Assembly (NCBI GenBank): GCA_016861105.1
Contig: BOKS01000014.1
Location: forward strand, 80,718-144,717
DNA length: 64,000 bases
Direction of reading: 5' to 3'
From: Betaproteobacteria bacterium
Lineage (GTDB): Bacteria; Pseudomonadota; Gammaproteobacteria; Burkholderiales; Casimicrobiaceae
This document shows positions 1-64,000 of the stretch, one piece after another. Within the stretch, counting starts at the first letter, position 1; the number at the start of each line of letters is the position of its first letter. The notes beneath the pieces are model-generated. The model did not search any database and was not told the origin of the DNA. It saw only the letters and a program-made list of their open reading frames with translations. Position numbers and translations under genes: made by a program.

Positions 1-451
1 TTTCAGCGGCCACGTCCTGACCCCGCCGCCTTGCGGCTTCCGCACTCACCTGTGCAGTGGCGGCACCGACAACATGAACTATTCGGGCAAGCGCGTTCAC
101 GTCGGTGTAGTAGTGGCGTGATTGGCTGATGCCGGAATGTGTTCCTTGAGCCGATCCCGTGTAATACCCGCCGTATCGAGTTGGAATGGCGTAGCCGGAA
201 TAGGCTACGTTCGACGTTCCAAAGTAGGTTGTGGTCGAACTCGACAACACGTAGAGAGGATCCGGCCGTGTAGCGATTAGCAACTGCGCTTTTTCTATGC
301 TGTGGCCGACGCTACGAGCAGCTGCTGTGAATTCTTCGGCCAGTTGCTCGTCTGTAAGCTTGGTCACTTCGATGTCGCGATACGGCGTGGTCGCGCACCC
401 ACTAACGCCGAGCAGTGCGAACACAACGACTATGAGATAACGAGCGGGCAT
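1..451 (-). CDS. Putative lipoprotein, 3' end cut by the window edge
   Basis: This frame is open for 150 codons from an ATG and runs off the left end without a stop, so the C-terminus is missing and the ORF track omits it. The N-terminus is a short basic stretch, a hydrophobic segment and the lipobox-like GVSGC, so it is probably a lipid-anchored envelope protein. The remainder is rich in Ser, Thr, Tyr and Gly and I do not recognise the family. A TGA lies in frame 12 codons upstream, which fixes the ATG as the first usable start. Codons such as ATA, AAA, GCT and CGT are much commoner than in neighbouring genes, suggesting recent acquisition. Confidence 0.6.
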   Translation of the reverse strand, partial: MPARYLIVVVFALLGVSGCATTPYRDIEVTKLTDEQLAEEFTAAARSVGHSIEKAQLLIATRPDPLYVLSSSTTTYFGTSNVAYSGYAIPTRYGGYYTGSAQGTHSGISQSRHYYTDVNALARIVHVVGAATAQVSAEAARRRGQDVAAE

Positions 452-609
452 TGGAACCCCATTGAGGCCGATGGAGTTGCTTCAGCCTTCATTACAGTCG
501 GGCCGGGGAGTGGATCTTGACGTACGTCATCGTCGGAGTACGAGACACCCGAGGTTGGGCGTCGCGCGCGGAAAGTTGAGTAGGCAAGTCCAACTTTTGG
601 GAGCCGGGC

Positions 610-835
610 ATGGCCAACGGATGGACACCGGAACGGCGGGCCCGACAAGCGGAGGCAATCCGGTGCTGGCAACCTTGGGAACGTTCGACCGAGCCGAAGT
701 CGCCCGAAGGGTAAGCACCTATCCGTCATGCGCGGATATAAGGGCGGACATCGGGCGATCATGCGGGCGCTCGCACGCTTGGGGCGGGCTCGGCCCGCAG
801 GCCACCCGCTACTTGCCGCGACATGGAACGGCTGA
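610..835 (+). pseudogene. Frameshifted remnant of a small conserved hypothetical protein (MANGWTPERR type)
   Basis: The frame opening at the ATG reads MANGWTPERRARQAEAIR and continues to PWERSTEPKSPEG, then stops at 712-714. The end of the family, with YKGGHRAIMRALARL, is found in a different frame (about 734-835). From memory, intact members are a single chain of roughly 70-80 residues (GWTPERRARQ ... PWE.STGP.TPEGKA ... N.YKGG.R...R.LAR.L) and are widespread orphan genes in betaproteobacteria. Their function is unknown to me. The upstream flank shows no other gene. The copy is dead unless the break is a sequencing error. Confidence 0.6.
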
Positions 836-978
836 TTGATGCATTCTAGCCGACCCCGCGCCGTCGCTTTGGATGGGGCAGAGGGCGGGGGTACCGCGCA
901 AAAAGGCGGGTATCGACGCGGGTATAGCAACCAAGTCAGCGGCGTGTCATCCTTATCAATCAATGTGTTGTCGGCGAT

Positions 979-1548
979 ATGCTGCTGATGATCGACAACT
1001 ACGACAGCTTCACCTTCAACCTCGTCCAGTACCTGGGCGAGCTGGGGGCGGACGTCCACGTCTACCGCAACGACGCCCTCACGCTCGACCAGGTGGAGGC
1101 GTGGGCCCCCGCGCACATCGTGGTCTCGCCCGGCCCGTGCACGCCCGCCGAAGCCGGGATCTCGGTGCCGCTGATCCGGCGCTTCGCCGGGCGCATCCCG
1201 ATCCTCGGCGTGTGCCTCGGCCACCAGGCGATCGGGCAGGCGTTCGGCGGGCGCATCGTCCGCGCGGCGAAGGTGATGCACGGCAAGCTCGACGCCGTCG
1301 CGCACGACGGCCGCGGCGTGTTCACCGGCATCCCGTCCCCGGTGACGGTCACGCGCTACCACTCGCTGGCGATCGACCGCGGCGGCGTCCCCGCCTGCCT
1401 CGAGGTCTCGGCGCGCGCCGGCGACGGCGAGATCATGGGCGTGCGCCACCGCGAGCACGCGGTCGAGGGCGTCCAGTTCCACCCCGAGGCCATCCTGACC
1501 GAGCACGGCCACGCGATGCTGCGCAACTTCCTCGACGGCCGGCGGTAG
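979..1548 (+). CDS. trpG: Anthranilate synthase component II (glutamine amidotransferase)
   Basis: This 189-residue class I glutamine amidotransferase hydrolyses glutamine and passes ammonia to TrpE (or PabB) for anthranilate (or aminodeoxychorismate) synthesis in the cytoplasm. The start [20 protein letters not shown] is typical. The nucleophile is Cys79 in GVCLGHQ, and the His168/Glu170 pair lies in QFHPEA. Length matches the family. It opens the trp cluster, with trpD starting 29 bp after its stop. No clear Shine-Dalgarno sequence precedes the ATG. The usual partner trpE is not directly upstream; accessory DNA is there instead. It may serve both tryptophan and folate synthesis, as in many bacteria. 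Confidence 0.93.
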
Positions 1549-1577
1549 CGCCACCCTACTTCTCCACGAGGCTTCCG

Positions 1578-2615
1578 ATGCTGCTGTCCATGTCCGACGC
1601 CGTCCAGCGGACGGTCGAACACCGCGAGATCTTCCACGACGAGATGCTCGGCCTCATGCGCCGGATCATGAGCGGCGAGGCGTCGCCGGTGATGATCGCG
1701 GCGCTGATCGTCGGCCTGCGCGTCAAGAAGGAGACCGTCGGCGAGATCGCCGCGGCCGCGCAGGTGATGCGCGAGTTCGCCACGAAGGTGCCCGTCGCCG
1801 ATCCCGAGCACCTGGTCGACATCGTCGGCACCGGCGGCGACGCGTCGCACACGTTCAACATCTCGACGGCGTCGATGTTCGTCGCCGCCGGCGCGGGCGC
1901 GCGCGTCGCCAAGCACGGGGGCCGCTCCGTGTCGTCGCGGTCCGGCAGCGCGGACGTGCTCGAGGCGCTGGGCGCGAACATCATGCTGACGCCCGACCAG
2001 GTCGCGACGTGCATCGCGGAGACCGGCGTGGGGTTCATGTTCGCGCCGTCGCACCACAGCGCGATGAAGTACGCGGCGCCGGTGCGCAAGGAGCTCGGGA
2101 TCCGCACGATCTTCAACATCCTCGGCCCGCTCACCAACCCGGCCGGGGCGGCCAACCAGCTGCTCGGCGTGTTCCACCCCGACCTCGTCGGCATCCAGGT
2201 CCGCGTGCTGCAGCGGCTCGGCAGCCGCCACGTGCTGGTCGTGCACGGCAAGGACGGCATGGACGAGGTGTCGCTCGGCGCGGCCACGATGGTCGGCGAG
2301 CTCAAGGACGGCGAGGTGCGCGAGTACGAGATCCACCCGGAGGACTTCGGGCTGCGGATGATGAGCAACCGCGGGCTCAAGGTCGAGGACGCCGCGTCGT
2401 CGAAGGAGATGCTGCTCGAAGCCCTCGACGGCGTGGAGGGCACGCCGCGCGACATCGTCGTGCTGAATGCCGGCACTGCGCTGTACGCCGGCAACCACGC
2501 GGCGTCCATCAAGGAGGGGATCGAGCGCGCGCGCGAGTCCGTCGCCAGCGGCGCCGCGAAGCGCAAGCTGGACGCGTTCGTCGCGCTGACGCGGCGGCTG
2601 GCGGGCACGCCGTGA
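1578..2615 (+). CDS. trpD: Anthranilate phosphoribosyltransferase
   Basis: The enzyme transfers phosphoribose from PRPP to anthranilate, the second committed step of tryptophan synthesis. The 345 residues begin with the helical N-terminal domain ([20 protein letters not shown]). The PRPP-binding glycine loop [15 protein letters not shown] follows near residue 84, then [21 protein letters not shown] and [10 protein letters not shown]. The long ORF from 873 overlaps trpG in another frame. The ATG at 1578 is chosen because it follows trpG and gives the family length; an ATG four codons later is also possible. The stop overlaps the GTG of the next gene (GTGA), showing translational coupling. Confidence 0.95.
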
Positions 2616-3040
2616 GCGGCGCGCCGGAGTGCGTGTTCTGCGGGATCGTCGCGGGCCGCGTGGGCGCGCGCCGCGTCTGGGAGGACGAGCGCCACGTCGC
2701 CTTCCTTCCGCTCGCGAGCTTCGAGCCCGGGCACACGCTGCTGGTCCCGCGGCGGCACGCGGCGTACGTGTTCGACCTCGACGACGACGCCTATGCGGCG
2801 CTGTGGGCGGCGGCGCGTCGCCTCGCGCCGGGCATCCGCGCCGTGAGCGGGGCCGCGCGCGTGGGCATCCTCGTCGAGGGCTTCTCGGTGCCGCACGTGC
2901 ACGTGCACCTGGTGCCGGTGAACGGGCTTGCCGACATCGATCCCGCGCGCGAGCGCAAGCTGCCCGACGCCCAGGCCGAGGGCCTCGCGGCGGCGCTGCG
3001 CGACGCGCTGCGCGCGAGCGGATCGGGAGCGGCGCCGTGA
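2612..3040 (+). CDS. HIT-family nucleotide hydrolase/transferase
   Basis: This 142-residue protein has the histidine triad HVHVHLVP (His95, 97, 99) and an N-terminal CVFCGIVAG, the arrangement of Hint/HIT purine nucleoside phosphoramidases that cleave AMP-lysine or similar adducts. Its substrate cannot be read from the sequence. It starts with GTG inside the trpD stop, and its own stop overlaps the GTG of trpC, so it is translationally embedded in the trp operon. That is unusual, because trpD and trpC are normally adjacent. Whether it has a role in tryptophan synthesis is unknown; it may simply be a passenger. Confidence 0.88.
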
Positions 3041-3825
3041 GCGACATCCTCGACCGCATCCTCGCCAGGAAGTCCGAGGAGGTGATCGCCGCGCAGGTGG
3101 CGCGCCCCTTCGCGCAGGTGGACGCGGAGGCGCGTGCGCAGACGCCGCCGCGGGGGTTCGAGCGCGCGTTGCGCGGCAGGATCGCGGCCGGGCAGGCCGC
3201 GGTCGTGGCCGAGATCAAGCGCGCGAGCCCGAGCAAGGGCGTGCTGCGCGAGGACTTCGACCCGGCGGCGATCGCCGCGAGCTACGAGCGCGCCGGCGCC
3301 GCCTGCCTGTCGGTCCTGACCGACCGCACGTTCTTCCAGGGCGCGCCCGAATACCTGACGGCGGCGCGCGCGGCGTGCGGGCTTCCGGTGCTGCGCAAGG
3401 AGTTCATCGTCGACGAGTACCAGGTGGCGGAGTCGCGCGCGCTGGGCGCGGACGCGATCCTGCTCATCGTCGCCGCGCTCGAGCCCGCGCGCATGGCCGC
3501 GCTGGAGGCCGCCGCGATCGACTACGGGCTCGACGTGCTGGTCGAGGTGCACGACGCGCGCGAGCTCGACCGGGCGCTGGCGCTGCGGACGCCGCTCGTC
3601 GGCATCAACAACCGCAACCTTCGCGACTTCTCGGTGTCGCTGCAGACGACGATCGGGCTGCTGTCCCGCGTTCCCGCCGACCGGCTGGTGGTGACCGAGA
3701 GCGGGATCCTCGCGCAGCGCGACGTCGCCCAGATGCGCCGCCACAAGGTCGACGCGTTCCTGGTCGGCGAGGCGTTCATGCGCGCGCCGGACCCGGGCGC
3801 CGCGCTGCGCGCGCTGTTCGGTTGA
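3037..3825 (+). CDS. trpC: Indole-3-glycerol phosphate synthase
   Basis: The enzyme converts carboxyphenylamino-deoxyribulose phosphate to indole-3-glycerol phosphate in a TIM barrel. The 262 residues carry the signature [10 protein letters not shown] (catalytic Lys), then [15 protein letters not shown] with the second catalytic Lys, LVEVHD, GINNRNL and VTESGI, all in the expected order. It starts with GTG overlapping the HIT gene stop. It is the last gene of the operon, followed by about 100 bp of GC-rich spacer before an unrelated gene. It is not fused to trpF, as is normal in betaproteobacteria. Confidence 0.95.
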
Positions 3826-3926
3826 CGCGCTGACCGTTCGCCCCCGGCGGTTGACGCGCCCGCGCGCGCGGCGGGAGGATGTCGGCCCGCGCGGCCGCGC
3901 CGCGCCCGCTCCGACGGAGATCCGCC

Positions 3927-4385
3927 ATGACCGCACTGCCCGCCTGGCTGCCCGCCACCGCGAACATGCTGACGCCCTACCTGACGGTGGCCGACGCCGA
4001 CCGCGCGCTCGACTGGTATGCGCGCGCCTTCGGCTTTCGCGCCGGCGAGTCGGCGATGAAGGACGCCGCGGGCCGGACCGTGCACGGGGAGCTCTACTAC
4101 GAGGGCCGCAGCATCGCGATGGTCGCCCCCGAAGGCGCGTGGGGCGGCACCGACCGCACGCCGCGCAACGCGGGGATCCGACTGCCGCTCAGCTTCTACG
4201 TCTACTGCGCCGACGTCGACCGGCTCGCCGACGGCGCGCGGGCGGCAGGCGCGACGATCGAGCGGCCGCCCGAGGACATGTTCTGGGGGGACCGCACGAC
4301 GATGATCGCGGACCCCGACGGGTACCTGTGGATGTTCGCGCAGAAGGTCGGCGAGTTCGACCCGTCGAAGATGCCGAAGCCCTGA
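3927..4385 (+). CDS. VOC-superfamily (PhnB/glyoxalase-like) protein
   Basis: This 152-residue vicinal-oxygen-chelate fold protein has two beta-alpha-beta-beta-beta halves: TPYLTVADADRALDWYARAFGF near the start and TMIADPDGYLWMFAQKVGEF near the end. That resembles the PhnB/YdhR group, whose members bind metals or small ligands; no specific reaction can be assigned. The track ORF begins upstream at 3879. The ATG at 3927 is preferred because a GGAG lies about 8 bases before it and the fold begins right after. It appears monocistronic, sitting between trpC and the promoter of the ugp-like operon. Confidence 0.8.
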   Translation: MTALPAWLPATANMLTPYLTVADADRALDWYARAFGFRAGESAMKDAAGRTVHGELYYEGRSIAMVAPEGAWGGTDRTPRNAGIRLPLSFYVYCADVDRLADGARAAGATIERPPEDMFWGDRTTMIADPDGYLWMFAQKVGEFDPSKMPKP

Positions 4386-4427
4386 CGGGCGCGCCGCAGG
4401 CGTCGCTGCGGCGCCGTTGCCGTTTGC

Positions 4428-4433
4428 TATCAT
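4428..4433 (+). promoter_or_regulatory. Probable sigma-70 -10 box of the ugp-like operon
   Basis: TATCAT stands out in GC-rich DNA 74 bp upstream of the GTG of the ATP-binding gene. No convincing -35 is visible. The upstream TTG start used by the ORF track (4417) lies before this box, which argues for the internal GTG. Confidence 0.4.
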
Positions 4434-4506
4434 CCGCGGCGAACGCCGGCGCGGGCTCGCACGAGCCTCGCCCGGCGCGTCGCCGCGCGAGCGTGCTCGG
4501 CGGCAC

Positions 4507-5628
4507 GTGTCCACCGCCCGACCGACGCTCGACTCTTTGTCCGCCATCGCGCTCCGCGGCGTAGCGAAGCACTGGGCGACCGCGCACGGCCGCGTGCACG
4601 GCGTGGACGGCATCTCGTTCGACGCCGACGAGGGCACGCTGAACGTCCTGCTCGGGCCCTCGGGCTGCGGCAAGTCGACGACGCTGCGGCTGATCGCGGG
4701 CCTCGAGTTCCCCGATGCGGGGACGATCGCCATCGCCGGCCGCGACGTCACGCGGCTGCCGCCCGCCCAGCGCGCGATCGCGATGGTGTTCCAGTCGTAC
4801 GCGCTGTTCCCGCACCTCTCGGTGGCCGAGAACATCCTGTTCGGGCTGCGCGTGCGCAAGGTGGCGCGCGCGGAGTGCGACGCGCGGCTGGCGCAGGTCG
4901 CCGACCTCCTCGGGCTCGCGAAGCTCCTCGACCGCAAGCCGTCGCAGCTCTCCGGCGGGCAGCAGCAGCGCGTGGCGCTGGGCCGCGCGATCATTGCGCG
5001 CGCGCCGGTCTGCCTGATGGACGAGCCGCTGTCGAACCTCGACGCGCAGCTGCGCGCGGAGATGCGCAGCGAGATCCGCGCGCTGCAGCGGAAGCTCGGC
5101 ATCACGATGGTCTACGTCACGCACGACCAGGTCGAGGCCATGTCGATGGCCGACCGGGTGCTGCTGCTGAACGCCGGCCGCGTCGAGCAGAACGGGCGCC
5201 CCGTCGATCTCTACGAGGCGCCTGCGAACACGTTCGTCGCCCGCTTCATCGGCACCCCGCCGATGAACCTGATGAACCTCGTGCCTGCGGGCGACGCCGC
5301 CGCGATCGAGGGGGCCGAGCACGGCCCGCGGCTGCCGCGCGCGTGCGCCGGCGGCACGCTCGGCGTGCGTCCGGAGCACATCGAGCTCGCGTCCGCGGAA
5401 GGCTTGCGCGCCGCGGTCGAGAGCGTCGAGTATCTCGGCGCGGACTCGCTGGTCGTGTGCCGCGTGGGGACCGCGCCGGTCGCCGTGCGCGTGCCGGGCG
5501 CGGTGGCCGCGGCCCCGGGCGACGCCGTCCGGCTGCGCTGGCCCGAAGGTGCGGCACACGTCTTCGAGGCCGACGGGCGGCGGGCGAGCGATGCCCGGCG
5601 TCACGAGGCCGCCACTGCGTTCGCGTAG
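4507..5628 (+). CDS. ugpC: ABC transporter ATP-binding protein, UgpC/MalK type
   Basis: This is the ATPase of a carbohydrate-uptake-1 importer. Walker A is GPSGCGKST near residue 50, followed by the Q-loop VFQSYALFPHLSV, the signature LSGGQQQRVALGRA and Walker B CLMDEPLSNLD, then a TOBE/OB regulatory tail (LGVRPEHIEL). The GTG at 4507 gives 373 residues, close to UgpC (about 356) and MalK. The longer frame from TTG 4417 adds an Arg-rich tail unlike the family and starts before the likely promoter. It heads the C-B-A-E order. The substrate class (glycerol-3-phosphate or a related polyol phosphate) is inferred from subunit resemblance only. Confidence 0.85.
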   Translation: MSTARPTLDSLSAIALRGVAKHWATAHGRVHGVDGISFDADEGTLNVLLGPSGCGKSTTLRLIAGLEFPDAGTIAIAGRDVTRLPPAQRAIAMVFQSYALFPHLSVAENILFGLRVRKVARAECDARLAQVADLLGLAKLLDRKPSQLSGGQQQRVALGRAIIARAPVCLMDEPLSNLDAQLRAEMRSEIRALQRKLGITMVYVTHDQVEAMSMADRVLLLNAGRVEQNGRPVDLYEAPANTFVARFIGTPPMNLMNLVPAGDAAAIEGAEHGPRLPRACAGGTLGVRPEHIELASAEGLRAAVESVEYLGADSLVVCRVGTAPVAVRVPGAVAAAPGDAVRLRWPEGAAHVFEADGRRASDARRHEAATAFA

Positions 5629-5659
5629 CGTCGAAGCCCTTTCGTCCCAGGAGGAGCCC

Positions 5660-6952
5660 ATGCTGTCACGCCGTTTGCGTCAACTCGCCGCCGCCGCCGC
5701 GGCCGCCGCCGTCCCGGTCCTCGCCGCGGCGCAGGCCACGGTCGAGGTGCCGTTCTTCTACCCCATCGCCGTCGGCGGCCCGATCACGAAGATCATCGAC
5801 GGCTTCGCCGCCGACTTCGAGAAGGAGAACCCCGGCGTCAAGCTGAAGCCGATCTACACCGGCAGCTACCAGGACTCGATCGCGAAGGCGCTGACGTCGG
5901 TGAAGAGCGGCGACCCGCCCGTCACGTCGATCCTGCTGTCCACCGACATGTACACGCTGATCGACGAGGACGCGATCGTCCCGTTCGACGACCTCGTGAA
6001 GACGCCGGAGGACAAGGCCTGGCTGGCGGGCTTCTACCCGGGGTTCATGGAGAACAGCCGCACGGGCGGCAAGACCTGGGGGATCCCGTTCCAGCGCTCG
6101 ACGGTCGTGCTCTACTGGAACAAGGAGATGTTCAAGGAGGCGGGGCTCGACCCGAACCGGCCGCCGGCCACCTGGCAGGAGCAGCTCGACTACGCGCAGA
6201 AGCTCACCAGGCGCGATGCGTCGGGCAAGGTCACGCAGTGGGGGCTGCAGATCCCGTCGTCCGGCTTCCCGTACTGGCTGTTCCAGGGGCTCGCGATCCA
6301 GAACGGCGTCAACCTGATGAACGCGGCCGGCACCGAGACCTACTACGACCGCCCCGAGGTGATCGGGGCGCTGCAGTACTGGGTCGACCTCGCGCGCAAG
6401 CACAGGGTGCATCCGGAGGGGATCGTCGAGTGGGGCACGACGCCGAAGGACTTCTTCGAGCGCAAGATGGCGATGATGTGGACGACGACGGGCAACCTCA
6501 CCAACGTCAAGAACAACGCCAAGTTCGACTTCGGCGTGGCCATGCTCCCGGCGGGCAAGCAGCGCGGCAGCCCGACCGGCGGCGGAAACTTCTACATCTT
6601 CAAGAAGTCCACGCCCGCGCAGCGCGAGGCGGCGTTCAAGTTCATCAAGTGGGTGACGCAGCCGGCGCGCGCGGCGCAGTGGAGCATCGACACGGGCTAC
6701 GTCGCGGTGTCGCAGGCGGCCTACGACACCCCGGCGATGAAGAAGTACGTGAGCGAGTTCCCCGCCGCCGCGGTCGCGCGCGACCAGCTGCCCTACGCGA
6801 AGGCGGAGCTCTCGACGCACGACAACCAGCGCGTCACCAAGGCGCTCAACGACGGCCTGCAGGCGGCGCTGACCGGCACGAAGACGCCGGAGGCGGCGAT
6901 GCGCGACGCGCAGCGCGAGGCCGAGCGGCTGCTGCGGGCGCACCGCAGGTAG
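5660..6952 (+). CDS. ugpB: Periplasmic extracellular solute-binding protein, UgpB type
   Basis: This 430-residue family 1 solute-binding protein has a Sec signal peptide ([21 protein letters not shown], cleavage after AAAQA or nearby). The mature N-terminus VEVPFFYPIAVGGPITKIIDGFAADFEKENPGV resembles UgpB, the glycerol-3-phosphate receptor. Conserved segments such as GIPFQRSTVVLYWNKEMFKEAGLDP and GGGNFYIFKK follow. The ATG is preceded by AGGAGGAG 5-6 bases upstream. The gene sits between the ATPase and the two permeases. The ligand could be glycerol-3-phosphate, a glycerophosphodiester or another phosphorylated or sugar ligand; sequence alone does not decide. Confidence 0.87.
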   Translation: MLSRRLRQLAAAAAAAAVPVLAAAQATVEVPFFYPIAVGGPITKIIDGFAADFEKENPGVKLKPIYTGSYQDSIAKALTSVKSGDPPVTSILLSTDMYTLIDEDAIVPFDDLVKTPEDKAWLAGFYPGFMENSRTGGKTWGIPFQRSTVVLYWNKEMFKEAGLDPNRPPATWQEQLDYAQKLTRRDASGKVTQWGLQIPSSGFPYWLFQGLAIQNGVNLMNAAGTETYYDRPEVIGALQYWVDLARKHRVHPEGIVEWGTTPKDFFERKMAMMWTTTGNLTNVKNNAKFDFGVAMLPAGKQRGSPTGGGNFYIFKKSTPAQREAAFKFIKWVTQPARAAQWSIDTGYVAVSQAAYDTPAMKKYVSEFPAAAVARDQLPYAKAELSTHDNQRVTKALNDGLQAALTGTKTPEAAMRDAQREAERLLRAHRR

Positions 6953-6971
6953 CCGAGCGAACGACACCGGG

Positions 6972-7026
6972 CCCGCCTGCGCGGGGGCGACGACGGTCGG
7001 GTCGTCGTCGTCCCCGCGCAGGCGGG
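6972..7026. repeat. REP-like palindromic repeat inside the ugp operon
   Basis: The arms CCCGCCTGCGCGGGG and CCCCGCGCAGGCGGGG flank a GACGACG/CGTCGTC inner stem, giving a long hairpin in the 102-bp gap between ugpB and ugpA. Its right half, with the following ATCCGGCGTCCTTCGA, is nearly identical to a segment near 45405-45450, so this is an interspersed repeat family. In this position it may stabilise the ugpB-proximal mRNA and lower permease expression. Confidence 0.7.
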
Positions 7027-7054
7027 GATCCGGCGTCCTTCGAGGCGTCACCGC

Positions 7055-7930
7055 ATGAACCGCGCGACGCAGTGGATCCACGCCTGGCTGCTGCTGCTGC
7101 CGGCCGCGGCGCTGCTCGCGCTGTTCACCCACTATCCCGCCGTGGCCAACCTCTGGCACAGCTTCTTCTCGACGCCGAAGGGCGCGCGGCCCGCCGTGTT
7201 CGTCGGGCTGGACAACTACCGCAACCTGGTCGACGACCCGATCTTCTGGCAGGCGTTCGCGAACAACCTGTGGTACGCGCTCGGCACGATCCCGACGTCG
7301 ATCGCGATCGCCATCGCGATGGCCGTGTGGGTGAACGACCGCCTGCCGGGGCGCGGCTTCCTGCGGCTCGCCTACTTCACGCCGACGGTGCTGCCGATGA
7401 TCGCGGTGGCCAACATCTGGCTGTTCTTCTTCACGCCCGAGTACGGGCTGCTCGAGCAGGTCACCGGCGCGCTCGGCTTCGCGAGCCACAACTGGCTCGG
7501 CAGCAAGGAGACCGCGCTGCCGGCGCTGATGGTCGTGACGATCTGGAAGGAGGCGGGGTTCTTCATGATCTTCTACCTCGCCGCGCTGCAGTCGATGTCG
7601 CCGCACCTCGCCGAGGCCGCCGCGATCGAGGGTGCGTCGCGCTGGTACTTCTTCCGGCGCGTGACGCTGCCGCTGCTGATGCCGACGACGCTGTTCGTGC
7701 TGGTCAACGCGGTCATCAACGCCTTCCGGCTCGTCGACCACGTCTTCGTGATGACGCGCGGCGGCCCGGACAGCGCGACGACGCTGCTGCTCTACTACGT
7801 CTACGAGATCGGCTTCCGCTTCTGGGACTCGGCGTACGCGGCGGCGCTCACGATGGTGCTCCTCGCCCTGCTCGCGGTGGTCGCGCTGGCGCAGTTCTTC
7901 TTCCTGGACCGCAAGGTCCACTACCAGTGA
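7055..7930 (+). CDS. ugpA: ABC transporter permease, UgpA type
   Basis: This 291-residue inner-membrane permease has six predicted hydrophobic segments, starting with AWLLLLPAAALLALFTHYPAV. The EAA-type coupling loop EAAAIEGASRWYFFRRVTLPLL is where the ATPase docks. The motifs and length match UgpA/MalF-type subunits. It is separated from the receptor gene by a REP-like hairpin. It pairs with the following permease to form the translocation channel. Confidence 0.88.
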   Translation: MNRATQWIHAWLLLLPAAALLALFTHYPAVANLWHSFFSTPKGARPAVFVGLDNYRNLVDDPIFWQAFANNLWYALGTIPTSIAIAIAMAVWVNDRLPGRGFLRLAYFTPTVLPMIAVANIWLFFFTPEYGLLEQVTGALGFASHNWLGSKETALPALMVVTIWKEAGFFMIFYLAALQSMSPHLAEAAAIEGASRWYFFRRVTLPLLMPTTLFVLVNAVINAFRLVDHVFVMTRGGPDSATTLLLYYVYEIGFRFWDSAYAAALTMVLLALLAVVALAQFFFLDRKVHYQ

Positions 7931-7952
7931 CGGCCGCCGCGCGGGCATCCCG

Positions 7953-8789
7953 GTGAGCGCATCCGCCACCGTCCACGAGCCGCGCGGCGCGGGCCGCGCG
8001 CTGGAGAGCGTCGCCGCCTGGACGCTGGGCGTGCTGTGGATCCTGCCGCTCGCCTACGCCGTGTGGACGGCGTTCCACCCCGCCGAGTTCTCGACGCGCT
8101 TCGTCCCCGGGGCGCCGCTGACGCTCGACAACTTCGTCAAGGCCTGGAACGCCGCGCCGTTCGCGCGCTACTTCGTCAACACGGTGGTGCTCGTGACGAC
8201 GATCCTCGCCGCGCAGCTCGTGCTGGTGACGCTCGCCGCCTACGCGTTCGCGCGCTACCGCTTCCCGGGCGACGACGTGGCCTTCGCGCTGGTGCTCGTG
8301 CAGCTGATGATCATGCCCGACGTGCTGATCGTCGAGAACTACCGCACGATGACGGTACTGGGCATCAAGGACACGATCCTGTCGATCGGCCTGCCGTACA
8401 TGGCGAGCGCGTTCGGCATCTTCCTGCTGCGGCAGACGTTCAAGACGGTGCCCCGCGAGCTGGACGAGGCCGCGCGCGTCGAGGGCTGCTCCAGCCTGCA
8501 GACGCTGTGGAAGGTCTACGTGCCGCTGGCGAAGCCGACGTACGTCGCGTACGCGCTCGTGTCCGTGTCCTACCACTGGAACAACTTCCTGTGGCCGCTG
8601 ATCATCACCGAGTCGGTCGAATCGCGGCCGGTCACCGTGGGGCTGCAGGTGTTCGCCTCCACCGACCAGGGGATCGACTGGTCGATCATCACCGCCGCGA
8701 CGCTGCTGACCACCGGTCCGCTGCTCGTCGCGTTCCTGCTGTTCCAGCGCCAGTTCGTCCAATCGTTCATGAGGGCCGGCATCAAATGA
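7953..8789 (+). CDS. ugpE: ABC transporter permease, UgpE type
   Basis: This 278-residue second permease subunit starts at GTG. It has six hydrophobic segments and the coupling loop ELDEAARVEGCSSLQTLWKVYVPLAKP, typical of UgpE/MalG subunits. The C-terminus RQFVQSFMRAGIK is characteristic of the family. Its stop overlaps the ATG of the downstream hydrolase gene (ATGA), so the hydrolase is translationally coupled to transport. Confidence 0.88.
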   Translation: MSASATVHEPRGAGRALESVAAWTLGVLWILPLAYAVWTAFHPAEFSTRFVPGAPLTLDNFVKAWNAAPFARYFVNTVVLVTTILAAQLVLVTLAAYAFARYRFPGDDVAFALVLVQLMIMPDVLIVENYRTMTVLGIKDTILSIGLPYMASAFGIFLLRQTFKTVPRELDEAARVEGCSSLQTLWKVYVPLAKPTYVAYALVSVSYHWNNFLWPLIITESVESRPVTVGLQVFASTDQGIDWSIITAATLLTTGPLLVAFLLFQRQFVQSFMRAGIK

Positions 8790-9643
8790 AGATCCTCACG
8801 TGGAACGTGCAGTGGTGCCGCGGCATCGACGGCCGCGTCGACCCCGCGCGCATCGCCGCCGAGGTGCGTCGACTCGGGGACGCCGACGTCGTCTGCCTGC
8901 AGGAGATCGCCGACGGGTACCCGGAGCCGCGGCTGGCCGGCAGCGACGGCGCCGACCAGTTCCGGCAGCTCGCCGCGCTGCTGCCGGACCGCACCGCGCT
9001 GCCTGCCGTCGCGGTCGACCAGCCGGGGGAGAACGGTGCGCGCCGGCGCTTCGGCAACATGATCCTGTCGCGCCTGCCGGTGAAGCAGGTGTATCGCTGG
9101 CTGCTGCCGCTGCCGTGCGAGCCGGGCGTCGCGGGCATGCCGCGCATCGCGATCGAGGCGGTGATCGCGGCCCCGTTCGGGGACGTGCGCGTGATCACCA
9201 CCCACCTCGAGTGGTACTCGGCGCTCCAGCGCGGCGCCCAGGTCGACGAGCTGCGGCGCATCTACGCCGACGGACACGCGCACGCGCGCGACGGCCGCCG
9301 GATCATGGGCGTGGACAAGGGCCCGTTCGAGACGCTGGTGCGGCCGAAGGCGACGGTGATCTGCGGCGACTTCAACCTCGAGTACGACAGCGACCAGCAC
9401 GCGCGCATGGTCGCGCCGTTCGGCGACGCCACCCCGGCGCTGGCCAACGCGTGGGACCTCGTGCACCCGGGCGAGCCCTATCCGGCGACGTTCTGCATCC
9501 ACGCCGCGATGCCGGGCTACGGGCAGCTGCACTGCGACTTCTTCTTCGTCGATCCGCAGGCCGGGCAGCGCATCGCGGACTGGCAGGTGGACCAGGACAC
9601 GCAGGCCTCCGACCACCAGCCCGTGCTCCTCACGCTGCGCTGA
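8786..9643 (+). CDS. Endonuclease/exonuclease/phosphatase-family hydrolase
   Basis: This 285-residue DNase I-fold metallohydrolase has metal and catalytic motifs WNVQW (Asn), LQEI (Glu), TTHLEWY (His), CGDFN (Asp/Asn) and SDHQPVLL (Asp-His) in the family order. There is no signal peptide, so it is probably cytoplasmic. Family members cleave phosphodiester or phosphoester bonds in nucleic acids, sphingomyelin, inositol phosphates or glycerophosphodiesters. Translational coupling to a UgpABCE-like importer suggests it processes the imported phosphodiester, taking the place that the unrelated phosphodiesterase UgpQ holds in E. coli. That is inference; the exact substrate is unknown. Confidence 0.82.
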   Translation: MKILTWNVQWCRGIDGRVDPARIAAEVRRLGDADVVCLQEIADGYPEPRLAGSDGADQFRQLAALLPDRTALPAVAVDQPGENGARRRFGNMILSRLPVKQVYRWLLPLPCEPGVAGMPRIAIEAVIAAPFGDVRVITTHLEWYSALQRGAQVDELRRIYADGHAHARDGRRIMGVDKGPFETLVRPKATVICGDFNLEYDSDQHARMVAPFGDATPALANAWDLVHPGEPYPATFCIHAAMPGYGQLHCDFFFVDPQAGQRIADWQVDQDTQASDHQPVLLTLR

Positions 9644-9666
9644 GGCTCGAGCGCGCCGGCCGGCGG

Positions 9667-9672
9667 TAGAAT
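9667..9672 (+). promoter_or_regulatory. Probable -10 box upstream of the glycosyltransferase gene
   Basis: TAGAAT in the context GCGGTAGAATCGC is typical of GC-rich betaproteobacterial promoters. It lies 92 bp before the ATG of the glycosyltransferase. A -35 is not clear. Confidence 0.35.
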
Positions 9673-9763
9673 CGCGCCGCCCGCCCCGCGACGCCCGCGG
9701 CGCGGCCGCTGCCTTGTCGCCCTCCCGCCCCTCCGCCGGACGCGCGCCCGCCGCGTCCCCCCG

Positions 9764-12700
9764 ATGAGTTCGGCCGCCTTCGCCGCGTTCGCGGCGTCGG
9801 GGCGCCCGGCCGTCGCGTTCGTGATGCACGGCTGGGGCGGCGGCGTGCGCCGCCACGCCGACGACCTCGCTGCGCTGCTCGCGCCGGCGGCGGCGGTGGT
9901 CTTCGTCGAGCCGGCCGGTGGCGACGTCGTGCGCGTGCGCATTCCGGGCGTGCCCGACGCCGCGCACTTCGCGCTGCCCGCGGAGGCGCAGGCGCTGGGC
10001 GCGGCGCTGCGGGCGCTGGGCGTCGCGCGCCTGCACTTCCACCACGTGCACGGGATGCCGCAGGCGATCCTCGACCTGCCGTCCGCCGCGTCGTTCGACT
10101 ACGACGTGACGCTGCACGACTACGTCGCCATCTGCCCGCAGCTCCACCTCGTCGACGCGCAGGGACGCTACTGCGGCGAGCCGGACGAGGCGGGGTGCAC
10201 GGCGTGCCTCGCGCTCCGGCCGCCCGCGTGGCCGCTCGCCATCGGCGCGTGGCGCGAGCGCTTCGCGGGCTGGCTCGCAGGCGCCCAGCGCGTGATCGCG
10301 CCGTCGCACGACGTCGCCGGGCGGATCGCACGACACGTGCCGCAGGTCGCGATCGACGTCTGGCCGCATCCGGAAGCGGCCTCGCCGCCGCCGCCGCGGC
10401 TGCGCGTGGTCACGCTGGGCCTGCTGTCGCGCGAGAAGGGCCTCGGCGTGGTCGCGGAATGCGCGCGGCTCGCCGAGCGCGACGACCTGCCGCTCGCGTT
10501 CCGCGTCATCGGCGCGACGTCCGCGCCGCTGCCGCCGCTGCCGCCGTCGCGCCTCGCGGCCAGCGGCGAGTTCGACGACGACGACCTTCCGGCGCTGCTC
10601 GCCGCGGAGCGGCCCGACGTCTGCTGGTTCCCGGCGCAGGTGCCGGAGACCTACGCCTACACGCTGTCGGTCGCGCTCGCGGCCGGCGTGCCGATCGTGG
10701 CGTCCGACCTCGGCGCATTCCCCGAGCGGCTGCGCGGCGTCGCCGGCGCGCGACTGGTGCCGTGGAACGCCGACGCGCGCGCGTGGATCGATGCGCTGCT
10801 CGCCGCCGCGCCGCTGCCGCTTGCGGCGGCGGCCCGGCCCGCGGGGACCGCGCCGTCGGCGTACCTCGCGCGTTACCTCGCGCCGCTGCCGCACCCGTCG
10901 CCGGCAACGAGTGTGTCCGCGCTGCCCGACGAGCGCTTCGTCGCCCCCGCGCGTGCTCCGCAGCCGCTTGCGCTCGCCGACCTGGTGCGCGAGGGCGTCC
11001 AGTTGGGCAAGCGCGAGGCGCGCGCCGAGCTGGCCCGCCGCGCCGCGGCGGTCGACCTGGACCTCGCCGCGCTGAGGGCGGCGCTGGATGAGGCCGATCG
11101 CGCCACCTTGCGGGCGCGCGCGCGTGTCGACGCGCTGGAGACCTCTACGACCTGGCGCGTGACGGCGCCGCTGCGCGACGTCGCCCATCGCGCGAAGATC
11201 GCCGCGGTGCGCGCGCGGGCGGGCTGGCAGGGCGTGCGCCAGGCACCGCAGCGCGCGTCGCTCGCGCTGACGATCCTGCGGCAGGAGGGCCCGCTGGCGC
11301 TGGCGCAGCGCATCGGTCGCAAGCTGCGCGGCGCGCACCGCTTCCGTCCCGTCCGTCCAGCGCCCTGGCGACAGGCCGCGGCGATCGCGCCGCTCGCCTT
11401 CGCGCCGCCGGTGCGTCCGCGCGTGTCGATCGTGATCCCCGCCTACGGGAAGCCGCTGCTCACGTTCACGTGCCTCGCGAGCGTGCACGCGACGGTGCGC
11501 CACGAGGACGTCGAGGTGGTGGTCGTCGACGACGGATCGCCCGAGCCGCTCGCCGGGGACCTCGCGCCGGTGAGCGGCATCCGCGTCGAGCGCAATGCGA
11601 CGAACCTCGGGTTCATCGCGAGCTGCAACCGTGGCGTGGAGCTCGCCCGCGGCGAGTTCGTGGTGCTCCTCAACAACGACACCATCGTCACGCCGGGATG
11701 GCTCGACGCGCTGCTGGAGGTGTTCGCGCGGCGCGCGGACGCGGGACTGGCCGGGGCGAAGCTCGTGTATCCCGACGGCCGCCTGCAGGAGGCGGGCGGC
11801 ATCGTGTGGCGCGACGGTTCGGCGTGGAACGACGGGCGCGACGACGATCCGGACCGCCCCGAGTACAACTACCTGCGCGCGGCCGACTACTGCTCGGGCG
11901 CGTGCCTCGCGTTCCGCCGCGACGTCTTCCTCGCACTCGGCGGGTTCGACGCGCGCTACGCGCCCGCGTACTACGAGGACACGGACCTCGCGTTCGCCGT
12001 GCGCGCGGCCGGGCGCGAGGTCTACTATCAGCCCGCCGCCACGGTGGTGCACTTCGAGGGGCAGACCGCCGGCACCGACGTCGCCACCGGCGTCAAGCGG
12101 CACCAGGCGATCAACCGCGAGGCGTTCCGCGCGAAGTGGGCCGCCGTCCTCGCCGGTCATCGGCCCAACGGCGTCGACCCGGGTCTCGAGCGCGACCGCG
12201 CGGCGAAGCGCCGCGTGCTGGTCGTCGAGGCGCGCATGCTGACGCCGGACCAGGACTCGGGGTCGATGCGCACGCTCGCGATGCTCGAGCTGATGGTCGA
12301 GGCGGGGTGCAAAGTCGTGTTCGTCGCCGAGAACCTCGAGCACCGCCAGCCCTACGTCGGCATGCTGCAGCAGCGTGGCGTCGAGGTGCTGTTCGCGCCC
12401 TACGTGCGCTCGGTGAGCGACGTGATCGCCGCGCGCGGAGGCGAGTTCGACATCGTGCTGGTCGCGCGTCACTACGTCGCCGTCAAGCACCTCGACGCGC
12501 TGCGAAGGTTCGCGCCGAAGGCGATAGTGGCATTCGACACCGTGGACCTGCACTTCCTGCGCGCGCAGCGTCTCGCCGAGCTGGAGGGCGGCGCGATGGC
12601 GAAGGCCGCGGCGCGCGCGCGCCGCGACGAGGAGCTCGCACTCATCCGCCGCGCCGACGTCACGATCGTCGTCTCGCCGGTCGAGCGCGACGTACTCGCG

Positions 12701-13318
12701 GCGCTCGTGCCCGAAGCGCGGGTGCTGCTGCTGTCGAACATCCACGAGCCGGTGCCGGGCGGGCGGCCGTTCGCCGAGCGCGAGGGCCTGGTGTTCATCG
12801 GCGGCTTCGAGCACCCGCCCAACGTCGACGCCGTGCTCTGGTACGCCCGCGAGGTACTGCCGAGGCTGCGCAGGCGGCTGCCCGGCGTGCGCACCTACGT
12901 CGTCGGCAGCAAGGTCCCGGCGACGATCCGCGCGCTGGAGGCGCCCGACCTGGTGGTGACGGGCTGGGTGCCGGACGTCGCGCCGTTCTTCACGGGCTGC
13001 CGCGCGTCGATCGCGCCGCTGCGCTACGGCGCCGGCGTCAAGGGCAAGGTGAACCTCGCGATGAGCTACGGGCTGCCGGTCGTCGCGACGACAGCGGCGG
13101 TCGAGGGCATGCACCTCGTCGCCGGCGAGGACGCGATGGTGGCCGACGATCCGGAGTCCTTCGCCGACGCCATCGCGCGCGTGTACGACGACGAGGCGCT
13201 GTGGACGCGGCTGGCGCGCGCGGGCGTGGCGAACGTCCGCCGCCATTTCTCGCGCGAGGTCGCGGCCGCGGCGCTCGCGCGGCTCTACGCGATGGCGCAG
13301 GCGCGCGCGCGGCCGTGA
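9764..13318 (+). CDS. Large multi-domain glycosyltransferase (GT4-like, GT2, GT4)
   Basis: This 1184-residue protein is built from three parts. Residues 1-385 look like a GT-B glycosyltransferase ([19 protein letters not shown]-like IAPSHDV, later [15 protein letters not shown]). A linker with a heptad-like segment (about 415-465) follows. Residues 550-800 are a GT-A family 2 domain with [32 protein letters not shown] and the DxD-like region [12 protein letters not shown]. Residues 815-1184 are a second GT-B domain ([48 protein letters not shown]). Such fusions build O-antigen, exopolysaccharide or flagellin glycans. No transmembrane segments are evident, so it is probably cytoplasmic. It is coupled by a GTGA overlap to the EAL-HDOD gene. 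Confidence 0.85.
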
Positions 13319-14529
13319 CCACGGACGCGTTCGTCGCCCGCCAGGCCATCGTCGACCGGCGGCACCGCCTCGTCGCCTACGAGCTCCTCTTCCGCACCGC
13401 CGACGGCGGCGGGCTCGCGGCGGGTGCCGACGGCGTCGGCGCGAGCCTCGCCGTGGTGTCGAACGCGCTGCTGGACATGGGGACGACCTGGCTGCTCGGC
13501 GACAGGCTCGCGTTCGTCAACATGGGCGCGGCGGCGCTGCTGAGCGAGCTGCCCGCGATCCTGCCGAAGGACCGGATCGTGGTCGAGATCCTCGAGGACG
13601 TCGACGCCACGCCCGAGGTCCTCGCGCGCGTGCAGGACCTCCGCGCGCAGGGCTGCCGCTTCGCGCTGGACGACTACGACCACCGCCCCGCGGTCCGCGC
13701 GCTGCTGCCGCTGTGCGACTACGTCAAGCTCGACGTGCTGGCGCTGGACGCGGCGCGGCTGCGGGACGTGGCGCGGTCGCTGCGCGCGCACCCCCTGCGG
13801 CTGGTCGCCGAGAAGGTCGAGACGCGCGCGCACTTCGACGCGTGCGCGGGGGACTTCGACCTGTTCCAGGGCTACTACTTCGCGCGCCCGGAGACGTTCG
13901 CGACGCGCGTGCTGGAGCCCGCGCAGGCGGCGCTGCTGCAGCTCATGGAACGCGTCGGTCGCGGCGCCGAGGTGGACGAGGTCGAGGCGCTGTTCCGCCG
14001 CGACGTCGCGCTGACCGTCAAGCTCATGCACTACGTGAACGCAGCGGGTTTCGGCCTGGCCCGGCCGGCGCGGTCGCTGCGCCACGTGCTCGCGCTGCTC
14101 GGGCAGCGTCCGCTCTACCGCTGGCTGACGGTGCTGCTGGCCACCTCGGGCCGCGGCGACGCGACGTTGCCGCTCGCCCGGACCGCGATCACGCGCGGGC
14201 GCGTCGCCGAGCTGCTCGGGGCGCGGCTGGTCGCCCGCGACCAGCGCGACGAGCTGTTCGTGGCCGGCGTCTTCACGCTGCTCGACGCGATGCTCGGCGT
14301 CCCGATGGCCGACGTGCTCGCGCGGCTGCCGCTGCCGGCCGCCGTCGCCGATGCGCTGCTGCGCCGGGCGCCTCCGTACGGGCCGATCCTCGATCTCGTC
14401 GAGGCGCTGGAGTCGCAGGAGGTCGCGACGATCGGGCGCCGCGCGGCGGCCCTCGGGCTCGACCCCGCCGACGTCAGCCGCGACCACCTCGAGGCGCTCG
14501 CGTGGGTCGAGCGGCTGGGGCTGGACTGA
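13315..14529 (+). CDS. EAL-HDOD signalling protein (YuxH-like)
   Basis: This 404-residue protein has an N-terminal EAL-like domain (about 1-200: [62 protein letters not shown]) and a C-terminal HDOD domain (about 205-400: [39 protein letters not shown]). The EAL signature itself is ELL and parts of the catalytic set look altered. This group usually binds c-di-GMP or partner proteins rather than hydrolysing it. It starts with GTG overlapping the stop of the glycosyltransferase gene, which links polysaccharide synthesis to signalling. It is followed by a repeat cluster. Confidence 0.85.
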
Positions 14530-14545
14530 AACGAGGACGACGCGC

Positions 14546-14701
14546 GAAACGAGGGTCAGACTCGAATTCCAGAAACGAGGGTCAAGTAGCGAGGGTCAGA
14601 CTCGAATTTCAATCCGACCCGTGCGTCCGCGTCGCCCGGCGAGAAATTCGAGTCTGACCCTCGTTTCCCTCGTCGGGAAATGCGAGTCTGACCCTCGTTT
14701 C
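14546..14701. repeat. Four-copy cluster of the GAGGGTCAGACTCGAATT repeat
   Basis: Two copies read forward (about 14546-14568 and 14589-14610) and two read in reverse (about 14643-14667 and 14677-14701), so the block can fold into large hairpins. The core GAGGGTCAGACTCGAATT is flanked by GAAAC and TTTC. A fifth copy is at 57371-57395. The block lies between the convergent EAL-HDOD and trmB genes, where it could act as a bidirectional terminator. It looks like a REP/MITE-type mobile repeat that was multiplied locally. Confidence 0.8.
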
Positions 14702-14743
14702 TTCTCGTTTCTTCCCGTTCTCCGAATTCGAAGGTGCGGCGGA

Positions 14744-15511
14744 TCACTGACGCCGGAAGACGAGGTCGTACACGCCGTGGCCCAGCTTCACGCCGCGCTG
14801 CTCGAACTTCGTGAGCGGCCGCCACGGCGGGCGCGGCGCATAGCCGGCGGCGGTGTTGGCGAGCAGCGGTTCCGCGGCCAGCGTCGCGAGCATCTGCTGG
14901 GCGTAGTCCTCCCAGTCCGTGGCCGCGTGCAGGTAGCCGCCGGCGGCCAGCCGCCGCGCGAGCGCGTGCACGAAGGCGGGCGACAACAGCCGGCGCTTGT
15001 GGTGGCGCTTCTTCGGCCACGGGTCCGGGAAGTAGACGTGGATGCCCGCGAGCGATCCCTCGGGGATCATGGCGTCGACGACCTCGACCGCGTCGTGACG
15101 CACGATGCGCACGTTGGCGAGCCCTGTCGCTTCGATGCGCCGGAGCAGCGCGCCGACGCCGGGTGCGTGCACCTCGACGGCGAGGAAGTCGCGCTGCGGC
15201 TGCGCCGCCGCGATCGCGGCGGTCGTCTCGCCCATGCCGAAGCCGATCTCGAGGACGACCTCGGCGCGGCGACCGAACAGGCGCGCGAAGTCGAGCGGGG
15301 CCGGCGCGTACGGAACGCCGTAGCGCGGCAGCAGTTCGTCGAGGGCGCGGTGCTGCGCCGGCGACATGCGGCCCTGGCGCAGCACGAAGCTGCGCACCGG
15401 GCGCAGCGGGTGCGTGTCGCCGCTCGCGGCGTCGCCGGCGGGGGACCCTCGCGCGCGCCGCGTCCCGCGCTTCGGCGCGTCCTCGCCCTCGGGGCCGCCG
15501 TTCGTGTTCAC
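14744..15511 (-). CDS. trmB: tRNA (guanine-N7)-methyltransferase
   Basis: The enzyme methylates G46 of tRNA with SAM. It has the SAM-binding motif [23 protein letters not shown], and the TrmB signature [18 protein letters not shown], then [12 protein letters not shown] and TKFEQRG. The C-terminus GVYDLVFRR is typical. Start choice is uncertain: the track uses a TTG at 15538, and a GTG at 15511 ([10 protein letters not shown]) gives 255 residues with a disordered N-terminal tail before the conserved [14 protein letters not shown]. Neither has a good Shine-Dalgarno sequence. It is the last gene of a minus-strand run following thiS-thiG and a secreted unknown. Confidence 0.92.
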
Positions 15512-15569
15512 TGGACGGCTCGCGCGCAGCGCCTTCAAGGTGGTTCGCCGCGGAGGCGGCCCGTGCGGC

Positions 15570-16226
15570 TCACGGCGCGCCGCGACGGATCCACCCCGGC
15601 TCGCCGAGCCTGCGCTCCAGCGTGCGCGACGCCGTCGCCCCGGCCGGCGTGTAGTCGACGACGAGCGTGTCCGCGTCCTTCCAGCGCACGCCGGCGTCGC
15701 TCCAGGCCTCGGCGGGCCGCCACTCCGCCTCGCGCTGCACGCCGTCGCGCGAGGCGCGCCAGACGGCCAGCACGTTCTCGCAGCGCGTCGCGCAGAAGTC
15801 GGCGGTGGCGAAGCGCCGGCGGTCGGGCGAGAGCACCGGGTCGGCCGGCAGCGGCGTGCGACGCCCGCTCGCGCGCTGCAGCAGGAGGAAGCCCGCGTCG
15901 TCGTCGCGCATCGTCCACAGCACGACCGCGTTGAGCTCGCTGATGTAGTCCCACAGCGCGTAGCTCGTGCCGCCCGACAGCGTGTCGACGTCCTCGAAGG
16001 TGACGGCGCCGGTCGGGAACATGCGCACGCGCAGGACGTTGCCCTCGCGCGTCGCGAGCCCGGGCAGGCGCTTCAGCTGCTGCGCCTCGACCAGGCGCAT
16101 GCAGTGCGCGGGACCCTCCGCGTCGTGGCAGAGCTTCGCGATCTCGTCCGCGGGCAGCGGCACGGGCTGCGCCGGCACGGCGACGAGCGCCGCCAGCGCC
16201 GCGGCGAGGACCTGCAGGAGGCGCAT
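15570..16226 (-). CDS. Secreted protein of unknown function
   Basis: This 218-residue product has a Sec signal peptide ([21 protein letters not shown]). The mature part contains four cysteines ([22 protein letters not shown]), suggesting two disulphides in the periplasm, and ends with a Gly/Arg-rich tail. The repeated pattern of short beta-type strands ([34 protein letters not shown]) could be a small beta-propeller fragment or similar, but I do not recognise the family. The ATG overlaps the thiG stop, so it is co-transcribed with thiamine genes. A role in thiamine metabolism is not implied. Confidence 0.7.
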
Positions 16227-17044
16227 CAGGCGATCAGGCCCGACGTCGGCGAGGACGGGCTGGCGGCGTAGAGCTTGCGGGGCATGCGGCCGGCGAGGAA
16301 CGCCTCGCGACCCGCCTCGACGGCGAGCCTCATCGCGCGCGCCATCCGCACCGGGGCCTTCGCCAGCGCGATCGCCGTGTTCATGAGCACGCCGTCGCAG
16401 CCGAGCTCCATCGCGATCGCCGCGTCGGAGGCCGTGCCCACGCCGGCGTCGACGAGCACCGGCACCTTCGCCTGCTCGACGACGAGGCGCAGGTTCCACG
16501 GGTTGAGGATGCCCATGCCCGACCCGATCAGCGACGCCAGCGGCATGATCGCGCAGCAGCCGATCGCCTCGAGCTCGCGCGCCACGATGGGATCGTCGGA
16601 GGTGTAGACCATCACGTCGAAGCCGTCGGCGACGAGCACCTCGGCGGCCTTCAGCGTCTGGCGCACGTCGGGGAACAGCGTGTCCTTGTCGCCCAGCACC
16701 TCGAGCTTGACCAGCCGGTGGCCGTCGAGCAGTTCGCGCGCGAGCCGCAGCGTGCGCACCGCGTCGTCCGCGGTGTAGCAGCCCGCGGTATTCGGCAGGT
16801 AGGTGAACTCGGACGGCGGCAGCGCGTCGAGCAGCGACGGCGCGTTCGCGTCCTGCCCGATGTTCGTGCGGCGGATGGCGACGGTGACGATCTCGGCGCC
16901 GCTCGCGACGACGGCGTCGCGCGTCTCCCCGAAGTCGCGGTACTTGCCCGTGCCCACGAGCAGCCGCGAGCGGTAGCGGCGTCCGGCGACGACCAGCGCG
17001 TCGTCCGGCGCAGCCACGGTGGAGGGGTGGTGCGGGGCGTTCAT
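16226..17044 (-). CDS. thiG: Thiazole synthase
   Basis: ThiG condenses 1-deoxyxylulose 5-phosphate, dehydroglycine and ThiS-thiocarboxylate to form the thiazole phosphate of thiamine. The 272 residues show the TIM-barrel motifs [11 protein letters not shown], the Schiff-base Lys in LVKLEVLGD, and [47 protein letters not shown] and [15 protein letters not shown]. An N-terminal extension of about 20 residues before the conserved core is normal for proteobacteria. thiS lies 29 bp upstream. Confidence 0.95.
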
Positions 17045-17073
17045 GCCACGATTCTACGCCCGCGCCGGTCGGG

Positions 17074-17277
17074 CTACCCGCCGCCGACGGCGCCGACGAT
17101 CTCGACGCGGTCGCCGTCGGCGAGCGGCGTCTGCGCATGGCGGCTTCGCGGGACCACGGCGCCGTTCACCTCGACCGCGATGCGCTTGCCCTCGAGGCCG
17201 AGGTCGCGCACCAGGGCGGCGAGCGTCGCCGGGCGCGGCGGCGGGCGCGGCGTTCCGTTGACGACGATCTGCGGCAT
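17074..17277 (-). CDS. thiS: Sulfur carrier protein ThiS
   Basis: This 67-residue ubiquitin-like protein begins [11 protein letters not shown], runs through [16 protein letters not shown] and [15 protein letters not shown], and ends in the essential C-terminal Gly-Gly (here GGG), which is adenylated and thiocarboxylated to donate sulfur to ThiG. The track shows it only inside a longer ORF. The ATG at 17277 gives the family length. It lies immediately upstream of thiG in the same operon. Confidence 0.92.
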
Positions 17278-17345
17278 GGCGGGGTGCCCGAAGGACGCTG
17301 CTGCGTGGAGTGTGCCACGCGCGGCGCCGCCCGGCTGCGGCGCCT

Positions 17346-17546
17346 TCACCTCCGGTAGCGGCGCATCGCCTCGTCGAGCAGCGCCAGCTGCCGCTCGAAC
17401 CTGCTGCACGCCTTGCAGGCCGCGAGGTGCAGCCGCAGCTTCACGCGTTCCAGCGGCGAAAGCGGGCGCTCGCGCAGCTGCGAGACGAGCTCGGTCGCCT
17501 CGCGGCAGGAGATGAGGTGCGAGATGCGGCGCGCGAGCTTGTTCAT
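17346..17546 (-). CDS. zf-HC2-type putative anti-sigma factor
   Basis: This 66-residue protein is short, basic and soluble, with no membrane segment. It contains the zinc-binding pattern of anti-sigma ZAS domains: [12 protein letters not shown], then [18 protein letters not shown] (His-x3-Cys-x2-Cys). Such proteins bind the cognate ECF sigma factor and often release it on thiol oxidation. The ATG overlaps the stop of the sigma factor gene (ATGA), the usual coupling of a sigma and anti-sigma pair. The longer track ORF upstream is inside the sigma gene. Confidence 0.82.
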
Positions 17547-18121
17547 GGCGTCCTGGAGGCCCCCCCGAACCAGTGCTGCTGCAGGCACTCGCGCAGCGAC
17601 ATGCGCGCCCGGTAGAGGATCACCCAGAGATTGTTCGGCGTGATCCGCAGTTCCTTACAGATCTCCTCGCTGTCGAGCTCCATCACCTCGCGCATCATGA
17701 AGACCCTGCCGGTGTTGGGGGGAAGCTTCTCCAGGCAGAAGTTCATCACGTCGAAGAACTCCTGCCGCGCGAGCGCCGCCTCGGGATCGCCCCAGTCGGA
17801 GGGCTTGTCCTGCCAACCGCCGGACTCCTTGAACAGGCCGTCGAAGTCGTCGAGGTCCATCTCCTCGGGCAGCGCGGACTCGAAGACCGGGTCCTTCTGC
17901 CGGCGGCGGATCGCGTCGACGATCTTGTGCTTGAGGATGCCGGTCAGCCACGTGCGCAGCGTCGAGCGCGCCGTGAAGCCCTCGCGGCCGGCGAACGCCG
18001 CGACGATGGTCTCCTGCACGACCTCCTCCGCGGCGTCGCGGTCGCGCAGCTGCAGCACGGCGACGCGCGTCAGGTAGCCGCGCTGCGCCTCGAGCTGGGC
18101 AGCGAAGACGTTCGCATCCAT
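17543..18121 (-). CDS. ECF-type RNA polymerase sigma factor
   Basis: This 192-residue sigma-70 family protein has region 2 ([28 protein letters not shown] and [21 protein letters not shown]) and region 4 ([48 protein letters not shown]). An acidic linker of about 60 residues separates them. The ATG at 18121 ([14 protein letters not shown]) gives the family length, and the track ORF extends artificially upstream. It is followed directly by its zinc-finger anti-sigma partner. Similar sigma/zf-HC2 pairs in beta- and gammaproteobacteria respond to oxidative or singlet-oxygen stress, but the target regulon here is unknown. Confidence 0.9.
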
Positions 18122-18210
18122 CGGCGCCGAGCCCCTCCGCGGCGGTGCGAGACCGGCGATGGTAGTCGCATTCGGCGCGCCCGGGTAGGGGGCGGCCACC
18201 CCCCGGCAGG

Positions 18211-20220
18211 TCAGCGGCCGAGCCCCTTCAGCTGCTCGCGCGCCTCGTCGCCCGACTCGTAGATGTGCGGCGCCACGCCGCGGCGCGCCAGCGCGTCGCC
18301 GAGCTTGACGCGCAGGAAGGCCGAGGTCGTGTAGCGCGTCACGCCCCAGTAGTAGCGGTCGACGAGGTCCTTGACCATCGCGCTCCACGCGTCGAGCACG
18401 TCCGGCTCGATCTCGAAGCGCTCGTAGTTGACGATCGCGTAGACGCGCTTGCCCAGTGGCGCCACGCGCCGCTCGACCTCGGCGCGGATCGCCTCGACGT
18501 CCTCGGGCGTGCGCACGCGCAGCCGCTCGAAGTTGATGAACAGCGTGTCGAGCTCCGCGTCGTAGGAGAAGCGCCGCTCCATCGGGATCGCCAGCATGCG
18601 CTCGCGCAGGCCCATCGGCTCGTCGCGGAAGATCGCGGCATCCATCGGGCGCGGCGTCCCGCGGATCACCGGGCGGAAGTCCATCTGCGCGAGCACGTCG
18701 CGCTCGAGGTCGATGCCCGGGGCGATCTCGACGAGCTCGAGACCCGCGTCGGCGAGCGCGAACACGGCGCGCTCGGTGACGTAGAGGACCGGCTGGCGGC
18801 GCCGGCGCGCGTACGCGCCCGAGAACGTGCGGTGCTCGACCTCGTGCACGAACTTGCGCGACCGGCCCTCCAGCAGCACGCCGAGCCGCCCCGCCTTCGC
18901 CTCGACGACGAGCTTGCCCGCGGTGAACGTGCCGACGAACACCACGTGCTTCGCGTTCTGCGAGATGTTGATGAAGCCGCCGGCGCCGGCGAGCCGCGGG
19001 CCGAACTTCGACACGTTGAGATTGCCCTCGCGGTCCGCCTGCGCGAGCCCGAGGAAGGCGACGTCGAGTCCGCCGCCGTCGTAGAAGTCGAACTGGTAGG
19101 GCTGGTCGATGATCGCCTGCGTGTTCGTCGCCGCCCCGAAGTCGAGCCCGCCGGCGGGGATGCCGCCGACCACGCCCGGCTCGGCGGTGAGCGTGAGGAG
19201 GTCGATCACCTGCTCCTCGGCGGCCACGCTCGCCACGCCCTCGGGCATGCCGATGCCGAGGTTGACGACCATGTTGGCCCGGAGCTCCAGCGCGGCGCGG
19301 CGGGCGATGACCTTGCGCTCCGACATCGCCATCGGCGCGATCGACGAGGCGGGCACGCGGATCTCGCCGGCGAACGCCGCGCTGTAGGGCTGCGCGAAGG
19401 TCTGCATGTGGTACTCGGGCTTCTCGGCGACCACCACGCAGTCGACGAGCACGCCGGGGATCTTCACCTGCCGCGGGTTGAGCGAGTGGCGATCCGCGAG
19501 CCGCTCGACCTGCGCGATCACGATGCCGCCGGAGTTGCGCGCCGCCATCGCGATCGCGAGGCTCTCGAGCGTGAGCGCCTCGCGCTCCATCGTCACGTTG
19601 CCGTCGGGATCGGCGGTCGTGCCGCGCACGATGCCGACGTCGATCGGGAACGCCCGGTAGAAGAGGTACTCCTCGCCGTCGATCGTCATCAGCGCGACGA
19701 GGTCCTCGTGCGTCGCCGGGTTGATGCGCCCGCCGCCGTGGCGCGGGTCGACGAACGTGCCCAGCCCCACGCGCGTCAGGTGGCCGGGCTTGCCCGCGGC
19801 GATGTCGCGGTAGAGGTGCGTGATCACGCCCTGCGGCAGGTTGTAGGCCTCGATCTCGCCGGCGACCGCCAGCGCCTGCAGCTTGGGCACCAGCCCCCAG
19901 TGGCCGCCGACGACGCGCCGCACCAGCCCGCGGTGGCCGAGGTGGTTGAGGCCGCGCTCGCGGCCGTCGCCCTGGCCGGCGGCATAGACGAGCGTGAGGC
20001 CGCGCGGCGACCCCAGGCCCTGCGGATCGTCCTTCGCCGCGGCCAGCCAGCGCTCCTCGAGCGCGACCGCGATGTTCTCGGCGAAGCCGATGCCGACGAA
20101 GCCGCTCGTGGCGAGCGTGTCGCCGTCGCGGATCAGCGCGACCGCCTCGCGCGCGGTGACGACCTTGCCGTGCTCGAAGGTGTGCAGCGCCTCGAGCAGG
20201 CGTTCACGATCCTGGCGCAT
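18211..20220 (-). CDS. Acyl-CoA:acetate/3-ketoacid CoA-transferase, fused subunits (YdiF-like)
   Basis: This 669-residue family I CoA-transferase contains both halves in one chain. The N-terminal half has [25 protein letters not shown]. The second half has [24 protein letters not shown] and the likely catalytic Glu in [17 protein letters not shown]-terminal extension of about 130 residues ([27 protein letters not shown]) is longer than E. coli YdiF (about 530). Upstream, GGGGAGGATCG precedes the ATG. The gene diverges from a P-type ATPase, with an FNR-like box between them. It probably moves CoA among acetate, succinate or acyl acids in anaerobic metabolism; the exact acyl pair is unknown. 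Confidence 0.87.
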
Positions 20221-20321
20221 CGATCCTCCCCCCGGGGGTCCGCCCCGCTCCCCGCCGGACACCTCGTATCGTATACGGGCGCGGAACCGCGGCGGCGGCG
20301 CCCCTCGGCGGCGCGCTTGCA

Positions 20322-20335
20322 TTGACCTGCGTCAA
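20322..20335. promoter_or_regulatory. FNR/ANR-like box between CoA-transferase and P-type ATPase genes
   Basis: TTGACCTGCGTCAA is a perfect inverted repeat of TTGAC around four bases, close to the FNR/ANR consensus TTGAT-N4-ATCAA. It lies 95 bp before the ATPase start and 101 bp before the CoA-transferase start, so it could serve both divergent promoters. On the minus strand a TATACGAT stretch near 20269-20276 sits at a spacing that fits class I activation. Confidence 0.55.
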
Positions 20336-20430
20336 TCCGGCCGCCGCGCGCGCAGGAACTCGCGATCCCGCGCCACGTCAACGGAAGCGGAGCGGCGGCG
20401 CGGAGCGACGCCGCGGGTCATTGCAATCCC

Positions 20431-22947
20431 GTGTCGACGATGCACATGCCGAATCCCGCGAACGCCCCGCGCGGTCTCGCGACCGAGGAAGCGCAGCGCC
20501 GGCGCGCACGCTTCGGAGCCAATGCATTGCCCGAGCGCCCCCCGACGCCGCTCGCGCAGCGGTTCGTGCAGCAGTTCCGCAGCCCGCTCATCTACATCCT
20601 GCTCTTCGCGCTGGCCGTCGATCTCGGCATCTGGACCTACGAGGGCGCGGCGGGAGTCCCGTTCGAGTCGATCGCCATCGGTCTCATCCTGCTGCTCAAC
20701 GCCGGTCTCGGCGTGTACCAGGAGAGCAAGGCGGAGGCGGCGCTCGCGCGCCTCAAGGCGCTCGCCGTCGCGCAGGTCTGGGCGCTGCGCGACGGCAAGC
20801 TCGTGCACCTGCCGAGCGCCGAGCTCGTGCCCGGCGACGTCGTCCGCATCGAGGCGGGAGACCGCGTTCCCGCCGACGGCACGCTCCGCGACGGGCAGGG
20901 CGTCATGGTCGACGAGTCGATCCTCACCGGCGAGTCGGTGCCGGTCGACAAGGAGCCCGGAGCGGAGGCGTTCAGCGGCACCCTGTTCGTGCGCGGCAAG
21001 GCGTACGTGGAGGTGACGCGCACGGGTCCGGCGAGCGCGATGGGGCGCCTCGCGACGATGATCGGCACGATCGCGCTCGAGAAGACGCCCCTCGAGCGCC
21101 GCATGCACGTCTTCGGCGGGCAGATCGCGAAGGCGGTGGCGGTGCTCGGCGTGGTGCTCGTCGCCGGCGGCCTGTTCGTGGAGGGCGTCGAGCGGCTCGG
21201 CCACGTCTTCATCTTCGCGGTCGCGCTCGCCGTCGCCGCCATTCCGGAGGGGCTGCCGGCGGTGCTGACGCTCACGCTCGCGCTGGGCGTCGAGCGCATG
21301 GCGAAGCGCGAGGCCGTCGTGCGGCGCCTGAGCGCGGTCGAGGCCCTCGGCTCGGTGACGGTCATCGCGACCGACAAGACGGGCACGCTCACCGAGAACC
21401 GGATGTTCGTGAAGGCCGTCGACTCGCCCGATCCGGGGCGGGCGCTTCGGGCGATGGTCCTCGCGAACGACGCCGAGGCGGCGACCGGGGCCGGCGATCC
21501 GCTGGAGGTCGCGCTCCTCGACTACGCGCAGGCGCAAGGGCTCGATCCGGCGGCGCTGGGACGCGAATGTCCGCGCGCGGGCAGCCGTCCCTTCGACAGC
21601 ATGTGCAAGTTCATGCGCGCGACCGTGCACGAGGGCGGGCGGCTCGCGAGCTATCTCAAGGGCGCGCCGGAGGAAGTGCTCGCGCGCTGCCGGCTCGCGC
21701 CGGCGGACCGCGAGTTCTGGGAGGCGCGTGCCGAACGCCACGCGGCCGACGGCGCCCGCGTGCTCGCGCTGGCGGCCGGCACCGGCGAGACCGAGACCGA
21801 CCTCGATCTGCTCGGCCTGGTGCTCCTCTGGGATCCGCCGCGCCCGGAGGTTCCCGACGCGATCCGCCTGGCGCAGGCCGCCGGCGTGCGCGTGGTGATG
21901 ATCACCGGCGATCACCCGGCGACGGCCACGGCCGTGGCCCGAGCCGTCGGCATCGTGCCGACCGGCGTGCTGACCGGCGCCGACCTCGAACGGCTGTCCG
22001 ACGACGCGCTGCGGGCGCAGGTGAGCGCGTGCAACGTGTTCGCGCGGGTGGCCCCCGAGCACAAGCTGCGCCTCGTCGACGCGCTGAAGCGGGCCGGCGA
22101 AGTCGTCGCGGTGACAGGCGACGGCGTCAACGACGCGCCCGCCCTCAAGCGCTCCGACGTCGGTGTCGCGATGGGCCGGCGCGGCAGCGACGTCGCGAGG
22201 GAGGTCGCCGACCTCGTGCTGATGGACGACAACTTCGCCACCATCGTCGCCGCGATCGAGGAAGGGCGCAGCATCTACGAGAACATCCAGAAGTTCATCC
22301 GCTTCCTGTTCTCGACCAACGTCGCGCTGGTGCTGCTCGTCGTGCTCGGGCTGGGAGCGTCCTGGCTCTTCGGCGTCCACGACGTCGGGGGCGGGCTCTT
22401 CCTCCCGCTGACCGCGGTCCAGCTCCTGTGGATCAACATCATCGCCGACGGCCCGCCCGCACTCGCGCTCGCGCTCGACCGCAATCCCGGCGTGATGTCG
22501 CAGCGTCCGCGCAGCCCCGCGTCGCCGCTGCTCGACCGCGTGTCGCTGCGGTTCATCCTCGTGACCGGGTTCGCGAAGGCGATCGTGGGCGTGGCGATCC
22601 TCCTGCTGCTGCCCCGCTTCGCGTACAGCCCCGAGGAGACGCGAACGGCCGTGTTCCTCTACGAATCGCTGGCCCAGCTCGTGTTCGCCTACCCCGCCCG
22701 GCGCATCGGCGTGCTGCCGCTGCGCAACGCCGCGCTGCACGCGGCGATCGCGCTGGGCGTCGGCCTGCAGCTCCTTGCGATCGCGGTGCCCACGCTGCGC
22801 GACCTCCTCGCGCTCGCGCCGCTCGACGCCGACGCGCTGCTGGTCGTCGCGGCCGGCGTCCTCGCGAGCTGGGGCGTGGCGGAGGCGATCGGCCGGGTGC
22901 GGGGGCCGCGGCACCCGCGGGAACCGCAGCCGGAGGAGAGCCGGTGA
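20431..22947 (+). CDS. Cation-transporting P-type ATPase (class II-like)
   Basis: This 838-residue inner-membrane pump has an actuator loop VDESILTGESVPVDK, the PEGLP motif in M4 (IPEGLPAVLTLTLALG), phosphorylation site DKTGTLTE (Asp near 315), nucleotide-site KGAPEE, and hinge GDGVNDAPALKRSDVGVAMG, with about ten hydrophobic segments. These match Ca2+/H+/Na+-type class II/III pumps rather than heavy-metal pumps (no CPC motif). The GTG start at 20431 is used; ATGs 3 and 5 codons later are alternatives. It is followed by a UspA-family gene, a pairing often seen in FNR-type stress regulons. The transported ion cannot be assigned. Confidence 0.88.
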   Translation: MSTMHMPNPANAPRGLATEEAQRRRARFGANALPERPPTPLAQRFVQQFRSPLIYILLFALAVDLGIWTYEGAAGVPFESIAIGLILLLNAGLGVYQESKAEAALARLKALAVAQVWALRDGKLVHLPSAELVPGDVVRIEAGDRVPADGTLRDGQGVMVDESILTGESVPVDKEPGAEAFSGTLFVRGKAYVEVTRTGPASAMGRLATMIGTIALEKTPLERRMHVFGGQIAKAVAVLGVVLVAGGLFVEGVERLGHVFIFAVALAVAAIPEGLPAVLTLTLALGVERMAKREAVVRRLSAVEALGSVTVIATDKTGTLTENRMFVKAVDSPDPGRALRAMVLANDAEAATGAGDPLEVALLDYAQAQGLDPAALGRECPRAGSRPFDSMCKFMRATVHEGGRLASYLKGAPEEVLARCRLAPADREFWEARAERHAADGARVLALAAGTGETETDLDLLGLVLLWDPPRPEVPDAIRLAQAAGVRVVMITGDHPATATAVARAVGIVPTGVLTGADLERLSDDALRAQVSACNVFARVAPEHKLRLVDALKRAGEVVAVTGDGVNDAPALKRSDVGVAMGRRGSDVAREVADLVLMDDNFATIVAAIEEGRSIYENIQKFIRFLFSTNVALVLLVVLGLGASWLFGVHDVGGGLFLPLTAVQLLWINIIADGPPALALALDRNPGVMSQRPRSPASPLLDRVSLRFILVTGFAKAIVGVAILLLLPRFAYSPEETRTAVFLYESLAQLVFAYPARRIGVLPLRNAALHAAIALGVGLQLLAIAVPTLRDLLALAPLDADALLVVAAGVLASWGVAEAIGRVRGPRHPREPQPEESR

Positions 22948-22993
22948 CGGTGGCCACCGGCGGCGTGCCCTCGCGCGCTCATCGGGGAACGCC

Positions 22994-23416
22994 GTGAAGA
23001 TCCTGCTGGCGGTCGACGGCTCGAGCGGCTCGCTCAGCGCCGCGCGGCACGTCGCGCGGCTGTCGCGCGAAGGCCTGGCGGCGGAGGTGATCGTCGTCCA
23101 CGTCCAGGCGCCGCTCCTCGTCGTCGAACTGCTGCTGTCTCCCGACGAGGAGAAGCTTTCGCGCCTGACGCAGGAGAAGGGCCGCCGGGCGGTCGAGCCG
23201 GCCTGCGCCGTGCTGCGCGATGCGGGCGTACCGCACCGGGTCGAGATCGCGTCCGGCGAGCCGGCGCCGCGCATCCTCGAGCTTGCGGCGGAAACCGGTG
23301 CCGACCTGATCGTCGTCGGCGCGCGAGGGCTCGGCGCCGTGAAGGGCCTGCTGCTCGGCTCGGTGTCCGGCGCCGTGATGCAGCTCGCCCCGGTGCCCGT
23401 GACGGTGGCGAAGTAG
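22994..23416 (+). CDS. Universal stress protein, UspA family
   Basis: This 140-residue single Usp domain starts MKILLAVDGSSGSLSAARHVARL and has the ATP-binding signature G-x2-G-x9-G(S) in GARGLGAVKGLLLGSVSGAV. It ends with VPVTVAK, as is typical. It starts at GTG 47 bp after the ATPase stop and is probably co-transcribed with it. Usp proteins help survival under energy or oxygen limitation, consistent with the FNR-like box upstream of the pair. Confidence 0.9.
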   Translation: MKILLAVDGSSGSLSAARHVARLSREGLAAEVIVVHVQAPLLVVELLLSPDEEKLSRLTQEKGRRAVEPACAVLRDAGVPHRVEIASGEPAPRILELAAETGADLIVVGARGLGAVKGLLLGSVSGAVMQLAPVPVTVAK

Positions 23417-23457
23417 GTGACTGCGGTGGTCCAGACCGGGCGGGCGCGCCGCCGCCG

Positions 23458-23673
23458 TCAACGCGGTGTCGGGTTCGCGTCGCCGGCGCGCCGGCGGTTC
23501 GGGCAATCGTCGCAGGAGAGCTTGCGCCCGTCGCGACCGACGAGCGGCGGACCTCCGCAGGAGCCGCGCAGGCACGGGCGCTTGAAGATCACGCCGACCG
23601 CCATCGCGACCACCGCCAGACCCACGAGTGCGACCACGGCCCCGAGCACCGGCAGCAGCGTGCCTGCGTCCAT
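23458..23673 (-). CDS. nqrM: Na+-NQR maturation protein NqrM
   Basis: This 71-residue protein has one N-terminal transmembrane helix (LLPVLGAVVALVGLAVVAMAVGVIF) followed by clustered cysteines: KRPCLRGSCGGP and LSCDDCPNRR. These are the hallmark of NqrM (DUF539), needed to insert the membrane Fe centre of NqrD/NqrE. Placement directly after apbE, 5 bp from its stop, is the normal end of nqr operons. The track shows it only inside a longer ORF. Confidence 0.9.
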   Translation of the reverse strand: MDAGTLLPVLGAVVALVGLAVVAMAVGVIFKRPCLRGSCGGPPLVGRDGRKLSCDDCPNRRRAGDANPTPR

Positions 23674-23678
23674 GGCGG

Positions 23679-24728
23679 CTACGCCGCGGGCAGGGCCGGA
23701 AGGCGAGCGAACGCCGGCGACGCGAACCCGCGCAGCCCGCCCTGCTCGCGCACGATGAAGTACGCCGCGATGCCGTGCTTCGCGGCGAACTGCTGCGCGC
23801 GCTCCGGCCCCATGACCATCAGCGCCGTCGCCATCGCATCGGCGTAGGCGCAGGCGTCCGCGGCGACGGTGGCGGAGGCGAGCGCGTGCTCGACCGGCGC
23901 GCCGCGCGCCGGATCGATCTCGTGGCAATAGCGGCGGCCGTCGCGCTCGAAGTAGATCCGGTAGTCGCCGGACGTCGCGAGCGCCAGCCCTGAGAGCGGC
24001 ACGACCAGGTGCGGCCGCTGCGGGACGGCGTCCGGCTGCTCGATGCCGATGCGCCACGGCGCGCCCTCGGCGTTGACGCCGCGCGTGCGCACTTCGCCGC
24101 CGGCCTCGACCATGTAGCGGTCGCAGCCGGCCGCGTCGAGCGCCTCCGCCGCCCGGTCCACGGCGTAGCCCTTGGCGATCCCGGCGAGATCGAGCGCGAG
24201 CTCCGGATGCCCCTTGCGCGCACTGCGCGTCGCCGCGTCGAGCGCGAGCGCGCGGTGGCCGATGCGCCGCGCGATGGCGTCGCGCTCGGCATCGTCGACG
24301 ACGCGGTGGGCGCGGCCCGGTCCGAAGCCCCAGGCGTCGACGGCGGGGGCGATCGTGGCGTCGAAAGCGCCGCCGGTCGCCTCGGCCACGCGCTGCGCGA
24401 GCGCGACGACGGCGAAGGTGTCGGCCGACAGGCCGAACGGCCGCGTCGACGCGTGCCGGTTGAAGCGCGACAGCTCCGAGTCGGCGAGCCACGACGACAT
24501 CCGTGCCTCGACGGCCGCCAGCGCCTCGCGCACGGCCTCGTGCGCGCGCTGCACGAGGCGGGACGCGTCGCGGCCGGCCAGCTTCACGACGTAGCCCGAG
24601 CCCATGGCAGGGCCGCGGAACTCGGCCGCGCCGCCGCCGTCGCGCGACGGGCCGCAGGCGGCGAGCAGCGATGCGGCGCCGACCGCGGTGACGAAGCGGC
24701 GGCGGCGGGGAGAGATCAGCGCATCCAT
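23679..24728 (-). CDS. apbE: FAD:protein FMN transferase
   Basis: ApbE attaches FMN covalently to threonines of NqrB and NqrC in the periplasm. The 349-residue lipoprotein precursor has a lipobox at SLLAAC. Motifs include FRGPAMGSGYVVKL, ARMSSWLADSELSRFN, FDATIAPAVDAWGFGP, LDLAGIAKGYAVDRA and YMVEAGGEVRTRG, with Mg-binding residues near DACAYADAMATALMVMG. It lies within the nqr operon, consistent with its substrates NqrB (SGATLL) and NqrC (SGATIT) encoded upstream. Confidence 0.94.
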   Translation of the reverse strand: MDALISPRRRRFVTAVGAASLLAACGPSRDGGGAAEFRGPAMGSGYVVKLAGRDASRLVQRAHEAVREALAAVEARMSSWLADSELSRFNRHASTRPFGLSADTFAVVALAQRVAEATGGAFDATIAPAVDAWGFGPGRAHRVVDDAERDAIARRIGHRALALDAATRSARKGHPELALDLAGIAKGYAVDRAAEALDAAGCDRYMVEAGGEVRTRGVNAEGAPWRIGIEQPDAVPQRPHLVVPLSGLALATSGDYRIYFERDGRRYCHEIDPARGAPVEHALASATVAADACAYADAMATALMVMGPERAQQFAAKHGIAAYFIVREQGGLRGFASPAFARLPALPAA

Positions 24729-24757
24729 GGCGTGCTTTCGTGGGGCGGGCCGGCGAC

Positions 24758-25216
24758 TCAGCGGCCCGGGCCGGCCGCGGCCGGCGGAGTGTCGCGGACG
24801 GCCGCCTCGAAGCGGCCCTCGCCGTGCTCGATCAGGTGGCGCACGAGGTCGCCGATCGACACCAGCCCGTGCACCGTCGGCCCGTCGATCACCAGCAGGT
24901 GGCGGTGGCGGTTGACGTGCATCAGCGACAGCGCGGCCTCCACCGTGGTGCCCGGCGACACGAAGCGCACGTCGCGCGTCATCACCAGCGAGATCGGCGT
25001 GGTCGCGGCGTCGCGGCCCGCGTCGACGACGCGCACCAGCAGGTCGCGCTCGGTGAAGATCCCGCCGAAGAGCTCGTCCTCGGTCTTCACCAGCACCGCG
25101 CCGACGTGCTCGCGGGCCATCAGGTGCACGGCGTCGGCGACGCTCGCGCCCGCGTCGACCCAGACGATCCGGTCGCTCGCCTTGTTGCGGATGACGGCTT
25201 CGATCAGCGTCTTCAT
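24758..25216 (-). CDS. Tandem CBS-domain protein
   Basis: This 152-residue protein consists of two CBS motifs forming one Bateman module: SVADAVHLMAREHVGAVLVKTEDELFGGIFTERDLL and TVEAALSLMHVNRHRHLLVIDGPTVHGLVSIGDLVRHL. Such modules sense adenine nucleotides, NAD(H) or SAM. The gene is inserted between nqrF (8 bp gap) and apbE (29 bp gap). That suggests it senses energy or redox state for the NQR complex, although no such role is established to my knowledge. It has no membrane segment. Confidence 0.88.
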   Translation of the reverse strand: MKTLIEAVIRNKASDRIVWVDAGASVADAVHLMAREHVGAVLVKTEDELFGGIFTERDLLVRVVDAGRDAATTPISLVMTRDVRFVSPGTTVEAALSLMHVNRHRHLLVIDGPTVHGLVSIGDLVRHLIEHGEGRFEAAVRDTPPAAAGPGR

Positions 25217-25224
25217 GGCACCTC

Positions 25225-26451
25225 CTAGCCGAAGTCGTCGAGCAGGATGTTCTCGCGGTCGACGCCGTACTCCGTCAGCAGCCGGATCACGGAGTCGTTC
25301 ATCACCTTCGGGCCGCACAGGTAGTATTCGACCTCCTCCGGCGCCGGGTGGTTCTTGAGGAAGAGGTCGCGCAGCACGCCGTGCCGCACCAGGCCCACGG
25401 GACCGGTCCAGTTGTCCTCCGGGCGCGGCTCGGAGAGCACGAGGTGCCAGCTGAAGTTCGGGTGCTCGTCGGCCAGCCGGTCGAACTCCTCGACGTAGAA
25501 CGCCTCGCGCAGGTTGCGCGCGGAGTACCAGAACGACACCTTGCGCGACGTCTTCAGCCGGTGGAACTGGTCGAAGATGTGCGAGCGCAGCGGCGCCATG
25601 CCCGCGCCCGCGCCGATCAGGCACATCTCGTTGCCGGTCTCGCGCGCGAAGAACTCGCCGTAGGGCCCGGCCACCGTGACCCGGTCGCCCGGCTTCAGGC
25701 CGAACAGCCACGAGCTCATCTTGCCCGGCGGGATGTCCTCGCGGTAGTCGGGCGGGAACACGACGCGGATCGTGAACAGCAGGATGCCCTTCTCCAGCGG
25801 GTAGTTCGCCATCGAGTACGCGCGCTCCACCGGCTCGGTGACGACGGAGCGGAAGCGCCACAGGTCGAACTTGTCCCACTCCTCGCGGAACTCGGGCTCG
25901 ATGGCGAAGTCGCGGTACGACAGCGCGTGCGGCGGGGCGGTGATCTGCACGTAGCCGCCGGCCCGGAACGGCACGTCCTCGCCCGGCGGCAGCGCGAGCT
26001 TGAGCTCCTTGATGAACGTCGCGACGTTGCGGTTCGACAGGACCTCGCACTCCCAGCGGCGGACCGAGAACACCTCCGAGGGCACCTCGATCTTCATGTC
26101 GCCGCGCACCTTCACCTGGCAGGCGAGCCGCACGCCGCGCCGCGCCTCGCCGCGGCTCACGAACGCGGTCTCGGTCGGCAGGATCTGGCCGCCGCCTTCG
26201 CGCACCGTCACCTCGCAGACGCCGCACGAGCCCTTGCCGCCGCAGGCGGAGGGGATGAAGATCCGGTGCTCGGCGAGGGCGCCGAGCAGCGTTCCGCCGG
26301 CCGCCACCCTGAGCGAGCGGTCGGGGTCCTCGTTGACCGTGATCGTGACGTCGCCGCTCGCGACGAGCCGGCGGCGCGCGACCATCAGCACGCCCACCAG
26401 CAGCAGGACGACCGCCGTGAACATCAGCACGCCGGCGAGGATCGCGGTCAT
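25225..26451 (-). CDS. nqrF: Na+-translocating NADH:quinone reductase subunit F
   Basis: NqrF is the NADH-oxidising entry subunit. The 408 residues start with one membrane helix ([22 protein letters not shown]), then a plant-type [2Fe-2S] domain ([10 protein letters not shown] ... CQVKV). An FAD domain ([15 protein letters not shown]) and an NAD domain ([26 protein letters not shown]) follow, ending in LLDDFG. The ATG overlaps the nqrE stop (ATGA). All cofactor motifs are intact. Confidence 0.96.
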
Positions 26452-27062
26452 AGCTGGATGCCGGAGAAGACCATGAACGCGAGCGACAGCAGGCCGGCGG
26501 TGATGAAGGCGATCCCGGTGCCGCGCAGCCCGCGGGGGATGTCGGAGTAGGCGAGCTTCTCGCGGACCGCCGCCATCGCGACGATCGCCAGCGCGAAGCC
26601 GCCGCCGGAGCCCAGCCCGAAGACGACGCTCTCGGCGAACGTGTACTCGCGCTCCTGCATGAACAGCGACCCGGCGAGGATCACGCAGTTCACCGCGATC
26701 AGCGGGAGGAAGACCCCCAGCGTGGCGTACAGCGCCGGCGCGAAGCGGTCGATCGTCATCTCGACCACCTGCACCGCGGCGGCGATGGTCCCGATGAACA
26801 GGATGAACGACAGGAACGCGAGGCTCACGCGCGCGAACGCCGGCGAGATCCACGCGAGCGCGCCCTCCGCGAGCAGGTAGCGCAGGATCAGGTTGTTGAG
26901 CGGGACCGTCAGCACCTGGACGAAAACGACGGCCGCGCCGAGGCCGATCGCGGTCTCCACCTTCTTCGAGCACGCCAGGAACGAGCAGATGCCGAGGAAG
27001 AACGCGAGCGCCATGTTCTCGACGAACACGGCCTTCACGAACAGGTTGAGGTAGTGCTCCAT
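26448..27062 (-). CDS. nqrE: Na+-translocating NADH:quinone reductase subunit E
   Basis: This 204-residue six-helix membrane subunit begins [33 protein letters not shown]. Its conserved Cys (ICSF) and the Cys in VNCVIL contribute, with NqrD, to the intramembrane Fe centre. It is homologous to NqrD and RnfA/E, and context makes it NqrE. The gap to nqrD is 13 bp. Confidence 0.95.
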
Positions 27063-27075
27063 GGCGCGGCGCCCT

Positions 27076-27723
27076 TCAGCCCTCCTTGTCCTGCAGCTCG
27101 GGCTTCCAGGTCTTCAGCGCCCAGATCAGCAGGCCGACCAGGAAGAACGCCGACGGCGCGATGAGCATCAGCCCGTTGGGCTCGTACCAGCCGCCGCCGG
27201 CGGCCAGCGGCAGCACGTCGAAGCCGAGCACGCGCCCCGCGCCGAACAGCTCGCGCGCCAGCGCCACGAGCACCAGCACGACGGTGTAGCCGAGCGCGTT
27301 GCCCAGGCCGTCGAGCACCGACGGCCACGGCGGGTTCTGCATGGCGAAGCCCTCGGCGCGGCCCATCACGATGCAGTTTGTGATGATCAGGCCCACGAAG
27401 ACGGAGAGCTCGAGCGACAGCTCGTACAGGTAGGCCTTCAGCACCTGGTCGACGACGATCACCAGCGACGCGATGATCGTCAGCTGCACGATGATGCGGA
27501 TGCTGCCCGGCGTGTAGTTGCGCACCAGCGACACCGCGAGGTTCGCCAGCACCAGCACGAACACGACGCAGGCGCACATCACCAGCGCCTTGTCGAGCCG
27601 CGTGGTCACGGCCAGCGCCGAGCAGACGCCGAGCATCTGGATGCCGATCGGGTTGTCGATCAGGATCGGGCGCGTCAGCGTCGCGCGCTCCTGCGGGCCG
27701 AGCAGCGGGGCGGCGGTCGTCAT
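27076..27723 (-). CDS. nqrD: Na+-translocating NADH:quinone reductase subunit D
   Basis: This 215-residue six-helix membrane protein has [30 protein letters not shown] and [22 protein letters not shown]. Its Cys residues pair with those of NqrE at the Fe centre. It starts at an ATG overlapping the nqrC stop. Length matches the family (about 210). Confidence 0.95.
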
Positions 27724-28508
27724 GCGGCAGCCTTCCGGAAGCGTTCGAGGAACGGGGCGTAGCCGTCCTTGCCCAGCCAGAATCCGATGAGCCGCGACAC
27801 CCCGTTGCTGGTGATCGTCGCGCCGGACAGGCCGTCGACGCGGTGCGGATCCTGCGCGGGCGGCCCGGCGGCCCCCTTGATCACGCGCAGCTGCGGCTCC
27901 CACGCGGCGTCGTAGACCTTGCGGCCCTGCCACAGCGCCTGCCAGCGCGGATTGCCGATCTCGCCGCCGAGTCCGGGCGTCTCCTTCTGCTCGTGGAAGG
28001 TGAGCCCGCGCACCGTGTTGCCGTCGCGGTCGAGCGCGACGAAGCCGGCCATCAGACCCCACATGCCGGCGCCCTCGACGGGCAGCACGACCTGCACCGG
28101 TCCCGACGGTCCCTTCACGTAGTAGACCAGGCCGACGATCGGCAGCCGCGTGACGCCGGCGTCGTTCGCCGGCGCGGGGCGCGACATGCCCGGATCGTTG
28201 CGGGCGCGGCGCTGGTCGTAGCTGCGCGGGTCGAGCCCCGTCGCCTGCGCCGGCGCGCCGGTGGCGAGGTCGATCAGCGCCGGCTCGACCGCGCTCTCGA
28301 ACCGCCGCATGAGCTCGGCGTCCGACAGGCGCTCGTCGGGCGCGACGATGCCCGCCGCGAGCAGCACGTTCTTGTGGCGGTACAGCCGCGCGTTCTCGGC
28401 CTGCCGGTCCGCGAGACCCACGGCCGCGACCGAGACCACGAGCGCGCACACGACACAGACGGCGGTCGCGAACAGGACGACGTAGCGCGGCGACTCAAGC
28501 CTTGGCAC
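27720..28508 (-). CDS. nqrC: Na+-translocating NADH:quinone reductase subunit C
   Basis: This 262-residue subunit has one N-terminal helix ([25 protein letters not shown]) and a periplasmic FMN-binding domain. The flavinylation motif is [13 protein letters not shown], where the last Thr of SGAT(I)T carries covalent [18 protein letters not shown] is typical. It overlaps nqrB by 14 bp. Confidence 0.95.
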
Positions 28509-29727
28509 GGCGCCTCGCCCTCGCGCGGATGTTGCGGCGGACCATCGCGTAGTCGATGATCGGCGCCACGACGTTCATGAACAGGATCACCAGCATCGCC
28601 GACTCGGGATAGGCCGGGTTCACGACGCGGATGAGCACGATCATCGCGCCGATGCCGGCGCCGTAGATCCAGCGTCCGCGATCGGTGAACGGGGCGGTCA
28701 CCGGATCGGTGGCCATGAACGCGACGGCGAACGCCCAGCCGCCGGCGACCATGTGCCACCAGAACGGCACCGCGTAGTACGGATTCGAGGCCGGGCCCAC
28801 GGCGTTGAACAGGCTCGCCATGGCGATCGTGCCGAGCGCGCAGCCGGCCATGATCCGCCACGAGCCGACCCCCGTGGCGACGAGGATCGCGGCGCCGACG
28901 AGGCAGGCGAGCGCCGAGGTCTCGCCCATCGACCCCGGCTCGACGCCGAGGAACGCGCGCCAGAAGTCGTGGCCTTGCGCGGCGAACGCACCCTCCATGT
29001 GGCGCCACTCCGCCAGCAGCGTCGCGCCCGAGTAGCCGTCGACGGTGAACCCCGGCAGCGCCGCGGTCCAGACCACGTCGCCCGAGAGGAAGGCCGGGTA
29101 GGCGAAGAACAGGAACGCGCGCGCGGCCAGCGCGGGGTTCACGAAGTTCATGCCGGTGCCGCCGAACAGCTCCTTGGCGAAGACCACGCCGAAGCTGATG
29201 CCGAGCGCGACCATCCACAGCGGCGTCGTCGGCGGGAGGATCAGCGGGAAGAGCATCCCGGTGACGAAGAAGCCCTCGTTGACCTCGACGCGCCGCACGA
29301 TCGCGAAGCCGACCTCCCACGCGAGCCCGACGACCATCGTGACCACGTACATCGGCACGAAGTACATCGCGCCGTGCACGACGTTGGCGAGCAGCGAGTC
29401 GGGCGAGTAGCCGGTGCCCAGCCAGCGGATCACCGCGTGCCGCCAGCCGGGCAGCTCGCCGACCCGCGCCGGGTCGAGGGCGAGGTTCGCCTGGTAGCCC
29501 GTGTTCCACAGCGCCATCAGCACGCAGGGGATCGTCGCGATGACGACGATCATCATCATGCGCTTGAGGTCGAGCGCGTCGCGCACGTGCGCGCCGCCCC
29601 GCGTGCGCGTGCCGGGCGCGTAGAAGAACGTGTCGGCAGCCTCCCACAGCGGGTAGAGCTTGTGCAGGCGGCCGCCCTTCTCGAAGTGGCGCCCCAGCCC
29701 GTCCAGCGTCGTGCGCAGGTCCTTCAC
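28495..29727 (-). CDS. nqrB: Na+-translocating NADH:quinone reductase subunit B
   Basis: This 410-residue polytopic subunit carries covalent FMN at the Thr of GYSGATLL, and holds riboflavin and the Na+ path. It begins VKDLRTTLDGLGRHFEKGGRLHKLYPLWEAADTFFYAP. Other blocks are EVNEGFFVTGMLFPL, GGTGMNFVNPALAARAFLFFAYP and FMATDPVTAPFTDRGRWIYG. The GTG start overlaps the nqrA stop. No residue loss was noticed. Confidence 0.96.
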   Translation of the reverse strand: MKDLRTTLDGLGRHFEKGGRLHKLYPLWEAADTFFYAPGTRTRGGAHVRDALDLKRMMMIVVIATIPCVLMALWNTGYQANLALDPARVGELPGWRHAVIRWLGTGYSPDSLLANVVHGAMYFVPMYVVTMVVGLAWEVGFAIVRRVEVNEGFFVTGMLFPLILPPTTPLWMVALGISFGVVFAKELFGGTGMNFVNPALAARAFLFFAYPAFLSGDVVWTAALPGFTVDGYSGATLLAEWRHMEGAFAAQGHDFWRAFLGVEPGSMGETSALACLVGAAILVATGVGSWRIMAGCALGTIAMASLFNAVGPASNPYYAVPFWWHMVAGGWAFAVAFMATDPVTAPFTDRGRWIYGAGIGAMIVLIRVVNPAYPESAMLVILFMNVVAPIIDYAMVRRNIRARARRRAKA

Positions 29728-31109
29728 TCGTGCGCCTCCGCGCTCTCCTTCGCGAGCCGCTCCAGCATCTCGCGCAGCAGCGGCCCCCACTCGGTCTTGC
29801 CCGGATCGACGAAGGTCGCGAGCGCCACGTCCTCCTCGTCGAGCTCGAGCACGCCGAGCGCCTCGGCGCGCTCGACGTCCTTCGACGCGAGCGAGCGCAG
29901 CAGGAACGTCGGCAGCACGTCGAAGGGCATCACGCGCTCGTAGCTGCCGATCGGCACCATCGCGCGCGCGCCGCCGTTGGTCGTCGTCGTCAGCGCCAGC
30001 GGCGCGCGGCGCAGCCGGCCGAGGACGACGTTCCAGACCGAGTACTTGTCGCGGCCGGGCGTGATCCAGCCGAAGGCCTCGCGCGTCGTCGCCTCGGGCA
30101 CGACGGCGACCTGCTGGTGGTAGCGCCCGAGGAAGCCCGTCGTCTCGCCCATCGCGGTGCGCCCGCCGAGCACCGACCCGGACACGACGCGCTGCGGTCC
30201 CGGCGCGGTCTCTCCCGCGCAGAGCTCGTCCAGCGATGCGCCCAGCCGGGTGCGCAGCAGGCGCGGACGCGCGGCCCCCGGCCCGGCGAGCGACACCACG
30301 CGCTCCACGTCGAGCCGGCCGCTGCGGAACAGTTCGCCGATCGCGACCACGTCTTGGTAGCCGGCGTGCCACGCGCGGCGCGACGCGTCGACCGGCGCGA
30401 TGCGGTGGATGTGCAGGCCGGCCGTGCCGGCCGGGTGCGGGCCGGCGAACCGGTGCAGCCGCACGCGCGGCTCGCCGGGCAGGTCGAGGGCGAGGCCGGG
30501 GGCGGTGCACACGTGCACCGGGCCGTCGGTCAGCTTCGCGAGCGCGGCCACGCCGGCGGCGAACGCCTGCTGGCGCCCGTCGAGGACGGCGGCCACGTCG
30601 GGGGCGTGCGGATGGGTGTCGATCGCGGTCACGAACAGCGCGTGCGGCGCCGACGCGGGCGAGGGCACGCGCGAGAACGGCCGCTCGCGCAGCGCGGTCC
30701 ACAGGCCGGACTCGGTGAGCAGCGCGACGACAGTCGCGCGATCGAGCGCCGCGGGTGGCTTGCCGGTGTACGCGGCGAAGCGGGGCGCGCCGTCCGCGGC
30801 CTCGGCAGCGGCGTCCACGCGCAGCGCGAGCGACGCGAAGGCGCGACGCTCGCCGCGGTGGATCGCCTCGACGACGCCGGCGGCGGGCGCGGTCCAGCGC
30901 ACGCCCGGCGTCTTGCGGTCCTCGTAGAGCGGCTGGCCGAGCGCCACGCGCTCGCCGGGCGCGACGAGGAACGCGGGACGCAGGCCGACGGCGTCGGCGC
31001 CGAGCAGCGCGACGCGCTGCACCGGGCGCGCCGGTTCGATGCGTTGCGCGGGTGCTCCCGCCAGCGGCAGGTCCAGTCCCTTGCGAATCCGATGCAGCGT
31101 CGCGTCCAC
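29724..31109 (-). CDS. nqrA: Na+-translocating NADH:quinone reductase subunit A
   Basis: This 461-residue cytoplasmic-side subunit participates in quinone binding. It starts with a biotinyl-lipoyl-like hybrid fold: HRIRKGLDLPLAGAPAQ, LLGADAVGLRPAFLVAPGERVALGQPLYEDRKTPGVRWTAPAAGVV. Later blocks are FVTAIDTHPHAPD and GYQDVVAIGELF, with the C-terminal LATFVDPGKTEWGPLLREML. It is the first gene of nqrABCDEF, and a promoter with an FNR-like box lies just upstream. The N-terminus is slightly longer than in Vibrio. Confidence 0.95.
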   Translation of the reverse strand: MDATLHRIRKGLDLPLAGAPAQRIEPARPVQRVALLGADAVGLRPAFLVAPGERVALGQPLYEDRKTPGVRWTAPAAGVVEAIHRGERRAFASLALRVDAAAEAADGAPRFAAYTGKPPAALDRATVVALLTESGLWTALRERPFSRVPSPASAPHALFVTAIDTHPHAPDVAAVLDGRQQAFAAGVAALAKLTDGPVHVCTAPGLALDLPGEPRVRLHRFAGPHPAGTAGLHIHRIAPVDASRRAWHAGYQDVVAIGELFRSGRLDVERVVSLAGPGAARPRLLRTRLGASLDELCAGETAPGPQRVVSGSVLGGRTAMGETTGFLGRYHQQVAVVPEATTREAFGWITPGRDKYSVWNVVLGRLRRAPLALTTTTNGGARAMVPIGSYERVMPFDVLPTFLLRSLASKDVERAEALGVLELDEEDVALATFVDPGKTEWGPLLREMLERLAKESAEAHE

Positions 31110-31185
31110 GTCGTCTGCAGGGCGCGGCGCGCAGGCCGCACGCTCCTCCTCGTGCCGCGCGCGGAGGGACCGCGCGCAGGGCGAA

Positions 31186-31227
31186 AGCCTAGGGGCGCAT
31201 CGCGGCTGCCGAATTGACCGTCGTCAA
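31186..31227 (-). promoter_or_regulatory. FNR-like box plus -10 element upstream of nqrA
   Basis: TTGACCGTCGTCAA (31214-31227) is a perfect TTGAC-N4-GTCAA palindrome. On the minus strand TAGGCT (31191-31186) lies where the -10 of a class II FNR promoter centred near -41.5 should be. The element sits in the 143-bp gap between the malic enzyme stop and nqrA, so the nqr genes probably have their own oxygen-responsive promoter. Confidence 0.55.
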
Positions 31228-31252
31228 CGAGGCTGCCTCGACGCGGATGTCC

Positions 31253-32923
31253 TCACGCATAGACCGGATAGCGCGGGTCGTACATCAGGCCTTCCACGTA
31301 CGCGAGCAGGTCGCGCGGCCGCTCGATGCGTGCGAGGCCGCCGGCGAACGCGATCTCGGCGACCGCTGCCGCGATCTGCGCCGACACGTGGCGCACGGCG
31401 GACAGCGGCGGGTAGAGGCTGCCCTGCGCGAGGTCGCTCTCGCCCACGGTCGTCGCGAGCGTGCGTGCCGCGGCCATGAACATCGCGTCGGTCGCCCGGG
31501 TCGCCTGCGACGCGAGGAGGCCGAGCCCCACGCCGGGGAAGATGTACGAGTTGTTGCCCTGCCGCGGCACGAAGTGGCGGCCGCGCACGCTCGCCGCGGG
31601 GAACGGGCTGCCCGACGCGAACAGCGCGCGCCCGTCGCTCCACTCGTAGGCCTGCTGCGCCGTGCACTCGGAGCGCGACGTCGGGTTGGACAGCGCGAAG
31701 ACGATCGGCCGCTCGTTGTGCGCCGCCATCGCGCGCACGACGTCCTCGGTGAACGTGTTGGGCGTCGCCGACACGCCGATGATCGCGGTGGGCTCGAGCG
31801 CCTTCACGGCGGACAGGAAGTCCGGCACCGGCGCGTGGGCGTGCGCATAGGGCTTCTTGTGATGCGCGAGATCGCCGCGGCCGGCGACGACCAGTCCCTT
31901 CGAGTCGACCAGCCAGCAGCGGCCGCGCGCCTGAGCCTCCGCCATGCCGTCGTCGACCATCGCCTGGACCAGCAGGTCGGAGATGCCGGTCGCCGCCTCC
32001 CCAGCACCCAGGCACATGAACGTCTGCTCGCGCATCGGCCTGCCGGTGACGCGCAGGGCCGAGAAGATGCCCGCCACGGTGACGGCGGCGGTGCCCTGGA
32101 TGTCGTCGTTGAAGCAGCAGATCTCGTCGCGCCACTTCGCCAGCAGGCGGAACGCGTTGTGGTTCGCGAAGTCCTCGAACTGCACCACCACCCCGGGAAA
32201 CACCTCCTGCGTCGCGTCGAGGAACTCGTCGACCAGCGCGTCGTACTCCTCGCCGGTCGCGCGGGGCCGGGCGAGGCCGAGGTAGAGCGGATCGGAGAGG
32301 AACCTGGGGTTGTTGGTGCCGACGTCCAGCACGACGGGCAGGCACTTGCCGGGATCGATGCCGGCGCACGCCGTGTACAGCGCGAGCTTGCCGATCGGGA
32401 TGCCCATGCCGCTCGCGCCGAGGTCGCCCAGCCCCAGGATGCGCTCGCCGTCGGTGACGACGATCATCGCGACCTCGTGCTGCGGCCAGTTGCGCAGGAT
32501 CTGCCCGACGTGTCCGCGGTCGTCGAGCGACAGGTACATGCCGCGCGGGCGCCGGAAGATGTGCCCGAACTCCTGGCAGGCGAGCCCGACCGTCGGCGTG
32601 TAGACGATCGGCATCATCTCGTCGGGGTAGTCCGTCAGCACGCGGAAGAACAGCGCTTCGTTGCGGTCGTGCAGCGACTCCAGCATGATGTACTTCGCGA
32701 GCGGGGTCTGCAGCCGGTGGAAGTTCTCGAGCACGCGCGCGACCTGGTCCTCCTGCGTCAGCACGTGCGCGGGCAGCAGGCCGCGCAGGCCGAGCGCGTC
32801 GCGCTCGGCGAGCGTGAACGCCGTGCCCTTGTTGAGCGTCGGCTCGCGCAGCAGCGCGACGCCGCGCGGGAACCACGACGGGATCGGCTGGTGCGGATGC
32901 GGCGTGGGGTGCGGATGGCTCAT
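31253..32923 (-). CDS. maeA: NAD(P)-dependent malic enzyme (MaeA/SfcA type)
   Basis: The enzyme oxidatively decarboxylates malate to pyruvate. The 556 residues match the large SfcA-type enzyme: NKGTAFTLAERDALGLRGLLP, MPIVYTPTVGLACQEFGHIFRRPRGMY, VVTDGERILGLGDLGASGMGIPIGKLALY, metal region FEDFANHNAF and FNDDIQGTAAVTVAGI, nucleotide loop LGAGEAATGI, and ALSNPTSRSECTAQQA. The ATG at 32923 has AGGAG upstream; the His/Pro-rich start (MSHPHPTPHPHQP) is unusual. The cofactor preference (NAD or NADP) is not decided. It supplies pyruvate to NifJ encoded upstream. Confidence 0.93.
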   Translation of the reverse strand: MSHPHPTPHPHQPIPSWFPRGVALLREPTLNKGTAFTLAERDALGLRGLLPAHVLTQEDQVARVLENFHRLQTPLAKYIMLESLHDRNEALFFRVLTDYPDEMMPIVYTPTVGLACQEFGHIFRRPRGMYLSLDDRGHVGQILRNWPQHEVAMIVVTDGERILGLGDLGASGMGIPIGKLALYTACAGIDPGKCLPVVLDVGTNNPRFLSDPLYLGLARPRATGEEYDALVDEFLDATQEVFPGVVVQFEDFANHNAFRLLAKWRDEICCFNDDIQGTAAVTVAGIFSALRVTGRPMREQTFMCLGAGEAATGISDLLVQAMVDDGMAEAQARGRCWLVDSKGLVVAGRGDLAHHKKPYAHAHAPVPDFLSAVKALEPTAIIGVSATPNTFTEDVVRAMAAHNERPIVFALSNPTSRSECTAQQAYEWSDGRALFASGSPFPAASVRGRHFVPRQGNNSYIFPGVGLGLLASQATRATDAMFMAAARTLATTVGESDLAQGSLYPPLSAVRHVSAQIAAAVAEIAFAGGLARIERPRDLLAYVEGLMYDPRYPVYA

Positions 32924-33051
32924 GGACGTCGACTCCTGTTGGCCGCGCGCATCGCGGCGCGGGTCCCGCAGGCGGGCGCGCGGCGGCGCGGAGGCGCCCG
33001 CGACCCCGGGCGCGGCGCGCCGCCGCCGGCCGGCGGCGGACGGGGCGGGCG

Positions 33052-33297
33052 CTAGGCGTGCAACGCCTGGTACTTGGCGAGCAGCTGCTCCTTCGACTCC
33101 GCGTGCGCCGGGTCGGGGACGATGCAGTCCGCCGGGCACACGCCGACGCACTGCGGATCGTCGTGCGCGCCCACGCATTCGGTGCACTTGGCCGGGTCGA
33201 TCGTGTAGATCGGCGAGCCGGCCGCGATCGCGTTGTTGGGGCACGGCTCCACGCACGCGTCGCATGCGGTGCAGTCGTCGGTGATCATCAGTGCCAT
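33052..33297 (-). CDS. YfhL-type 2[4Fe-4S] ferredoxin
   Basis: This 81-residue protein has two cluster motifs: CTACDACVEPCP and CTECVGAHDDPQCVGVCP. The longer spacing in the second is typical of Alvin/YfhL-type ferredoxins with very low potential. DCIVPDPAH follows, and then a short alpha-helical tail. Lying between the PFOR/DHOD-like genes and malic enzyme, it is the obvious electron carrier between NifJ and NfnAB. The ATG has AGGAG about 6 bases upstream. Confidence 0.92.
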   Translation of the reverse strand: MALMITDDCTACDACVEPCPNNAIAAGSPIYTIDPAKCTECVGAHDDPQCVGVCPADCIVPDPAHAESKEQLLAKYQALHA

Positions 33298-33356
33298 GGT
33301 TCGCTCCTGTTGGCGTCGGGGGTCGGCGGCGGTCGCCCGCGGCACGCCCTCCGGGG

Positions 33357-34364
33357 TCAGAGATGCTCGCTCGTGTAGGACTTGAGCGCCTTCATGTAGT
33401 TGGCGCGCTCGAACGCGTCGGGGTCCGGGCAGGCGTGCTGCGACAGCGAGCCCTTGAGCTGCGTCACGGACTCGTACTCGCGCGCGGCCATCCACGCCTC
33501 GACGCCGCGCACGAGCGTGGCGACGTGCTGCGGGCCCCGCTTGAGCAGGCTGCTCGCGATCATCACGCAGTCGGCGCCGGCCAGCAGCAGCTTCAGCACG
33601 TCGTCGGGCGTGTGCGCGCCGCCGGTGGCCGCGAGGCTCGCGTCGACGTGCCCGTGCAGGATCGCGATCCAGCGCAGCGCCAGGCGCAGCTCGTCGGAGG
33701 TCGAGAGCACGAGGTGCGGCGCGACCTCCAGCTCCTCGAGCATGATGTCGGGCTGGACGAAGCGGTTGAACAGCACCAGCCCGTTCGCGCCCGCCGCAAC
33801 GAGGCGCATCGCCATGCTGGTCATCGCGCTGAAGTACGGCGCCACCTTCACGGCGACCGGCACGCTCGTGGCCGCGCGCACCGACGCGACGAGGTCGAGG
33901 TAGCGCTGCTCGACGGCGCTCGACGTGTCGGCCGGGTCGGCCGCGAGGAAGTAGACGTTGAGCTCGATGGCCTGCGCGCCGGCGTCCTCGAACTGCTTCG
34001 CCATCCGCGTCCAGCCGCCCGGCGTGTGGCCGTTCAGGCTCGCGATGACGGGGACCGACAGCGCCTTGCGGGCCTCGCCGATGAGCTTCAAATAGCGGGC
34101 GACGCCCGTCTCCTGCGCCTGCACCTCGGGGAAGAACCCGCGCGCCTCCGGCGACAGCTCCGCGCCGTAGAGCATCAGGTCGTGCGTGGCCATCTCCTCG
34201 TGCTCGATCTGCTCCTCGAACAGCGACGGGAGCACGACCGCCGCCACGCCGGCGTCCTGCAGGCGCCTGAGGCCGTCGATCGAGCCGGTCATCGGCGAGG
34301 CCGACGCGACGACCGGGTTGGCCAGCGGGAGGCCGAGGTAGCGGCTCGCGAGATCGACGCTCAT
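33357..34364 (-). CDS. Dihydroorotate dehydrogenase-like flavoprotein
   Basis: This 335-residue FMN TIM-barrel starts VDLASRYLGLPLANPVVASASPMTGSIDGLRRLQDAG and has VPVAVKVAPYFS, ATGGAHTPDDVLKLLLAGADCVMIASSLLKRG. At the position where true PyrD enzymes carry NLSCPN or NFSSPN, this protein has ELNVYFLAADPA, so it is unlikely to be dihydroorotate dehydrogenase. The family is repeatedly found next to pyruvate:ferredoxin oxidoreductase genes. Its ATG overlaps the nifJ stop (ATGA), implying a linked flavin-based redox function of unknown substrate. Confidence 0.85.
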   Translation of the reverse strand: MSVDLASRYLGLPLANPVVASASPMTGSIDGLRRLQDAGVAAVVLPSLFEEQIEHEEMATHDLMLYGAELSPEARGFFPEVQAQETGVARYLKLIGEARKALSVPVIASLNGHTPGGWTRMAKQFEDAGAQAIELNVYFLAADPADTSSAVEQRYLDLVASVRAATSVPVAVKVAPYFSAMTSMAMRLVAAGANGLVLFNRFVQPDIMLEELEVAPHLVLSTSDELRLALRWIAILHGHVDASLAATGGAHTPDDVLKLLLAGADCVMIASSLLKRGPQHVATLVRGVEAWMAAREYESVTQLKGSLSQHACPDPDAFERANYMKALKSYTSEHL

Positions 34365-37300
34365 GGCTTCACCTCCTCGGCGGCCGGCTTCGCGGCCGCG
34401 GCATCGTCGGGCGCCCCGGCCGGCGCGGCCTGCGCCTCCGGGACCACGCGGTGCACGCCGGCGATCTGCTCGTAGAGCTGCCAGCGGGCGTCGGCGTCGG
34501 CCTGCGCCGCGCGGGCGAGCTCCTTCGCGCGGGCCGGGTCGGCCTGCGCGAGCATCGCGTAGCGGCCCTCCTTCATCGTGAACTGCTCCAGCGGGATCGT
34601 GGGCTTGCGCGAGTCGAGCTTCAGCGGCTGGTCGGCGCCGCCCATGCCCAGCCGCGGGTCGTAGCGGTACAGCGTCAGGTAGCCGCTCTTCACCGCGTCG
34701 CGCTGGTGGCTCATGCCGGTGGTCATGTCGATGCCGTGCGCGATGCAGTGGCTGTAGGCGATGATCAGCGACGGCCCCGGCCACGACGCGGCCTCCTGGA
34801 ACGTGCGCACGGTCTGCACCGGGTTGGCCCCCATCGCGACCTGCGCGACGTACACGTTGCCGTACGCCATCGCGATCATGCCGAGGTCCTTCTTGCCGAT
34901 CGCCTTGCCCGCGGCCGCGAACTTCGCCACGGCGCCGCGCGGCGTCGCCTTCGACGCCTGGCCGCCGGTGTTGGAGTAGACCTCGGTGTCGAGCACGAGG
35001 ATGTTCACGTTGCGGCCCGAGGCGAGCACGTGGTCGAGCCCGCCGTAGCCGATGTCGTAGGCCCAGCCGTCGCCGCCGACGATCCACACGCTGCGCACGA
35101 CGAGGCTGTCCGCGACGGCGTCGAGCCGCCGCGCCGCGGGCGTGCCGAGCAGGGCGAGCACCTCCCGCAGCTGCTTCACGCGTGCGCGCTGCGCGGCGAC
35201 CTCCTCGTCGCTGTCCTGCTTCGCGTCGATCAGCGCGTCGGCCAGCTCAGGCCCGATCGCGTCGCGCAGCTCGCGCAGCAGGCCCTTCGCGAGGTCGTTC
35301 TGCGCGTCGATCGCGAGCCGCATGCCGAGCCCGAACTCCGCGTTGTCCTCGAACAGGCTGTTGGCCCACGCGGGCCCCTTGCCGTCGGCGTTCGTGGCGT
35401 ACGGCGTCGTCGGCAGGTTGCCGCCGTAGATCGACGAGCAGCCCGTGGCGTTGGCGACGATCATGCGGTCGCCGTAGAGCTGCGAGATCAGCTTGACGTA
35501 GGGCGTCTCGCCGCAGCCCGAGCAGGCGCCCGAGTACTCGAACAGCGGCCGGCGGAACTGCGACCCGCGCAGCCCGTCGATCGTGTCGAACGACGGCCGC
35601 ACCTCCGGCAGCGAGAGGAAGAACGCGTAGTTGGCGCGCTCGGCGTCGAGGTGCTCGAGCTTGGGCGCCATGTTGATGGCCTTGTGCTTGACCATCGTCT
35701 TGCTGCGCGACGGGCAGACGTCCACGCAGATGCCGCAGCCGGTGCAGTCCTCGGGCGCCACCTGCAGGCTGTACATCATCCCGGCGAGCGAGGGCGTCTC
35801 CTTGCGGGCGTACGGCACCGCCTTGAACGTCGCCGGCGCACCCGCCATCGCCTCGGCCGGGAACGCCGTCATCCGGATCGCCGCGTGCGGGCAGACGAGC
35901 GGGCAGATGGCGCACTGCGTGCAGATCGTCTCGTCCCAGATCGGGATCTCGTGCGCGATGCTGCGCTTCTCCCACTGCGTCGTGCCGGTCGGGAACGTCC
36001 CGTCGACCGGCAGCGCCGACACCGGCAGCAGGTCGCCCTTGCCGTCCATCATCATCGCGGTCACGCGCTGCACGAAGTCCGGCGCGGCCTTCGGGACGAC
36101 CGGGCGGCGCGCGAACGTCGCGTCGGCGTGCTGCGGCACGGTCACCTCGGCCATCGCCGCGAGCGAGGCGTCGACCGCCGCGAAGTTGCGGGCCAGGACG
36201 GTCTCGCCGCGCTTCCCGTAGGTCTTGCGGATCGCCTCCTTGATCTTGCCGATCGCCTCGTCGCGCGGGAGCACGCCCGAGATCGCGAAGAAGCAGGCCT
36301 GCGTGACCGTGTTGATGCGACCCGCCAGCCCGGCCTGCTTCGCGACGGCCAGCGCGTCGACGACGAAGAAGCGCAGCCTGCGCTCGATGATCTGCTGCTG
36401 CGCCTCGCGCGGCAGCCGGCTCCACACCTCGCCCGGACCGTAGGGGCTGTTGAGCAGGAACGTCGCGCCCGGCCGCGCCAGCGCCAGCACGTCGAGCTTC
36501 TCCATGAACTCGAACTGGTGGCAGGCGACGAAGTCCGCCTGCCGCACCAGGTACGTGGACTCGATCGGCGCGGGCCCGAAGCGCAGGTGCGAGACCGTGA
36601 TCGCGCCCGACTTCTTGCTGTCGTAGACGAAGTAGCCCTGCGCGTGCAAGGGCGTGTTCTCGCCGATGATCTTCACCGTGTTCTTCGTCGCCCCCACGGT
36701 GCCGTCGGCGCCCAGGCCGTAGAACACGGCGCGCGTCACGCCCTGCGGCTCGGTGTCGAACGCCTCGTCGACGGCGAGCGAGAGCCGCGTGACGTCGTCG
36801 ACGATGCCGACGGTGAAGTGCCGCCTCGGGGCGGGCTGCCGCAGCTCGTCGAGCGCGGCCCTGGCCATCGCCGGCGTGTACTCCTTGGACGACAGGCCGT
36901 AGCGGCCGCCGATCACGCGCGGCAGCGCCTTGCCGTCCGGCCACGCCTCGGCCAGCGCTGCGACGACGTCCTGGTAGAGCGGCTCGCCCACCGCCCCCGG
37001 CTCCTTCGTGCGGTCGAGCACGGCGATCGAGCGCACGGTCGCCGGCAGCGCCGCCACGAACGACGCCGTGTCGAACGGACGGTAGAGGCGCACGCTGACC
37101 AGCCCCACCTTCTCGCCCGCCGCGACGAGCGTCGCGACCGCCTCGCGCGAGGCGCCGGTGCCCGAGCCCATCTGCACGAGCACGCGCTCGGCGTCGGGCG
37201 CGCCGCTGTAGTCGAACAGCCCGTAGCGCCGGCCGGTCAGCGTCGCGAAGCGGTCCATCGACTCGCGCACGATGCCCGGGACGGCGAGGTAGAACGGGTT

Positions 37301-37996
37301 GCACGCCTCTCGCGCCTGGAAGAAGACGTCCGGGTTCTGGGCGGAACCGCGGAGCTTCGGGGCGTCCGGGTTGAGCGCGCGCTCGCGGTGCGCGCGCACC
37401 AGGTCCTCGTCGATCAGCGCGCGGACGTCGTCCTCGAGCAGGAGCTCGATCTTGTTGACCTCGTGGCTCGTGCGGAAGCCGTCGAAGAAGTGCAGGAACG
37501 GCACGCGCGCCTTCAGCGTCGACATGTGCGCGATCATCGCCATGTCCTGCGCCTCCTGCACGCTGGCGGAGGCCAGCAGCGCGAAGCCGGTGGCGCGGGC
37601 GGCCATCACGTCGCTGTGGTCGCCAAAGATCGACAGCGCGTGCGTGGCGATCGTCCGCGCGGCGATGTGGAACACCGCGGGCGTCAGCTCGCCCGCGATC
37701 TTGAACATGTTCGGCAGCTTGAGCAGCAGGCCCTGCGAAGCGGTGAAGGTCGTCGTCAGCGCGCCCGCCTGCAGCGAGCCGTGCACCGCGCCCGCCGCGC
37801 CGGCCTCGCTCTGCATCTCGACGACCTGCGGGACCATGCCCCAGATGTTCTTCTGGCCTGCCGCGGACCACGCGTCCGCGAGCTCGCCCATCGTCGACGA
37901 CGGCGTGATCGGGTAGATCGCGATCACCTCGCTGTTGAGGTGCGCGATGCGGGCGGCGGCTTCGTTGCCGTCGAGGACGTAGGTTCGGTCGCTCAT
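34361..37996 (-). CDS. nifJ: Pyruvate:ferredoxin (flavodoxin) oxidoreductase
   Basis: This single-chain PFOR of 1211 residues converts pyruvate and CoA to acetyl-CoA, CO2 and reduced ferredoxin. Domain order is standard: a TPP/pyrimidine domain (MSDRTYVLDGNEAAARIAH ... YPITPSSTMGE), a gamma-like domain (FYGLGADGTVGATKNTVKII), and two [4Fe-4S] ferredoxin motifs (ICTQCAICPLVCP near 690, CTGCGICVDVCP near 747). The TPP-binding domain has SGACSGCGETPY, GCSSIYGGN and GGDGWAYDIGYGG (near 980). The final Cys for the third cluster is visible in SYSHC-like IAYSHCIAHG. The oxygen-sensitive chemistry implies anaerobic or microaerobic use. Confidence 0.96.
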   Translation of the reverse strand: MSDRTYVLDGNEAAARIAHLNSEVIAIYPITPSSTMGELADAWSAAGQKNIWGMVPQVVEMQSEAGAAGAVHGSLQAGALTTTFTASQGLLLKLPNMFKIAGELTPAVFHIAARTIATHALSIFGDHSDVMAARATGFALLASASVQEAQDMAMIAHMSTLKARVPFLHFFDGFRTSHEVNKIELLLEDDVRALIDEDLVRAHRERALNPDAPKLRGSAQNPDVFFQAREACNPFYLAVPGIVRESMDRFATLTGRRYGLFDYSGAPDAERVLVQMGSGTGASREAVATLVAAGEKVGLVSVRLYRPFDTASFVAALPATVRSIAVLDRTKEPGAVGEPLYQDVVAALAEAWPDGKALPRVIGGRYGLSSKEYTPAMARAALDELRQPAPRRHFTVGIVDDVTRLSLAVDEAFDTEPQGVTRAVFYGLGADGTVGATKNTVKIIGENTPLHAQGYFVYDSKKSGAITVSHLRFGPAPIESTYLVRQADFVACHQFEFMEKLDVLALARPGATFLLNSPYGPGEVWSRLPREAQQQIIERRLRFFVVDALAVAKQAGLAGRINTVTQACFFAISGVLPRDEAIGKIKEAIRKTYGKRGETVLARNFAAVDASLAAMAEVTVPQHADATFARRPVVPKAAPDFVQRVTAMMMDGKGDLLPVSALPVDGTFPTGTTQWEKRSIAHEIPIWDETICTQCAICPLVCPHAAIRMTAFPAEAMAGAPATFKAVPYARKETPSLAGMMYSLQVAPEDCTGCGICVDVCPSRSKTMVKHKAINMAPKLEHLDAERANYAFFLSLPEVRPSFDTIDGLRGSQFRRPLFEYSGACSGCGETPYVKLISQLYGDRMIVANATGCSSIYGGNLPTTPYATNADGKGPAWANSLFEDNAEFGLGMRLAIDAQNDLAKGLLRELRDAIGPELADALIDAKQDSDEEVAAQRARVKQLREVLALLGTPAARRLDAVADSLVVRSVWIVGGDGWAYDIGYGGLDHVLASGRNVNILVLDTEVYSNTGGQASKATPRGAVAKFAAAGKAIGKKDLGMIAMAYGNVYVAQVAMGANPVQTVRTFQEAASWPGPSLIIAYSHCIAHGIDMTTGMSHQRDAVKSGYLTLYRYDPRLGMGGADQPLKLDSRKPTIPLEQFTMKEGRYAMLAQADPARAKELARAAQADADARWQLYEQIAGVHRVVPEAQAAPAGAPDDAAAAKPAAEEVKP

Positions 37997-38166
37997 GGTC
38001 TGGGGGCGGCAGCCTGACCTGCCGTGGATGCGCGCGCGGGCCGCGCGCGGATCGCTCGTGGTAGGAAGGTGCGCCCGCCCGCGCCCGGTCGTGCGCGCCG
38101 GACCCCGGTGGCGCGTGCGCGACGAAGCGAAGGGAGCGTCGGCGTCCGCGGCATGGACGGGGCGCG

Positions 38167-38820
38167 TCAGAGGAGACCCGGCTTGCCGGCCGCCCAGCGC
38201 CGGTACTCGGTGGTCAGGAGCTCGACGTGCTCGCGCTCCTCGGCGGCGAGCTCGCGGTAGAGCTCGCGCTCGACCGAGCCCTCCGGCGCGCGCTCGCCCT
38301 CGCGGGCGAAGAAGTCGACCGCGCGCTGCTCGAAGGCGATCGCGATGCGGAACAGGTTCGCGGGATCCTCCGGCTTGCGGTCGACGCCGGCGAAGATCGC
38401 CGCGCGGTCGATCTGGAAGTCGGCGGAAGGCGCGGGCAGCGCGGCGTGGTAGCGCTTCGACAGCGTCTGCATGTGCTCCTGCTCCATCGCCGCGAAGCGC
38501 GCGAACAGGTCGCGCAGCTCCGGGTCGGCCGCGTCCTGCGCCGCGCGCTGGTAGAAGGCGTGGCCGCCGAGCTCGATCTCGAAGGCCTTGCGCACCGCCT
38601 CCATCGCGCTGTCGTCCGCGATCGCGCCGCGCTCGAGCAGGTCGAGCCGGCCCTTGCAGTGCGGGCACAGGCCGTAGGGGAAGGCGAAGCCCTCGGAGAC
38701 CTTGTGGCAGGAGGCGCAGCGCCAGGAGAGCTCGACGCCCGCGCAGCAGATGTACGGCTCGTCGTCGTCGAGCGGGCGCTGGCAGCGCGGGCAGACGGCC
38801 ATCGACGTGGCGGCGGTCAT
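38167..38820 (-). CDS. Rubrerythrin-like ferritin-fold protein with N-terminal zinc ribbons
   Basis: This 217-residue protein begins with metal-binding Cys pairs (VCPRCQRPL, YICCAG, RCASC, LCPHC) that look like zinc-ribbon or rubredoxin-like knuckles. A four-helix ferritin-like domain follows, carrying Glu and EQEH-type ligands (EIELGGHAFYQRAAQ, FAAMEQEHMQTL, IAFEQRAVDFF, LAAEEREHVELL). This is a rubrerythrin-like diiron protein, probably a peroxide or oxygen scavenger that protects the neighbouring PFOR. The ribbon is at the N-terminus, unlike classical rubrerythrin. The ATG overlaps the nfnAB stop. Confidence 0.82.
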   Translation of the reverse strand: MTAATSMAVCPRCQRPLDDDEPYICCAGVELSWRCASCHKVSEGFAFPYGLCPHCKGRLDLLERGAIADDSAMEAVRKAFEIELGGHAFYQRAAQDAADPELRDLFARFAAMEQEHMQTLSKRYHAALPAPSADFQIDRAAIFAGVDRKPEDPANLFRIAIAFEQRAVDFFAREGERAPEGSVERELYRELAAEEREHVELLTTEYRRWAAGKPGLL

Positions 38821-41189
38821 GACGCTTCCTCGGTCTGGGTTGTCGTGGCGCCCGGCACGCCGGTGCCCGGCGGGACGAACGCTTCGGCGTGCTCGGCCGT
38901 GACCGGCCACACCGACTTGCCGCCGGCGAGCCAGGCGGCGATCGCGCGGGCGGCGCGGCGGCCCGCGCCCATCGCCAGGATCACGGTGGCCGCGCCCGTC
39001 ACGATGTCGCCGCCGGCGAACACGCCGGGGACGCTGGTCGCCTGCGTGGCGGGGTCGGCGACGATGTAGCCCCACTTGTTGAGGTCGAGGCCGGGAGTCG
39101 ACTTGGTCACGATCGGGTTGGCCTTCGTGCCGAGCGCGTAGATCACCGTGTCGCACTCGAGCTCGACGAACTCGTCCAGCGGCACCGGCTTGCGGCGGCC
39201 CTTCTCGTCGGGCTCGCCGAGTTCCATCTTCTGGACCTTCATGCCACGCACGTTGCCGTCCGCGTCGGTCAGGATCTCGACGGGCGCGTGGAGGAAGAAG
39301 AACTCGATGCCTTCCTCCTTGGCGTGGCGGAGCTCCTCGATGCGCGCCGGGGCCTCGGCTTCCGAGCGGCGGTACACGCAGCGGACCGTCGGGATGCCGA
39401 GCCGCCTGGCCACGCGCAGGCAGTCCATCGCCGTGTTGCCGGCGCCGATCACCACCACGCTCCTGCCCAGCGTGACCGGCGTGTCGAGGTAGGGGAACTT
39501 GTCGCCGCCCATCAGGTTGACGCGCGTCAGGAACTCGTTGGCGGAGTAGACCTGCCCCGCGAACTCGCCGGGGATGCCGAGGAACGCGGGCGCGCCCGCC
39601 CCGGCCCCCACGAAGACGGCATCGAAGCCCATCGGCCCCAGCAGCTCGGGCACCGAGAACGTCTTGCCGATCACCTTGTTGGTCTCGAAGCGGACGCCCA
39701 TGCCGGCGAGGTTCTCGACCTCGCGGGCGATGATGTCGCGCGGCAGCCGGAAGGACGGGATGCCGTACTGCAGCACGCCCCCCACGACGTGCAGCGCTTC
39801 GTAGACGGTGACGTCGCACCCGTACTTCGCGAGGTCGGCGGCGACGGCGAGCCCGGAGGGGCCGGAGCCGACCACCGCGACCCTGCCCAGCCTGCGGGCG
39901 ACGCTGCGCGGCTGCGCCCCGGGCGCGCGGGCGTTGTCGCCGACGAAGCGCTCGAGGCGGCCGATCGCGACCGCCTCCATCGGCAGCTTCTTGTTCTTCG
40001 CCACGACGCACTGCGCCTCGCACTGCGACTCCTGCGGGCACACGCGGCCGCACACCGACGGGAACAGGTTCGACTCGTTGATGACCGCGAGCGCGCCGTC
40101 GAGGTCGCGCACCAGCAGGTGGCGGATGAAGCGCGGGATGTCGATCCCGACCGGGCAGCCCTCGATGCAGGTCGGCTTGCTGCACTGGATGCAGCGCTCG
40201 GCCTCGCCGATCGCGTCGGCCATCGAGTAGCCGAGGTTCACCTCCTTGAAGTTGCGCGACCGCTCGACGGGGTCGCGCTCGGGCATCTTCACCGCGTGCG
40301 GCGGCAGGTCCTTGTACTTCTTGTAGTTGCGCTTGCCCTCGTCGAACAGCTGCTTCTCGACGTGGCAGACGTGCGCGTAGTCGTCGCTCGCCTTCGACTC
40401 CTCGCCCTTGAAGCGCTTCTGGCGCAGCATGAGCTCGCGGAAGTCGACCTGGTGGCCGTCGAAGTCCGGCCCGTCGACGCAGGCGAAGCGGATCTCGTCG
40501 CCGACCGTGACGCGGCAGGAGCCGCACATCCCGGTGCCGTCGACCATGATCGCGTTGAGCGACACCATCGTCTTCACGCCCGACGGCCGGGTCGTCTCGA
40601 CGCACGCGTTCATCATCGGCAGCGGCCCGATGGCGATCGCGAGGTCCGGGCGGTCGCGCGCGATCAGGTCCTTCAGCGCCTCGGTGACGAATCCGGGCCG
40701 GCCGTAGCTGCCGTCGTCGGTGCAGACGACGAGCTCGTCGCAGTAGCGGGCGAACTTCTCCTCCCAGAACACGAGGTCCCTGGTGCGAAAGCCGATGATG
40801 CCGGTCGTCCGGTTGCCCGCCTCCTTGAACGCGCGCAGCTGCGGGTAGACCGGCGCGACGCCCAGGCCGCCGCCGACCAGCACGACGTGCCCCGCTTCGT
40901 GGACGTGCTGCGCAAGCCCGAGCGGTCCCACGAAGTCGGCGAACGTGTCGCCCTCCCGGTAGTGGTCGCGCATCTCCAGCGTCGTCTTGCCGAGCGCCTG
41001 GATGACCATGGTGATCGTCCCGCGCTCGCGGTCGAAGTCGGCGACGGTGAGCGGGATGCGCTCGCTGCCCTCGTGCAGGCGCAGCATGACGAAGTGGCCG
41101 GGCTGGGCGGCGCGCGCCACGTCGGGCGCCTCGACCTCCCAGAGGAACGTCGTCTCCGAGAACGCCTCGCGGCGGAGAATCCTGTACAT
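38817..41189 (-). CDS. Fused NfnA-NfnB: NADH-dependent ferredoxin:NADP+ oxidoreductase
   Basis: This 790-residue chain joins two normally separate subunits. Residues 1-285 are the ferredoxin-NADP reductase-like NfnA (FAD region IPLTVADFD, NAD region LVGGGLGVAPVYPQL, [2Fe-2S] site GTGMCGSCRVTVGDEIRFAC). Residues about 330-790 are the GltD-like NfnB, with [4Fe-4S] Cys (CIQCSKPTCIEGCP, CGRVCPQESQCEAQC), FAD loop GSGPSGLAVA and NADP loop GAGNTAMDCLRVARR. Known NfnAB bifurcates electrons between ferredoxin, NADH and NADPH. It begins the minus-strand redox operon, 239 bp from an FNR-like box. A simple sulfide dehydrogenase (SudAB) role is the main alternative. Confidence 0.88.
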   Translation of the reverse strand: MYRILRREAFSETTFLWEVEAPDVARAAQPGHFVMLRLHEGSERIPLTVADFDRERGTITMVIQALGKTTLEMRDHYREGDTFADFVGPLGLAQHVHEAGHVVLVGGGLGVAPVYPQLRAFKEAGNRTTGIIGFRTRDLVFWEEKFARYCDELVVCTDDGSYGRPGFVTEALKDLIARDRPDLAIAIGPLPMMNACVETTRPSGVKTMVSLNAIMVDGTGMCGSCRVTVGDEIRFACVDGPDFDGHQVDFRELMLRQKRFKGEESKASDDYAHVCHVEKQLFDEGKRNYKKYKDLPPHAVKMPERDPVERSRNFKEVNLGYSMADAIGEAERCIQCSKPTCIEGCPVGIDIPRFIRHLLVRDLDGALAVINESNLFPSVCGRVCPQESQCEAQCVVAKNKKLPMEAVAIGRLERFVGDNARAPGAQPRSVARRLGRVAVVGSGPSGLAVAADLAKYGCDVTVYEALHVVGGVLQYGIPSFRLPRDIIAREVENLAGMGVRFETNKVIGKTFSVPELLGPMGFDAVFVGAGAGAPAFLGIPGEFAGQVYSANEFLTRVNLMGGDKFPYLDTPVTLGRSVVVIGAGNTAMDCLRVARRLGIPTVRCVYRRSEAEAPARIEELRHAKEEGIEFFFLHAPVEILTDADGNVRGMKVQKMELGEPDEKGRRKPVPLDEFVELECDTVIYALGTKANPIVTKSTPGLDLNKWGYIVADPATQATSVPGVFAGGDIVTGAATVILAMGAGRRAARAIAAWLAGGKSVWPVTAEHAEAFVPPGTGVPGATTTQTEEAS

Positions 41190-41427
41190 GGCGCGCTTCG
41201 CTTCCGTGGTCGTGGTCCTGCGGCATCGCCGGCGAGCGCGCGTCCCGCGGGCGCACGAAGACCGCCGGCAGCGCCCTTGCCGCGCCGTGGTCCCCGCGTC
41301 GCTCGTTCCCGGCCTGCCGGACGCGGAGGCGACACCCTCCGGACCGGCGTTCCTCCTGCCCGCCGGCGGGATCCTTCCCGCCGCCTTGCTGCGTACCCGA
41401 ATGCTGCGCGCTGGTACGCAAATCCGG

Positions 41428-41441
41428 TTGATCGAGGTCAA
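41428..41441. promoter_or_regulatory. FNR-like box upstream of nfnAB
   Basis: TTGATCGAGGTCAA matches TTGAT-N4-(A/G)TCAA. It lies in the 551-bp divergent gap between nfnAB (minus) and frdC (plus), 239 bp from the nfnAB ATG. On the minus strand an AGCATT stretch near 41399-41404 is at about the right distance for a -10. The intervening 200 bp contains no gene I can support. Confidence 0.45.
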
Positions 41442-41489
41442 AGGCGGGGCGGGCTTTTCGGCGAAGTCGGCGTCGCGTTCCGGCAGCCA

Positions 41490-41503
41490 TTGACCGGCGT
41501 CAG
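41490..41503. promoter_or_regulatory. Second, imperfect FNR-like box in the nfnAB-frdC gap
   Basis: TTGACCGGCGTCAG differs from the TTGAC-N4-GTCAA pattern at the last base only. It lies 49 bp from the previous box, between the divergent nfnAB and frdC operons. Confidence 0.3.
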
Positions 41504-41656
41504 GCCGCGGGTTGCCCCGCGGGGCCGGCGCACCCGCGGATGCGGGACGTTCCGTGTCCGGAATTGCGACGCCGTGTGCCCGCGCGCCGTGCTAGCGTCG
41601 CGGCACGCGGCTGTTACACCGGCCGTTACGCCCCGCACGCTGCTGCAGTTCGCCAG

Positions 41657-41670
41657 TTGACGGCCATCAA
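41657..41670. promoter_or_regulatory. FNR-like box upstream of frdCAB
   Basis: TTGACGGCCATCAA, centred 77 bp before the frdC ATG, matches TTGAC-N4-ATCAA. A possible -10 (GCTAAC, 41691-41696) lies close to the spacing of a class II FNR promoter. This is the strongest candidate promoter of the fumarate reductase operon. Confidence 0.55.
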
Positions 41671-41740
41671 GCATCGTGCCGCGCGGCGGGGCTAACGTGG
41701 GCCGTTCGCCGGCCGGCACTCAATCAGGAGAGGACATCCC

Positions 41741-42514
41741 ATGGCTTCGACGAGCCCGACGATCGCCGGCGCGGGCCTGGCCGAGCGCCCGCGCCGCAGC
41801 CGCGTCCCCGCGCGTCTCGACCTGCTGCAGAGCGCGACGGGGCTCGTGCTCGCGCTGTTCATGTGGGGCCACATGTTCTTCGTGTCGACGATCCTCGTCA
41901 GCAAGGACTTCATGTGGACCGTCACGAAGATGTTCGAGGGCTACTTCATCTTCGGCAGGCCCTACCCGGGGATCGTGTCGGTGATCGTGTTCGGGATCCT
42001 CGTGCTGTTCGTCGCGCACGCGTTCCTCGCCGTGCGCAAGCTGCCGATCAGCTTCCGCCAGTGGCAGATGTACCGCGGCCACATGAAGGTGATGAAGCAC
42101 GAGGACACGACCCTGTGGTGGGTGCAGGCCGTGACCGGCTTCATGCTGTTCTTCCTGGTGACCGTGCACCTCTACCAGATGCTGATGCACCCCGGCCTGA
42201 TCGGACCCTACGAGTCGGCCGACCGCGTGTGGACCGGACGCTGGTGGCCGCTCTACCTCGTGATGCTGTTCGCCGTCGAGCTGCACGGCGGCATCGGCCT
42301 CTACCGCCTCGCCGTCAAGTGGGGCTGGTTCGAGCGCGGCGACGCCGACGCGACGCGCGCCACGCTGAAGAAGGCGAAGTGGGTGCTGACGGTGTTCTTC
42401 CTCGTGCTCGGCCTGGCGACGCTGGCGGCGTACATGAAGATCGGCTACGAGCACGCCGACCGGGCGGGCGAGCGCTACGTGCCCGCGTCGGTGCAACCGG
42501 GAGCCGTGCAATGA
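41741..42514 (+). CDS. frdC: Fumarate reductase cytochrome b subunit (Wolinella type)
   Basis: This 257-residue integral membrane subunit has five hydrophobic segments. It shows the dihaem cytochrome b pattern: [22 protein letters not shown] (His in M1), [64 protein letters not shown]. The large single C-subunit and gene order C-A-B match Wolinella-type quinol:fumarate reductases rather than the SdhCD/FrdCD type. It feeds quinol electrons to FrdAB. The ATG has AGGAG upstream, and the stop overlaps the frdA ATG. Confidence 0.92.
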
Positions 42515-44544
42515 AGGTCGTCTACACCGACGTTCTCGTCATCGGCGGCGGGCTCGCGGGCCTGCGGCTCGCCATCGCGGCCAGGCGCCGCGGCCACGAC
42601 GCGCTGATCCTGTCGCTCGTGCCGCCGAAGCGCTCGCACAGCAAGGCGGCGCAGGGGGGCATGCAGGCCTCGCTCGGCAACGTGATCAAGGGCCAGGGCG
42701 ACAACGAGGACGTGCACTTCGAGGACACCGTGCGCGGCTCCGACTGGGGTGCCGACCAGGAGGTCGTGCGCATGTTCGTCAACACGGCGCCCAAGGCGGT
42801 GCGCGAGCTGGCGGCCTGGGGCGTGCCGTGGAGCCGCGTGCGCAAGGGCGACCGGCAGGTCGTCATCAACGGCCAGAAGGTGACGATCACCGAGCGCGAC
42901 GAGGCGCACGGCCTCGTCGCGCAGCGCGACTTCGGCGGCACGAAGAAGTGGCGCACCTGCTACGTCTCCGACTGCACCGGCCACGCGATGCTGCAGGCGG
43001 TCGGCGACCAGGCGATCGCCGCGGCCATCCCGGTGCACGAACGCACCGAGGCGCTGGCGCTCATCCACGACGGCGGGCGCTGCTACGGCGCCGTCGTGCG
43101 CGACCTCGTCACGGGAACGCTGTCCGCGTATCTGGCCAAGGCGACGGCGATCACGACGGGCGGCGCGGGGCGGCTCTACCGCGTGACGACCAACGCCGTG
43201 ATCTGCGAGGGCATCGGCCACGCGATCGCGCTGGAGACCGGCGTGGCGGCCCTCGGCAACATGGAGGCGGTGCAGTTCCATCCGACGGGCATCTTCCCGG
43301 CCGGCATCCTCGTCACCGAGGGCTGCCGCGGCGACGGCGGCCTGCTCAAGGACGCGGACGGCCACCGCTTCATGCCCGACTACGAGCCCGAGAAGAAGGA
43401 GCTCGCCTCGCGCGACGTGGTGTCGCGGCGGATGGAGGAGCACATCGCCAAGGGCAAGGGGGTCAAGTCGCGCTTCGGCGACCACCTCTGGCTCGACATC
43501 ACGCTGCTCGGCGAGCAGCACATCCGCCACAACCTGCGCGAGGTCTACGAGATCTGCCACTACTTCATGGGCGTGGACCCGGTGAAGGACATGATCCCGG
43601 TGCGCCCGGCGCAGCACTACACGATGGGCGGGGTGCGGACGAAGCCGAGCGGCGAGAGCCCCACGCTCAAGGGCCTGTTCTCCGCCGGCGAGGCCGCCTG
43701 CTGGGACATGCACGGCTTCAACCGCCTCGGCGGCAATTCGGTCGCCGAGACCGTCGTGGCCGGCATGATCGTCGGCGAGTACGTCGCCGACTTCTGCGAC
43801 CGCGCCGAGAACGACGTGAACATCCCGACCGGCGTCGTGCGCGAATTCCTCGAGCGCGAGCAGGCCAAGCTCGACCGGCTGGCGCAGGGCGGCGGCAGCG
43901 AGGACGCGGCGAAGCTCAAGGCGCGCATGCAGGAGATCATGACCGCCAAGGTCGGCATCTTCCGCCGCGGCAAGGACCTCGAGGAGGCCGTCGACGAGCT
44001 CCAGGAGCTGCTGGTGCGCAGCCGCAGCATCGGGCTGCGCTCGCGCGCGCCGGGTCCCAACCCGGAGCTGGTGACGGCCTACCGCACGCAGAAGATGCTC
44101 AGGCTCGCGCTGACGGTCGCGTACGGCGCGCTCACGCGCACCGAGAGCCGCGGCGCGCACTTCCGCGAGGACCATCCGCGCCGCGACGACGCGCAGTGGC
44201 TGAAGCGCACGCTGGCGACGTGGAAGAGCGACGCGGACACGCTCCCCACGCTCGACTACGAGCCGCTCGACATCAGGCGCATGGAGCTGCCGCCCGGCTG
44301 GCGCGGGTACGGCGCGAAGGACTACACCGACCACCCCGACACCGCGGCGCGGCAGGCGGAGGTCGACGCGCTGAAGGAGAAGCACGCCGACCGCTTCGCG
44401 CGCCAGCGCGCACTCATGCCCTACGACCACCTGCTGCCGCAACGGCTCAAGGGGCGCAACGAGCGCATCGACGAGCGGTTCCCGGCGGCGCCGGGCGGCG
44501 CGGGCGACACGCCGGAGTCCGCGTTCGCCTGGGAAAGCGAGTGA
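42511..44544 (+). CDS. frdA: Fumarate reductase flavoprotein subunit
   Basis: This 677-residue catalytic subunit reduces fumarate to succinate. It has the Rossmann [17 protein letters not shown] and the covalent FAD site His43 in [14 protein letters not shown], the same position as in Wolinella FrdA. Also present are the substrate-site stretches [28 protein letters not shown]-like [12 protein letters not shown] and [13 protein letters not shown], and [13 protein letters not shown]. Length exceeds E. coli FrdA (about 600), as in epsilonproteobacterial enzymes. It could run as succinate dehydrogenase, but the neighbours favour fumarate respiration. Confidence 0.95.
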
Positions 44545-44553
44545 GGTGAGGAC

Positions 44554-45366
44554 GTGACGACCACGACCATCGTGAAGGCCCCCTCGACGAGCGCGCCGCC
44601 GGCGCCGGCGGCGGCCGCGGCCCCGGCTGGTGGCGTCGCCACCGGCGCGAAGATCCGCGTGCACGCGCTGCGCTACAACCCGCAGGAGCCTGGCAGCGTC
44701 CCGCACATGCAGACCTACGAGCTCGAGCAGACGGAAGGGATGACGCTGTTCATCGCGCTCTCCGAGATCCGCGAGACGCTGGATCCCACGCTGCAGTTCG
44801 ACTTCGTCTGCCGCGCCGGCATCTGCGGCAGCTGCGCGATGATGGTCAACGGACGCCCGACGCTCGCCTGCCGCACGCTGACGCGCGACGTCGGGCCGGA
44901 CATCACGCTGGCGCCGCTGCCGGTGTTCGAGCTCATCGGCGACCTGTCGGTCAACACCGGCAGGTGGATGCGCGGCACCAGCGAGCGCCTGGAGGCGTGG
45001 CTGCACGGGGACCCCCAGGCCCGCGACATCTGCCGCATCGAGGAGCCGATGGAGCCGGAGCTCGCCGAGAAGCTGAACGAGCTGGACCGCTGCGTGGAGT
45101 GCGGCTGCTGCGTGGCCGCTTGCGGGACGGCGCGCATGCGGCCCGACTTCGTCGGCGCGGTGGGCATGGCGAAGATCGCCCGCTTCCGCCTCGACCCGCG
45201 CGACAAGCGCACCGACGACGACTACTACGAGCTGGTGGGCACCGACGACGGCGTGTTCGGCTGCATGTCGCTGCTCGCCTGCCACGACGTGTGCCCGAAG
45301 GACCTGCCGCTGCAGACGCAGATCGCCTTCCTGCGGCGCAAGATGGCCGGAAAGGGCTGGGCTTGA
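44554..45366 (+). CDS. frdB: Fumarate reductase iron-sulfur subunit
   Basis: This 270-residue electron-transfer subunit has a [2Fe-2S] motif FVCRAGICGSCAMMVNGRPTLACRTL. The [4Fe-4S] and [3Fe-4S] ligands follow in CVECGCCVAAC and CMSLLACHDVCPK. It starts at GTG, 9 bp after frdA. The first about 30 residues are an Ala/Pro-rich tail (STSAPPAPAAAAAPAGG) not normal for FrdB, so the functional start may be a later codon. It completes frdCAB. Confidence 0.94.
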   Translation: MTTTTIVKAPSTSAPPAPAAAAAPAGGVATGAKIRVHALRYNPQEPGSVPHMQTYELEQTEGMTLFIALSEIRETLDPTLQFDFVCRAGICGSCAMMVNGRPTLACRTLTRDVGPDITLAPLPVFELIGDLSVNTGRWMRGTSERLEAWLHGDPQARDICRIEEPMEPELAEKLNELDRCVECGCCVAACGTARMRPDFVGAVGMAKIARFRLDPRDKRTDDDYYELVGTDDGVFGCMSLLACHDVCPKDLPLQTQIAFLRRKMAGKGWA

Positions 45367-45404
45367 CTTGAACGACGGACCGACCTGAAGGCCGGCCGAC
45401 ATCT

Positions 45405-45450
45405 CACATCGTCGTCCCCGCGGAGGCGGGGACCCAGTGTCCTTCGACGA
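45405..45450. repeat. REP-like repeat upstream of aspA
   Basis: The core CCCCGCGGAGGCGGGG (45416-45431) is a perfect hairpin. With its flanks CATCGTCGT and ACCCAGTGTCCTTCGA it closely matches the right half of the repeat at 6972-7045. It occupies the frdB-aspA gap, where it may terminate or process the frd transcript. Confidence 0.65.
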
Positions 45451-45499
45451 GGTCGGCGCTGGATCCCCCGTCCGCCGGACGGCACCGCGAGGTTACAGC

Positions 45500-46903
45500 A
45501 TGGCAACGCGCATCGAAAAGGACTTCCTCGGAGCGAAGGAGATTCCCGCGGACGCGTACTACGGCGTCCAGACGCTCCGCGGCAAGGAGAACTTCCACAT
45601 CACCGGCATCCCGATGTCGCTGGAGCCGAACTTCGTCAAGGCGTTCGGCTACGTGAAGAAGGCCGCCGCACTCGCCAACCGCGACCTCGGCGTGCTCGAC
45701 GCGAAGATCGCCGACGCGATCGCGAAGGCCTGCGACCGCCTGATCGCCGGCGAGATGCGCGACCAGTTCGTCACCGACTTCATCCAGGGCGGCGCCGGCA
45801 CCTCGACGAACATGAACGCCAACGAGGTCATCGCCAACCTGGCGCTGGAGAGCCTCGGGCACGCGAAGGGCGACTACCAGCACGTCAACCCGAACGACCA
45901 CGTGAACTTCGGGCAGTCGACCAACGACATGTACCCGACCGCGTTCCGCCTCGCGCTGATCATGCGGCTGGAGAGCTACATGGGCTCGCTGACCGCGCTG
46001 CAGGAGGCGTTCTTCGCGAAGGGCAGGGAGTTCGGCAAGGTCCTGAAGATGGGCCGCACGCACCTGCAGGACGCCGTGCCGATGTCGCTGGGCCAGGAAT
46101 TCCACGGCTGGGGGACGACGATCGGCGAGGAAGTGCAGCGCATCGCGGAGGTGCGGCAGTTCCTCCACGAGATCAACCTCGGCGCCACCGCGATCGGCAC
46201 GACCGTCACGGCCGCTCCCGGCTATCCGGAGCTCGCCACGAAGCACCTCTCCGAGCTGACCGGACGCAAGTTCATCCTCGCCGGCGACCTGATCGAGGCG
46301 ACCTCCGACACCGGCGCCTACGTGCTGCTCTCCGGCGTGCTGAAGCGCACCTCGTCGAAGCTCACCAAGATCTGCAACGACCTCCGGCTGCTCGCCTCCG
46401 GTCCGCGCTGCGGGCTGAACGAGATCAACCTGCCGCAGATGCAGCCGGGCAGCTCGATCATGCCCGGCAAGGTGAACCCGGTGATTCCCGAGGTCGTGAA
46501 CCAGGTCGGCTTCCTCGTCATCGGGCTCGACCTCACCGTCACGCTGGCCGCCTCCGCTGGCCAGCTGCAGCTCAACGTGATGGAGCCGGTGATCACCTTC
46601 GCGCTGTTCACCTCGATCGCGACGATGGAGAACGCGGTGAACAGCCTGCGGGTCAACTGCGTTGCCGGGATCACGGCGAACGCCGAGCGGACGCGCGACA
46701 TGGTGCTGAACTCGCTCGGCATCGTCACGCTGCTCAAGCCGGCGCTCGGCTACAAGCAGTGCGCCGAGCTCGCGCGCGAGGGCTACGAGACCGGCAAGTC
46801 GCTGCACGACATCGTCGTCAAGGAGCGCAAGCTCATGACGCAGGCGAAGTGGGACGAGACGTTCTCGTTCGAGAACCTGATCAACCCGAAGTTCGAACAA
46901 TAG
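45500..46903 (+). CDS. aspA: Aspartate ammonia-lyase
   Basis: AspA converts aspartate to fumarate and ammonia, here feeding the adjacent fumarate reductase. The 467 residues have the fumarase/aspartase signature GSSIMPGKVNP near residue 318. They also carry GGAGTSTNMNANEVIANLA, HVNFGQSTNDMYPTA and GRTHLQDAVPMSLGQEF. The N-terminal IEKDFLGAKEIPADAYYGVQT (LGxxxIP, YYGVQT) is typical of aspartase rather than fumarase C. The ATG at 45500 is the start, although the track ORF begins upstream. Confidence 0.94.
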   Translation: MATRIEKDFLGAKEIPADAYYGVQTLRGKENFHITGIPMSLEPNFVKAFGYVKKAAALANRDLGVLDAKIADAIAKACDRLIAGEMRDQFVTDFIQGGAGTSTNMNANEVIANLALESLGHAKGDYQHVNPNDHVNFGQSTNDMYPTAFRLALIMRLESYMGSLTALQEAFFAKGREFGKVLKMGRTHLQDAVPMSLGQEFHGWGTTIGEEVQRIAEVRQFLHEINLGATAIGTTVTAAPGYPELATKHLSELTGRKFILAGDLIEATSDTGAYVLLSGVLKRTSSKLTKICNDLRLLASGPRCGLNEINLPQMQPGSSIMPGKVNPVIPEVVNQVGFLVIGLDLTVTLAASAGQLQLNVMEPVITFALFTSIATMENAVNSLRVNCVAGITANAERTRDMVLNSLGIVTLLKPALGYKQCAELAREGYETGKSLHDIVVKERKLMTQAKWDETFSFENLINPKFEQ

Positions 46904-46929
46904 GACAAGCCCGGCGCTGAAGCGGCGGT

Positions 46930-46962
46930 CCGGCGATCGACGCGACGCCTTCCGATCGCCGG
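46930..46962. terminator. Stem-loop between aspA and the Dcu carrier gene
   Basis: CCGGCGATCG pairs perfectly with CGATCGCCGG across a 13-base loop, 27 bp after the aspA stop. There is no T-tract, so it may be an attenuator or an mRNA-processing hairpin rather than a full terminator. Confidence 0.4.
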
Positions 46963-46989
46963 CCGCGTCAGCCGCCGCAAGGAACACCA

Positions 46990-48318
46990 ATGACACTGTC
47001 GATCGTTCTGCAGTTCGCCGTCGTGCTGGCGGCGATCTGGATGGGCGCGCGCTTCTCCGGCGTGGGCCTCGGCCTGTGGGGCGCCGTCGGGCTCCTCGTC
47101 CTCATCGTCGTCTTCAACGTCAACCCCACGTCGCCGCCGGTCGACGTCATGCTGATCATCCTCGCGGTGATCATGGCGGCGTCCGTGATGGACGCCGCGG
47201 GCGGCATCGACTTCCTCGTGCGCGTCGCCGAACGGATCATCCGCGCGAACCCGAAGTACGTGACGATCGTCGCGCCGCTCACCACGTGGACGTTCACGTT
47301 CTTCGCGGGGACCGGCCACATCGTCTACCCGCTGCTGCCGGTGATCTACGAGACCGCGCACCAGAGCGGCATCCGGCCCGAGCGCCCGATGGCGGTCGCG
47401 ACGATCGCCTCGCAGCAGGCGATCACGGCGAGCCCGGTGGCCGCCGCCACCGCCGCGATGATCGGCCTGTTCAGCGAAAAGGGCCTGTCGCAGTGGGGCC
47501 TGCCGGAGATCCTGATGGTCTGCGTCCCGGCGACGCTCGCCGGCGTGATCGTCGCCGCGATCGTGTCGATGTTCATCGGCAAGGACCTGAAGGACGATCC
47601 CGAGTACCAGGCGCGGCTCGCGGCCGGGAAGATCCCCGCCCCGAAGACCGCCGAGCAGGAGCGGGCGCCGCTCAAGCCGACGGCGAAGCTCTCCGCGTTC
47701 CTGTTCCTCGCGGGCGTGATCACCGTCGTGGTGCTCGGCTTCTTCCCGGCGCTGCGGACGCTCCCCGGCGCGAAGGCGGCCGTGTCGATGCCGATCGTCA
47801 TCGAGGTGACGATGATGTCCGTGGCCGCGGTCATGCTGCTGCTGACCCGCACGCCGGTGGACGAGGTGACGAAGACGCCGACGCTGCGCGCCGGCGTCGT
47901 CGCGGTGATCGGCATCTTCGGCCTGGCGTGGCTCGGCGACAGCTTCATCGCCGCGCACCGGGACGTGATCGTGCCGGCGATCGGCGACTGGGCGAAGGCC
48001 GCGCCGTGGACGTTCGCGTTCGGCCTGTTCTTCGCGTCGGTGCTCCTCTACAGCCAGGCCGCGACCACGCGCGCGCTGATGCCGCTCGGCCTCGCGCTCG
48101 GCATCCCGCCGCAGTTCCTGATCGCGATGTTCCCGTCGGTCAACGGCTACTTCTTCATCCCGACCTACGGCTCGCTGATCGCGGCGATCAACTTCGACCT
48201 GTCGGGGACGACGCGGATCGGCCGCTACGTGCTCAACCACTCGTTCATGATCCCGGGCCTGGTCGCCACGTCGGTGGCGGTGATCGTCGGCCTGCTGCTC
48301 GCCGGGCTGATGTTCTGA
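46990..48318 (+). CDS. Dcu-family anaerobic C4-dicarboxylate carrier
   Basis: This 442-residue inner-membrane protein has 10 or more hydrophobic segments. It shows the Dcu pattern: QFAVVLAAIWMGARFSGVGLGLWGAVGLLVLI, NPTSPPVDVMLIILAVIMAASVMDAAGGIDFLV, ANPKYVTIVAPLTTWTFTFFAGTGHIVYPLLPVIYE and IASQQAITASPVAAATAAM. DcuA/DcuB exchange aspartate, fumarate or malate against succinate during fumarate respiration. Which of the two it resembles more is not clear to me. Position after aspA matches the aspA-dcuA pairing known in enterobacteria. Confidence 0.93.
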   Translation: MTLSIVLQFAVVLAAIWMGARFSGVGLGLWGAVGLLVLIVVFNVNPTSPPVDVMLIILAVIMAASVMDAAGGIDFLVRVAERIIRANPKYVTIVAPLTTWTFTFFAGTGHIVYPLLPVIYETAHQSGIRPERPMAVATIASQQAITASPVAAATAAMIGLFSEKGLSQWGLPEILMVCVPATLAGVIVAAIVSMFIGKDLKDDPEYQARLAAGKIPAPKTAEQERAPLKPTAKLSAFLFLAGVITVVVLGFFPALRTLPGAKAAVSMPIVIEVTMMSVAAVMLLLTRTPVDEVTKTPTLRAGVVAVIGIFGLAWLGDSFIAAHRDVIVPAIGDWAKAAPWTFAFGLFFASVLLYSQAATTRALMPLGLALGIPPQFLIAMFPSVNGYFFIPTYGSLIAAINFDLSGTTRIGRYVLNHSFMIPGLVATSVAVIVGLLLAGLMF

Positions 48319-48357
48319 GGTCGCGATCCGGGCGACGCATGGCGCCCGGCGGACGAC

Positions 48358-49046
48358 GTGCAGCGCCGGCGCGCGGCCGCGGCGCAGTGGCGGGACGCGC
48401 CGCCGCGGGCGCTGACCGGCGCGCTGGCGGACGTCGCGCGCTCCGGCGCAGTACGGCTCGGCCACCGCGACGACGCGGCGCCGTTCTCGCTCGTGACCCG
48501 GGCCGGGGTGCCGGCCGGTTACTCGATCGACCTGTGCCGCGCCGTGGTCGCCGCCATCCGCGAGGCCATCGGCGGCCAGGCCGTCTCCGTCGAGTTCGTC
48601 CGTGTCGGCGCGGCGCCGCAGACCCCCTGGAGCGGATCGCGGCCGGCGACGTCGACCTCGAGTGCGGCTCGACCTCGATCACGCCGCAGCGCAGCAGGCG
48701 GGTGGCGTTCTCACCGGCGACCTTCATGGCCGGCACCAGGCTCGCCGTCGCAGGCGACGACATCCTCCTGCTGGGCCAGATGCTGCAGGCCGGGCGGCGG
48801 GACGACTTCGCGATCGTCGGCGAGCCGCTGTCGTACGACCGCTACGCGCTCGCCTTCCGCAGGGGCGACGCCGCGTTCGGCGCGGTCGTCGACGCGGCGC
48901 TGCGCGACCTCGCGGCGTCAGGCGAGCTGCGGCGGACCTACAACAAGTGGTTCGTGCGCACGCTGCCCACCGGCGTGCGGCTCGGCTGGCCGATGGGCCC
49001 CGAACTCAGGCGCGCGTTCGAACTGCTCGGACAGCCGCCCGCGTGA
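48358..49046 (+). pseudogene. Decayed GltI-like amino-acid ABC receptor gene
   Basis: The first part, in one frame, has SGAVRLGHRDDAAPFSLV and GYSIDLCRAVVAAIREAIGG, the start of a family 3 solute-binding domain. Near 48610-48625 the homology shifts frame to PLERIAAGDVDLECGSTSITP, and continues as RRTYNKWFVRTLPTGVRLGWPM at the end. A stretch of roughly 55-60 residues is missing between GTRLAVAGDD and ILLLGQML, compared with GltI from memory. No signal peptide remains. It lies next to aspartate and fumarate genes, so it may once have been an aspartate/glutamate receptor; no permease or ATPase genes follow. Confidence 0.75.
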
Positions 49047-49063
49047 GGCGCGTGGGCGCGACG

Positions 49064-49091
49064 TTGCCACCGCGAACCGCAGGAGTATGAT
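49064..49091 (+). promoter_or_regulatory. Probable sigma-70 promoter of the NhaD-type antiporter gene
   Basis: TTGCCA (49064-49069) and TATGAT (49086-49091) are separated by 16 bases and lie 74 bp before the ATG. The AT-rich -10 stands out in GC-rich DNA. Confidence 0.45.
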
Positions 49092-49164
49092 CGGCGCGCC
49101 GCGCGGCCCGTCCGCGCGGCCGCCGCGTCCGGGGAGAGGCGCGGACGCAACGCAAGAGCGCCCG

Positions 49165-50583
49165 ATGCGCCGATCTGTTGTCCTCGCGCTGGCCGCTGCC
49201 GGCGCCGCCGTCGCCATCGCCGTGCCCGCGCACGCCGCCGGCGGCATCGACGGCGCCGCGCTCGGCCCCGCGTGGGCGATCCCGTTCGCCGGGATGCTGC
49301 TGTCGATCGCGCTGTTCCCGCTGTTCGCCGCCGAGGCGTGGGCGCGGCACTTCGAGAGGATCGCGCTCGGCTGGGCGCTCGCCTTCCTCGTGCCCGGCGC
49401 GGTCCTGCTCGGCCCGGGCCCGACCGCGCACGCGCTGGCGCACACGGCCCTGCTCGAGTACCTGCCGTTCATCATCCTGCTGTTCGCGCTGTTCGTCGTC
49501 GCGGGCGGCATCCTCATCGTCGGGAACCTGATCGGCACGCCGGGCACCAACACCGCCCTGCTCGCGTTCGGCGCGGTCAACGCGAGCTTCCTCGGCACCA
49601 CGGGCGCGTCGATGATGCTGATCCGCCCGATGATCCGGGCGAACGCGGACCGGCGCCGCAACGTGCACGTCTTCGTCTTCTTCATCTTCCTCGTCTCCAA
49701 CATCGGCGGCTCGCTGACGCCGCTCGGCGACCCGCCGCTGTTCCTCGGCTTCCTCAAGGGCGTCGACTTCCTCTGGACGATGGAGCACATGCTGCCGGCG
49801 ACGATCGTCTCCGGCGCCTACCTGCTCGCGATCTTCTGGCTCGTCGACCGCTACATGTGGTCGAAGGAGCCGCACCCGCCGATGACGAGCGCGGTGCCGC
49901 GCCAGATCCGCATCGAGGGCGGCCAGAACCTCATCTACCTCGCCGGCATCGTCGGCGCGGTGCTGGCGAGCGGCGTGTGGCGAACCGACATCGCGTTTCC
50001 CGTGGCCGAGGGAATCGCGCTGCCGTTCAACGGCATCACGCGCGACGCGGTGCTGGTCGGCATCGCGCTGCTGTCGCTCCGCACGACGCCGCGACGCGTC
50101 CGCATCGAGAACGCGTTCTCGTGGCTGCCGATCCGGGAGGTCGCCGTGCTGTTCGCCGCGATCTTCGTGACGATCATCCCGGTGCTCGCGATGCTGCAGG
50201 CGGGCCGCGACGGGCTGTTCGCGCCGCTGCTCGACCTGGTCACGCAGCCCGACGGCGCTCCCCGCAACTGGGCCTACTTCTGGCTGACCGGGTCGCTGTC
50301 GTCGTACCTCGACAACGCGCCGACCTATCTCGTGTTCTTCAACCTCGCCGGCGGCGACGCGCAGGTGCTGATGGGCCCGCTCGCGCCGACGCTGATGGCG
50401 ATCTCCGCGGGTGCGGTGTTCATGGGCGCGAACAGCTACATTGGCAACGCGCCCAACTTCATGGTGAAGGCGATCTGCGAGGAGCGCGGCATCCGCATGC
50501 CGTCGTTCTTCGGCTACCAGTGGTGGTGCTTCCTGCTGCTGTTTCCGCTGTTCGTGCTCCTCACGTTCCTGTTCTTCCTCTGA
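49165..50583 (+). CDS. NhaD-type sodium:proton antiporter (ion transporter superfamily)
   Basis: This 472-residue membrane protein has an N-terminal cleavable-looking segment (VVLALAAAGAAVAIAVPAHAAGG) followed by about 12 hydrophobic segments. Conserved blocks are LFALFVVAGGILIVGNLIGTPGTNTALLAFGA, LVSNIGGSLTPLGDPPLFLGFLKGV, SLSSYLDNAPTYLVFFNLAGG and GANSYIGNAPNFMVKAICEERGI. These match the NhaD/CitM-like group (UIT1 type) annotated as sodium:proton antiporters; a citrate or carboxylate carrier is the alternative. It would complement the sodium-pumping NQR encoded nearby. Confidence 0.85.
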   Translation: MRRSVVLALAAAGAAVAIAVPAHAAGGIDGAALGPAWAIPFAGMLLSIALFPLFAAEAWARHFERIALGWALAFLVPGAVLLGPGPTAHALAHTALLEYLPFIILLFALFVVAGGILIVGNLIGTPGTNTALLAFGAVNASFLGTTGASMMLIRPMIRANADRRRNVHVFVFFIFLVSNIGGSLTPLGDPPLFLGFLKGVDFLWTMEHMLPATIVSGAYLLAIFWLVDRYMWSKEPHPPMTSAVPRQIRIEGGQNLIYLAGIVGAVLASGVWRTDIAFPVAEGIALPFNGITRDAVLVGIALLSLRTTPRRVRIENAFSWLPIREVAVLFAAIFVTIIPVLAMLQAGRDGLFAPLLDLVTQPDGAPRNWAYFWLTGSLSSYLDNAPTYLVFFNLAGGDAQVLMGPLAPTLMAISAGAVFMGANSYIGNAPNFMVKAICEERGIRMPSFFGYQWWCFLLLFPLFVLLTFLFFL

Positions 50584-50619
50584 CGCCGCGGGTTTTTCGC
50601 GCGACCGGCGGTACGTCGG

Positions 50620-50674
50620 TCGATCTGCGTCAAATCCGAATCGGCATTCCGGGGGCCACCTTGCGCGCCGTCAA
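50620..50674. promoter_or_regulatory. Two imperfect FNR-like boxes in the gap before the DASS carrier genes
   Basis: TCGATCTGCGTCAA (50620-50633) and TTGCGCGCCGTCAA (50661-50674) each deviate at one base from the palindromic pattern. They fall in the 390-bp gap between the antiporter stop (50583) and the next start (50974). The rest of the gap has no supportable gene, so if used they would drive a transcript with a long leader. Confidence 0.3.
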
Positions 50675-50973
50675 TCCGGCGGGAGAGCCGCGGCAGAAAA
50701 TGCGTACGTGACGCCCACGAGGCGTGACGCAGTAGCGCAGGATCGCGATGTTGCACCCGTTCCGCGGGGCGCGCGCCGCGTGGTGTGCGGTCGTCCGCAG
50801 CCCTGCCATGCTCCGCCGGCACCCGCCGGCCCGCCGCCGGTCCCCCAGCGGCACGGGAGCCAAGCAACCCGAGATCCGGCCCCGGTTTCCCGTAGTGCAG
50901 CCGGTCGTTCGATCGTCGCGCGCCGTCACGAGCCGCGCGCGCCGCGCGCCGCCGGCACATCCTGGAGGTCTCG

Positions 50974-52506
50974 ATGGGCATTCCCACCACCCCTGAACGC
51001 GTTCCCCTCGCGCCCGCGGCGCCGGCCGTGCAGGCCGCGGCCCTTCCTCCCGGCAAGCTGTGGCGCGCGCTGGTGCCGGTCGCCGTCGCGATCGTCCTGG
51101 CGCTGATGCCGCCGCCCGACGGGCTCGCACAGCACGCCTGGTACTTCTTCGCGATCTTCGCCGGCGTCATCGTCGGGCTCATGCTGGAGCCGCTTCCGGG
51201 CGGCGCGATCGGCCTGATCGGGGTCGCCACGGTCGCCGTGCTCGCCCCTTGGGTCCTCTACTCGCCGGCCGACCTCGCGAAGCCCGGCTTCAAGTCCGCG
51301 AACGCCGCGCTCACCTGGGCGCTGTCGGGCTTCTCGAACAGCACGGTGTGGCTGATCTTCGGCGCGTTCATGTTCGCGCTGGGCTACGAGAAGACCGGGC
51401 TGGGCCGGCGCATCGCGCTCGCGCTCGTCGAGAAGATGGGGCGGCGCACGCTGACGCTGGGCTATGCGGTGACCGTCGCCGACACCGTGCTTGCGCCGTT
51501 CACGCCGTCGAACACGGCGCGCTCGGGCGGCACGATCTACCCGGTGATCCGCAACCTGCCGGCGCTCTACGACAGCAAGCCGAACGACCCTTCGGCGCGC
51601 CGCATCGGCGGCTACGTCATGTGGGTCGCGATCGCCACGACCTGCATCACGAGCTCGATGTTCCTGACCGCGCTGGCCCCGAACCTGCTCGCCGTCGAGC
51701 TGGTCAACAAGACCGCCAAGGTGAGCTTCAGCTGGATGGAGTGGTTCGTCGCGTTCGCGCCCGTCGGCATCCTGATGCTGGTCGCGATCCCGCTGGTGAC
51801 CTACTGGCTCTATCCGCCGGAAGTGAAGGAAGGCAGCGAGGTGCCGGCGTGGGCGAAGCAGGAGCTGGCGAAGATGGGGAAGCTCACGTCGCGCGAGATG
51901 GAGCTCGGCGTGCTCGTGCTGCTCGCCCTCGGGCTGTGGATCTTCGGCGGCGACGTGATCAACGCGACGACCGTGGCGCTGGTGGTCATCGGCCTCATGC
52001 TCGTGATGAACGTCGTCAGCTGGGACGACATCGTGAAGAACTCGGCCGCGTGGAACACGCTGGCCTGGTTCGCGACGCTGGTCGCGCTGGCGGACGGCCT
52101 CAACCGGGTCGGCTTCGTCAAGTGGTTCGCCGACAGCATCGCGTCGCACATGGCCGGCTTCGCGCCGTTCACGGTGATGGTCGCGCTCGTGATCGTGTTC
52201 TTCGTCACGCACTACCTGTTCGCGAGCATCACGGCGCACGTCACCGCGCTGCTGCCGGTGATGCTGGCGGTCGGCTCGACGATCCCGGGCATGGACATGC
52301 CGCAGTTCGCGCTGCTGCTGTGCCTGACGCTCGGCATCATGGGCGTGCTGACGCCGTACGCGACGGGCCCGAGCCCGGTGTACTACGGCTCCGGCTACCT
52401 GCCGGCGAAGGACTACTGGAAGCTCGGCGCGGTCTTCGGCTTCATCTTCATCGCGCTGTTCCTCGTGGTCACGCTGCCGTGGATGGCGATCGTCGGTGGC
52501 CGGTGA
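50974..52506 (+). CDS. DASS-family (CitT/TtdT-like) dicarboxylate carrier
   Basis: This 510-residue carrier has about 12 hydrophobic segments. Motifs include AWYFFAIFAGVIVGLMLEPLPGGAIGLIGVATVAVLAPWVLY, FSNSTVWLIFGAFMFALGYEKTGLGRRIALALVEKMG, LAPFTPSNTARSGGTIYPVIRNL and GVLTPYATGPSPVYYGSGYLPAKDYWKLG. These match the CitT/TtdT/SodiT branch, which exchanges citrate, tartrate or 2-oxoglutarate with succinate or other dicarboxylates. The ATG at 50974 has GGAGG about 6 bases upstream. It overlaps the next carrier gene by 11 bp. Confidence 0.9.
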   Translation: MGIPTTPERVPLAPAAPAVQAAALPPGKLWRALVPVAVAIVLALMPPPDGLAQHAWYFFAIFAGVIVGLMLEPLPGGAIGLIGVATVAVLAPWVLYSPADLAKPGFKSANAALTWALSGFSNSTVWLIFGAFMFALGYEKTGLGRRIALALVEKMGRRTLTLGYAVTVADTVLAPFTPSNTARSGGTIYPVIRNLPALYDSKPNDPSARRIGGYVMWVAIATTCITSSMFLTALAPNLLAVELVNKTAKVSFSWMEWFVAFAPVGILMLVAIPLVTYWLYPPEVKEGSEVPAWAKQELAKMGKLTSREMELGVLVLLALGLWIFGGDVINATTVALVVIGLMLVMNVVSWDDIVKNSAAWNTLAWFATLVALADGLNRVGFVKWFADSIASHMAGFAPFTVMVALVIVFFVTHYLFASITAHVTALLPVMLAVGSTIPGMDMPQFALLLCLTLGIMGVLTPYATGPSPVYYGSGYLPAKDYWKLGAVFGFIFIALFLVVTLPWMAIVGGR

Positions 52507-54076
52507 CGTCCTGACCGCCGGCACGCCGGCCCCGCCGGCGGTGCCCGGGGACCTCGCGACGCGCGTGCGCCGGTTCGGCTTCTGGGCGGGGCCGGCGCTC
52601 GCGCTCGCGCTCTACCTGTGGCTGCCCGCAGCCGCCGAGCCGGGGCCCGGCGCGCTCACGCCCGCAGGCAAGGCCACGCTCGCGATGATGGCGTGGATGG
52701 CGACGTGGTGGATGACCGAGGCGGTCCCGATCGAGGGCACCTCGCTGCTGCCGGTGGTGGCGTTCCCGCTCGCCGGCGTGATGCCGCTGGGCACGACGAC
52801 GGCGGCCTACGGCTCCGACGTCGTGTTCCTGTTCCTCGGCGGCTTCGTGCTGGCCGCCGCCATCCAGAAGCACGGGCTCGACCGGCGCATCGCCTTCGCC
52901 ACGCTGCGCGTCGTCGGCGCGCGTCCGGGCGCGATCGTCGCCGGCGTGATGGGGGCGACGGCGTTCATCAGCATGTGGGTCTCCAACACCGCGACGGCCG
53001 CGATGATGGTGCCGATCGCGCTGTCGGTGATCAGCGTGTCGCTCGAGCGCCGCACGGGGCGCACGCTCGCGCAGCACGGCGGCATCCCGCAGGACGACAC
53101 CGACACGCGCAACTTCGCGCTGGCGACGCTGCTCGGCGTCGCCTACGCGGCGTCGATCGGCGGCCTCGGCACGATCGTGGGCTCGCCGCCCAACGGCATC
53201 CTGGTCCGCTATCTGGAGACCAGGGGCGTGACGGTCGGCTTCCTCGACTGGATGGCGATCGGCGTGCCGGCGGCGCTCGCGTTCCTGCCGGTGGCCTGGT
53301 TCATCAACGCGAAGCTGCTCTTCCCCACGCGCATCCGCGAGATCGAGGGCGGACGCGAGTACGTGGCGGGCGAGTGGCACAGGCTCGGCCGTCCCGGGCG
53401 CGGCGAGATGGTCACGTTGGCCGTCTTCGCCGTCACGGTTGCGCTGTGGGTGTTCCGCCCGCTGCTCGCGGGCCTGGAGATCGCGGGCCTGAAGCCGTTC
53501 GCGAAGCTCTCGGACGCGGGCGTGGCGATGGCCGCCGCGCTGTCGCTGTTCATGATCCCGGTCGACCGCGCGCGCGGCGAGATGGCGATGGACTGGGAGA
53601 GCGCGGTCCGGCTGCCGTGGGGCGTGCTGATCCTGTTCGGCGGCGGCCTCGCGCTCGCGGGCGCGGCCGAGACGAACGGCGTGGCGCAGTACATCGGCCA
53701 CCTCGCATCGGGCCTGTCGGCGTGGCCGGCGTGGGCCGCGCTGCTCGCGATGATCGCCCTCATGGTCTTCATGTCGGAGGTGACGTCGAACACCGCGCAG
53801 GTGGCGACGATGGTGCCGATCCTCGCGGCGCTCGCCCCCGTGCTGGGCCTGCCCCCGGCGATGCTGCTCGTCCCGGCGACGATCGGCGCGAGCTGCGCGT
53901 TCATGATGCCGGTCGGCACGCCCCCGAACGCGATCGTGTTCGGCACCGGGCTGGTCCGCATGCCGCAGATGCTGCGCGCGGGACTGTGGCTCAACGTCGC
54001 CGGCATCCTGATCATCTTCGCGCTGTCGTGGTGGGGGCTGCCGCACGTCCTCGCGCTGCTCCGCCCGATGCCGTAG
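52496..54076 (+). CDS. SLC13/DASS sodium:dicarboxylate symporter (VcINDY-like)
   Basis: This 526-residue protein carries the two SNT signature motifs of the INDY family (MWVSNTATAAMMVPIA and SEVTSNTAQVATMVPILA). It also has MMAWMATWWMTEAVPIEGTSLLPVVAFPL and FLFLGGFVLAAAIQKHGLDRRIAF. Symport with Na+ is expected, and would use the gradient made by NQR. It starts at GTG within the preceding gene, so translation is probably coupled. It is the second DASS carrier in tandem, of a different branch from the first. Confidence 0.92.
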   Translation: MAGDVLTAGTPAPPAVPGDLATRVRRFGFWAGPALALALYLWLPAAAEPGPGALTPAGKATLAMMAWMATWWMTEAVPIEGTSLLPVVAFPLAGVMPLGTTTAAYGSDVVFLFLGGFVLAAAIQKHGLDRRIAFATLRVVGARPGAIVAGVMGATAFISMWVSNTATAAMMVPIALSVISVSLERRTGRTLAQHGGIPQDDTDTRNFALATLLGVAYAASIGGLGTIVGSPPNGILVRYLETRGVTVGFLDWMAIGVPAALAFLPVAWFINAKLLFPTRIREIEGGREYVAGEWHRLGRPGRGEMVTLAVFAVTVALWVFRPLLAGLEIAGLKPFAKLSDAGVAMAAALSLFMIPVDRARGEMAMDWESAVRLPWGVLILFGGGLALAGAAETNGVAQYIGHLASGLSAWPAWAALLAMIALMVFMSEVTSNTAQVATMVPILAALAPVLGLPPAMLLVPATIGASCAFMMPVGTPPNAIVFGTGLVRMPQMLRAGLWLNVAGILIIFALSWWGLPHVLALLRPMP

Positions 54077-54123
54077 GGCCGCGGCCGTGCGATGATCGCC
54101 GTCCGTCCCACCGGGAGACCGCG

Positions 54124-54309
54124 ATGCCGTTCATCCACGTCCGCCTGTTCGAAGGTCGCACGCCCGAGAAGAAGGCCGAGCTCGGCGAGGCGCTGACGCG
54201 CGAGACCGTCCGCGTGCTCGGCTGCGCGCCCGAGTCCGTCGACGTCGTGTTCGACGACGTGAAGCGGCACGACTGGATGACGGCCGGGAAGTCGCATGCG
54301 GCGAAGTAG
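54124..54309 (+). CDS. 4-oxalocrotonate tautomerase-family protein
   Basis: This 61-residue protein keeps the catalytic Pro immediately after the initiator Met (MPFIHVRLFEGRTPEKKAELGEALTRETVRVLG) and ends HDWMTAGKSHAAK. Members isomerise or dehalogenate small unsaturated acids as trimers or hexamers. The substrate is not predictable. GGGAGACCGCG precedes the ATG. It overlaps the following gene by 14 bp. Confidence 0.87.
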   Translation: MPFIHVRLFEGRTPEKKAELGEALTRETVRVLGCAPESVDVVFDDVKRHDWMTAGKSHAAK

Positions 54310-54802
54310 CCGCGGCGCCTGCGCGCTGGCTGCCCTCGCGTTCGCCTGCGCGGCGACGGCGCAGACGATCTATCGCTGCGACGACGGCCGCGGCGGGGTG
54401 CTCTACGCCGACACGCCGTGCGCCGGCGGCGCCGCCGTCGAGGTCGTCGCCGGCAAGGCCGACCCGGCGGCCATCGACCGGCTGCGGCGCGAGCAGCGCG
54501 CCTTCGACGAGCGGCAGGCGGCGCGCGAGGCGCGCGCGCAGGCCGAGGTGCAGGCGCTGCGCGAGGAGCGCGCTCGCCGCGAGCGACAGCGCGAGGCCGA
54601 CGCGCAGGCCGCCGAGCGCGCCGCCGCAGCCGTCGCGTATCCGGGCTACGCGTGGGGCGGCTACTGGCCCTGGCCGCCGGTGGCGCCGCGACCGCCGCGG
54701 CCCGACCCGCCCGCGCCACCGGCGTCGTCGTACGTGCCCGCGACGCCTGCGCAGGGCGCGCTGCCCCGGCCGCCCGTGGCGAGCGGTCCGCGGCCGCGCT
54801 GA
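54296..54802 (+). CDS. DUF4124-type secreted protein
   Basis: This 168-residue product has a Sec signal (ACALAALAFACAATAQ) followed by the DUF4124 pattern TIYRCDDGRGGVLYADTPCAGG, with two cysteines. An alanine/arginine/glutamate-rich coiled-coil stretch (about 65-110) and a proline-rich C-terminus come next. It is periplasmic or envelope-associated, with no known function. The ATG lies within the tautomerase gene. Confidence 0.75.
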   Translation: MRRSSRGACALAALAFACAATAQTIYRCDDGRGGVLYADTPCAGGAAVEVVAGKADPAAIDRLRREQRAFDERQAAREARAQAEVQALREERARRERQREADAQAAERAAAAVAYPGYAWGGYWPWPPVAPRPPRPDPPAPPASSYVPATPAQGALPRPPVASGPRPR

Positions 54803-54814
54803 CCGGCCGCGGCG

Positions 54815-55759
54815 TCAGCGGCCGCGGCGCCGCGACGCGGTGCCGCGCTGCGCCGGGGCGGCGTCCGGACACTCGCGCACGCGCTCGCGCAGCAGCGCCG
54901 CGAGGCGCTGCACGCCCGGACCGGCGCTCTCCCGGTCGGCGAACACGAGATACAGCTCGGCGTAGCGCTCGCCGCCCTCGGCGAGCGGAAGCGGCTGCAG
55001 CGTGCCGTCCGCGAGCTCGCGGCGGATGCGCTCGTCCGGATACCAGCCGTAGCCGTGGCCGAGGCTCGCCGCGAGCACGGAGGTCGCGACGTGGCTGACG
55101 GTCCACCGCTGCGGCGCGTCCAGCGACAGGCGCGTCGCGCGCCGGGTGTCGGATTCGCGGACGACGAGCTGGCGGTGGCCGCGCAGGTCGCGCAGCGTGA
55201 GCGGCCGCCGCAGCGCGTGCAGCGGATGCGCAGGATGGGCCGCGAGCGTGAGCCGCAGGCGGACGAGGGGCTCGCCGACGAACCCCGGCGGCACCATCCC
55301 GGTGACCGCGAGGTCGGCGCTGCGCGTCGTCAGCGCCTCCGCCGTGCCGGCGAGCACCGACTCGACGAGCTCGATGCGCGTGTGCGGGCTCTCGCGGCCG
55401 AAGCGGTCGAGGCACTCGAGCATCAGCGGCGTCGGGAAGATGATCTCCGCGGCGACGCGGATCTCGGCCTCCCAGCCTGCCGACATCGACGAGGCGGCCC
55501 GCTCGACGCCACCGGCCTCCTCGAGCAGCCAGCGTGCGCGCTGCACCAGCTGGCGGCCGGCCGCCGTCGGCACCGCGCGGCGGCCGCTGCGCTGGAACAC
55601 GTTCACGCCGAGCAGCGTTTCGATGCGCTGGACCGCGTACGACAGCGCCGACTGGCTCTTGTGCAGCGCGCGCGCTGCGGCCTCGAAGCTTCCGGCGTCG
55701 ACGATGGCCACGAGCGCCTGCCACTGGTCGAGGGTGATGCGGGGGGCGCCGGCAGCCAT
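54815..55759 (-). CDS. LysR-family transcriptional regulator
   Basis: This 314-residue regulator has the winged HTH LDQWQALVAIVDAGSFEAAARALHKSQSALSYAVQRIETLLGVNVFQRSGRR and a ligand-binding domain with hinge and effector region (RVAAEIIFPTPLMLECLDRF ... TLAAHPAHPLHAL). The ATG at 55759 (MAAGAPRITLDQW) is preferred over the TTG at 55792 used by the track. It is divergent from an azoR-like gene across about 100 bp of AT-rich DNA, the typical arrangement in which a LysR protein controls the divergent gene. Confidence 0.92.
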   Translation of the reverse strand: MAAGAPRITLDQWQALVAIVDAGSFEAAARALHKSQSALSYAVQRIETLLGVNVFQRSGRRAVPTAAGRQLVQRARWLLEEAGGVERAASSMSAGWEAEIRVAAEIIFPTPLMLECLDRFGRESPHTRIELVESVLAGTAEALTTRSADLAVTGMVPPGFVGEPLVRLRLTLAAHPAHPLHALRRPLTLRDLRGHRQLVVRESDTRRATRLSLDAPQRWTVSHVATSVLAASLGHGYGWYPDERIRRELADGTLQPLPLAEGGERYAELYLVFADRESAGPGVQRLAALLRERVRECPDAAPAQRGTASRRRGR

Positions 55760-55859
55760 CGAAGATCGATCAGTTCGATGAATATCGCGCAAATTTTCCG
55801 CTTTTTTATCGATTTGTTCAATGCTTCAATGGTGCGAATCCACCTCCCGGAGCCCTTCC
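55760..55859. promoter_or_regulatory. Divergent promoter region between the LysR and azoR-like genes
   Basis: This is one of the most AT-rich intergenic stretches in the window (TTTTCCGCTTTTTTATCGA, AATGCTTCAATGG). It contains partly symmetric ATCGAT/TTCGATGAATATCG words that could be a LysR T-N11-A type site. A precise operator cannot be fixed by eye. Confidence 0.45.
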
Positions 55860-56474
55860 GTGAACGTCCTTCGCATCGACAGCTCGCTCCACGGCGCCGA
55901 CGGCGCCTCCAGCCGTCTCGCCGCGACTTGCGTCGAGGCGCTGTGTGCCACCGGCGCGGTGCATCGCGTCGTGGTGCGCGACCTCGCCGCGGACCCGGTC
56001 CCGCACCTCACGGCGGAACGTTTCGCCGCGTTCCTCGCGAAGCCGGAGGAGCGGACCCCGGCACAGCAGGCCGCAGTCGCCGCGTCGGACGCACTGATCG
56101 ACGAGCTGCGCGCCGCCGACACCATCGTCCTCGGTCTGCCGATGTACAACTTCGGGGTGCCCTCGAAGCTGAAGGCGTACTTCGACCACGTGGCGCGCGC
56201 CGGCGTGACGTTCCGCTACACCGCGAGCGGGCCGCAGGGACTGCTCACCGGCAAGCGCGCCGTCGTGCTGGCCGCCCGCGGCGGCCGCTACGAGGGGACG
56301 CCGCGCGACACGCAGACGGCGTACATTCGCGATTTCCTGCGCTTCGTCGGCATCGAGGACGTGACGTTCGTGTATGCGGAGGGCCTGGCCATGGGCGAGG
56401 GACCGCGCGAGGCCGCGTTGCGCGGTGCCCGCGCGGCCATCGGCCGCCTCGTGGCCGAGCCGCTCGCCGCGTGA
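55860..56474 (+). CDS. FMN-dependent NADH:quinone/azo reductase (AzoR-like)
   Basis: This 204-residue flavodoxin-fold protein starts MNVLRIDSSLHGADGASSRLA, contains the FMN-site IVLGLPMYNFGVPSKLKAYFDHVARAGVTFRYT, and GKRAVVLAARGGRY. AzoR enzymes reduce quinones and azo dyes by two electrons in the cytoplasm. The GTG at 55860 has GGAG 9 bases upstream and matches the family start; the track begins upstream at 55821. It is divergent from the LysR gene and translationally coupled to a pirin gene, a common oxidative/electrophile-response pairing. Confidence 0.9.
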   Translation: MNVLRIDSSLHGADGASSRLAATCVEALCATGAVHRVVVRDLAADPVPHLTAERFAAFLAKPEERTPAQQAAVAASDALIDELRAADTIVLGLPMYNFGVPSKLKAYFDHVARAGVTFRYTASGPQGLLTGKRAVVLAARGGRYEGTPRDTQTAYIRDFLRFVGIEDVTFVYAEGLAMGEGPREAALRGARAAIGRLVAEPLAA

Positions 56475-57355
56475 CGCCCGTGACAGCCTTCCCGGAGATC
56501 AACGTGACCCGGCCCCGATCGCTCGCGCGCGTGATCCGCGCGGTACCGGCATCCGACGGCGCGGGCGTGCGCCTGCTGCGCAGCCTCGGCCAGACCCCCG
56601 GCGCGCGCGTCGACCCGTTCCTGATGCTCGACCACCTGTCGTCGGAGAACCCCGACGACTACGTGGCCGGGTTCCCGTCGCACCCGCACCGCGGCTTCGA
56701 GACCGTCACCTACATGCTCGACGGCCACCTGCTGCACGAGGACCACCTGGGCAACCGCGGTCACCTGCGCAGCGGCGGCGTCCAGTGGATGACCGCGGGG
56801 CGCGGCGTGATCCACTCCGAGATGCCGCAGCAGGAACGCGGGCGGATGCGCGGCTTCCAGCTGTGGATCAACCTGCCCGCCGCCGAGAAGATGAAGCCGG
56901 CGCGCTATCGCGACCTCGGCGCCGAGGAGATCCCCGACGTCGCGCTGCCCGACGGCGCTCGCGTGCGGGTCGTCGCGGGGACGCTGGACGTCGCCGGAGC
57001 GCGCGCAGAAGGTCCGATCGCGGGGCTCGCGACCGAGCCGCTGTTCTTCGACGTCGCGCTGCCGGCGAACGGGGCGTTCGACCATCCGCTCGCGGCGGGC
57101 CACAGCGCCTTCGTCTATCCCTACGAGGGCGCGCTGGACGTGGCCGGCGTCGCCCTGCCGACGCATGCGGCGGGCGTGCTGGAAGGCGACGGCGGTATCG
57201 CTGTCCGTGCGAACGCCGGGGCCGCGCGGTTCCTGCTGCTCGCGGCGAAACCGCTGCGCGAGCCGGTCGTCCAGTGGGGCCCGTTCGTCATGAACACCCG
57301 CGACGAGATCGAGCAGGCGATCCGCGACTACCAGGACGGCTCGCTGGTCGGCTGA
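56471..57355 (+). CDS. Pirin-family cupin protein
   Basis: This 294-residue bicupin has the Pirin metal-site motifs FPSHPHRGFETVTYMLDG (His/His/Glu) and HLRSGGVQWMTAGRGVIHSEMP, then FQLWINLP. Pirins bind Fe or Ni and some act as quercetinases. The GTG overlaps the azoR stop (GTGA), and a second GTG three codons later is an alternative start. Quinone reduction and pirin quercetinase activity could together handle phenolics, but this is inference. Confidence 0.9.
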   Translation: MTPVTAFPEINVTRPRSLARVIRAVPASDGAGVRLLRSLGQTPGARVDPFLMLDHLSSENPDDYVAGFPSHPHRGFETVTYMLDGHLLHEDHLGNRGHLRSGGVQWMTAGRGVIHSEMPQQERGRMRGFQLWINLPAAEKMKPARYRDLGAEEIPDVALPDGARVRVVAGTLDVAGARAEGPIAGLATEPLFFDVALPANGAFDHPLAAGHSAFVYPYEGALDVAGVALPTHAAGVLEGDGGIAVRANAGAARFLLLAAKPLREPVVQWGPFVMNTRDEIEQAIRDYQDGSLVG

Positions 57356-57370
57356 CCGCCCGAAACGAGC

Positions 57371-57395
57371 GAAACGAGGGTCAGACTCGCATTTC
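57371..57395 (+). repeat. Fifth copy of the GAGGGTCAGACTCGAATT-type repeat
   Basis: GAAACGAGGGTCAGACTCGCATTTC matches the copies at 14546-14701, with one change in the core (GCATT). It follows the pirin gene by 16 bp, again at the 3' side of a gene. Confidence 0.7.
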
Positions 57396-57447
57396 GCCGT
57401 GCGGCCCCCTGCCTGTCGCCCACCGCCGGTGTCGCACGTGGTGCCGG

Positions 57448-57476
57448 TTGATCTTTGATCAAAGATCAATTAGGCT
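57448..57476 (+). promoter_or_regulatory. Perfect 22-bp palindromic operator overlapping a promoter
   Basis: The half-site TTGATCTTTGA is followed exactly by its reverse complement, giving a 22-bp perfect palindrome at 57448-57469. TTGATC at its left end could be a -35, with TAGGCT (57471-57476) 17 bases on as the -10, so a bound repressor would block RNA polymerase. It lies 78 bp before the enolase-superfamily gene, and the GntR gene at the end of this operon is the likely binder. Confidence 0.65.
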
Positions 57477-57546
57477 GTCGCACCGATCCCAACGACCCCT
57501 TGGTCTTTCCGTCCGCTGCGCGCGCACGTCGAGCCCCGGCCTTCCC

Positions 57547-58710
57547 ATGCGCGACCTCGCCATCCGCTCGATCCGCCGCTTCCTCGTCCGCGTGCCGGTG
57601 CGCACCCCGATCGTCTGGGGCTCCGGCGTGCGCACCGGCGTGACGCGCCTGCTGGTCGAGGTGACCACCGAGGCCGGCATCGTCGGCTGGGGCGAGACGA
57701 TCTGCCTGCTCGACGCCATCCCCGCCGTGCTCGACCGCGCGGTCATCCCGCTCGCCGTCGGCCGGGGCGTCGACGAGGTCGAACGCTTCCACCGCCACGT
57801 GCTCGGCGCCGGGTACTACCACCACAAGCGCGCCGCGGTGATGGCGATGTGCGCGGTCGAGATGGCGATGTGGGACGCGTTCGGCAAGGCCTGCGGCCAG
57901 CCGCTCTACCGGCTGTGGGGCGGCGAGTGGCGCACGCGCATCCCGCTCGCGGCCTACCTGCTGCAGAGCGATCCCCGGGTGTGCGAGCAGGACGCGCGCG
58001 ACTACCTCGCGGCCGGCTACGAGACCTTCAAGCTCAAGATCGGCTACGACGAGCGCTCCGACGTCGAGCTCACGCGCATCGTGCGCGAGGTCATCGGCCC
58101 GGACCGGCCGCTGCGGCTCGACGTCAACGGCGCGTGGACGCCGGGGACGGCGAAGCGGCAGCTGCAGCGGCTGCTCCCGCACGACCCCGCATACGTCGAG
58201 CAGCCGCTGGAGCTCGACGACCTTGCGGGGCACGCCGCGCTGCGCGCCTCGCAGAGCGTGCCGATCGCCCTGGACGAGAGCGCGTACACCCTGCAGGACG
58301 TCGGCAACATCGTGCGCGCGCAGGCCGCCGACGTGATCCTGCTCGATCCGCACGAAGCCGGCGGCCTGTGGCAGACGGTCAAGGCCGCGGCCGTCGCCGA
58401 GTCCGTCGGCATCCCGGTCACGCTGCACAGCGGCGGCGAGCTCGCGCTGTCGCAGGCGGCGTACCTGCACCTCGCGGCGAGCATCCCCAACCTGACGCTC
58501 GCCATCGACAACGAGCTCGGCCACCTCGCGGGCGACATCTGCGCCACGCCGTTCGTCATCGACCGCGGGACGCTCACCGTGCCCGATCGCGCCGGGCTGG
58601 GCGTCGACGTCGATCCCGCGCTCGTGGCGCGCCACGAAGTGCACGACATCACCGGCGCGTACCTCGATCCGCGCCGCCCCGGCTGGTTCCCCACCAAGCC
58701 CGCCTACTGA
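57547..58710 (+). CDS. Enolase-superfamily (mandelate racemase/muconate lactonizing) enzyme
   Basis: This 387-residue protein has a capping domain and a (beta/alpha)7-beta barrel. The base motif is FKLKIG (Lys-x-Lys). The metal ligands are in LDVNGAW (Asp), YVEQPLE (Glu) and ALDES (Asp/Glu). It follows the muconate-cycloisomerase or racemase/dehydratase pattern; the exact acid substrate is unknown. The start ATG has no strong Shine-Dalgarno sequence. It is first in an operon with a Bug receptor and a GntR regulator, so a catabolic pathway for an imported carboxylate is likely. Confidence 0.87.
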   Translation: MRDLAIRSIRRFLVRVPVRTPIVWGSGVRTGVTRLLVEVTTEAGIVGWGETICLLDAIPAVLDRAVIPLAVGRGVDEVERFHRHVLGAGYYHHKRAAVMAMCAVEMAMWDAFGKACGQPLYRLWGGEWRTRIPLAAYLLQSDPRVCEQDARDYLAAGYETFKLKIGYDERSDVELTRIVREVIGPDRPLRLDVNGAWTPGTAKRQLQRLLPHDPAYVEQPLELDDLAGHAALRASQSVPIALDESAYTLQDVGNIVRAQAADVILLDPHEAGGLWQTVKAAAVAESVGIPVTLHSGGELALSQAAYLHLAASIPNLTLAIDNELGHLAGDICATPFVIDRGTLTVPDRAGLGVDVDPALVARHEVHDITGAYLDPRRPGWFPTKPAY

Positions 58711-58726
58711 GGAGACGGAGGACGTC

Positions 58727-59704
58727 ATGATCCCGCTGCGCAGAACCCTCGTCACGGCAGCCGTCGCGCTCGCCGCCGTCGCGCTCGCCGGCCCCGCGCC
58801 GGCGCAGGAGTACCCGTCGAAGCCGGTGCGCATCCTGGTGCCCTATCCACCGGGCGGCGCCTCCGACGTCACCGCCCGCATCCTTGCCGACAAGCTGTCG
58901 AAGCGCTGGGGCGGCAAGCCGGTCTTCGTCGAGAACAAGGCCGGTGCGAACGGCGTCATCGGCACCGAGACGATCGCGCGCGCCGAGCCCGATGGCTACA
59001 CGATCGGCCTGGTCGCGAGCTCGCACGTGACCAACCACGCGCTGATGAAGAAGGTGCCCTACGAGCTCGCGGACATGGTGCCGATCACGATCACGGCGCA
59101 GGTGCAGCTCGGGCTGGTCGTCAATCCCGCGGTGCCCGCGAACGACGTGCGGGCGCTGGTCGCGTACGCGAAGGCGAACCCCGGCAAGCTCGCGGTGGCG
59201 ACGTCCGGCCGCGGGAGCAATCCGCAGCTGTGGGCGCTCGCGTTCCAGCAGATGACCGGCACGAAGATGATCGACGTCCCGTACAAGGGCAGCGGCGCCG
59301 CGCATCCGGACCTGCTGGCCGGGCAGACGCAGCTGATGTTCGACGCCGTCGCCGCGGTGATGCCGCACGTGAAGGCCGGCAAGCTGCGCCTGCTCGCCGT
59401 CGGCGGCGAGAAGCGCTCGCCGTTCCTGCCCGACACGCCGACGATGCAGGAGGCGGGCGTGCCCGGCTACGTCAACGCGTCGTGGGGCGCGGTGATCGCA
59501 CCGGCGAAGACGCCGAAGGCGATCGTCGACAAGCTGAACGCCGACATCGTGGCGATCCTGAACGAGGCCGACACGAAGGAGCGCCTCGCGGGCCTGTCCG
59601 CGGAGGTGATCGCGAACTCGCCGGCGGAGGCCGCGGCGTTCATGCGCAGCGAGGAGGTGCGGCTGACCAAGCTCATCCGCGATGTCGGCATCCAGCCCGA
59701 GTAG
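58727..59704 (+). CDS. Bug/TctC-type periplasmic solute receptor
   Basis: This 325-residue product has a signal peptide ([20 protein letters not shown]). The mature protein carries the family hallmarks YPSKPVRILVPYPPGGASDVTARI, GANGVIGTETIARAEPDGYTIG, VPYKGSGAAHPDLLAGQTQLMFD and PDTPTMQEAGVPGY. Bug proteins bind carboxylates or aromatic acids; the cognate TctAB membrane genes are not in the window, as is common for orphan Bug genes. It lies 16 bp after the enolase-family gene and overlaps the GntR gene. Confidence 0.92.
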   Translation: MIPLRRTLVTAAVALAAVALAGPAPAQEYPSKPVRILVPYPPGGASDVTARILADKLSKRWGGKPVFVENKAGANGVIGTETIARAEPDGYTIGLVASSHVTNHALMKKVPYELADMVPITITAQVQLGLVVNPAVPANDVRALVAYAKANPGKLAVATSGRGSNPQLWALAFQQMTGTKMIDVPYKGSGAAHPDLLAGQTQLMFDAVAAVMPHVKAGKLRLLAVGGEKRSPFLPDTPTMQEAGVPGYVNASWGAVIAPAKTPKAIVDKLNADIVAILNEADTKERLAGLSAEVIANSPAEAAAFMRSEEVRLTKLIRDVGIQPE

Positions 59705-60425
59705 GGTGCGGCCGGCGCGCGCGCTCCCCGCCGCCCGCGTGCAGCCGGCGCTCGCGCTGTCCGCGACCACGGCAACGCGCGTGGCCGCGGACCTGCGCCG
59801 GCGCATCCTCGCCGGCGAGCTCCGGCCCGGCCAGCGCCTCAAGCTCGACGAGCTGGCGACGCTGTGCGAAGTCAGCCACATGCCCGTGCGCGAGGCGCTG
59901 CGCGAGCTCGAGGGCGAGGGCGTGCTCGACGTGCAGCCGCACCGCGGCGCGACGATCCGCGGCGTCGACGCGCGCTTCGTGCGCAACTTCTACGACCTGC
60001 GCGGCGCGATCGAGGGCATGCTGTCGGGCCGCTGCGCCGAGCGCATCGACGACGACGGCCTGCGCGCGCTGCGCGAGGCCGCACGCGACGTCGAGGCCGC
60101 GGCCGCCCGGTCGTCGGCCGGGGGCATCGTGGCGGCGAACCGCCGCTTCCACGATCTCATCAACGCCGCGGCGGACAACCCCGAGGCACTGCGCACGCTC
60201 GAGCGCGGCCGCGTGCTGGCGGACGCGCTGCGCCTGCGCTTCGGCTACGGGAGCGGCCGCGTGGACGCGATCCTGGCCGAGCACGCGGAGCTCGTGCGCG
60301 CGATCGGCCGGCGCGATGCCGGCCGCGCCGCCGCGATTGCGCAGCGGCACTGCCTGCGCGCGCGCGACGACATGCTCGCGCGGATGGGAGAGCCGGCGAC
60401 GCGGCGCGACGCTGCCGCGTCGTAG
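59682..60425 (+). CDS. GntR-family regulator (FCD/FadR subfamily)
   Basis: This 247-residue regulator has a winged HTH (VAADLRRRILAGELRPGQRLKLDELATLCEVSHMPVREALRELEGEGVLDVQPHRGATI) and an all-helical FCD effector domain (FYDLRGAIEGMLSGRCAERI ... NRRFHDLINAAADNP ... EHAELVRAI), with Asp/His metal-ligand positions. It starts with an ATG inside the Bug gene (23 bp overlap). It probably represses its own operon through the perfect palindrome upstream of the first gene, induced by the acid substrate. Confidence 0.9.
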   Translation: MSASSPSRVRPARALPAARVQPALALSATTATRVAADLRRRILAGELRPGQRLKLDELATLCEVSHMPVREALRELEGEGVLDVQPHRGATIRGVDARFVRNFYDLRGAIEGMLSGRCAERIDDDGLRALREAARDVEAAAARSSAGGIVAANRRFHDLINAAADNPEALRTLERGRVLADALRLRFGYGSGRVDAILAEHAELVRAIGRRDAGRAAAIAQRHCLRARDDMLARMGEPATRRDAAAS

Positions 60426-60668
60426 TGCCGGTCCCCGGTCGCCCGCCGCACGCGTCGCGCGCCCTCGCCGGGCGGCCGGGCCGCATTGCGTCGCCGATCG
60501 CTCGCCGACGCGGTCGGGGAGGACCAGCCAGGACCTCGGCGGGCCACGAACGCGGATCCCGCCGCTCGAACGCCCGCCTCGTCACCGTGGCGCTCCCGGT
60601 CGGCCTCACGGGGACGGGCGCGATGCGGGCGCCGGGCGTCTCGCTGGCCGTTCGCCACGTCAGACGGG

Positions 60669-60696
60669 ACAGGCGAGGGCGTCCGCCCTCGCCTGT
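60669..60696. terminator. GC-rich stem-loop between convergent genes
   Basis: ACAGGCGAGGGCG is followed two bases later by its exact reverse complement, giving a strong hairpin between the convergent GntR and aminotransferase genes. There is no T-run on either strand. It probably acts as a bidirectional terminator or transcript-end stabiliser. The 60426-60713 gap has no gene. Confidence 0.6.
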
Positions 60697-60713
60697 GTCT
60701 CGGACTGCGCCGT

Positions 60714-62177
60714 CTACGGGTGCGGCACCGTCTGCAGCAGCTTGCTGACGAGGTTGTCGACGTCCCTCACGTTGTGGAACAGGTGGGTCGAGATCCGCAG
60801 CGGGCGCGAGAACGTCGCGCCGGTGGCGTTCTGCGCCGGGTTGCTTCGCAACGAGTGCGGCGTCGCGACGTTGCGCACGACGACACCGGCCTCGCGAAGC
60901 GCGGCGACGGCGTTGCCCGACGCCGTCACCTGCGCGCTGGCCTCCGCCGCCGACAGGTCGGCGTTGTAGTCGTAGTTCGGCGAGAACGGGTTGAAGGACG
61001 TGAGCGCGACGCGCGCGTGGTGCGGGATCGCCGGATCGTAAGGCGTGCAGAGCGTCTGCTGCCCCCAGATCGTGTAGATCCTGCTGCGCAGGTACTGCGC
61101 GAGCGCCACGATGTAGTCCTCGATCACCTGGCGGCCCCACGCGTCCCACATCTGGCAGCACTCGGTGAGCGCCTGCAGCGCGGGATAGTTGGGATGGCCG
61201 CGGCTCATCATCGTCGCGGCGACGTTGTCGTTGGGGTCGCGGATCCCGCCGTTCAGCGTCGCGCCGGGGTTCGTCGAGTAGCCGCCGAACGTCGGCCAGA
61301 ACGCGGGGAGCGGGCTCGTGTTCGCGTACTCGGCGGCAGGGCCGGACTGGTTGCGAATGTAGAGGATGCCGGTGCCGCCGGGACCGCACTGCCACTTGTG
61401 GCCGGAGCCCGCGTAGAAGTCGACGCCCATGTCGTGGAAGTCCAGGTTCAGCATCCCGGTGCCGTGCGCGCCGTCGATGATCGAGACGATGCCCTGGGAG
61501 GCGGCCCACTCGCACAGCAGCTTCTCGGGCAGCCGGATGCCGGTCAGGTAGGGCGGCGACGAGAACATGATGAACTTCGTGTTCGCGGTCTGCAGCGCCT
61601 GGAAGCGCGCGAGGACCTCGGCGTCGCTGTACGCGTCGTTCGTCGGGAGATTGATCCGCCTGACGACCATTCCCGTACGGTCCGCCTTGATGTTCATCGG
61701 CGAGTTGCCGCCGCCGTGCTCCATGTTGGTCGAGATGATCTCGTCGCCGCCGTTGGCCACGATCCCGTTGAAGATCAGGCTCATGCCGTCGGTCGTGTTG
61801 TAGCTCAGGACCAGCTCGAACGGATGCGCACCGAATCCGGGCGCGATCGTGTTCCGCATCGTCTGCGTGTTGAACGTCAGCGTCGGATCGAGCGCGACGG
61901 CCCGATAGTTCCGGTCGTGGTTCTTCAGCACCTCCCGGGGCGTGGAGCCGGTCGTGCCGATGTTCATGTACGTCACCGGCGGGTGCAGCGTGAAGGCGGA
62001 GGCGAACGGGCCGCCGTAGGCCAGCGCCGCCGAGCTGTACAGCGCGGAGCCTGCGCCGCTTGCCGCGGCGGCGCCGACACCGAGCACCTTGAAGAACTCC
62101 CGACGCCCCTCGCTGACGCGCTCGCGAGCCTCCAGCACGGCATCCCTTGCGTTCGTCTCCGACATGGCTTGCGTCAT
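60714..62177 (-). CDS. Tat-exported class V PLP-dependent aminotransferase-fold enzyme
   Basis: This 487-residue protein begins with a twin-arginine signal: GRREFFKVLGVGAAAASGAGSALYSSAA. It then has a class V (CsdA/CefD-like) fold: NIGTTGSTP, TDGMSLIFNGIVANGGDEIISTNMEHGG, IIDGAHGTGMLNLDF and the PLP Lys in FYAGSGHKWQCGPGGTGILY. Sequence pattern recalls isopenicillin N epimerase-like enzymes. Export of a folded, PLP-loaded enzyme explains the use of Tat. The start at 62177 has GGAGGAG upstream. A separate exported RidA gene sits 58 bp upstream, probably in the same transcript. The substrate is unknown. Confidence 0.87.
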   Translation of the reverse strand: MTQAMSETNARDAVLEARERVSEGRREFFKVLGVGAAAASGAGSALYSSAALAYGGPFASAFTLHPPVTYMNIGTTGSTPREVLKNHDRNYRAVALDPTLTFNTQTMRNTIAPGFGAHPFELVLSYNTTDGMSLIFNGIVANGGDEIISTNMEHGGGNSPMNIKADRTGMVVRRINLPTNDAYSDAEVLARFQALQTANTKFIMFSSPPYLTGIRLPEKLLCEWAASQGIVSIIDGAHGTGMLNLDFHDMGVDFYAGSGHKWQCGPGGTGILYIRNQSGPAAEYANTSPLPAFWPTFGGYSTNPGATLNGGIRDPNDNVAATMMSRGHPNYPALQALTECCQMWDAWGRQVIEDYIVALAQYLRSRIYTIWGQQTLCTPYDPAIPHHARVALTSFNPFSPNYDYNADLSAAEASAQVTASGNAVAALREAGVVVRNVATPHSLRSNPAQNATGATFSRPLRISTHLFHNVRDVDNLVSKLLQTVPHP

Positions 62178-62235
62178 CTCACTCCTCCTGCCTGATGATT
62201 GCAGTGCGGCCCGTCGCCGCCTGCACACGGGAAAC

Positions 62236-62700
62236 CTATCGGGCCGCGATCGCGGAAATCTCGATCTTCACATCGCGCGGCAGCCTCGCCACCTCCACCG
62301 TCGCGCGCGCGGGCGGCGCGGACTTGAAGTACTCGCCGTACACGGCGTTCATCTTCGAGAACTCGTTGAGGTCCTTCATGAAGACCTGCGTCGCGACGAC
62401 GTTGTCCATCGTCATGCCGTTCGCCTCGAGCACCGCTTTCAGGTTGTCGAGGACGAGCCGGGTCTGCTCCTCGATGGACCCGAGCTTCAGCTGCTTGGAC
62501 TTGGGGTCGATCGGGATCTGGCCGGCGAGGTACAGCGTGTTGCCGACGGCGATCGCCTGCGAATAGGGGCCGATCGCCTCGGGCGCGTTCGGCGTCGAGA
62601 CGACCTTCTTGCTGCCACCGCCTGCTTGTTGTGCTGCACAAGTGATGCTGAAGATGGCCAAGACCACGGCCAGACCAGCGACCCGGGAACACGCGAGCAT
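62236..62700 (-). CDS. Exported RidA/YjgF-family protein
   Basis: This 154-residue protein starts with a signal peptide (LAVVLAIFSITCAAQQ, possibly a lipoprotein since a Cys follows ITC). The RidA domain begins KKVVSTPNAPEAIGPYSQAIAVGNTLYLAGQIPIDP and ends PARATVEVARLPRDVKIEISAIAA, keeping the Arg that binds the imine carboxylate in RidA proteins. RidA hydrolyses reactive enamines/imines made by PLP enzymes. AGGAGGAG lies just before the ATG. It is directly upstream of the exported PLP enzyme. Confidence 0.88.
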   Translation of the reverse strand: MLACSRVAGLAVVLAIFSITCAAQQAGGGSKKVVSTPNAPEAIGPYSQAIAVGNTLYLAGQIPIDPKSKQLKLGSIEEQTRLVLDNLKAVLEANGMTMDNVVATQVFMKDLNEFSKMNAVYGEYFKSAPPARATVEVARLPRDVKIEISAIAAR

Positions 62701-62952
62701 GTCTCCTCCTCTTTCGTCTTGTGGGACTACGGAGGCGGATTGTGAAACGCAACGTGAGAAAAAACAGTTAGTTGATGCTCGTAGCGCTGTTTCCTACATG
62801 TGTGTAGTTGTGCGTGCGGAAACATCCGATGCCGCCTGGCGCCGAATACCGATGGGCCATCTTGTCGGGCACAGAACAACCCGTTGCGCTGGCCGCCGTA
62901 CTCACAGGCTTCTCGGGTCGATGCAGATCGGGCGCGCAACGGCTGCTGCGTC
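62701..62952. other. Intergenic region without a recognised gene
   Basis: No supported ORF lies here. It contains the likely promoter region of the RidA gene and AT-rich words (GAGAAAAAACAGTTAGTTGATG), but no clear promoter consensus was fixed. The listed ORFs in this interval are shadows. Confidence 0.4.
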
Positions 62953-63147
62953 CTAGTGTCCCGAGTCGGAGGTTCGTTGAAGAATGGAGCGATCGTGAAC
63001 GAGCCGGCGGCGCAACGGCGACGAAAACGGATGCGCTGCGCGAAGCGGTCCGAAGCGGATATCGCGAACATCCGCGAGGGCCGCGACACTGCAGCGCGCC
63101 GTTTCTCGCTCGCCTTTGCACGATGAACTTCCGACTCGGGATACTAG
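62953..63147. mobile_element. IS630-like MITE with inverted termini and TA target site
   Basis: The ends CTAGTGTCCCGAGTCGGA (left) and, on the opposite strand, CTAGTATCCCGAGTCGGA (right) are near-perfect inverted repeats about 190 bp apart. The match continues for about 25 bases. Both ends include the TA of CTAG, as for IS630-family insertions at TA. The interior encodes no complete transposase, so it must be moved in trans. The minus-strand reading frame at 63144-63374 ends in the right terminus. Confidence 0.7.
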
Positions 63148-63374
63148 GCCCGCGCGTCGTGTCGGCCCCGACGGGATGCGACCTGGAAGCGCTCGATCGG
63201 TGGCGCGGCGTGCGGGACGAACCGTCCCTCGACGATCACCTCGATGACGCAGACCCATGCCGCCGCCGGCATGCGCGCGTCGTCGTCGGTCGCAGCGACG
63301 TCGAGCGTGTCACGGATCGCCCGGACGGGCAGCCGACCGAGCACGACGCGTTGCATGACGGCGTCGAGCGCCAC
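63144..63374 (-). pseudogene. Truncated reading frame interrupted by the MITE
   Basis: This 76-codon frame (VALDAVMQRVVLGRLPVRAIRD ... GRFVPHAAPPIERFQV) has the G/C-rich third positions of a real gene, but its stop TAG is the MITE end itself, so the original C-terminus is lost. In the same frame a TAG occurs about 17 codons upstream of the GTG start, so the 5' part may also be broken. The family is not recognised. Confidence 0.4.
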
Positions 63375-63873
63375 CTTGCCCGCATTGCACAGGCCACGGG
63401 ACGTCCGACGTCGCTAGGGAGAAGCGGGTCGCGTGCCATGCGAGGCACGTTTCGCGGATGCGCGGCGGACGTCCGTGGCATGTCGAGGCGCACCCTCTCC
63501 GCAGCGACACGCCGGCGGGGCCGGAAGGTGCCCACAGGGACGGCGTCGATGTCGAGGTCGTGACGCGCGTTCGACGCGTGTCACCGGCCGCGGGACGCGC
63601 CTGCTCGAGGCGAACGCGGCGAACGCACGCAACGGCGTGCGGTTCACGGTGAACGAACCGCGGGCGGCGCTGCTGCTCCACGACGCGCGGCTGGATCCAC
63701 GGGTCCACACCGATCCGGGCCGTGGGCAGCGGACCGTCGTACCGGACACGCTCGTGCTCGCCTGCCGCGCCGGCGGTTTCAAGGAACCATCGCGGGCGCC
63801 GACTGGCCCGTTCGAGGCGAAACCGTACCCGTGTCCGCGGAACGATCCGAAACCGATGCGACTGGAACGGATC
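63148..63873. other. Region with no confident intact gene between MITE and IS end
   Basis: Several overlapping frames of 60-220 codons appear here, but none shows a domain I know or has a good ribosome-binding site. A plus-strand frame (about 63586-63876) has gene-like G/C third positions and ends exactly where the IS end begins, so it may be another gene fragment cut by the IS. Confidence 0.35.
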
Positions 63874-64000
63874 TGAGCGGACCGAGACATAGGTAACAGG
63901 GCGTACCGGACACATGGGTAACACTTTCCCGGCGTCGACCGGGGAGGTGTCTATGCCGTGGAAGGAGTGTTCGGTCATGGATGAGCGCCTGCGTTTTGTC
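63874..64000 (+). mobile_element. Left end of an IS481-type element, cut by the window edge
   Basis: The stretch before the transposase start contains two related words, GAGACATAGGTAACA and GGACACATGGGTAACA, in direct repeat about 25 bp apart, a pattern seen at ends of IS481-like elements. The transposase begins in the next 50 bp. The right end is outside the window, so the exact boundary and target duplication cannot be set. Confidence 0.55.
63953..64000 (+). CDS. IS481-family transposase, N-terminus only
   Basis: Sixteen codons are visible: MPWKECSVMDERLRFV. This is the well-known start of an IS481-type transposase (MPWKE..VMDER.RFV), which continues into a helix-turn-helix and a DDE integrase core in intact copies. 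GGGGAGG lies about 6 bases before the ATG. The window ends here, so activity cannot be judged. Confidence 0.7.
   Translation, partial: MPWKECSVMDERLRFV

Follow-up and report, generated by a model that had tools for sequence, protein, structure and literature searches.

Fermentation to succinate or propionate makes reduced ferredoxin and requires NADH, and the accepted answer is Rnf. The succinate pathway requires electron transfer from ferredoxin to NAD, usually by Rnf (PMC10542786), and in Prevotella NQR and QFR together form a Na+-translocating NADH:fumarate complex (PMC8516057). Nfn, which is reversible, also bears on the use of C4-dicarboxylates: mutation of nfnAB-2 slows the growth of D. 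alaskensis on malate and fumarate (PMC4215793), and a direction opposite to NADPH formation has been proposed in this organism. The occurrence of Nfn beside PFOR or FRD is already known in general from the Figure 2 legend of one survey (Liang 2019, PMC6405883), and a hydrogenase–rubrerythrin fusion reduces H2O2 (PMC11926857). Here, we describe a conserved betaproteobacterial block of some twenty genes, of which the parts are known already, and the combination is new. It is probably an anaerobically induced unit for the fermentation of C4-dicarboxylates and aspartate, with an electron balance that would be closed without Rnf.

The block lies in a window (the whole stretch of DNA that was analysed) of 64,000 nucleotides. 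Its minus strand carries, from 41189 to 23679 and in this order, a fused nfnAB, a rubrerythrin-like gene, and genes for PFOR, a DHOD-like protein, a ferredoxin and an NAD-type malic enzyme, followed by nqrABCDEF, a CBS-domain gene and apbE; a divergent frdCAB–aspA–dcu operon adjoins the nfnAB end. The first-pass annotation had seen the enzymes for malate to pyruvate to acetyl-CoA and an NQR adjacent on one strand with short gaps, and all the parts that it named are indeed there in a single run, the intergenic distances being −14 to 170 bp when the ferredoxin gene is counted. Its part list passed over the rubrerythrin-like and DHOD-like genes, and its electron logic was incomplete, lacking the electron sink next door (frdCAB), the aspartase and the Dcu carrier. 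The left end of the run, placed at 23458, has to be moved to apbE at 23679; Pfam gives no match for the ORF that ends at 23458.

The fused nfnAB (38817..41189) is a single ORF, its N-terminal part being NfnA and the remainder NfnB, with a complete set of cofactor-ligand residues; it matches Pfam DHODB_Fe-S_bind, Fer4_20 and Pyr_redox_2, and the NfnAB proteins of T. maritima and P. furiosus are its best PDB matches. The Asp(Cys)3 ligands of the NfnA [2Fe-2S] cluster, in a pattern taken from PMC8097209, are D217, C222, C225 and C237, which are invariant in 61 homologues. Two [4Fe-4S] clusters, one of them with Glu(Cys)3 ligation, and an FAD fold are indicated for NfnB by Fer4_20 and Pyr_redox_2 and by the conservation of C333, C336, C341, C345, C380, C384, C390 and C394 together with E387, a candidate for the ligand Glu. 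As judged by whole-domain scores, the small subunit of the bifurcating P. furiosus NfnI is a better match for the NfnA part (309 bits) than is that of 5vj7 (175 bits), which we take to be NfnII. Close NfnAB homologues are rare, being present in 9 of 399 genomes of the host's order, which agrees with the earlier impression that the combination is unusual in a betaproteobacterium. A second, two-gene Nfn is encoded in the same genome.

The most unusual trait of the block is that NfnAB is tied to a rubrerythrin-like protein (217 aa; 38167..38820, minus strand), whose start overlaps the nfnAB stop (ATGA). Its Cys-rich, rubredoxin-like N-terminal part (C35xxC38 and C52xxC55, kept in 61 sequences, plus additional C10, C13, C25 and C26; no rubredoxin Pfam match) is followed by a ferritin-like diiron four-helix domain, matching Pfam Rubrerythrin, in which E113xxH116, E195xxH198, E81 and E164 are kept in 61 sequences. 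These features were compared with the reverse type of rubrerythrin, which has its rubredoxin domain at the N-terminus and two ExxH motifs in the diiron domain; the two motifs agree with it. The predicted (AF2) model is ferritin-like, but no subfamily is assigned, because the best Foldseek matches were ferritin-like and none was under E 0.001. The two genes correspond to successive parts of one database model, NF009413/PRK12775, residues 1–775 of which match nfnAB and residues 792–1006, at its C-terminal end, the rubrerythrin-like gene; the cut-off of 1895 is not reached by nfnAB by itself (1541) or by the rubrerythrin-like gene (337 bits), whereas a fusion at another locus (L043) scores 2087. 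A literature search found no paper on the NF009413/PRK12775 protein, and no description of the gene block or of an Nfn–rubrerythrin fusion. The predicted structure of a 1006-aa NfnAB–rubrerythrin fusion had a pTM of 0.48, making domain placement unusable, and it was not used to trace a route for electrons.

Next on the minus strand is a NifJ-type pyruvate:ferredoxin oxidoreductase of 1211 aa (34361..37996; TIGR02176, 1754 bits against a cut-off of 911; Pfam POR_N, POR, EKR and Fer4), whose stop is overlapped by the start of the gene for a DHOD-like FMN protein of 335 aa (33357..34364; NF005741, 443.9 bits, cut-off 303). True DHODs are marked by an SCPN catalytic loop; here, and in the homologues shown, the motif is replaced by ELNVYF, and by this mark the protein does not match a true dihydroorotate dehydrogenase. 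There follow an 81-aa 2x[4Fe-4S] ferredoxin (33052..33297; from the DNA reading, Pfam Fer4), which 20 of 27 loci have in the corresponding position, and an NAD-type, MaeA-like malic enzyme of 556 aa (31253..32923; Pfam malic and Malic_M; NF010052, 730.9 bits, cut-off 326).

A Na+-NQR is indicated by the presence, in order on the same strand, of nqrA (29724..31109; Pfam NQRA_N, NQRA_2nd and NQRA_SLBB), nqrB (28495..29727; NQR2_RnfD_RnfE), nqrC (27720..28508; FMN_bind), nqrD (27076..27723) and nqrE (26448..27062; both Rnf-Nqr) and nqrF (25225..26451; Fer2, FAD_binding_6 and NAD_binding_1), by FMN-Thr motifs in NqrB (DGYSGAT) and NqrC (DGLSGAT), and by the FMN transferase ApbE (23679..24728; Pfam ApbE, 286.6 bits). 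Between nqrF and apbE lies the gene for a 152-aa protein with two stretches matching Pfam CBS (24758..25216). The window's nqrA is the only one over the cut-off in its own genome. In this genome, from an uncultured organism and about 85% complete, there was no rnfC match over the cut-off, in keeping with the suggestion that the block operates without Rnf. The same genome encodes a transhydrogenase (PntA), two acetate kinases and two copies of complex I, so Nqr is not its sole NADH dehydrogenase.

The divergent operon on the plus strand comprises genes for the fumarate reductase membrane subunit (frdC, 41741..42514; Pfam Sdh_cyt), flavoprotein (frdA, 42511..44544; NF006383, 1119.9 bits, cut-off 663) and iron–sulfur subunit (frdB, 44554..45366; Pfam Fer2_3 and Fer4_8), for aspartate ammonia-lyase (aspA, 45437..46903; NF008909, 710 bits, cut-off 510) and for a DcuA/DcuB-type anaerobic C4-dicarboxylate carrier (46990..48318; Pfam DcuA_DcuB, 464 bits). 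A reading of the lyase as a fumarase was rejected: aspartase models score higher, and it falls far under the fumC cut-off.

How might these parts work together? The substrates, the direction of flux and the function of the rubrerythrin-like protein we infer as follows. Aspartate would be imported by Dcu and deaminated to fumarate by AspA. Some of the C4 compounds would, in the form of malate, be oxidised by the malic enzyme with formation of NADH, and the PFOR step would then give acetyl-CoA, from which the genome's acetate kinases could obtain ATP, and reduced ferredoxin. Nfn may combine ferredoxin electrons with NADH to make two NADPH, although it need not run in this direction, and PntA could pass the electrons of NADPH back to NADH. 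NADH would drive Nqr, with export of Na+, and the resulting quinol would serve FrdCAB in reducing the remaining fumarate to succinate. The rubrerythrin-like protein, with NfnAB, would be a probable peroxide or oxygen reductase shielding the oxygen-sensitive enzymes.

The synteny search proposed in the first-pass annotation was rewarding: the same 14-gene order is found in a genome of the same genus (G061; nfnAB 90%, nqr 63–87% identity) and in one from another family of the same order (G440; nfnAB 83%, nqr 56–81%), and because it is kept in these two genomes the order is not due to chance. Linkage to nqr is confined to four loci (the window, L007 in G061, L029 in G440, and L061), and in most relatives the conserved core stops at the ferredoxin gene. 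In four relatives (L010, L018, L023 and L024) complex I fills the place of nqr after the ferredoxin gene, and the CBS gene, which follows nqrF in G061 and G440, precedes nuoA in L018 and L023. The sodium pump is thus an interchangeable slot. In a further group (that of L020), an E. coli-type fumarate reductase replaces frdCAB, DctPQM TRAP transport replaces Dcu, and the malic enzyme gene is upstream. The block keeps its theme while its parts are exchanged, and suggests that some betaproteobacteria use Nfn and transhydrogenase with an exchangeable Na+- or H+-pumping NADH dehydrogenase.

FNR/ANR-type boxes (consensus TTGAYNNNNRTCAA) are predicted in the divergent nfnAB/frdC gap (TTGATCGAGGTCAA, 41428..41441), about 70 bp before frdC (TTGACGGCCATCAA, 41657..41670) and in the 143-bp maeA–nqrA gap (TTGACCGTCGTCAA, 31214..31227). 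The window contains four FNR-type boxes against 0.06 expected (the genome control gave 40 against 2), and they occupy the same two places, including that between maeA and nqrA, in the window, G061 and G440. More widely, a box lies upstream of nfnAB in 18 of 26 betaproteobacterial loci and in 0 of 24 from other phyla, upstream of nqrA in three genomes and upstream of nuoA in four loci. The box in the maeA–nqrA gap makes a single transcription unit unlikely and weakens the idea of a single transcript; the genes form one run in that they are contiguous on one strand, but they probably fall into two or more units, with an FNR-type box ahead of each. Both FNR regulation and co-transcription are predictions from sequence.

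Could Nfn work in reverse, oxidising NADPH to give NADH and reduced ferredoxin, with PFOR and malic enzyme acting reductively (acetyl-CoA to pyruvate to malate) in carbon assimilation and ferredoxin also feeding other low-potential reactions? The reversibility of Nfn would permit this, and at two Defluviicoccus loci (L032 and L033) a related nfnAB that lacks the rubrerythrin-like gene has nitrogenase-type genes and a 2-oxoacid oxidoreductase as neighbours. We nevertheless think it unlikely for the window, where fumarate reductase, aspartase, Dcu and the NADH:quinone oxidoreductases point to catabolism with fumarate as the sink, and where FNR-type boxes occur throughout the block. Shared FNR-type control might even be the only joint feature of a loose gathering of anaerobic genes, given that nqr, maeA and frd are missing or otherwise arranged in many relatives; this is very improbable in view of overlapping starts and stops, replacement of parts by functional analogues, and an order that is identical across families at 56–87% identity in nqr.

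It is also rather unlikely that the main task of NfnAB and the rubrerythrin-like protein is defence against oxygen or peroxide, as a pair that shields PFOR and carries little fermentation flux. The overlap of their genes, their conserved diiron and Cys ligands and the H2O2 reduction by the hydrogenase–rubrerythrin fusion would all fit such a role, as would the wider distribution of the pair: it forms a single fused polypeptide in 26 loci (hosts include Myxococcota, Rhodospirillales, Acidobacteriota and others), and in non-betaproteobacterial loci it occurs without PFOR. Against this, the Nfn ligands are complete and the NAD domain, which scores closer to NfnI, is retained, and betaproteobacterial loci link the pair to PFOR and ferredoxin and, in several, to fumarate reductase.

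The fermentation unit that we prefer leaves room for a peroxide or oxygen reductase driven by Nfn, a possibility raised by the recurrence of the tie. Tentatively, and with some doubt, we suggest that the two proteins, as a split pair or a fusion in several phyla, might make up a single enzyme: a bifurcating, flavin-based transhydrogenase that has its own diiron outlet, through which NAD(P)H or ferredoxin electrons could pass to peroxide or oxygen, allowing facultative anaerobes to keep PFOR-based fermentation through oxygen swings.

Among known systems, KorABC of Azoarcus evansii, reportedly a 2-oxoglutarate:NADP+ oxidoreductase with an NADP reductase of ~85 kDa, resembles the window in pairing a 2-oxoacid oxidoreductase with an NADP reductase. 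The SNFR of Prevotella bryantii (an NQR–QFR supercomplex; PMC8516057) has in common with the block a Na+ pump and the passage of electrons from NADH by way of quinone to fumarate; the predicted counterpart in the window is betaproteobacterial, and its genes are linked to those for Nfn, PFOR, a ferredoxin and a malic enzyme. The Rnf-type succinate fermentation of Prevotella shares PFOR, Nqr, fumarate reductase and acetate formation with the block, but uses Rnf, which was not found in the window's own, ~85% complete genome; Nfn, present in the block, is not mentioned there or among the alternatives listed (PMC10542786). The fused NfnAB agrees with Pattern B of Liang 2019 (PMC6405883) in having NfnA first and NfnB second in a single polypeptide with complete cofactor-ligand residues; in that survey, Pattern B is listed for Firmicutes, Bacteroidetes and Fusobacteria, whereas the window is from a betaproteobacterium, and none of the four patterns listed there includes the rubrerythrin part with which Nfn is paired here. 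NF009413/PRK12775 describes one chain where the window has two overlapping genes, and its title (‘putative trifunctional 2-polyprenylphenol hydroxylase/glutamate synthase subunit beta/ferritin domain-containing protein’) makes no mention of Nfn. Finally, the HydR [FeFe] hydrogenase–rubrerythrin fusion (PMC11926857) resembles the pair in the window in that a rubrerythrin is coupled to a redox enzyme; the electron donor part is a hydrogenase in HydR and would be Nfn in the window.

In the window, which has a G+C content of 71.8%, a minus-strand run of 14 genes extends from 41189 down to 23679: a fused nfnAB, a rubrerythrin-like gene, genes for pyruvate:ferredoxin oxidoreductase (PFOR), a dihydroorotate dehydrogenase (DHOD)-like protein, ferredoxin (33297-33052, minus strand, 81 residues) and NAD-type malic enzyme (maeA), then nqrA-F, a CBS-domain gene and apbE. 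The first-pass annotation, which had proposed a redox hub leading from malate to acetyl-CoA, named its genes correctly, including that for the small ferredoxin; its left boundary, 23458, lies at an ORF without a family match, and apbE ends at 23679. Start and stop codons overlap at nfnAB/rubrerythrin, PFOR/DHOD-like, nqrA/B, B/C, C/D and E/F. The same annotation did not connect to this run the plus-strand genes frdC, frdA, frdB, aspA and a DcuA/B carrier gene, which begin, in this order, 551 bp from nfnAB, and which provide a substrate route and an electron sink for it. After the Dcu gene come a CitMHS-type and two DASS-type transporter genes (48358-54076), perhaps for additional di- and tricarboxylate uptake.

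When genome contigs were scanned with NfnAB, 80 loci were obtained; 31 of betaproteobacterial type keep nfnAB, the rubrerythrin-like gene and PFOR in this order. The DHOD-like gene follows in 27 of these 31 (the few others stop at a contig edge near there), and ferredoxin comes next in 20 of the 27. The DHOD-like gene is always 3' of PFOR in the NfnAB-PFOR loci examined. True DHODs have the catalytic motif SCPN, in place of which the window protein (33357-34364) has ELNVYF. The conserved linkage sought for the hub was borne out: the entire order as far as apbE recurs in G061 (same genus) and G440 (another family of the order), the genomes behind loci L007 and L029; the nqr version in L061 lacks malic enzyme. 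As identity to the window in linked genomes is 56-87% for Nqr as against 83-90% for NfnAB, the linkage does not stem from recent copying inside a single species. Close fused NfnAB is rare and patchy, being found at about 73% identity or more in 6 of 64 genomes of the family, and at E 1e-200 in 9 of 399 of the order; two relatives in the genus (G044, G049) have NfnAB of a different lineage, with no PFOR beside it. The betaproteobacterial loci come from MAGs or unnamed assemblies, among which single binning errors are possible (L013 is labelled Chitinophaga), but recurrence across many assemblies makes an artefact unlikely.

The strongest argument for joint function is that parts are exchanged while roles are preserved: dicarboxylate uptake, malic enzyme, NADH:quinone oxidoreductase and fumarate reductase are each supplied by different proteins in different loci. 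Downstream of ferredoxin, L018 and L023 carry a CBS gene, then nuoA with other complex I genes; in L010 and L024 a nuoA-cluster gene follows ferredoxin (L010 also has the nuoD cluster; for L024 the nuoA cluster is the sole basis of assignment). The NuoD of this block-linked complex I is 81-82% identical to that of the second complex I of the window's own genome (contig C10), and about 40% to that of its other complex I. The divergent genes of the L020 group encode an E. coli-type fumarate reductase (Fumarate_red_C), with DctPQM transporter genes next and, in several, malic enzyme upstream of nfnAB. The CBS-domain gene (24758-25216 in the window) stays next to the NADH dehydrogenase, whether Nqr or complex I (L018, L023); its product may be an adenylate sensor.

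The motif TTGAYNNNNRTCAA, read as a predicted FNR/ANR-type site, occurs four times in the window (0.06 expected) and 40 times in the genome (2 for a reversed control). The nfnAB/frdC gap contains two of the boxes and the maeA-nqrA gap a third; three sites placed randomly in the 24.6-kb block (the run and its divergent neighbours) would all land in these gaps with a probability of about 2e-5. Of 26 betaproteobacterial loci, 18 have a box in the 700 bp preceding nfnAB; the 24 other loci have none there. Elsewhere in the same loci the density is 0.028 per kb. Boxes in the maeA-nqrA gap, present also in G061 and G440, argue for a predicted promoter of nqr's own, and others are found 5' of nuoA in L010, L018, L023 and L024. 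There is also a box 254 bp before nuoA of the C10 complex I (L118:4743; G000:C10:162743), relatives of which lie within the block in other genomes, and an exact one at 20322-20335 of the window, between genes for a CoA-transferase (18211-20322) and a P-type cation ATPase (20431-22947).

The best structural matches of the NfnA and NfnB parts are solved Nfn structures, and NfnA scores nearer to bifurcating NfnI than to the reference that we take to be NfnII. Compared with published ligand patterns (PMC8097209), the window protein retains both the Asp(Cys)3 ligands and the Cys/Glu ligands of NfnB. A two-gene Nfn elsewhere in the genome (L087:10781-8294, on G000:C1; 52-58% identical) adjoins a KorA-type 2-oxoacid oxidoreductase gene (L087:8265-6370; together L087:6370-10781), so that each Nfn of this organism is paired with a 2-oxoacid:ferredoxin oxidoreductase; in L074 the two-gene Nfn and KorA-type genes stand directly behind the nfnAB-PFOR cluster. 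Defluviicoccus (L032:402-21744 and L033) has a related fused NfnAB with no rubrerythrin-like gene, flanked by nitrogenase-type genes and a 2-oxoacid oxidoreductase gene and adjacent to a 2Fe-2S protein.

Every single component of the block is already known, and the legend to Figure 2 of PMC6405883 depicts Nfn near PFOR or FRD. The open-licence papers searched yielded no description of the 14-gene unit, of Nqr/complex I exchange within it, of succinate fermentation using Nfn without Rnf, or of an Nfn-rubrerythrin fusion. Conversion of one malate to acetyl-CoA would release four electrons, as NADH and reduced ferredoxin, sufficient for two fumarates. Nqr and fumarate reductase are a known Na+-pumping pair (PMC8516057); since Nqr takes NADH, ferredoxin electrons would need to reach NAD. 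In Prevotella, Rnf passes them on (PMC10542786). No RnfC scored above the cut-off in the window's genome, which is 85% complete, and Nfn with transhydrogenase (PntA was found there) could take the place of Rnf; acetate kinase is present in two copies. As Nfn was proposed to work in the opposite direction in D. alaskensis, where nfnAB-2 is important on malate and fumarate (PMC4215793), its direction in the block is one that we infer.

The rubrerythrin-like protein, ferritin-like in its AF2 model and with conserved diiron ligands and CxxC pairs, is fused to NfnAB in Myxococcota, Rhodospirillales, Acidobacteriota, Binatota, one Chromatiaceae MAG and some Rubrivivax MAGs. On the tree, at least two transitions between fused and split forms are required. 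NCBIfam NF009413 models the fusion under a name that does not mention Nfn, and its two parts are matched by the window's nfnAB and rubrerythrin-like gene. Fusion in some lineages and gene overlap in others suggest that the two proteins work together. In a Rhodospirillales MAG (L037:3145-9720), Rnf genes adjoin the fusion. The nearest studied analogue found, likewise a redox enzyme joined to rubrerythrin but with hydrogenase where Nfn stands here, is an H2-driven peroxide reductase (PMC11926857); by analogy, Nfn may drive peroxide reduction, as a candidate role.

Follow-up and report, generated by a model that had tools for sequence, protein, structure and literature searches.

A one-chain NfnA-NfnB that forms a gene unit with a rubrerythrin-like protein in Betaproteobacteria

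Two-subunit NfnAB is represented by the crystal structures of the Thermotoga maritima enzyme (4YLF/4YRY) and of Pyrococcus furiosus NfnI (5JCA). A one-chain form, in which NfnA is followed by NfnB, has been described as 'Pattern B' in clostridia, Bacteroidetes and Fusobacteria, with Clostridium autoethanogenum, C. ljungdahlii, C. ragsdalei and many Bacteroidaceae, Prevotellaceae and Fusobacteriaceae as hosts (Liang et al. 2019, PMC6405883). The words Betaproteobacteria, ferritin and rubrerythrin do not occur in the text of that study. A still longer chain is represented by the database family NF009413 / PRK12775, whose name, 'trifunctional 2-polyprenylphenol hydroxylase / glutamate synthase subunit beta / ferritin domain', describes homology rather than function. 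Two further systems set precedents for flavoprotein-driven peroxidase or oxygen chemistry: a rubrerythrin-like peroxidase driven by NADPH and FNR as separate parts (PMC3317640), and a self-sufficient flavodiiron-rubredoxin-NROR fusion (PMC9364112).

The window analysed here, a stretch of 64,000 nucleotides from a betaproteobacterium of the Casimicrobiaceae (assembly GCA_016861105.1, contig BOKS01000014.1), encodes a one-chain NfnA-NfnB at 38817-41189 on the reverse strand, the strand of all gene and protein-motif coordinates below unless stated otherwise. The frame of nfnAB starts with ATG and comprises 790 residues with no internal stop. The FNR/PyrK-like NfnA half, carrying the a-FAD, the NAD site and the [2Fe-2S] cluster, occupies 40356-41189 (about residues 1-278; matches 5jca_S and 4ylf_A), and the GltD-like NfnB half, with two [4Fe-4S] clusters, the b-FAD and the NADP site, occupies 38922-40295 (about residues 299-756; matches 4ylf_B and 5jca_L). 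Residues 1-262 give a full-length alignment to the NfnA-type (beta) subunit of Pyrococcus NfnI (5jca_S; E 7e-91), and residues 301-761 align with Thermotoga NfnB (4ylf_B; E 7e-150). TIGR01316 and NF004862 were also matched above their cut-offs. Between the halves lies a join at 40296-40355 (about residues 279-298, as delimited by the ends of the 5jca_S and 5jca_L alignments), which is unbroken in relatives. About 20 independent genomes carry the same uninterrupted one-chain NfnAB, with 69-90% identity, so the fusion is neither a sequencing error nor a chance event. This confirms the fused NfnA-NfnB of the preliminary description, the boundaries of which were also right; a stop codon in the linker, which that description named as grounds for abandoning the idea, was found in none of these genomes. 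The ends of the Pyrococcus alignments suggest a simple end-to-end join with about 13-20 extra residues. We found no support for the accompanying suggestion that the fusion fixes the distances between flavins, since the join appears simple and the flavins are already held across a fixed interface in the two-chain crystal structures (4YRY/5JCA).

The cofactor motifs published for Nfn (Liang et al. 2019, PMC6405883) were used to assess both halves, and each of those assigned to the two FADs and the three clusters is present. The a-FAD strand ERxPxT appears as ERIPLT at residue 43. The [2Fe-2S] pattern DGTGMCGxCRx10CV, including its aspartate, appears as DGTGMCGSCR-x10-CV at residue 217 (DGTGMCGSCRVTVGDEIRFACV; 40476-40541, residues 217-238). 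In NfnB, RCx2Cx4Cx3CPV is found at residue 332 (RCIQCSKPTCIEGCPV; 40149-40196, residues 332-347) and GRVCPQExQCx3C at residue 381, beginning GRVCPQESQC (GRVCPQESQCEAQC; 40008-40049, residues 381-394); the next GxxER lies two residues farther away than the x13 of the published pattern. R481 (39747-39749) in the SFRLP motif takes the alignment position of T. maritima R187, the arginine located at N5 of the bifurcating FAD (PMC6405883), and YRR is found at residue 606. The NAD-site region (GFRTKDLVFWEDK, DGSYG) is like that of NfnI and unlike that of the NAD-inactive NfnII. With both halves matching Nfn structures and all the published cofactor motifs kept, the identity of the protein is well founded; loss of the residues around the bifurcating FAD, the other outcome that would have spoken against it, was not seen, as R481 and the cluster ligands are retained. 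Bifurcation activity and the direction of the reaction are inferred from these features.

The window NfnAB conforms to Pattern B in carrying NfnA and then NfnB on a single chain, with no intervening domain and a length of about 750-800 residues, and it shares the cofactor motifs and the b-FAD arginine with the two-subunit enzymes of T. maritima and P. furiosus, which consist of two chains instead of one. The preliminary description had stated that the halves are two proteins in clostridia, which stands in part but fails for the three Clostridium species named above. However, the window protein is only about 48% identical to the Bacteroides Pattern B fusion, and in a tree of 28 sequences (a small sample with long outgroup branches) the Bacteroides fusion grouped with a two-gene Parabacteroides Nfn, apart from the clade of the window. 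This hints that the A-B fusion of the window clade may have arisen separately from that of Bacteroides. The fusion of NfnA and NfnB is thus already published and in itself adds little; more interesting is the little-studied unit that it forms with rubrerythrin.

The best NCBIfam model for the window NfnAB is NF009413, a chain of 1006 positions that ends in a ferritin domain. NfnAB covers positions 1-775, and positions 792-1006 are covered by an adjoining gene of 217 residues (38167-38820; E 1.6e-100; Pfam Rubrerythrin E 1.7e-8), which the preliminary description had overlooked. The stop of nfnAB overlaps the start of this gene in an ATGA (38817-38820). Since NF009413 spans both genes and the two overlap, the window NfnAB is part of a larger unit. 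The genes score 1541 and 337 bits separately, each below the single-chain cut-off of 1895 bits because NfnAB and the ferritin module are two overlapping genes. A literature search for fusions of Nfn with rubrerythrin or ferritin returned nothing relevant in the open literature, nor was biochemistry found for the window NfnAB or its family.

The partner protein has a cysteine-rich N-terminus, a rubredoxin-like part and then a ferritin-like diiron bundle, that is, the organization of a rubrerythrin with reversed domain order. The rubredoxin-like site WRCASC-x13-CPHC (38650-38724, residues 33-57) contains C35, C38, C52 and C55, a rubredoxin-type Cys4 set that is invariant in 18 sequences. The best PDB match of a WRCxxC-x13-CPxC profile was the rubredoxin domain of Desulfovibrio vulgaris rubrerythrin, a weak match (E 0.002), and zinc rather than iron might occupy the site. 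The ferritin-like four-helix domain (38191-38613, residues 70-210) shows the two ExxH motifs of a rubrerythrin diiron site (E113xxH116 and E195xxH198) with the further glutamates E81/E83 and E164, and the ligands E81, E83, E113, H116, E164, E194, E195 and H198 are invariant in the same 18 sequences. The AlphaFold model of the partner (pLDDT 82) matched bacterioferritins and the COG1633 proteins 2fzf and 2oh3 in Foldseek, and the latter two were matched by sequence as well. The protein shares the Cys4 site and the diiron bundle with rubrerythrins and reverse rubrerythrins, but differs in that its rubredoxin-like part is N-terminal and preceded by an extra cysteine-rich stretch, in the 13-residue spacer between the CxxC pairs and in its genetic tie to Nfn.

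A scan with the partner alignment identified 19 named loci, and whole-genome searches added further genomes. In six loci (L048, L049, L050, L052, L053 and L054) the rubrerythrin module is part of one chain with NfnAB; L009 is the same sequence as L052, and L050 and L054 are cut by a contig end. The hosts of the one-chain form are Anaeromyxobacter, Rhodospirillales/alphaproteobacteria and two Sphaerotilaceae. In the three-part chains of the latter (L053 and L054) the outer cysteine-rich stretch is gone, but the four rubredoxin-like cysteines are retained. The two proteins are split in 17 related betaproteobacterial loci (L039-L047, L051, L055-L057, L067-L069 and L071), with the ATGA junction in 13, an overlapping GTGA/TGATG in L055 and short gaps in three. 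Because the identical ATGA overlap recurs in 13 other loci, a sequencing error behind the split could be rejected; inspection by eye of the window junction revealed no slippery heptamer for a programmed -1 frameshift joining the two genes. In the 28-sequence tree, the state changed between fused and split at least twice on well-supported branches. That these proteins have repeatedly become fused or separated strongly hints at a working partnership between NfnAB and rubrerythrin. The unit is rare, occurring in seven of 399 genomes of the order and in one of 289 from the class to which the alphaproteobacterium G191 belongs, and Nfn and the rubrerythrin module adjoin in every module-bearing locus, with or without pyruvate:ferredoxin oxidoreductase (PFOR). 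Plasmid carriage was rejected as well: the module is absent from plasmid records, where NfnAB matches are less than 60% identical. L067, from the same genus as the window, and L068, from the same family, carry a different version of the unit without PFOR, with NfnAB 74-76% identical. This version groups with the alphaproteobacterial form, which suggests horizontal transfer or lost paralogues. A 0.9 Mb genome (L011) has a fused NfnAB of this clade in a locus without the rubrerythrin module, so Nfn can do without rubrerythrin.

The unit is followed by genes for PFOR (34361-37996; TIGR02176, 1754 bits, over cut-off), a dihydroorotate dehydrogenase-like (DHOD-like) protein (33357-34364; NF005741, over cut-off) and a 4Fe-4S ferredoxin (33052-33288; Pfam Fer4), the last conserved behind PFOR in related loci. 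The order NfnAB-rubrerythrin pair, PFOR, DHOD-like protein and ferredoxin is common to most betaproteobacterial loci, and PFOR is not adjacent to the unit in Anaeromyxobacter, alphaproteobacteria and some betaproteobacteria. The surroundings resemble an anaerobic energy-metabolism island: together with PFOR, the reverse-strand stretch 23679-34364 holds the DHOD-like and ferredoxin genes and, farther from the unit, malic enzyme and Na+-NQR genes, the latter accompanied by an ApbE-like gene, and the divergent forward-strand stretch 41741-48318 encodes an epsilon-type fumarate reductase FrdCAB, an aspartase-type lyase and a DcuA/DcuB-type carrier. A second, two-gene Nfn is encoded elsewhere in the source genome (L079, C1:650000-669000), adjoining two sets of 2-oxoacid:ferredoxin oxidoreductase genes and a GltD-like iron-sulfur flavoprotein; both Nfns thus lie beside a ferredoxin-reducing enzyme.

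Two FNR/Anr-type boxes, TTGATCGAGGTCAA upstream of nfnAB (41428-41441) and TTGACGGCCATCAA (41657-41670), are located between nfnAB and frdC and are the sole one-mismatch FNR-type matches in the window. Strict boxes (TTGAY-N4-RTCAA) occur four times in the window, at 20322-20335, 31214-31227, 41428-41441 and 41657-41670, and relaxed matches are enriched (13 observed against 2.1 expected). Of the 11 PFOR-linked loci whose upstream DNA is complete, nine have FNR-type boxes 5' of nfnAB, as against none of the seven loci without PFOR; some of the loci counted are close relatives and not fully independent.

Judged from gene content and conserved residues, the unit probably serves as a confurcating transhydrogenase paired with a rubrerythrin peroxidase, in an anaerobic role switched by FNR/Anr. 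During anaerobic growth, an FNR/Anr regulator probably switches the unit on, and translational coupling would yield NfnAB and the rubrerythrin-like diiron protein from one unit. PFOR would reduce the co-encoded ferredoxin, and Nfn would join the electrons of this ferredoxin and of NADH to form NADPH; such NADPH formation is the most likely function and the best-supported account. When oxygen is encountered, the rubrerythrin part most likely reduces peroxide, shielding PFOR and iron-sulfur clusters, as a dedicated peroxidase that is perhaps fed by Nfn. Electrons from Nfn could plausibly enter at the rubredoxin-like centre, and the flavoprotein-driven precedents make a direct transfer from Nfn to the Cys4 site attractive, although that path is inferred. 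The AlphaFold model of the 1006-residue Anaeromyxobacter chain was poor (pLDDT 58) and was set aside. A self-sufficient, bifurcation-linked peroxidase, in which Nfn makes NADPH and also feeds the rubredoxin centre directly under an oxygen-dependent switch, is a more tentative extension that we consider possible but doubtful.

It is rather unlikely that Nfn and rubrerythrin are merely co-regulated neighbours, with another donor feeding rubrerythrin and the fusion only setting their ratio. Such an arrangement would agree with the separate proteins in the window and 17 relatives, with the Nfn that stands alone in L011 and with the known FNR-driven peroxidase made of separate parts (PMC3317640). 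However, wherever the rubrerythrin module occurs it stays with Nfn, including loci in which PFOR is missing, the fused state was gained or lost at least twice, and the two cysteines closest to the diiron domain never vary, whereas the outer cysteines are lost in L053 and L054. That NfnAB is a non-bifurcating, plain NAD(P)H oxidoreductase, for example a dedicated NADPH:rubrerythrin reductase or a partner of the DHOD-like protein, is very improbable. In its favour, PyrK and GltD are the respective homologues of NfnA and NfnB, the cluster includes a DHOD-like gene, and the second, ordinary two-gene Nfn could supply the transhydrogenase work. Against it, every residue linked to bifurcation is kept, R481 and the [2Fe-2S] aspartate among them, and PFOR and ferredoxin adjoin.

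A confurcating transhydrogenase paired with rubrerythrin remains the preferred reading. We know of no dedicated reductase for the rubrerythrins of most organisms. For this reason the NfnAB-rubrerythrin unit would matter, and also because, through it, oxygen defence would be tied directly to an electron-bifurcating enzyme in bacteria that alternate between air and its absence.
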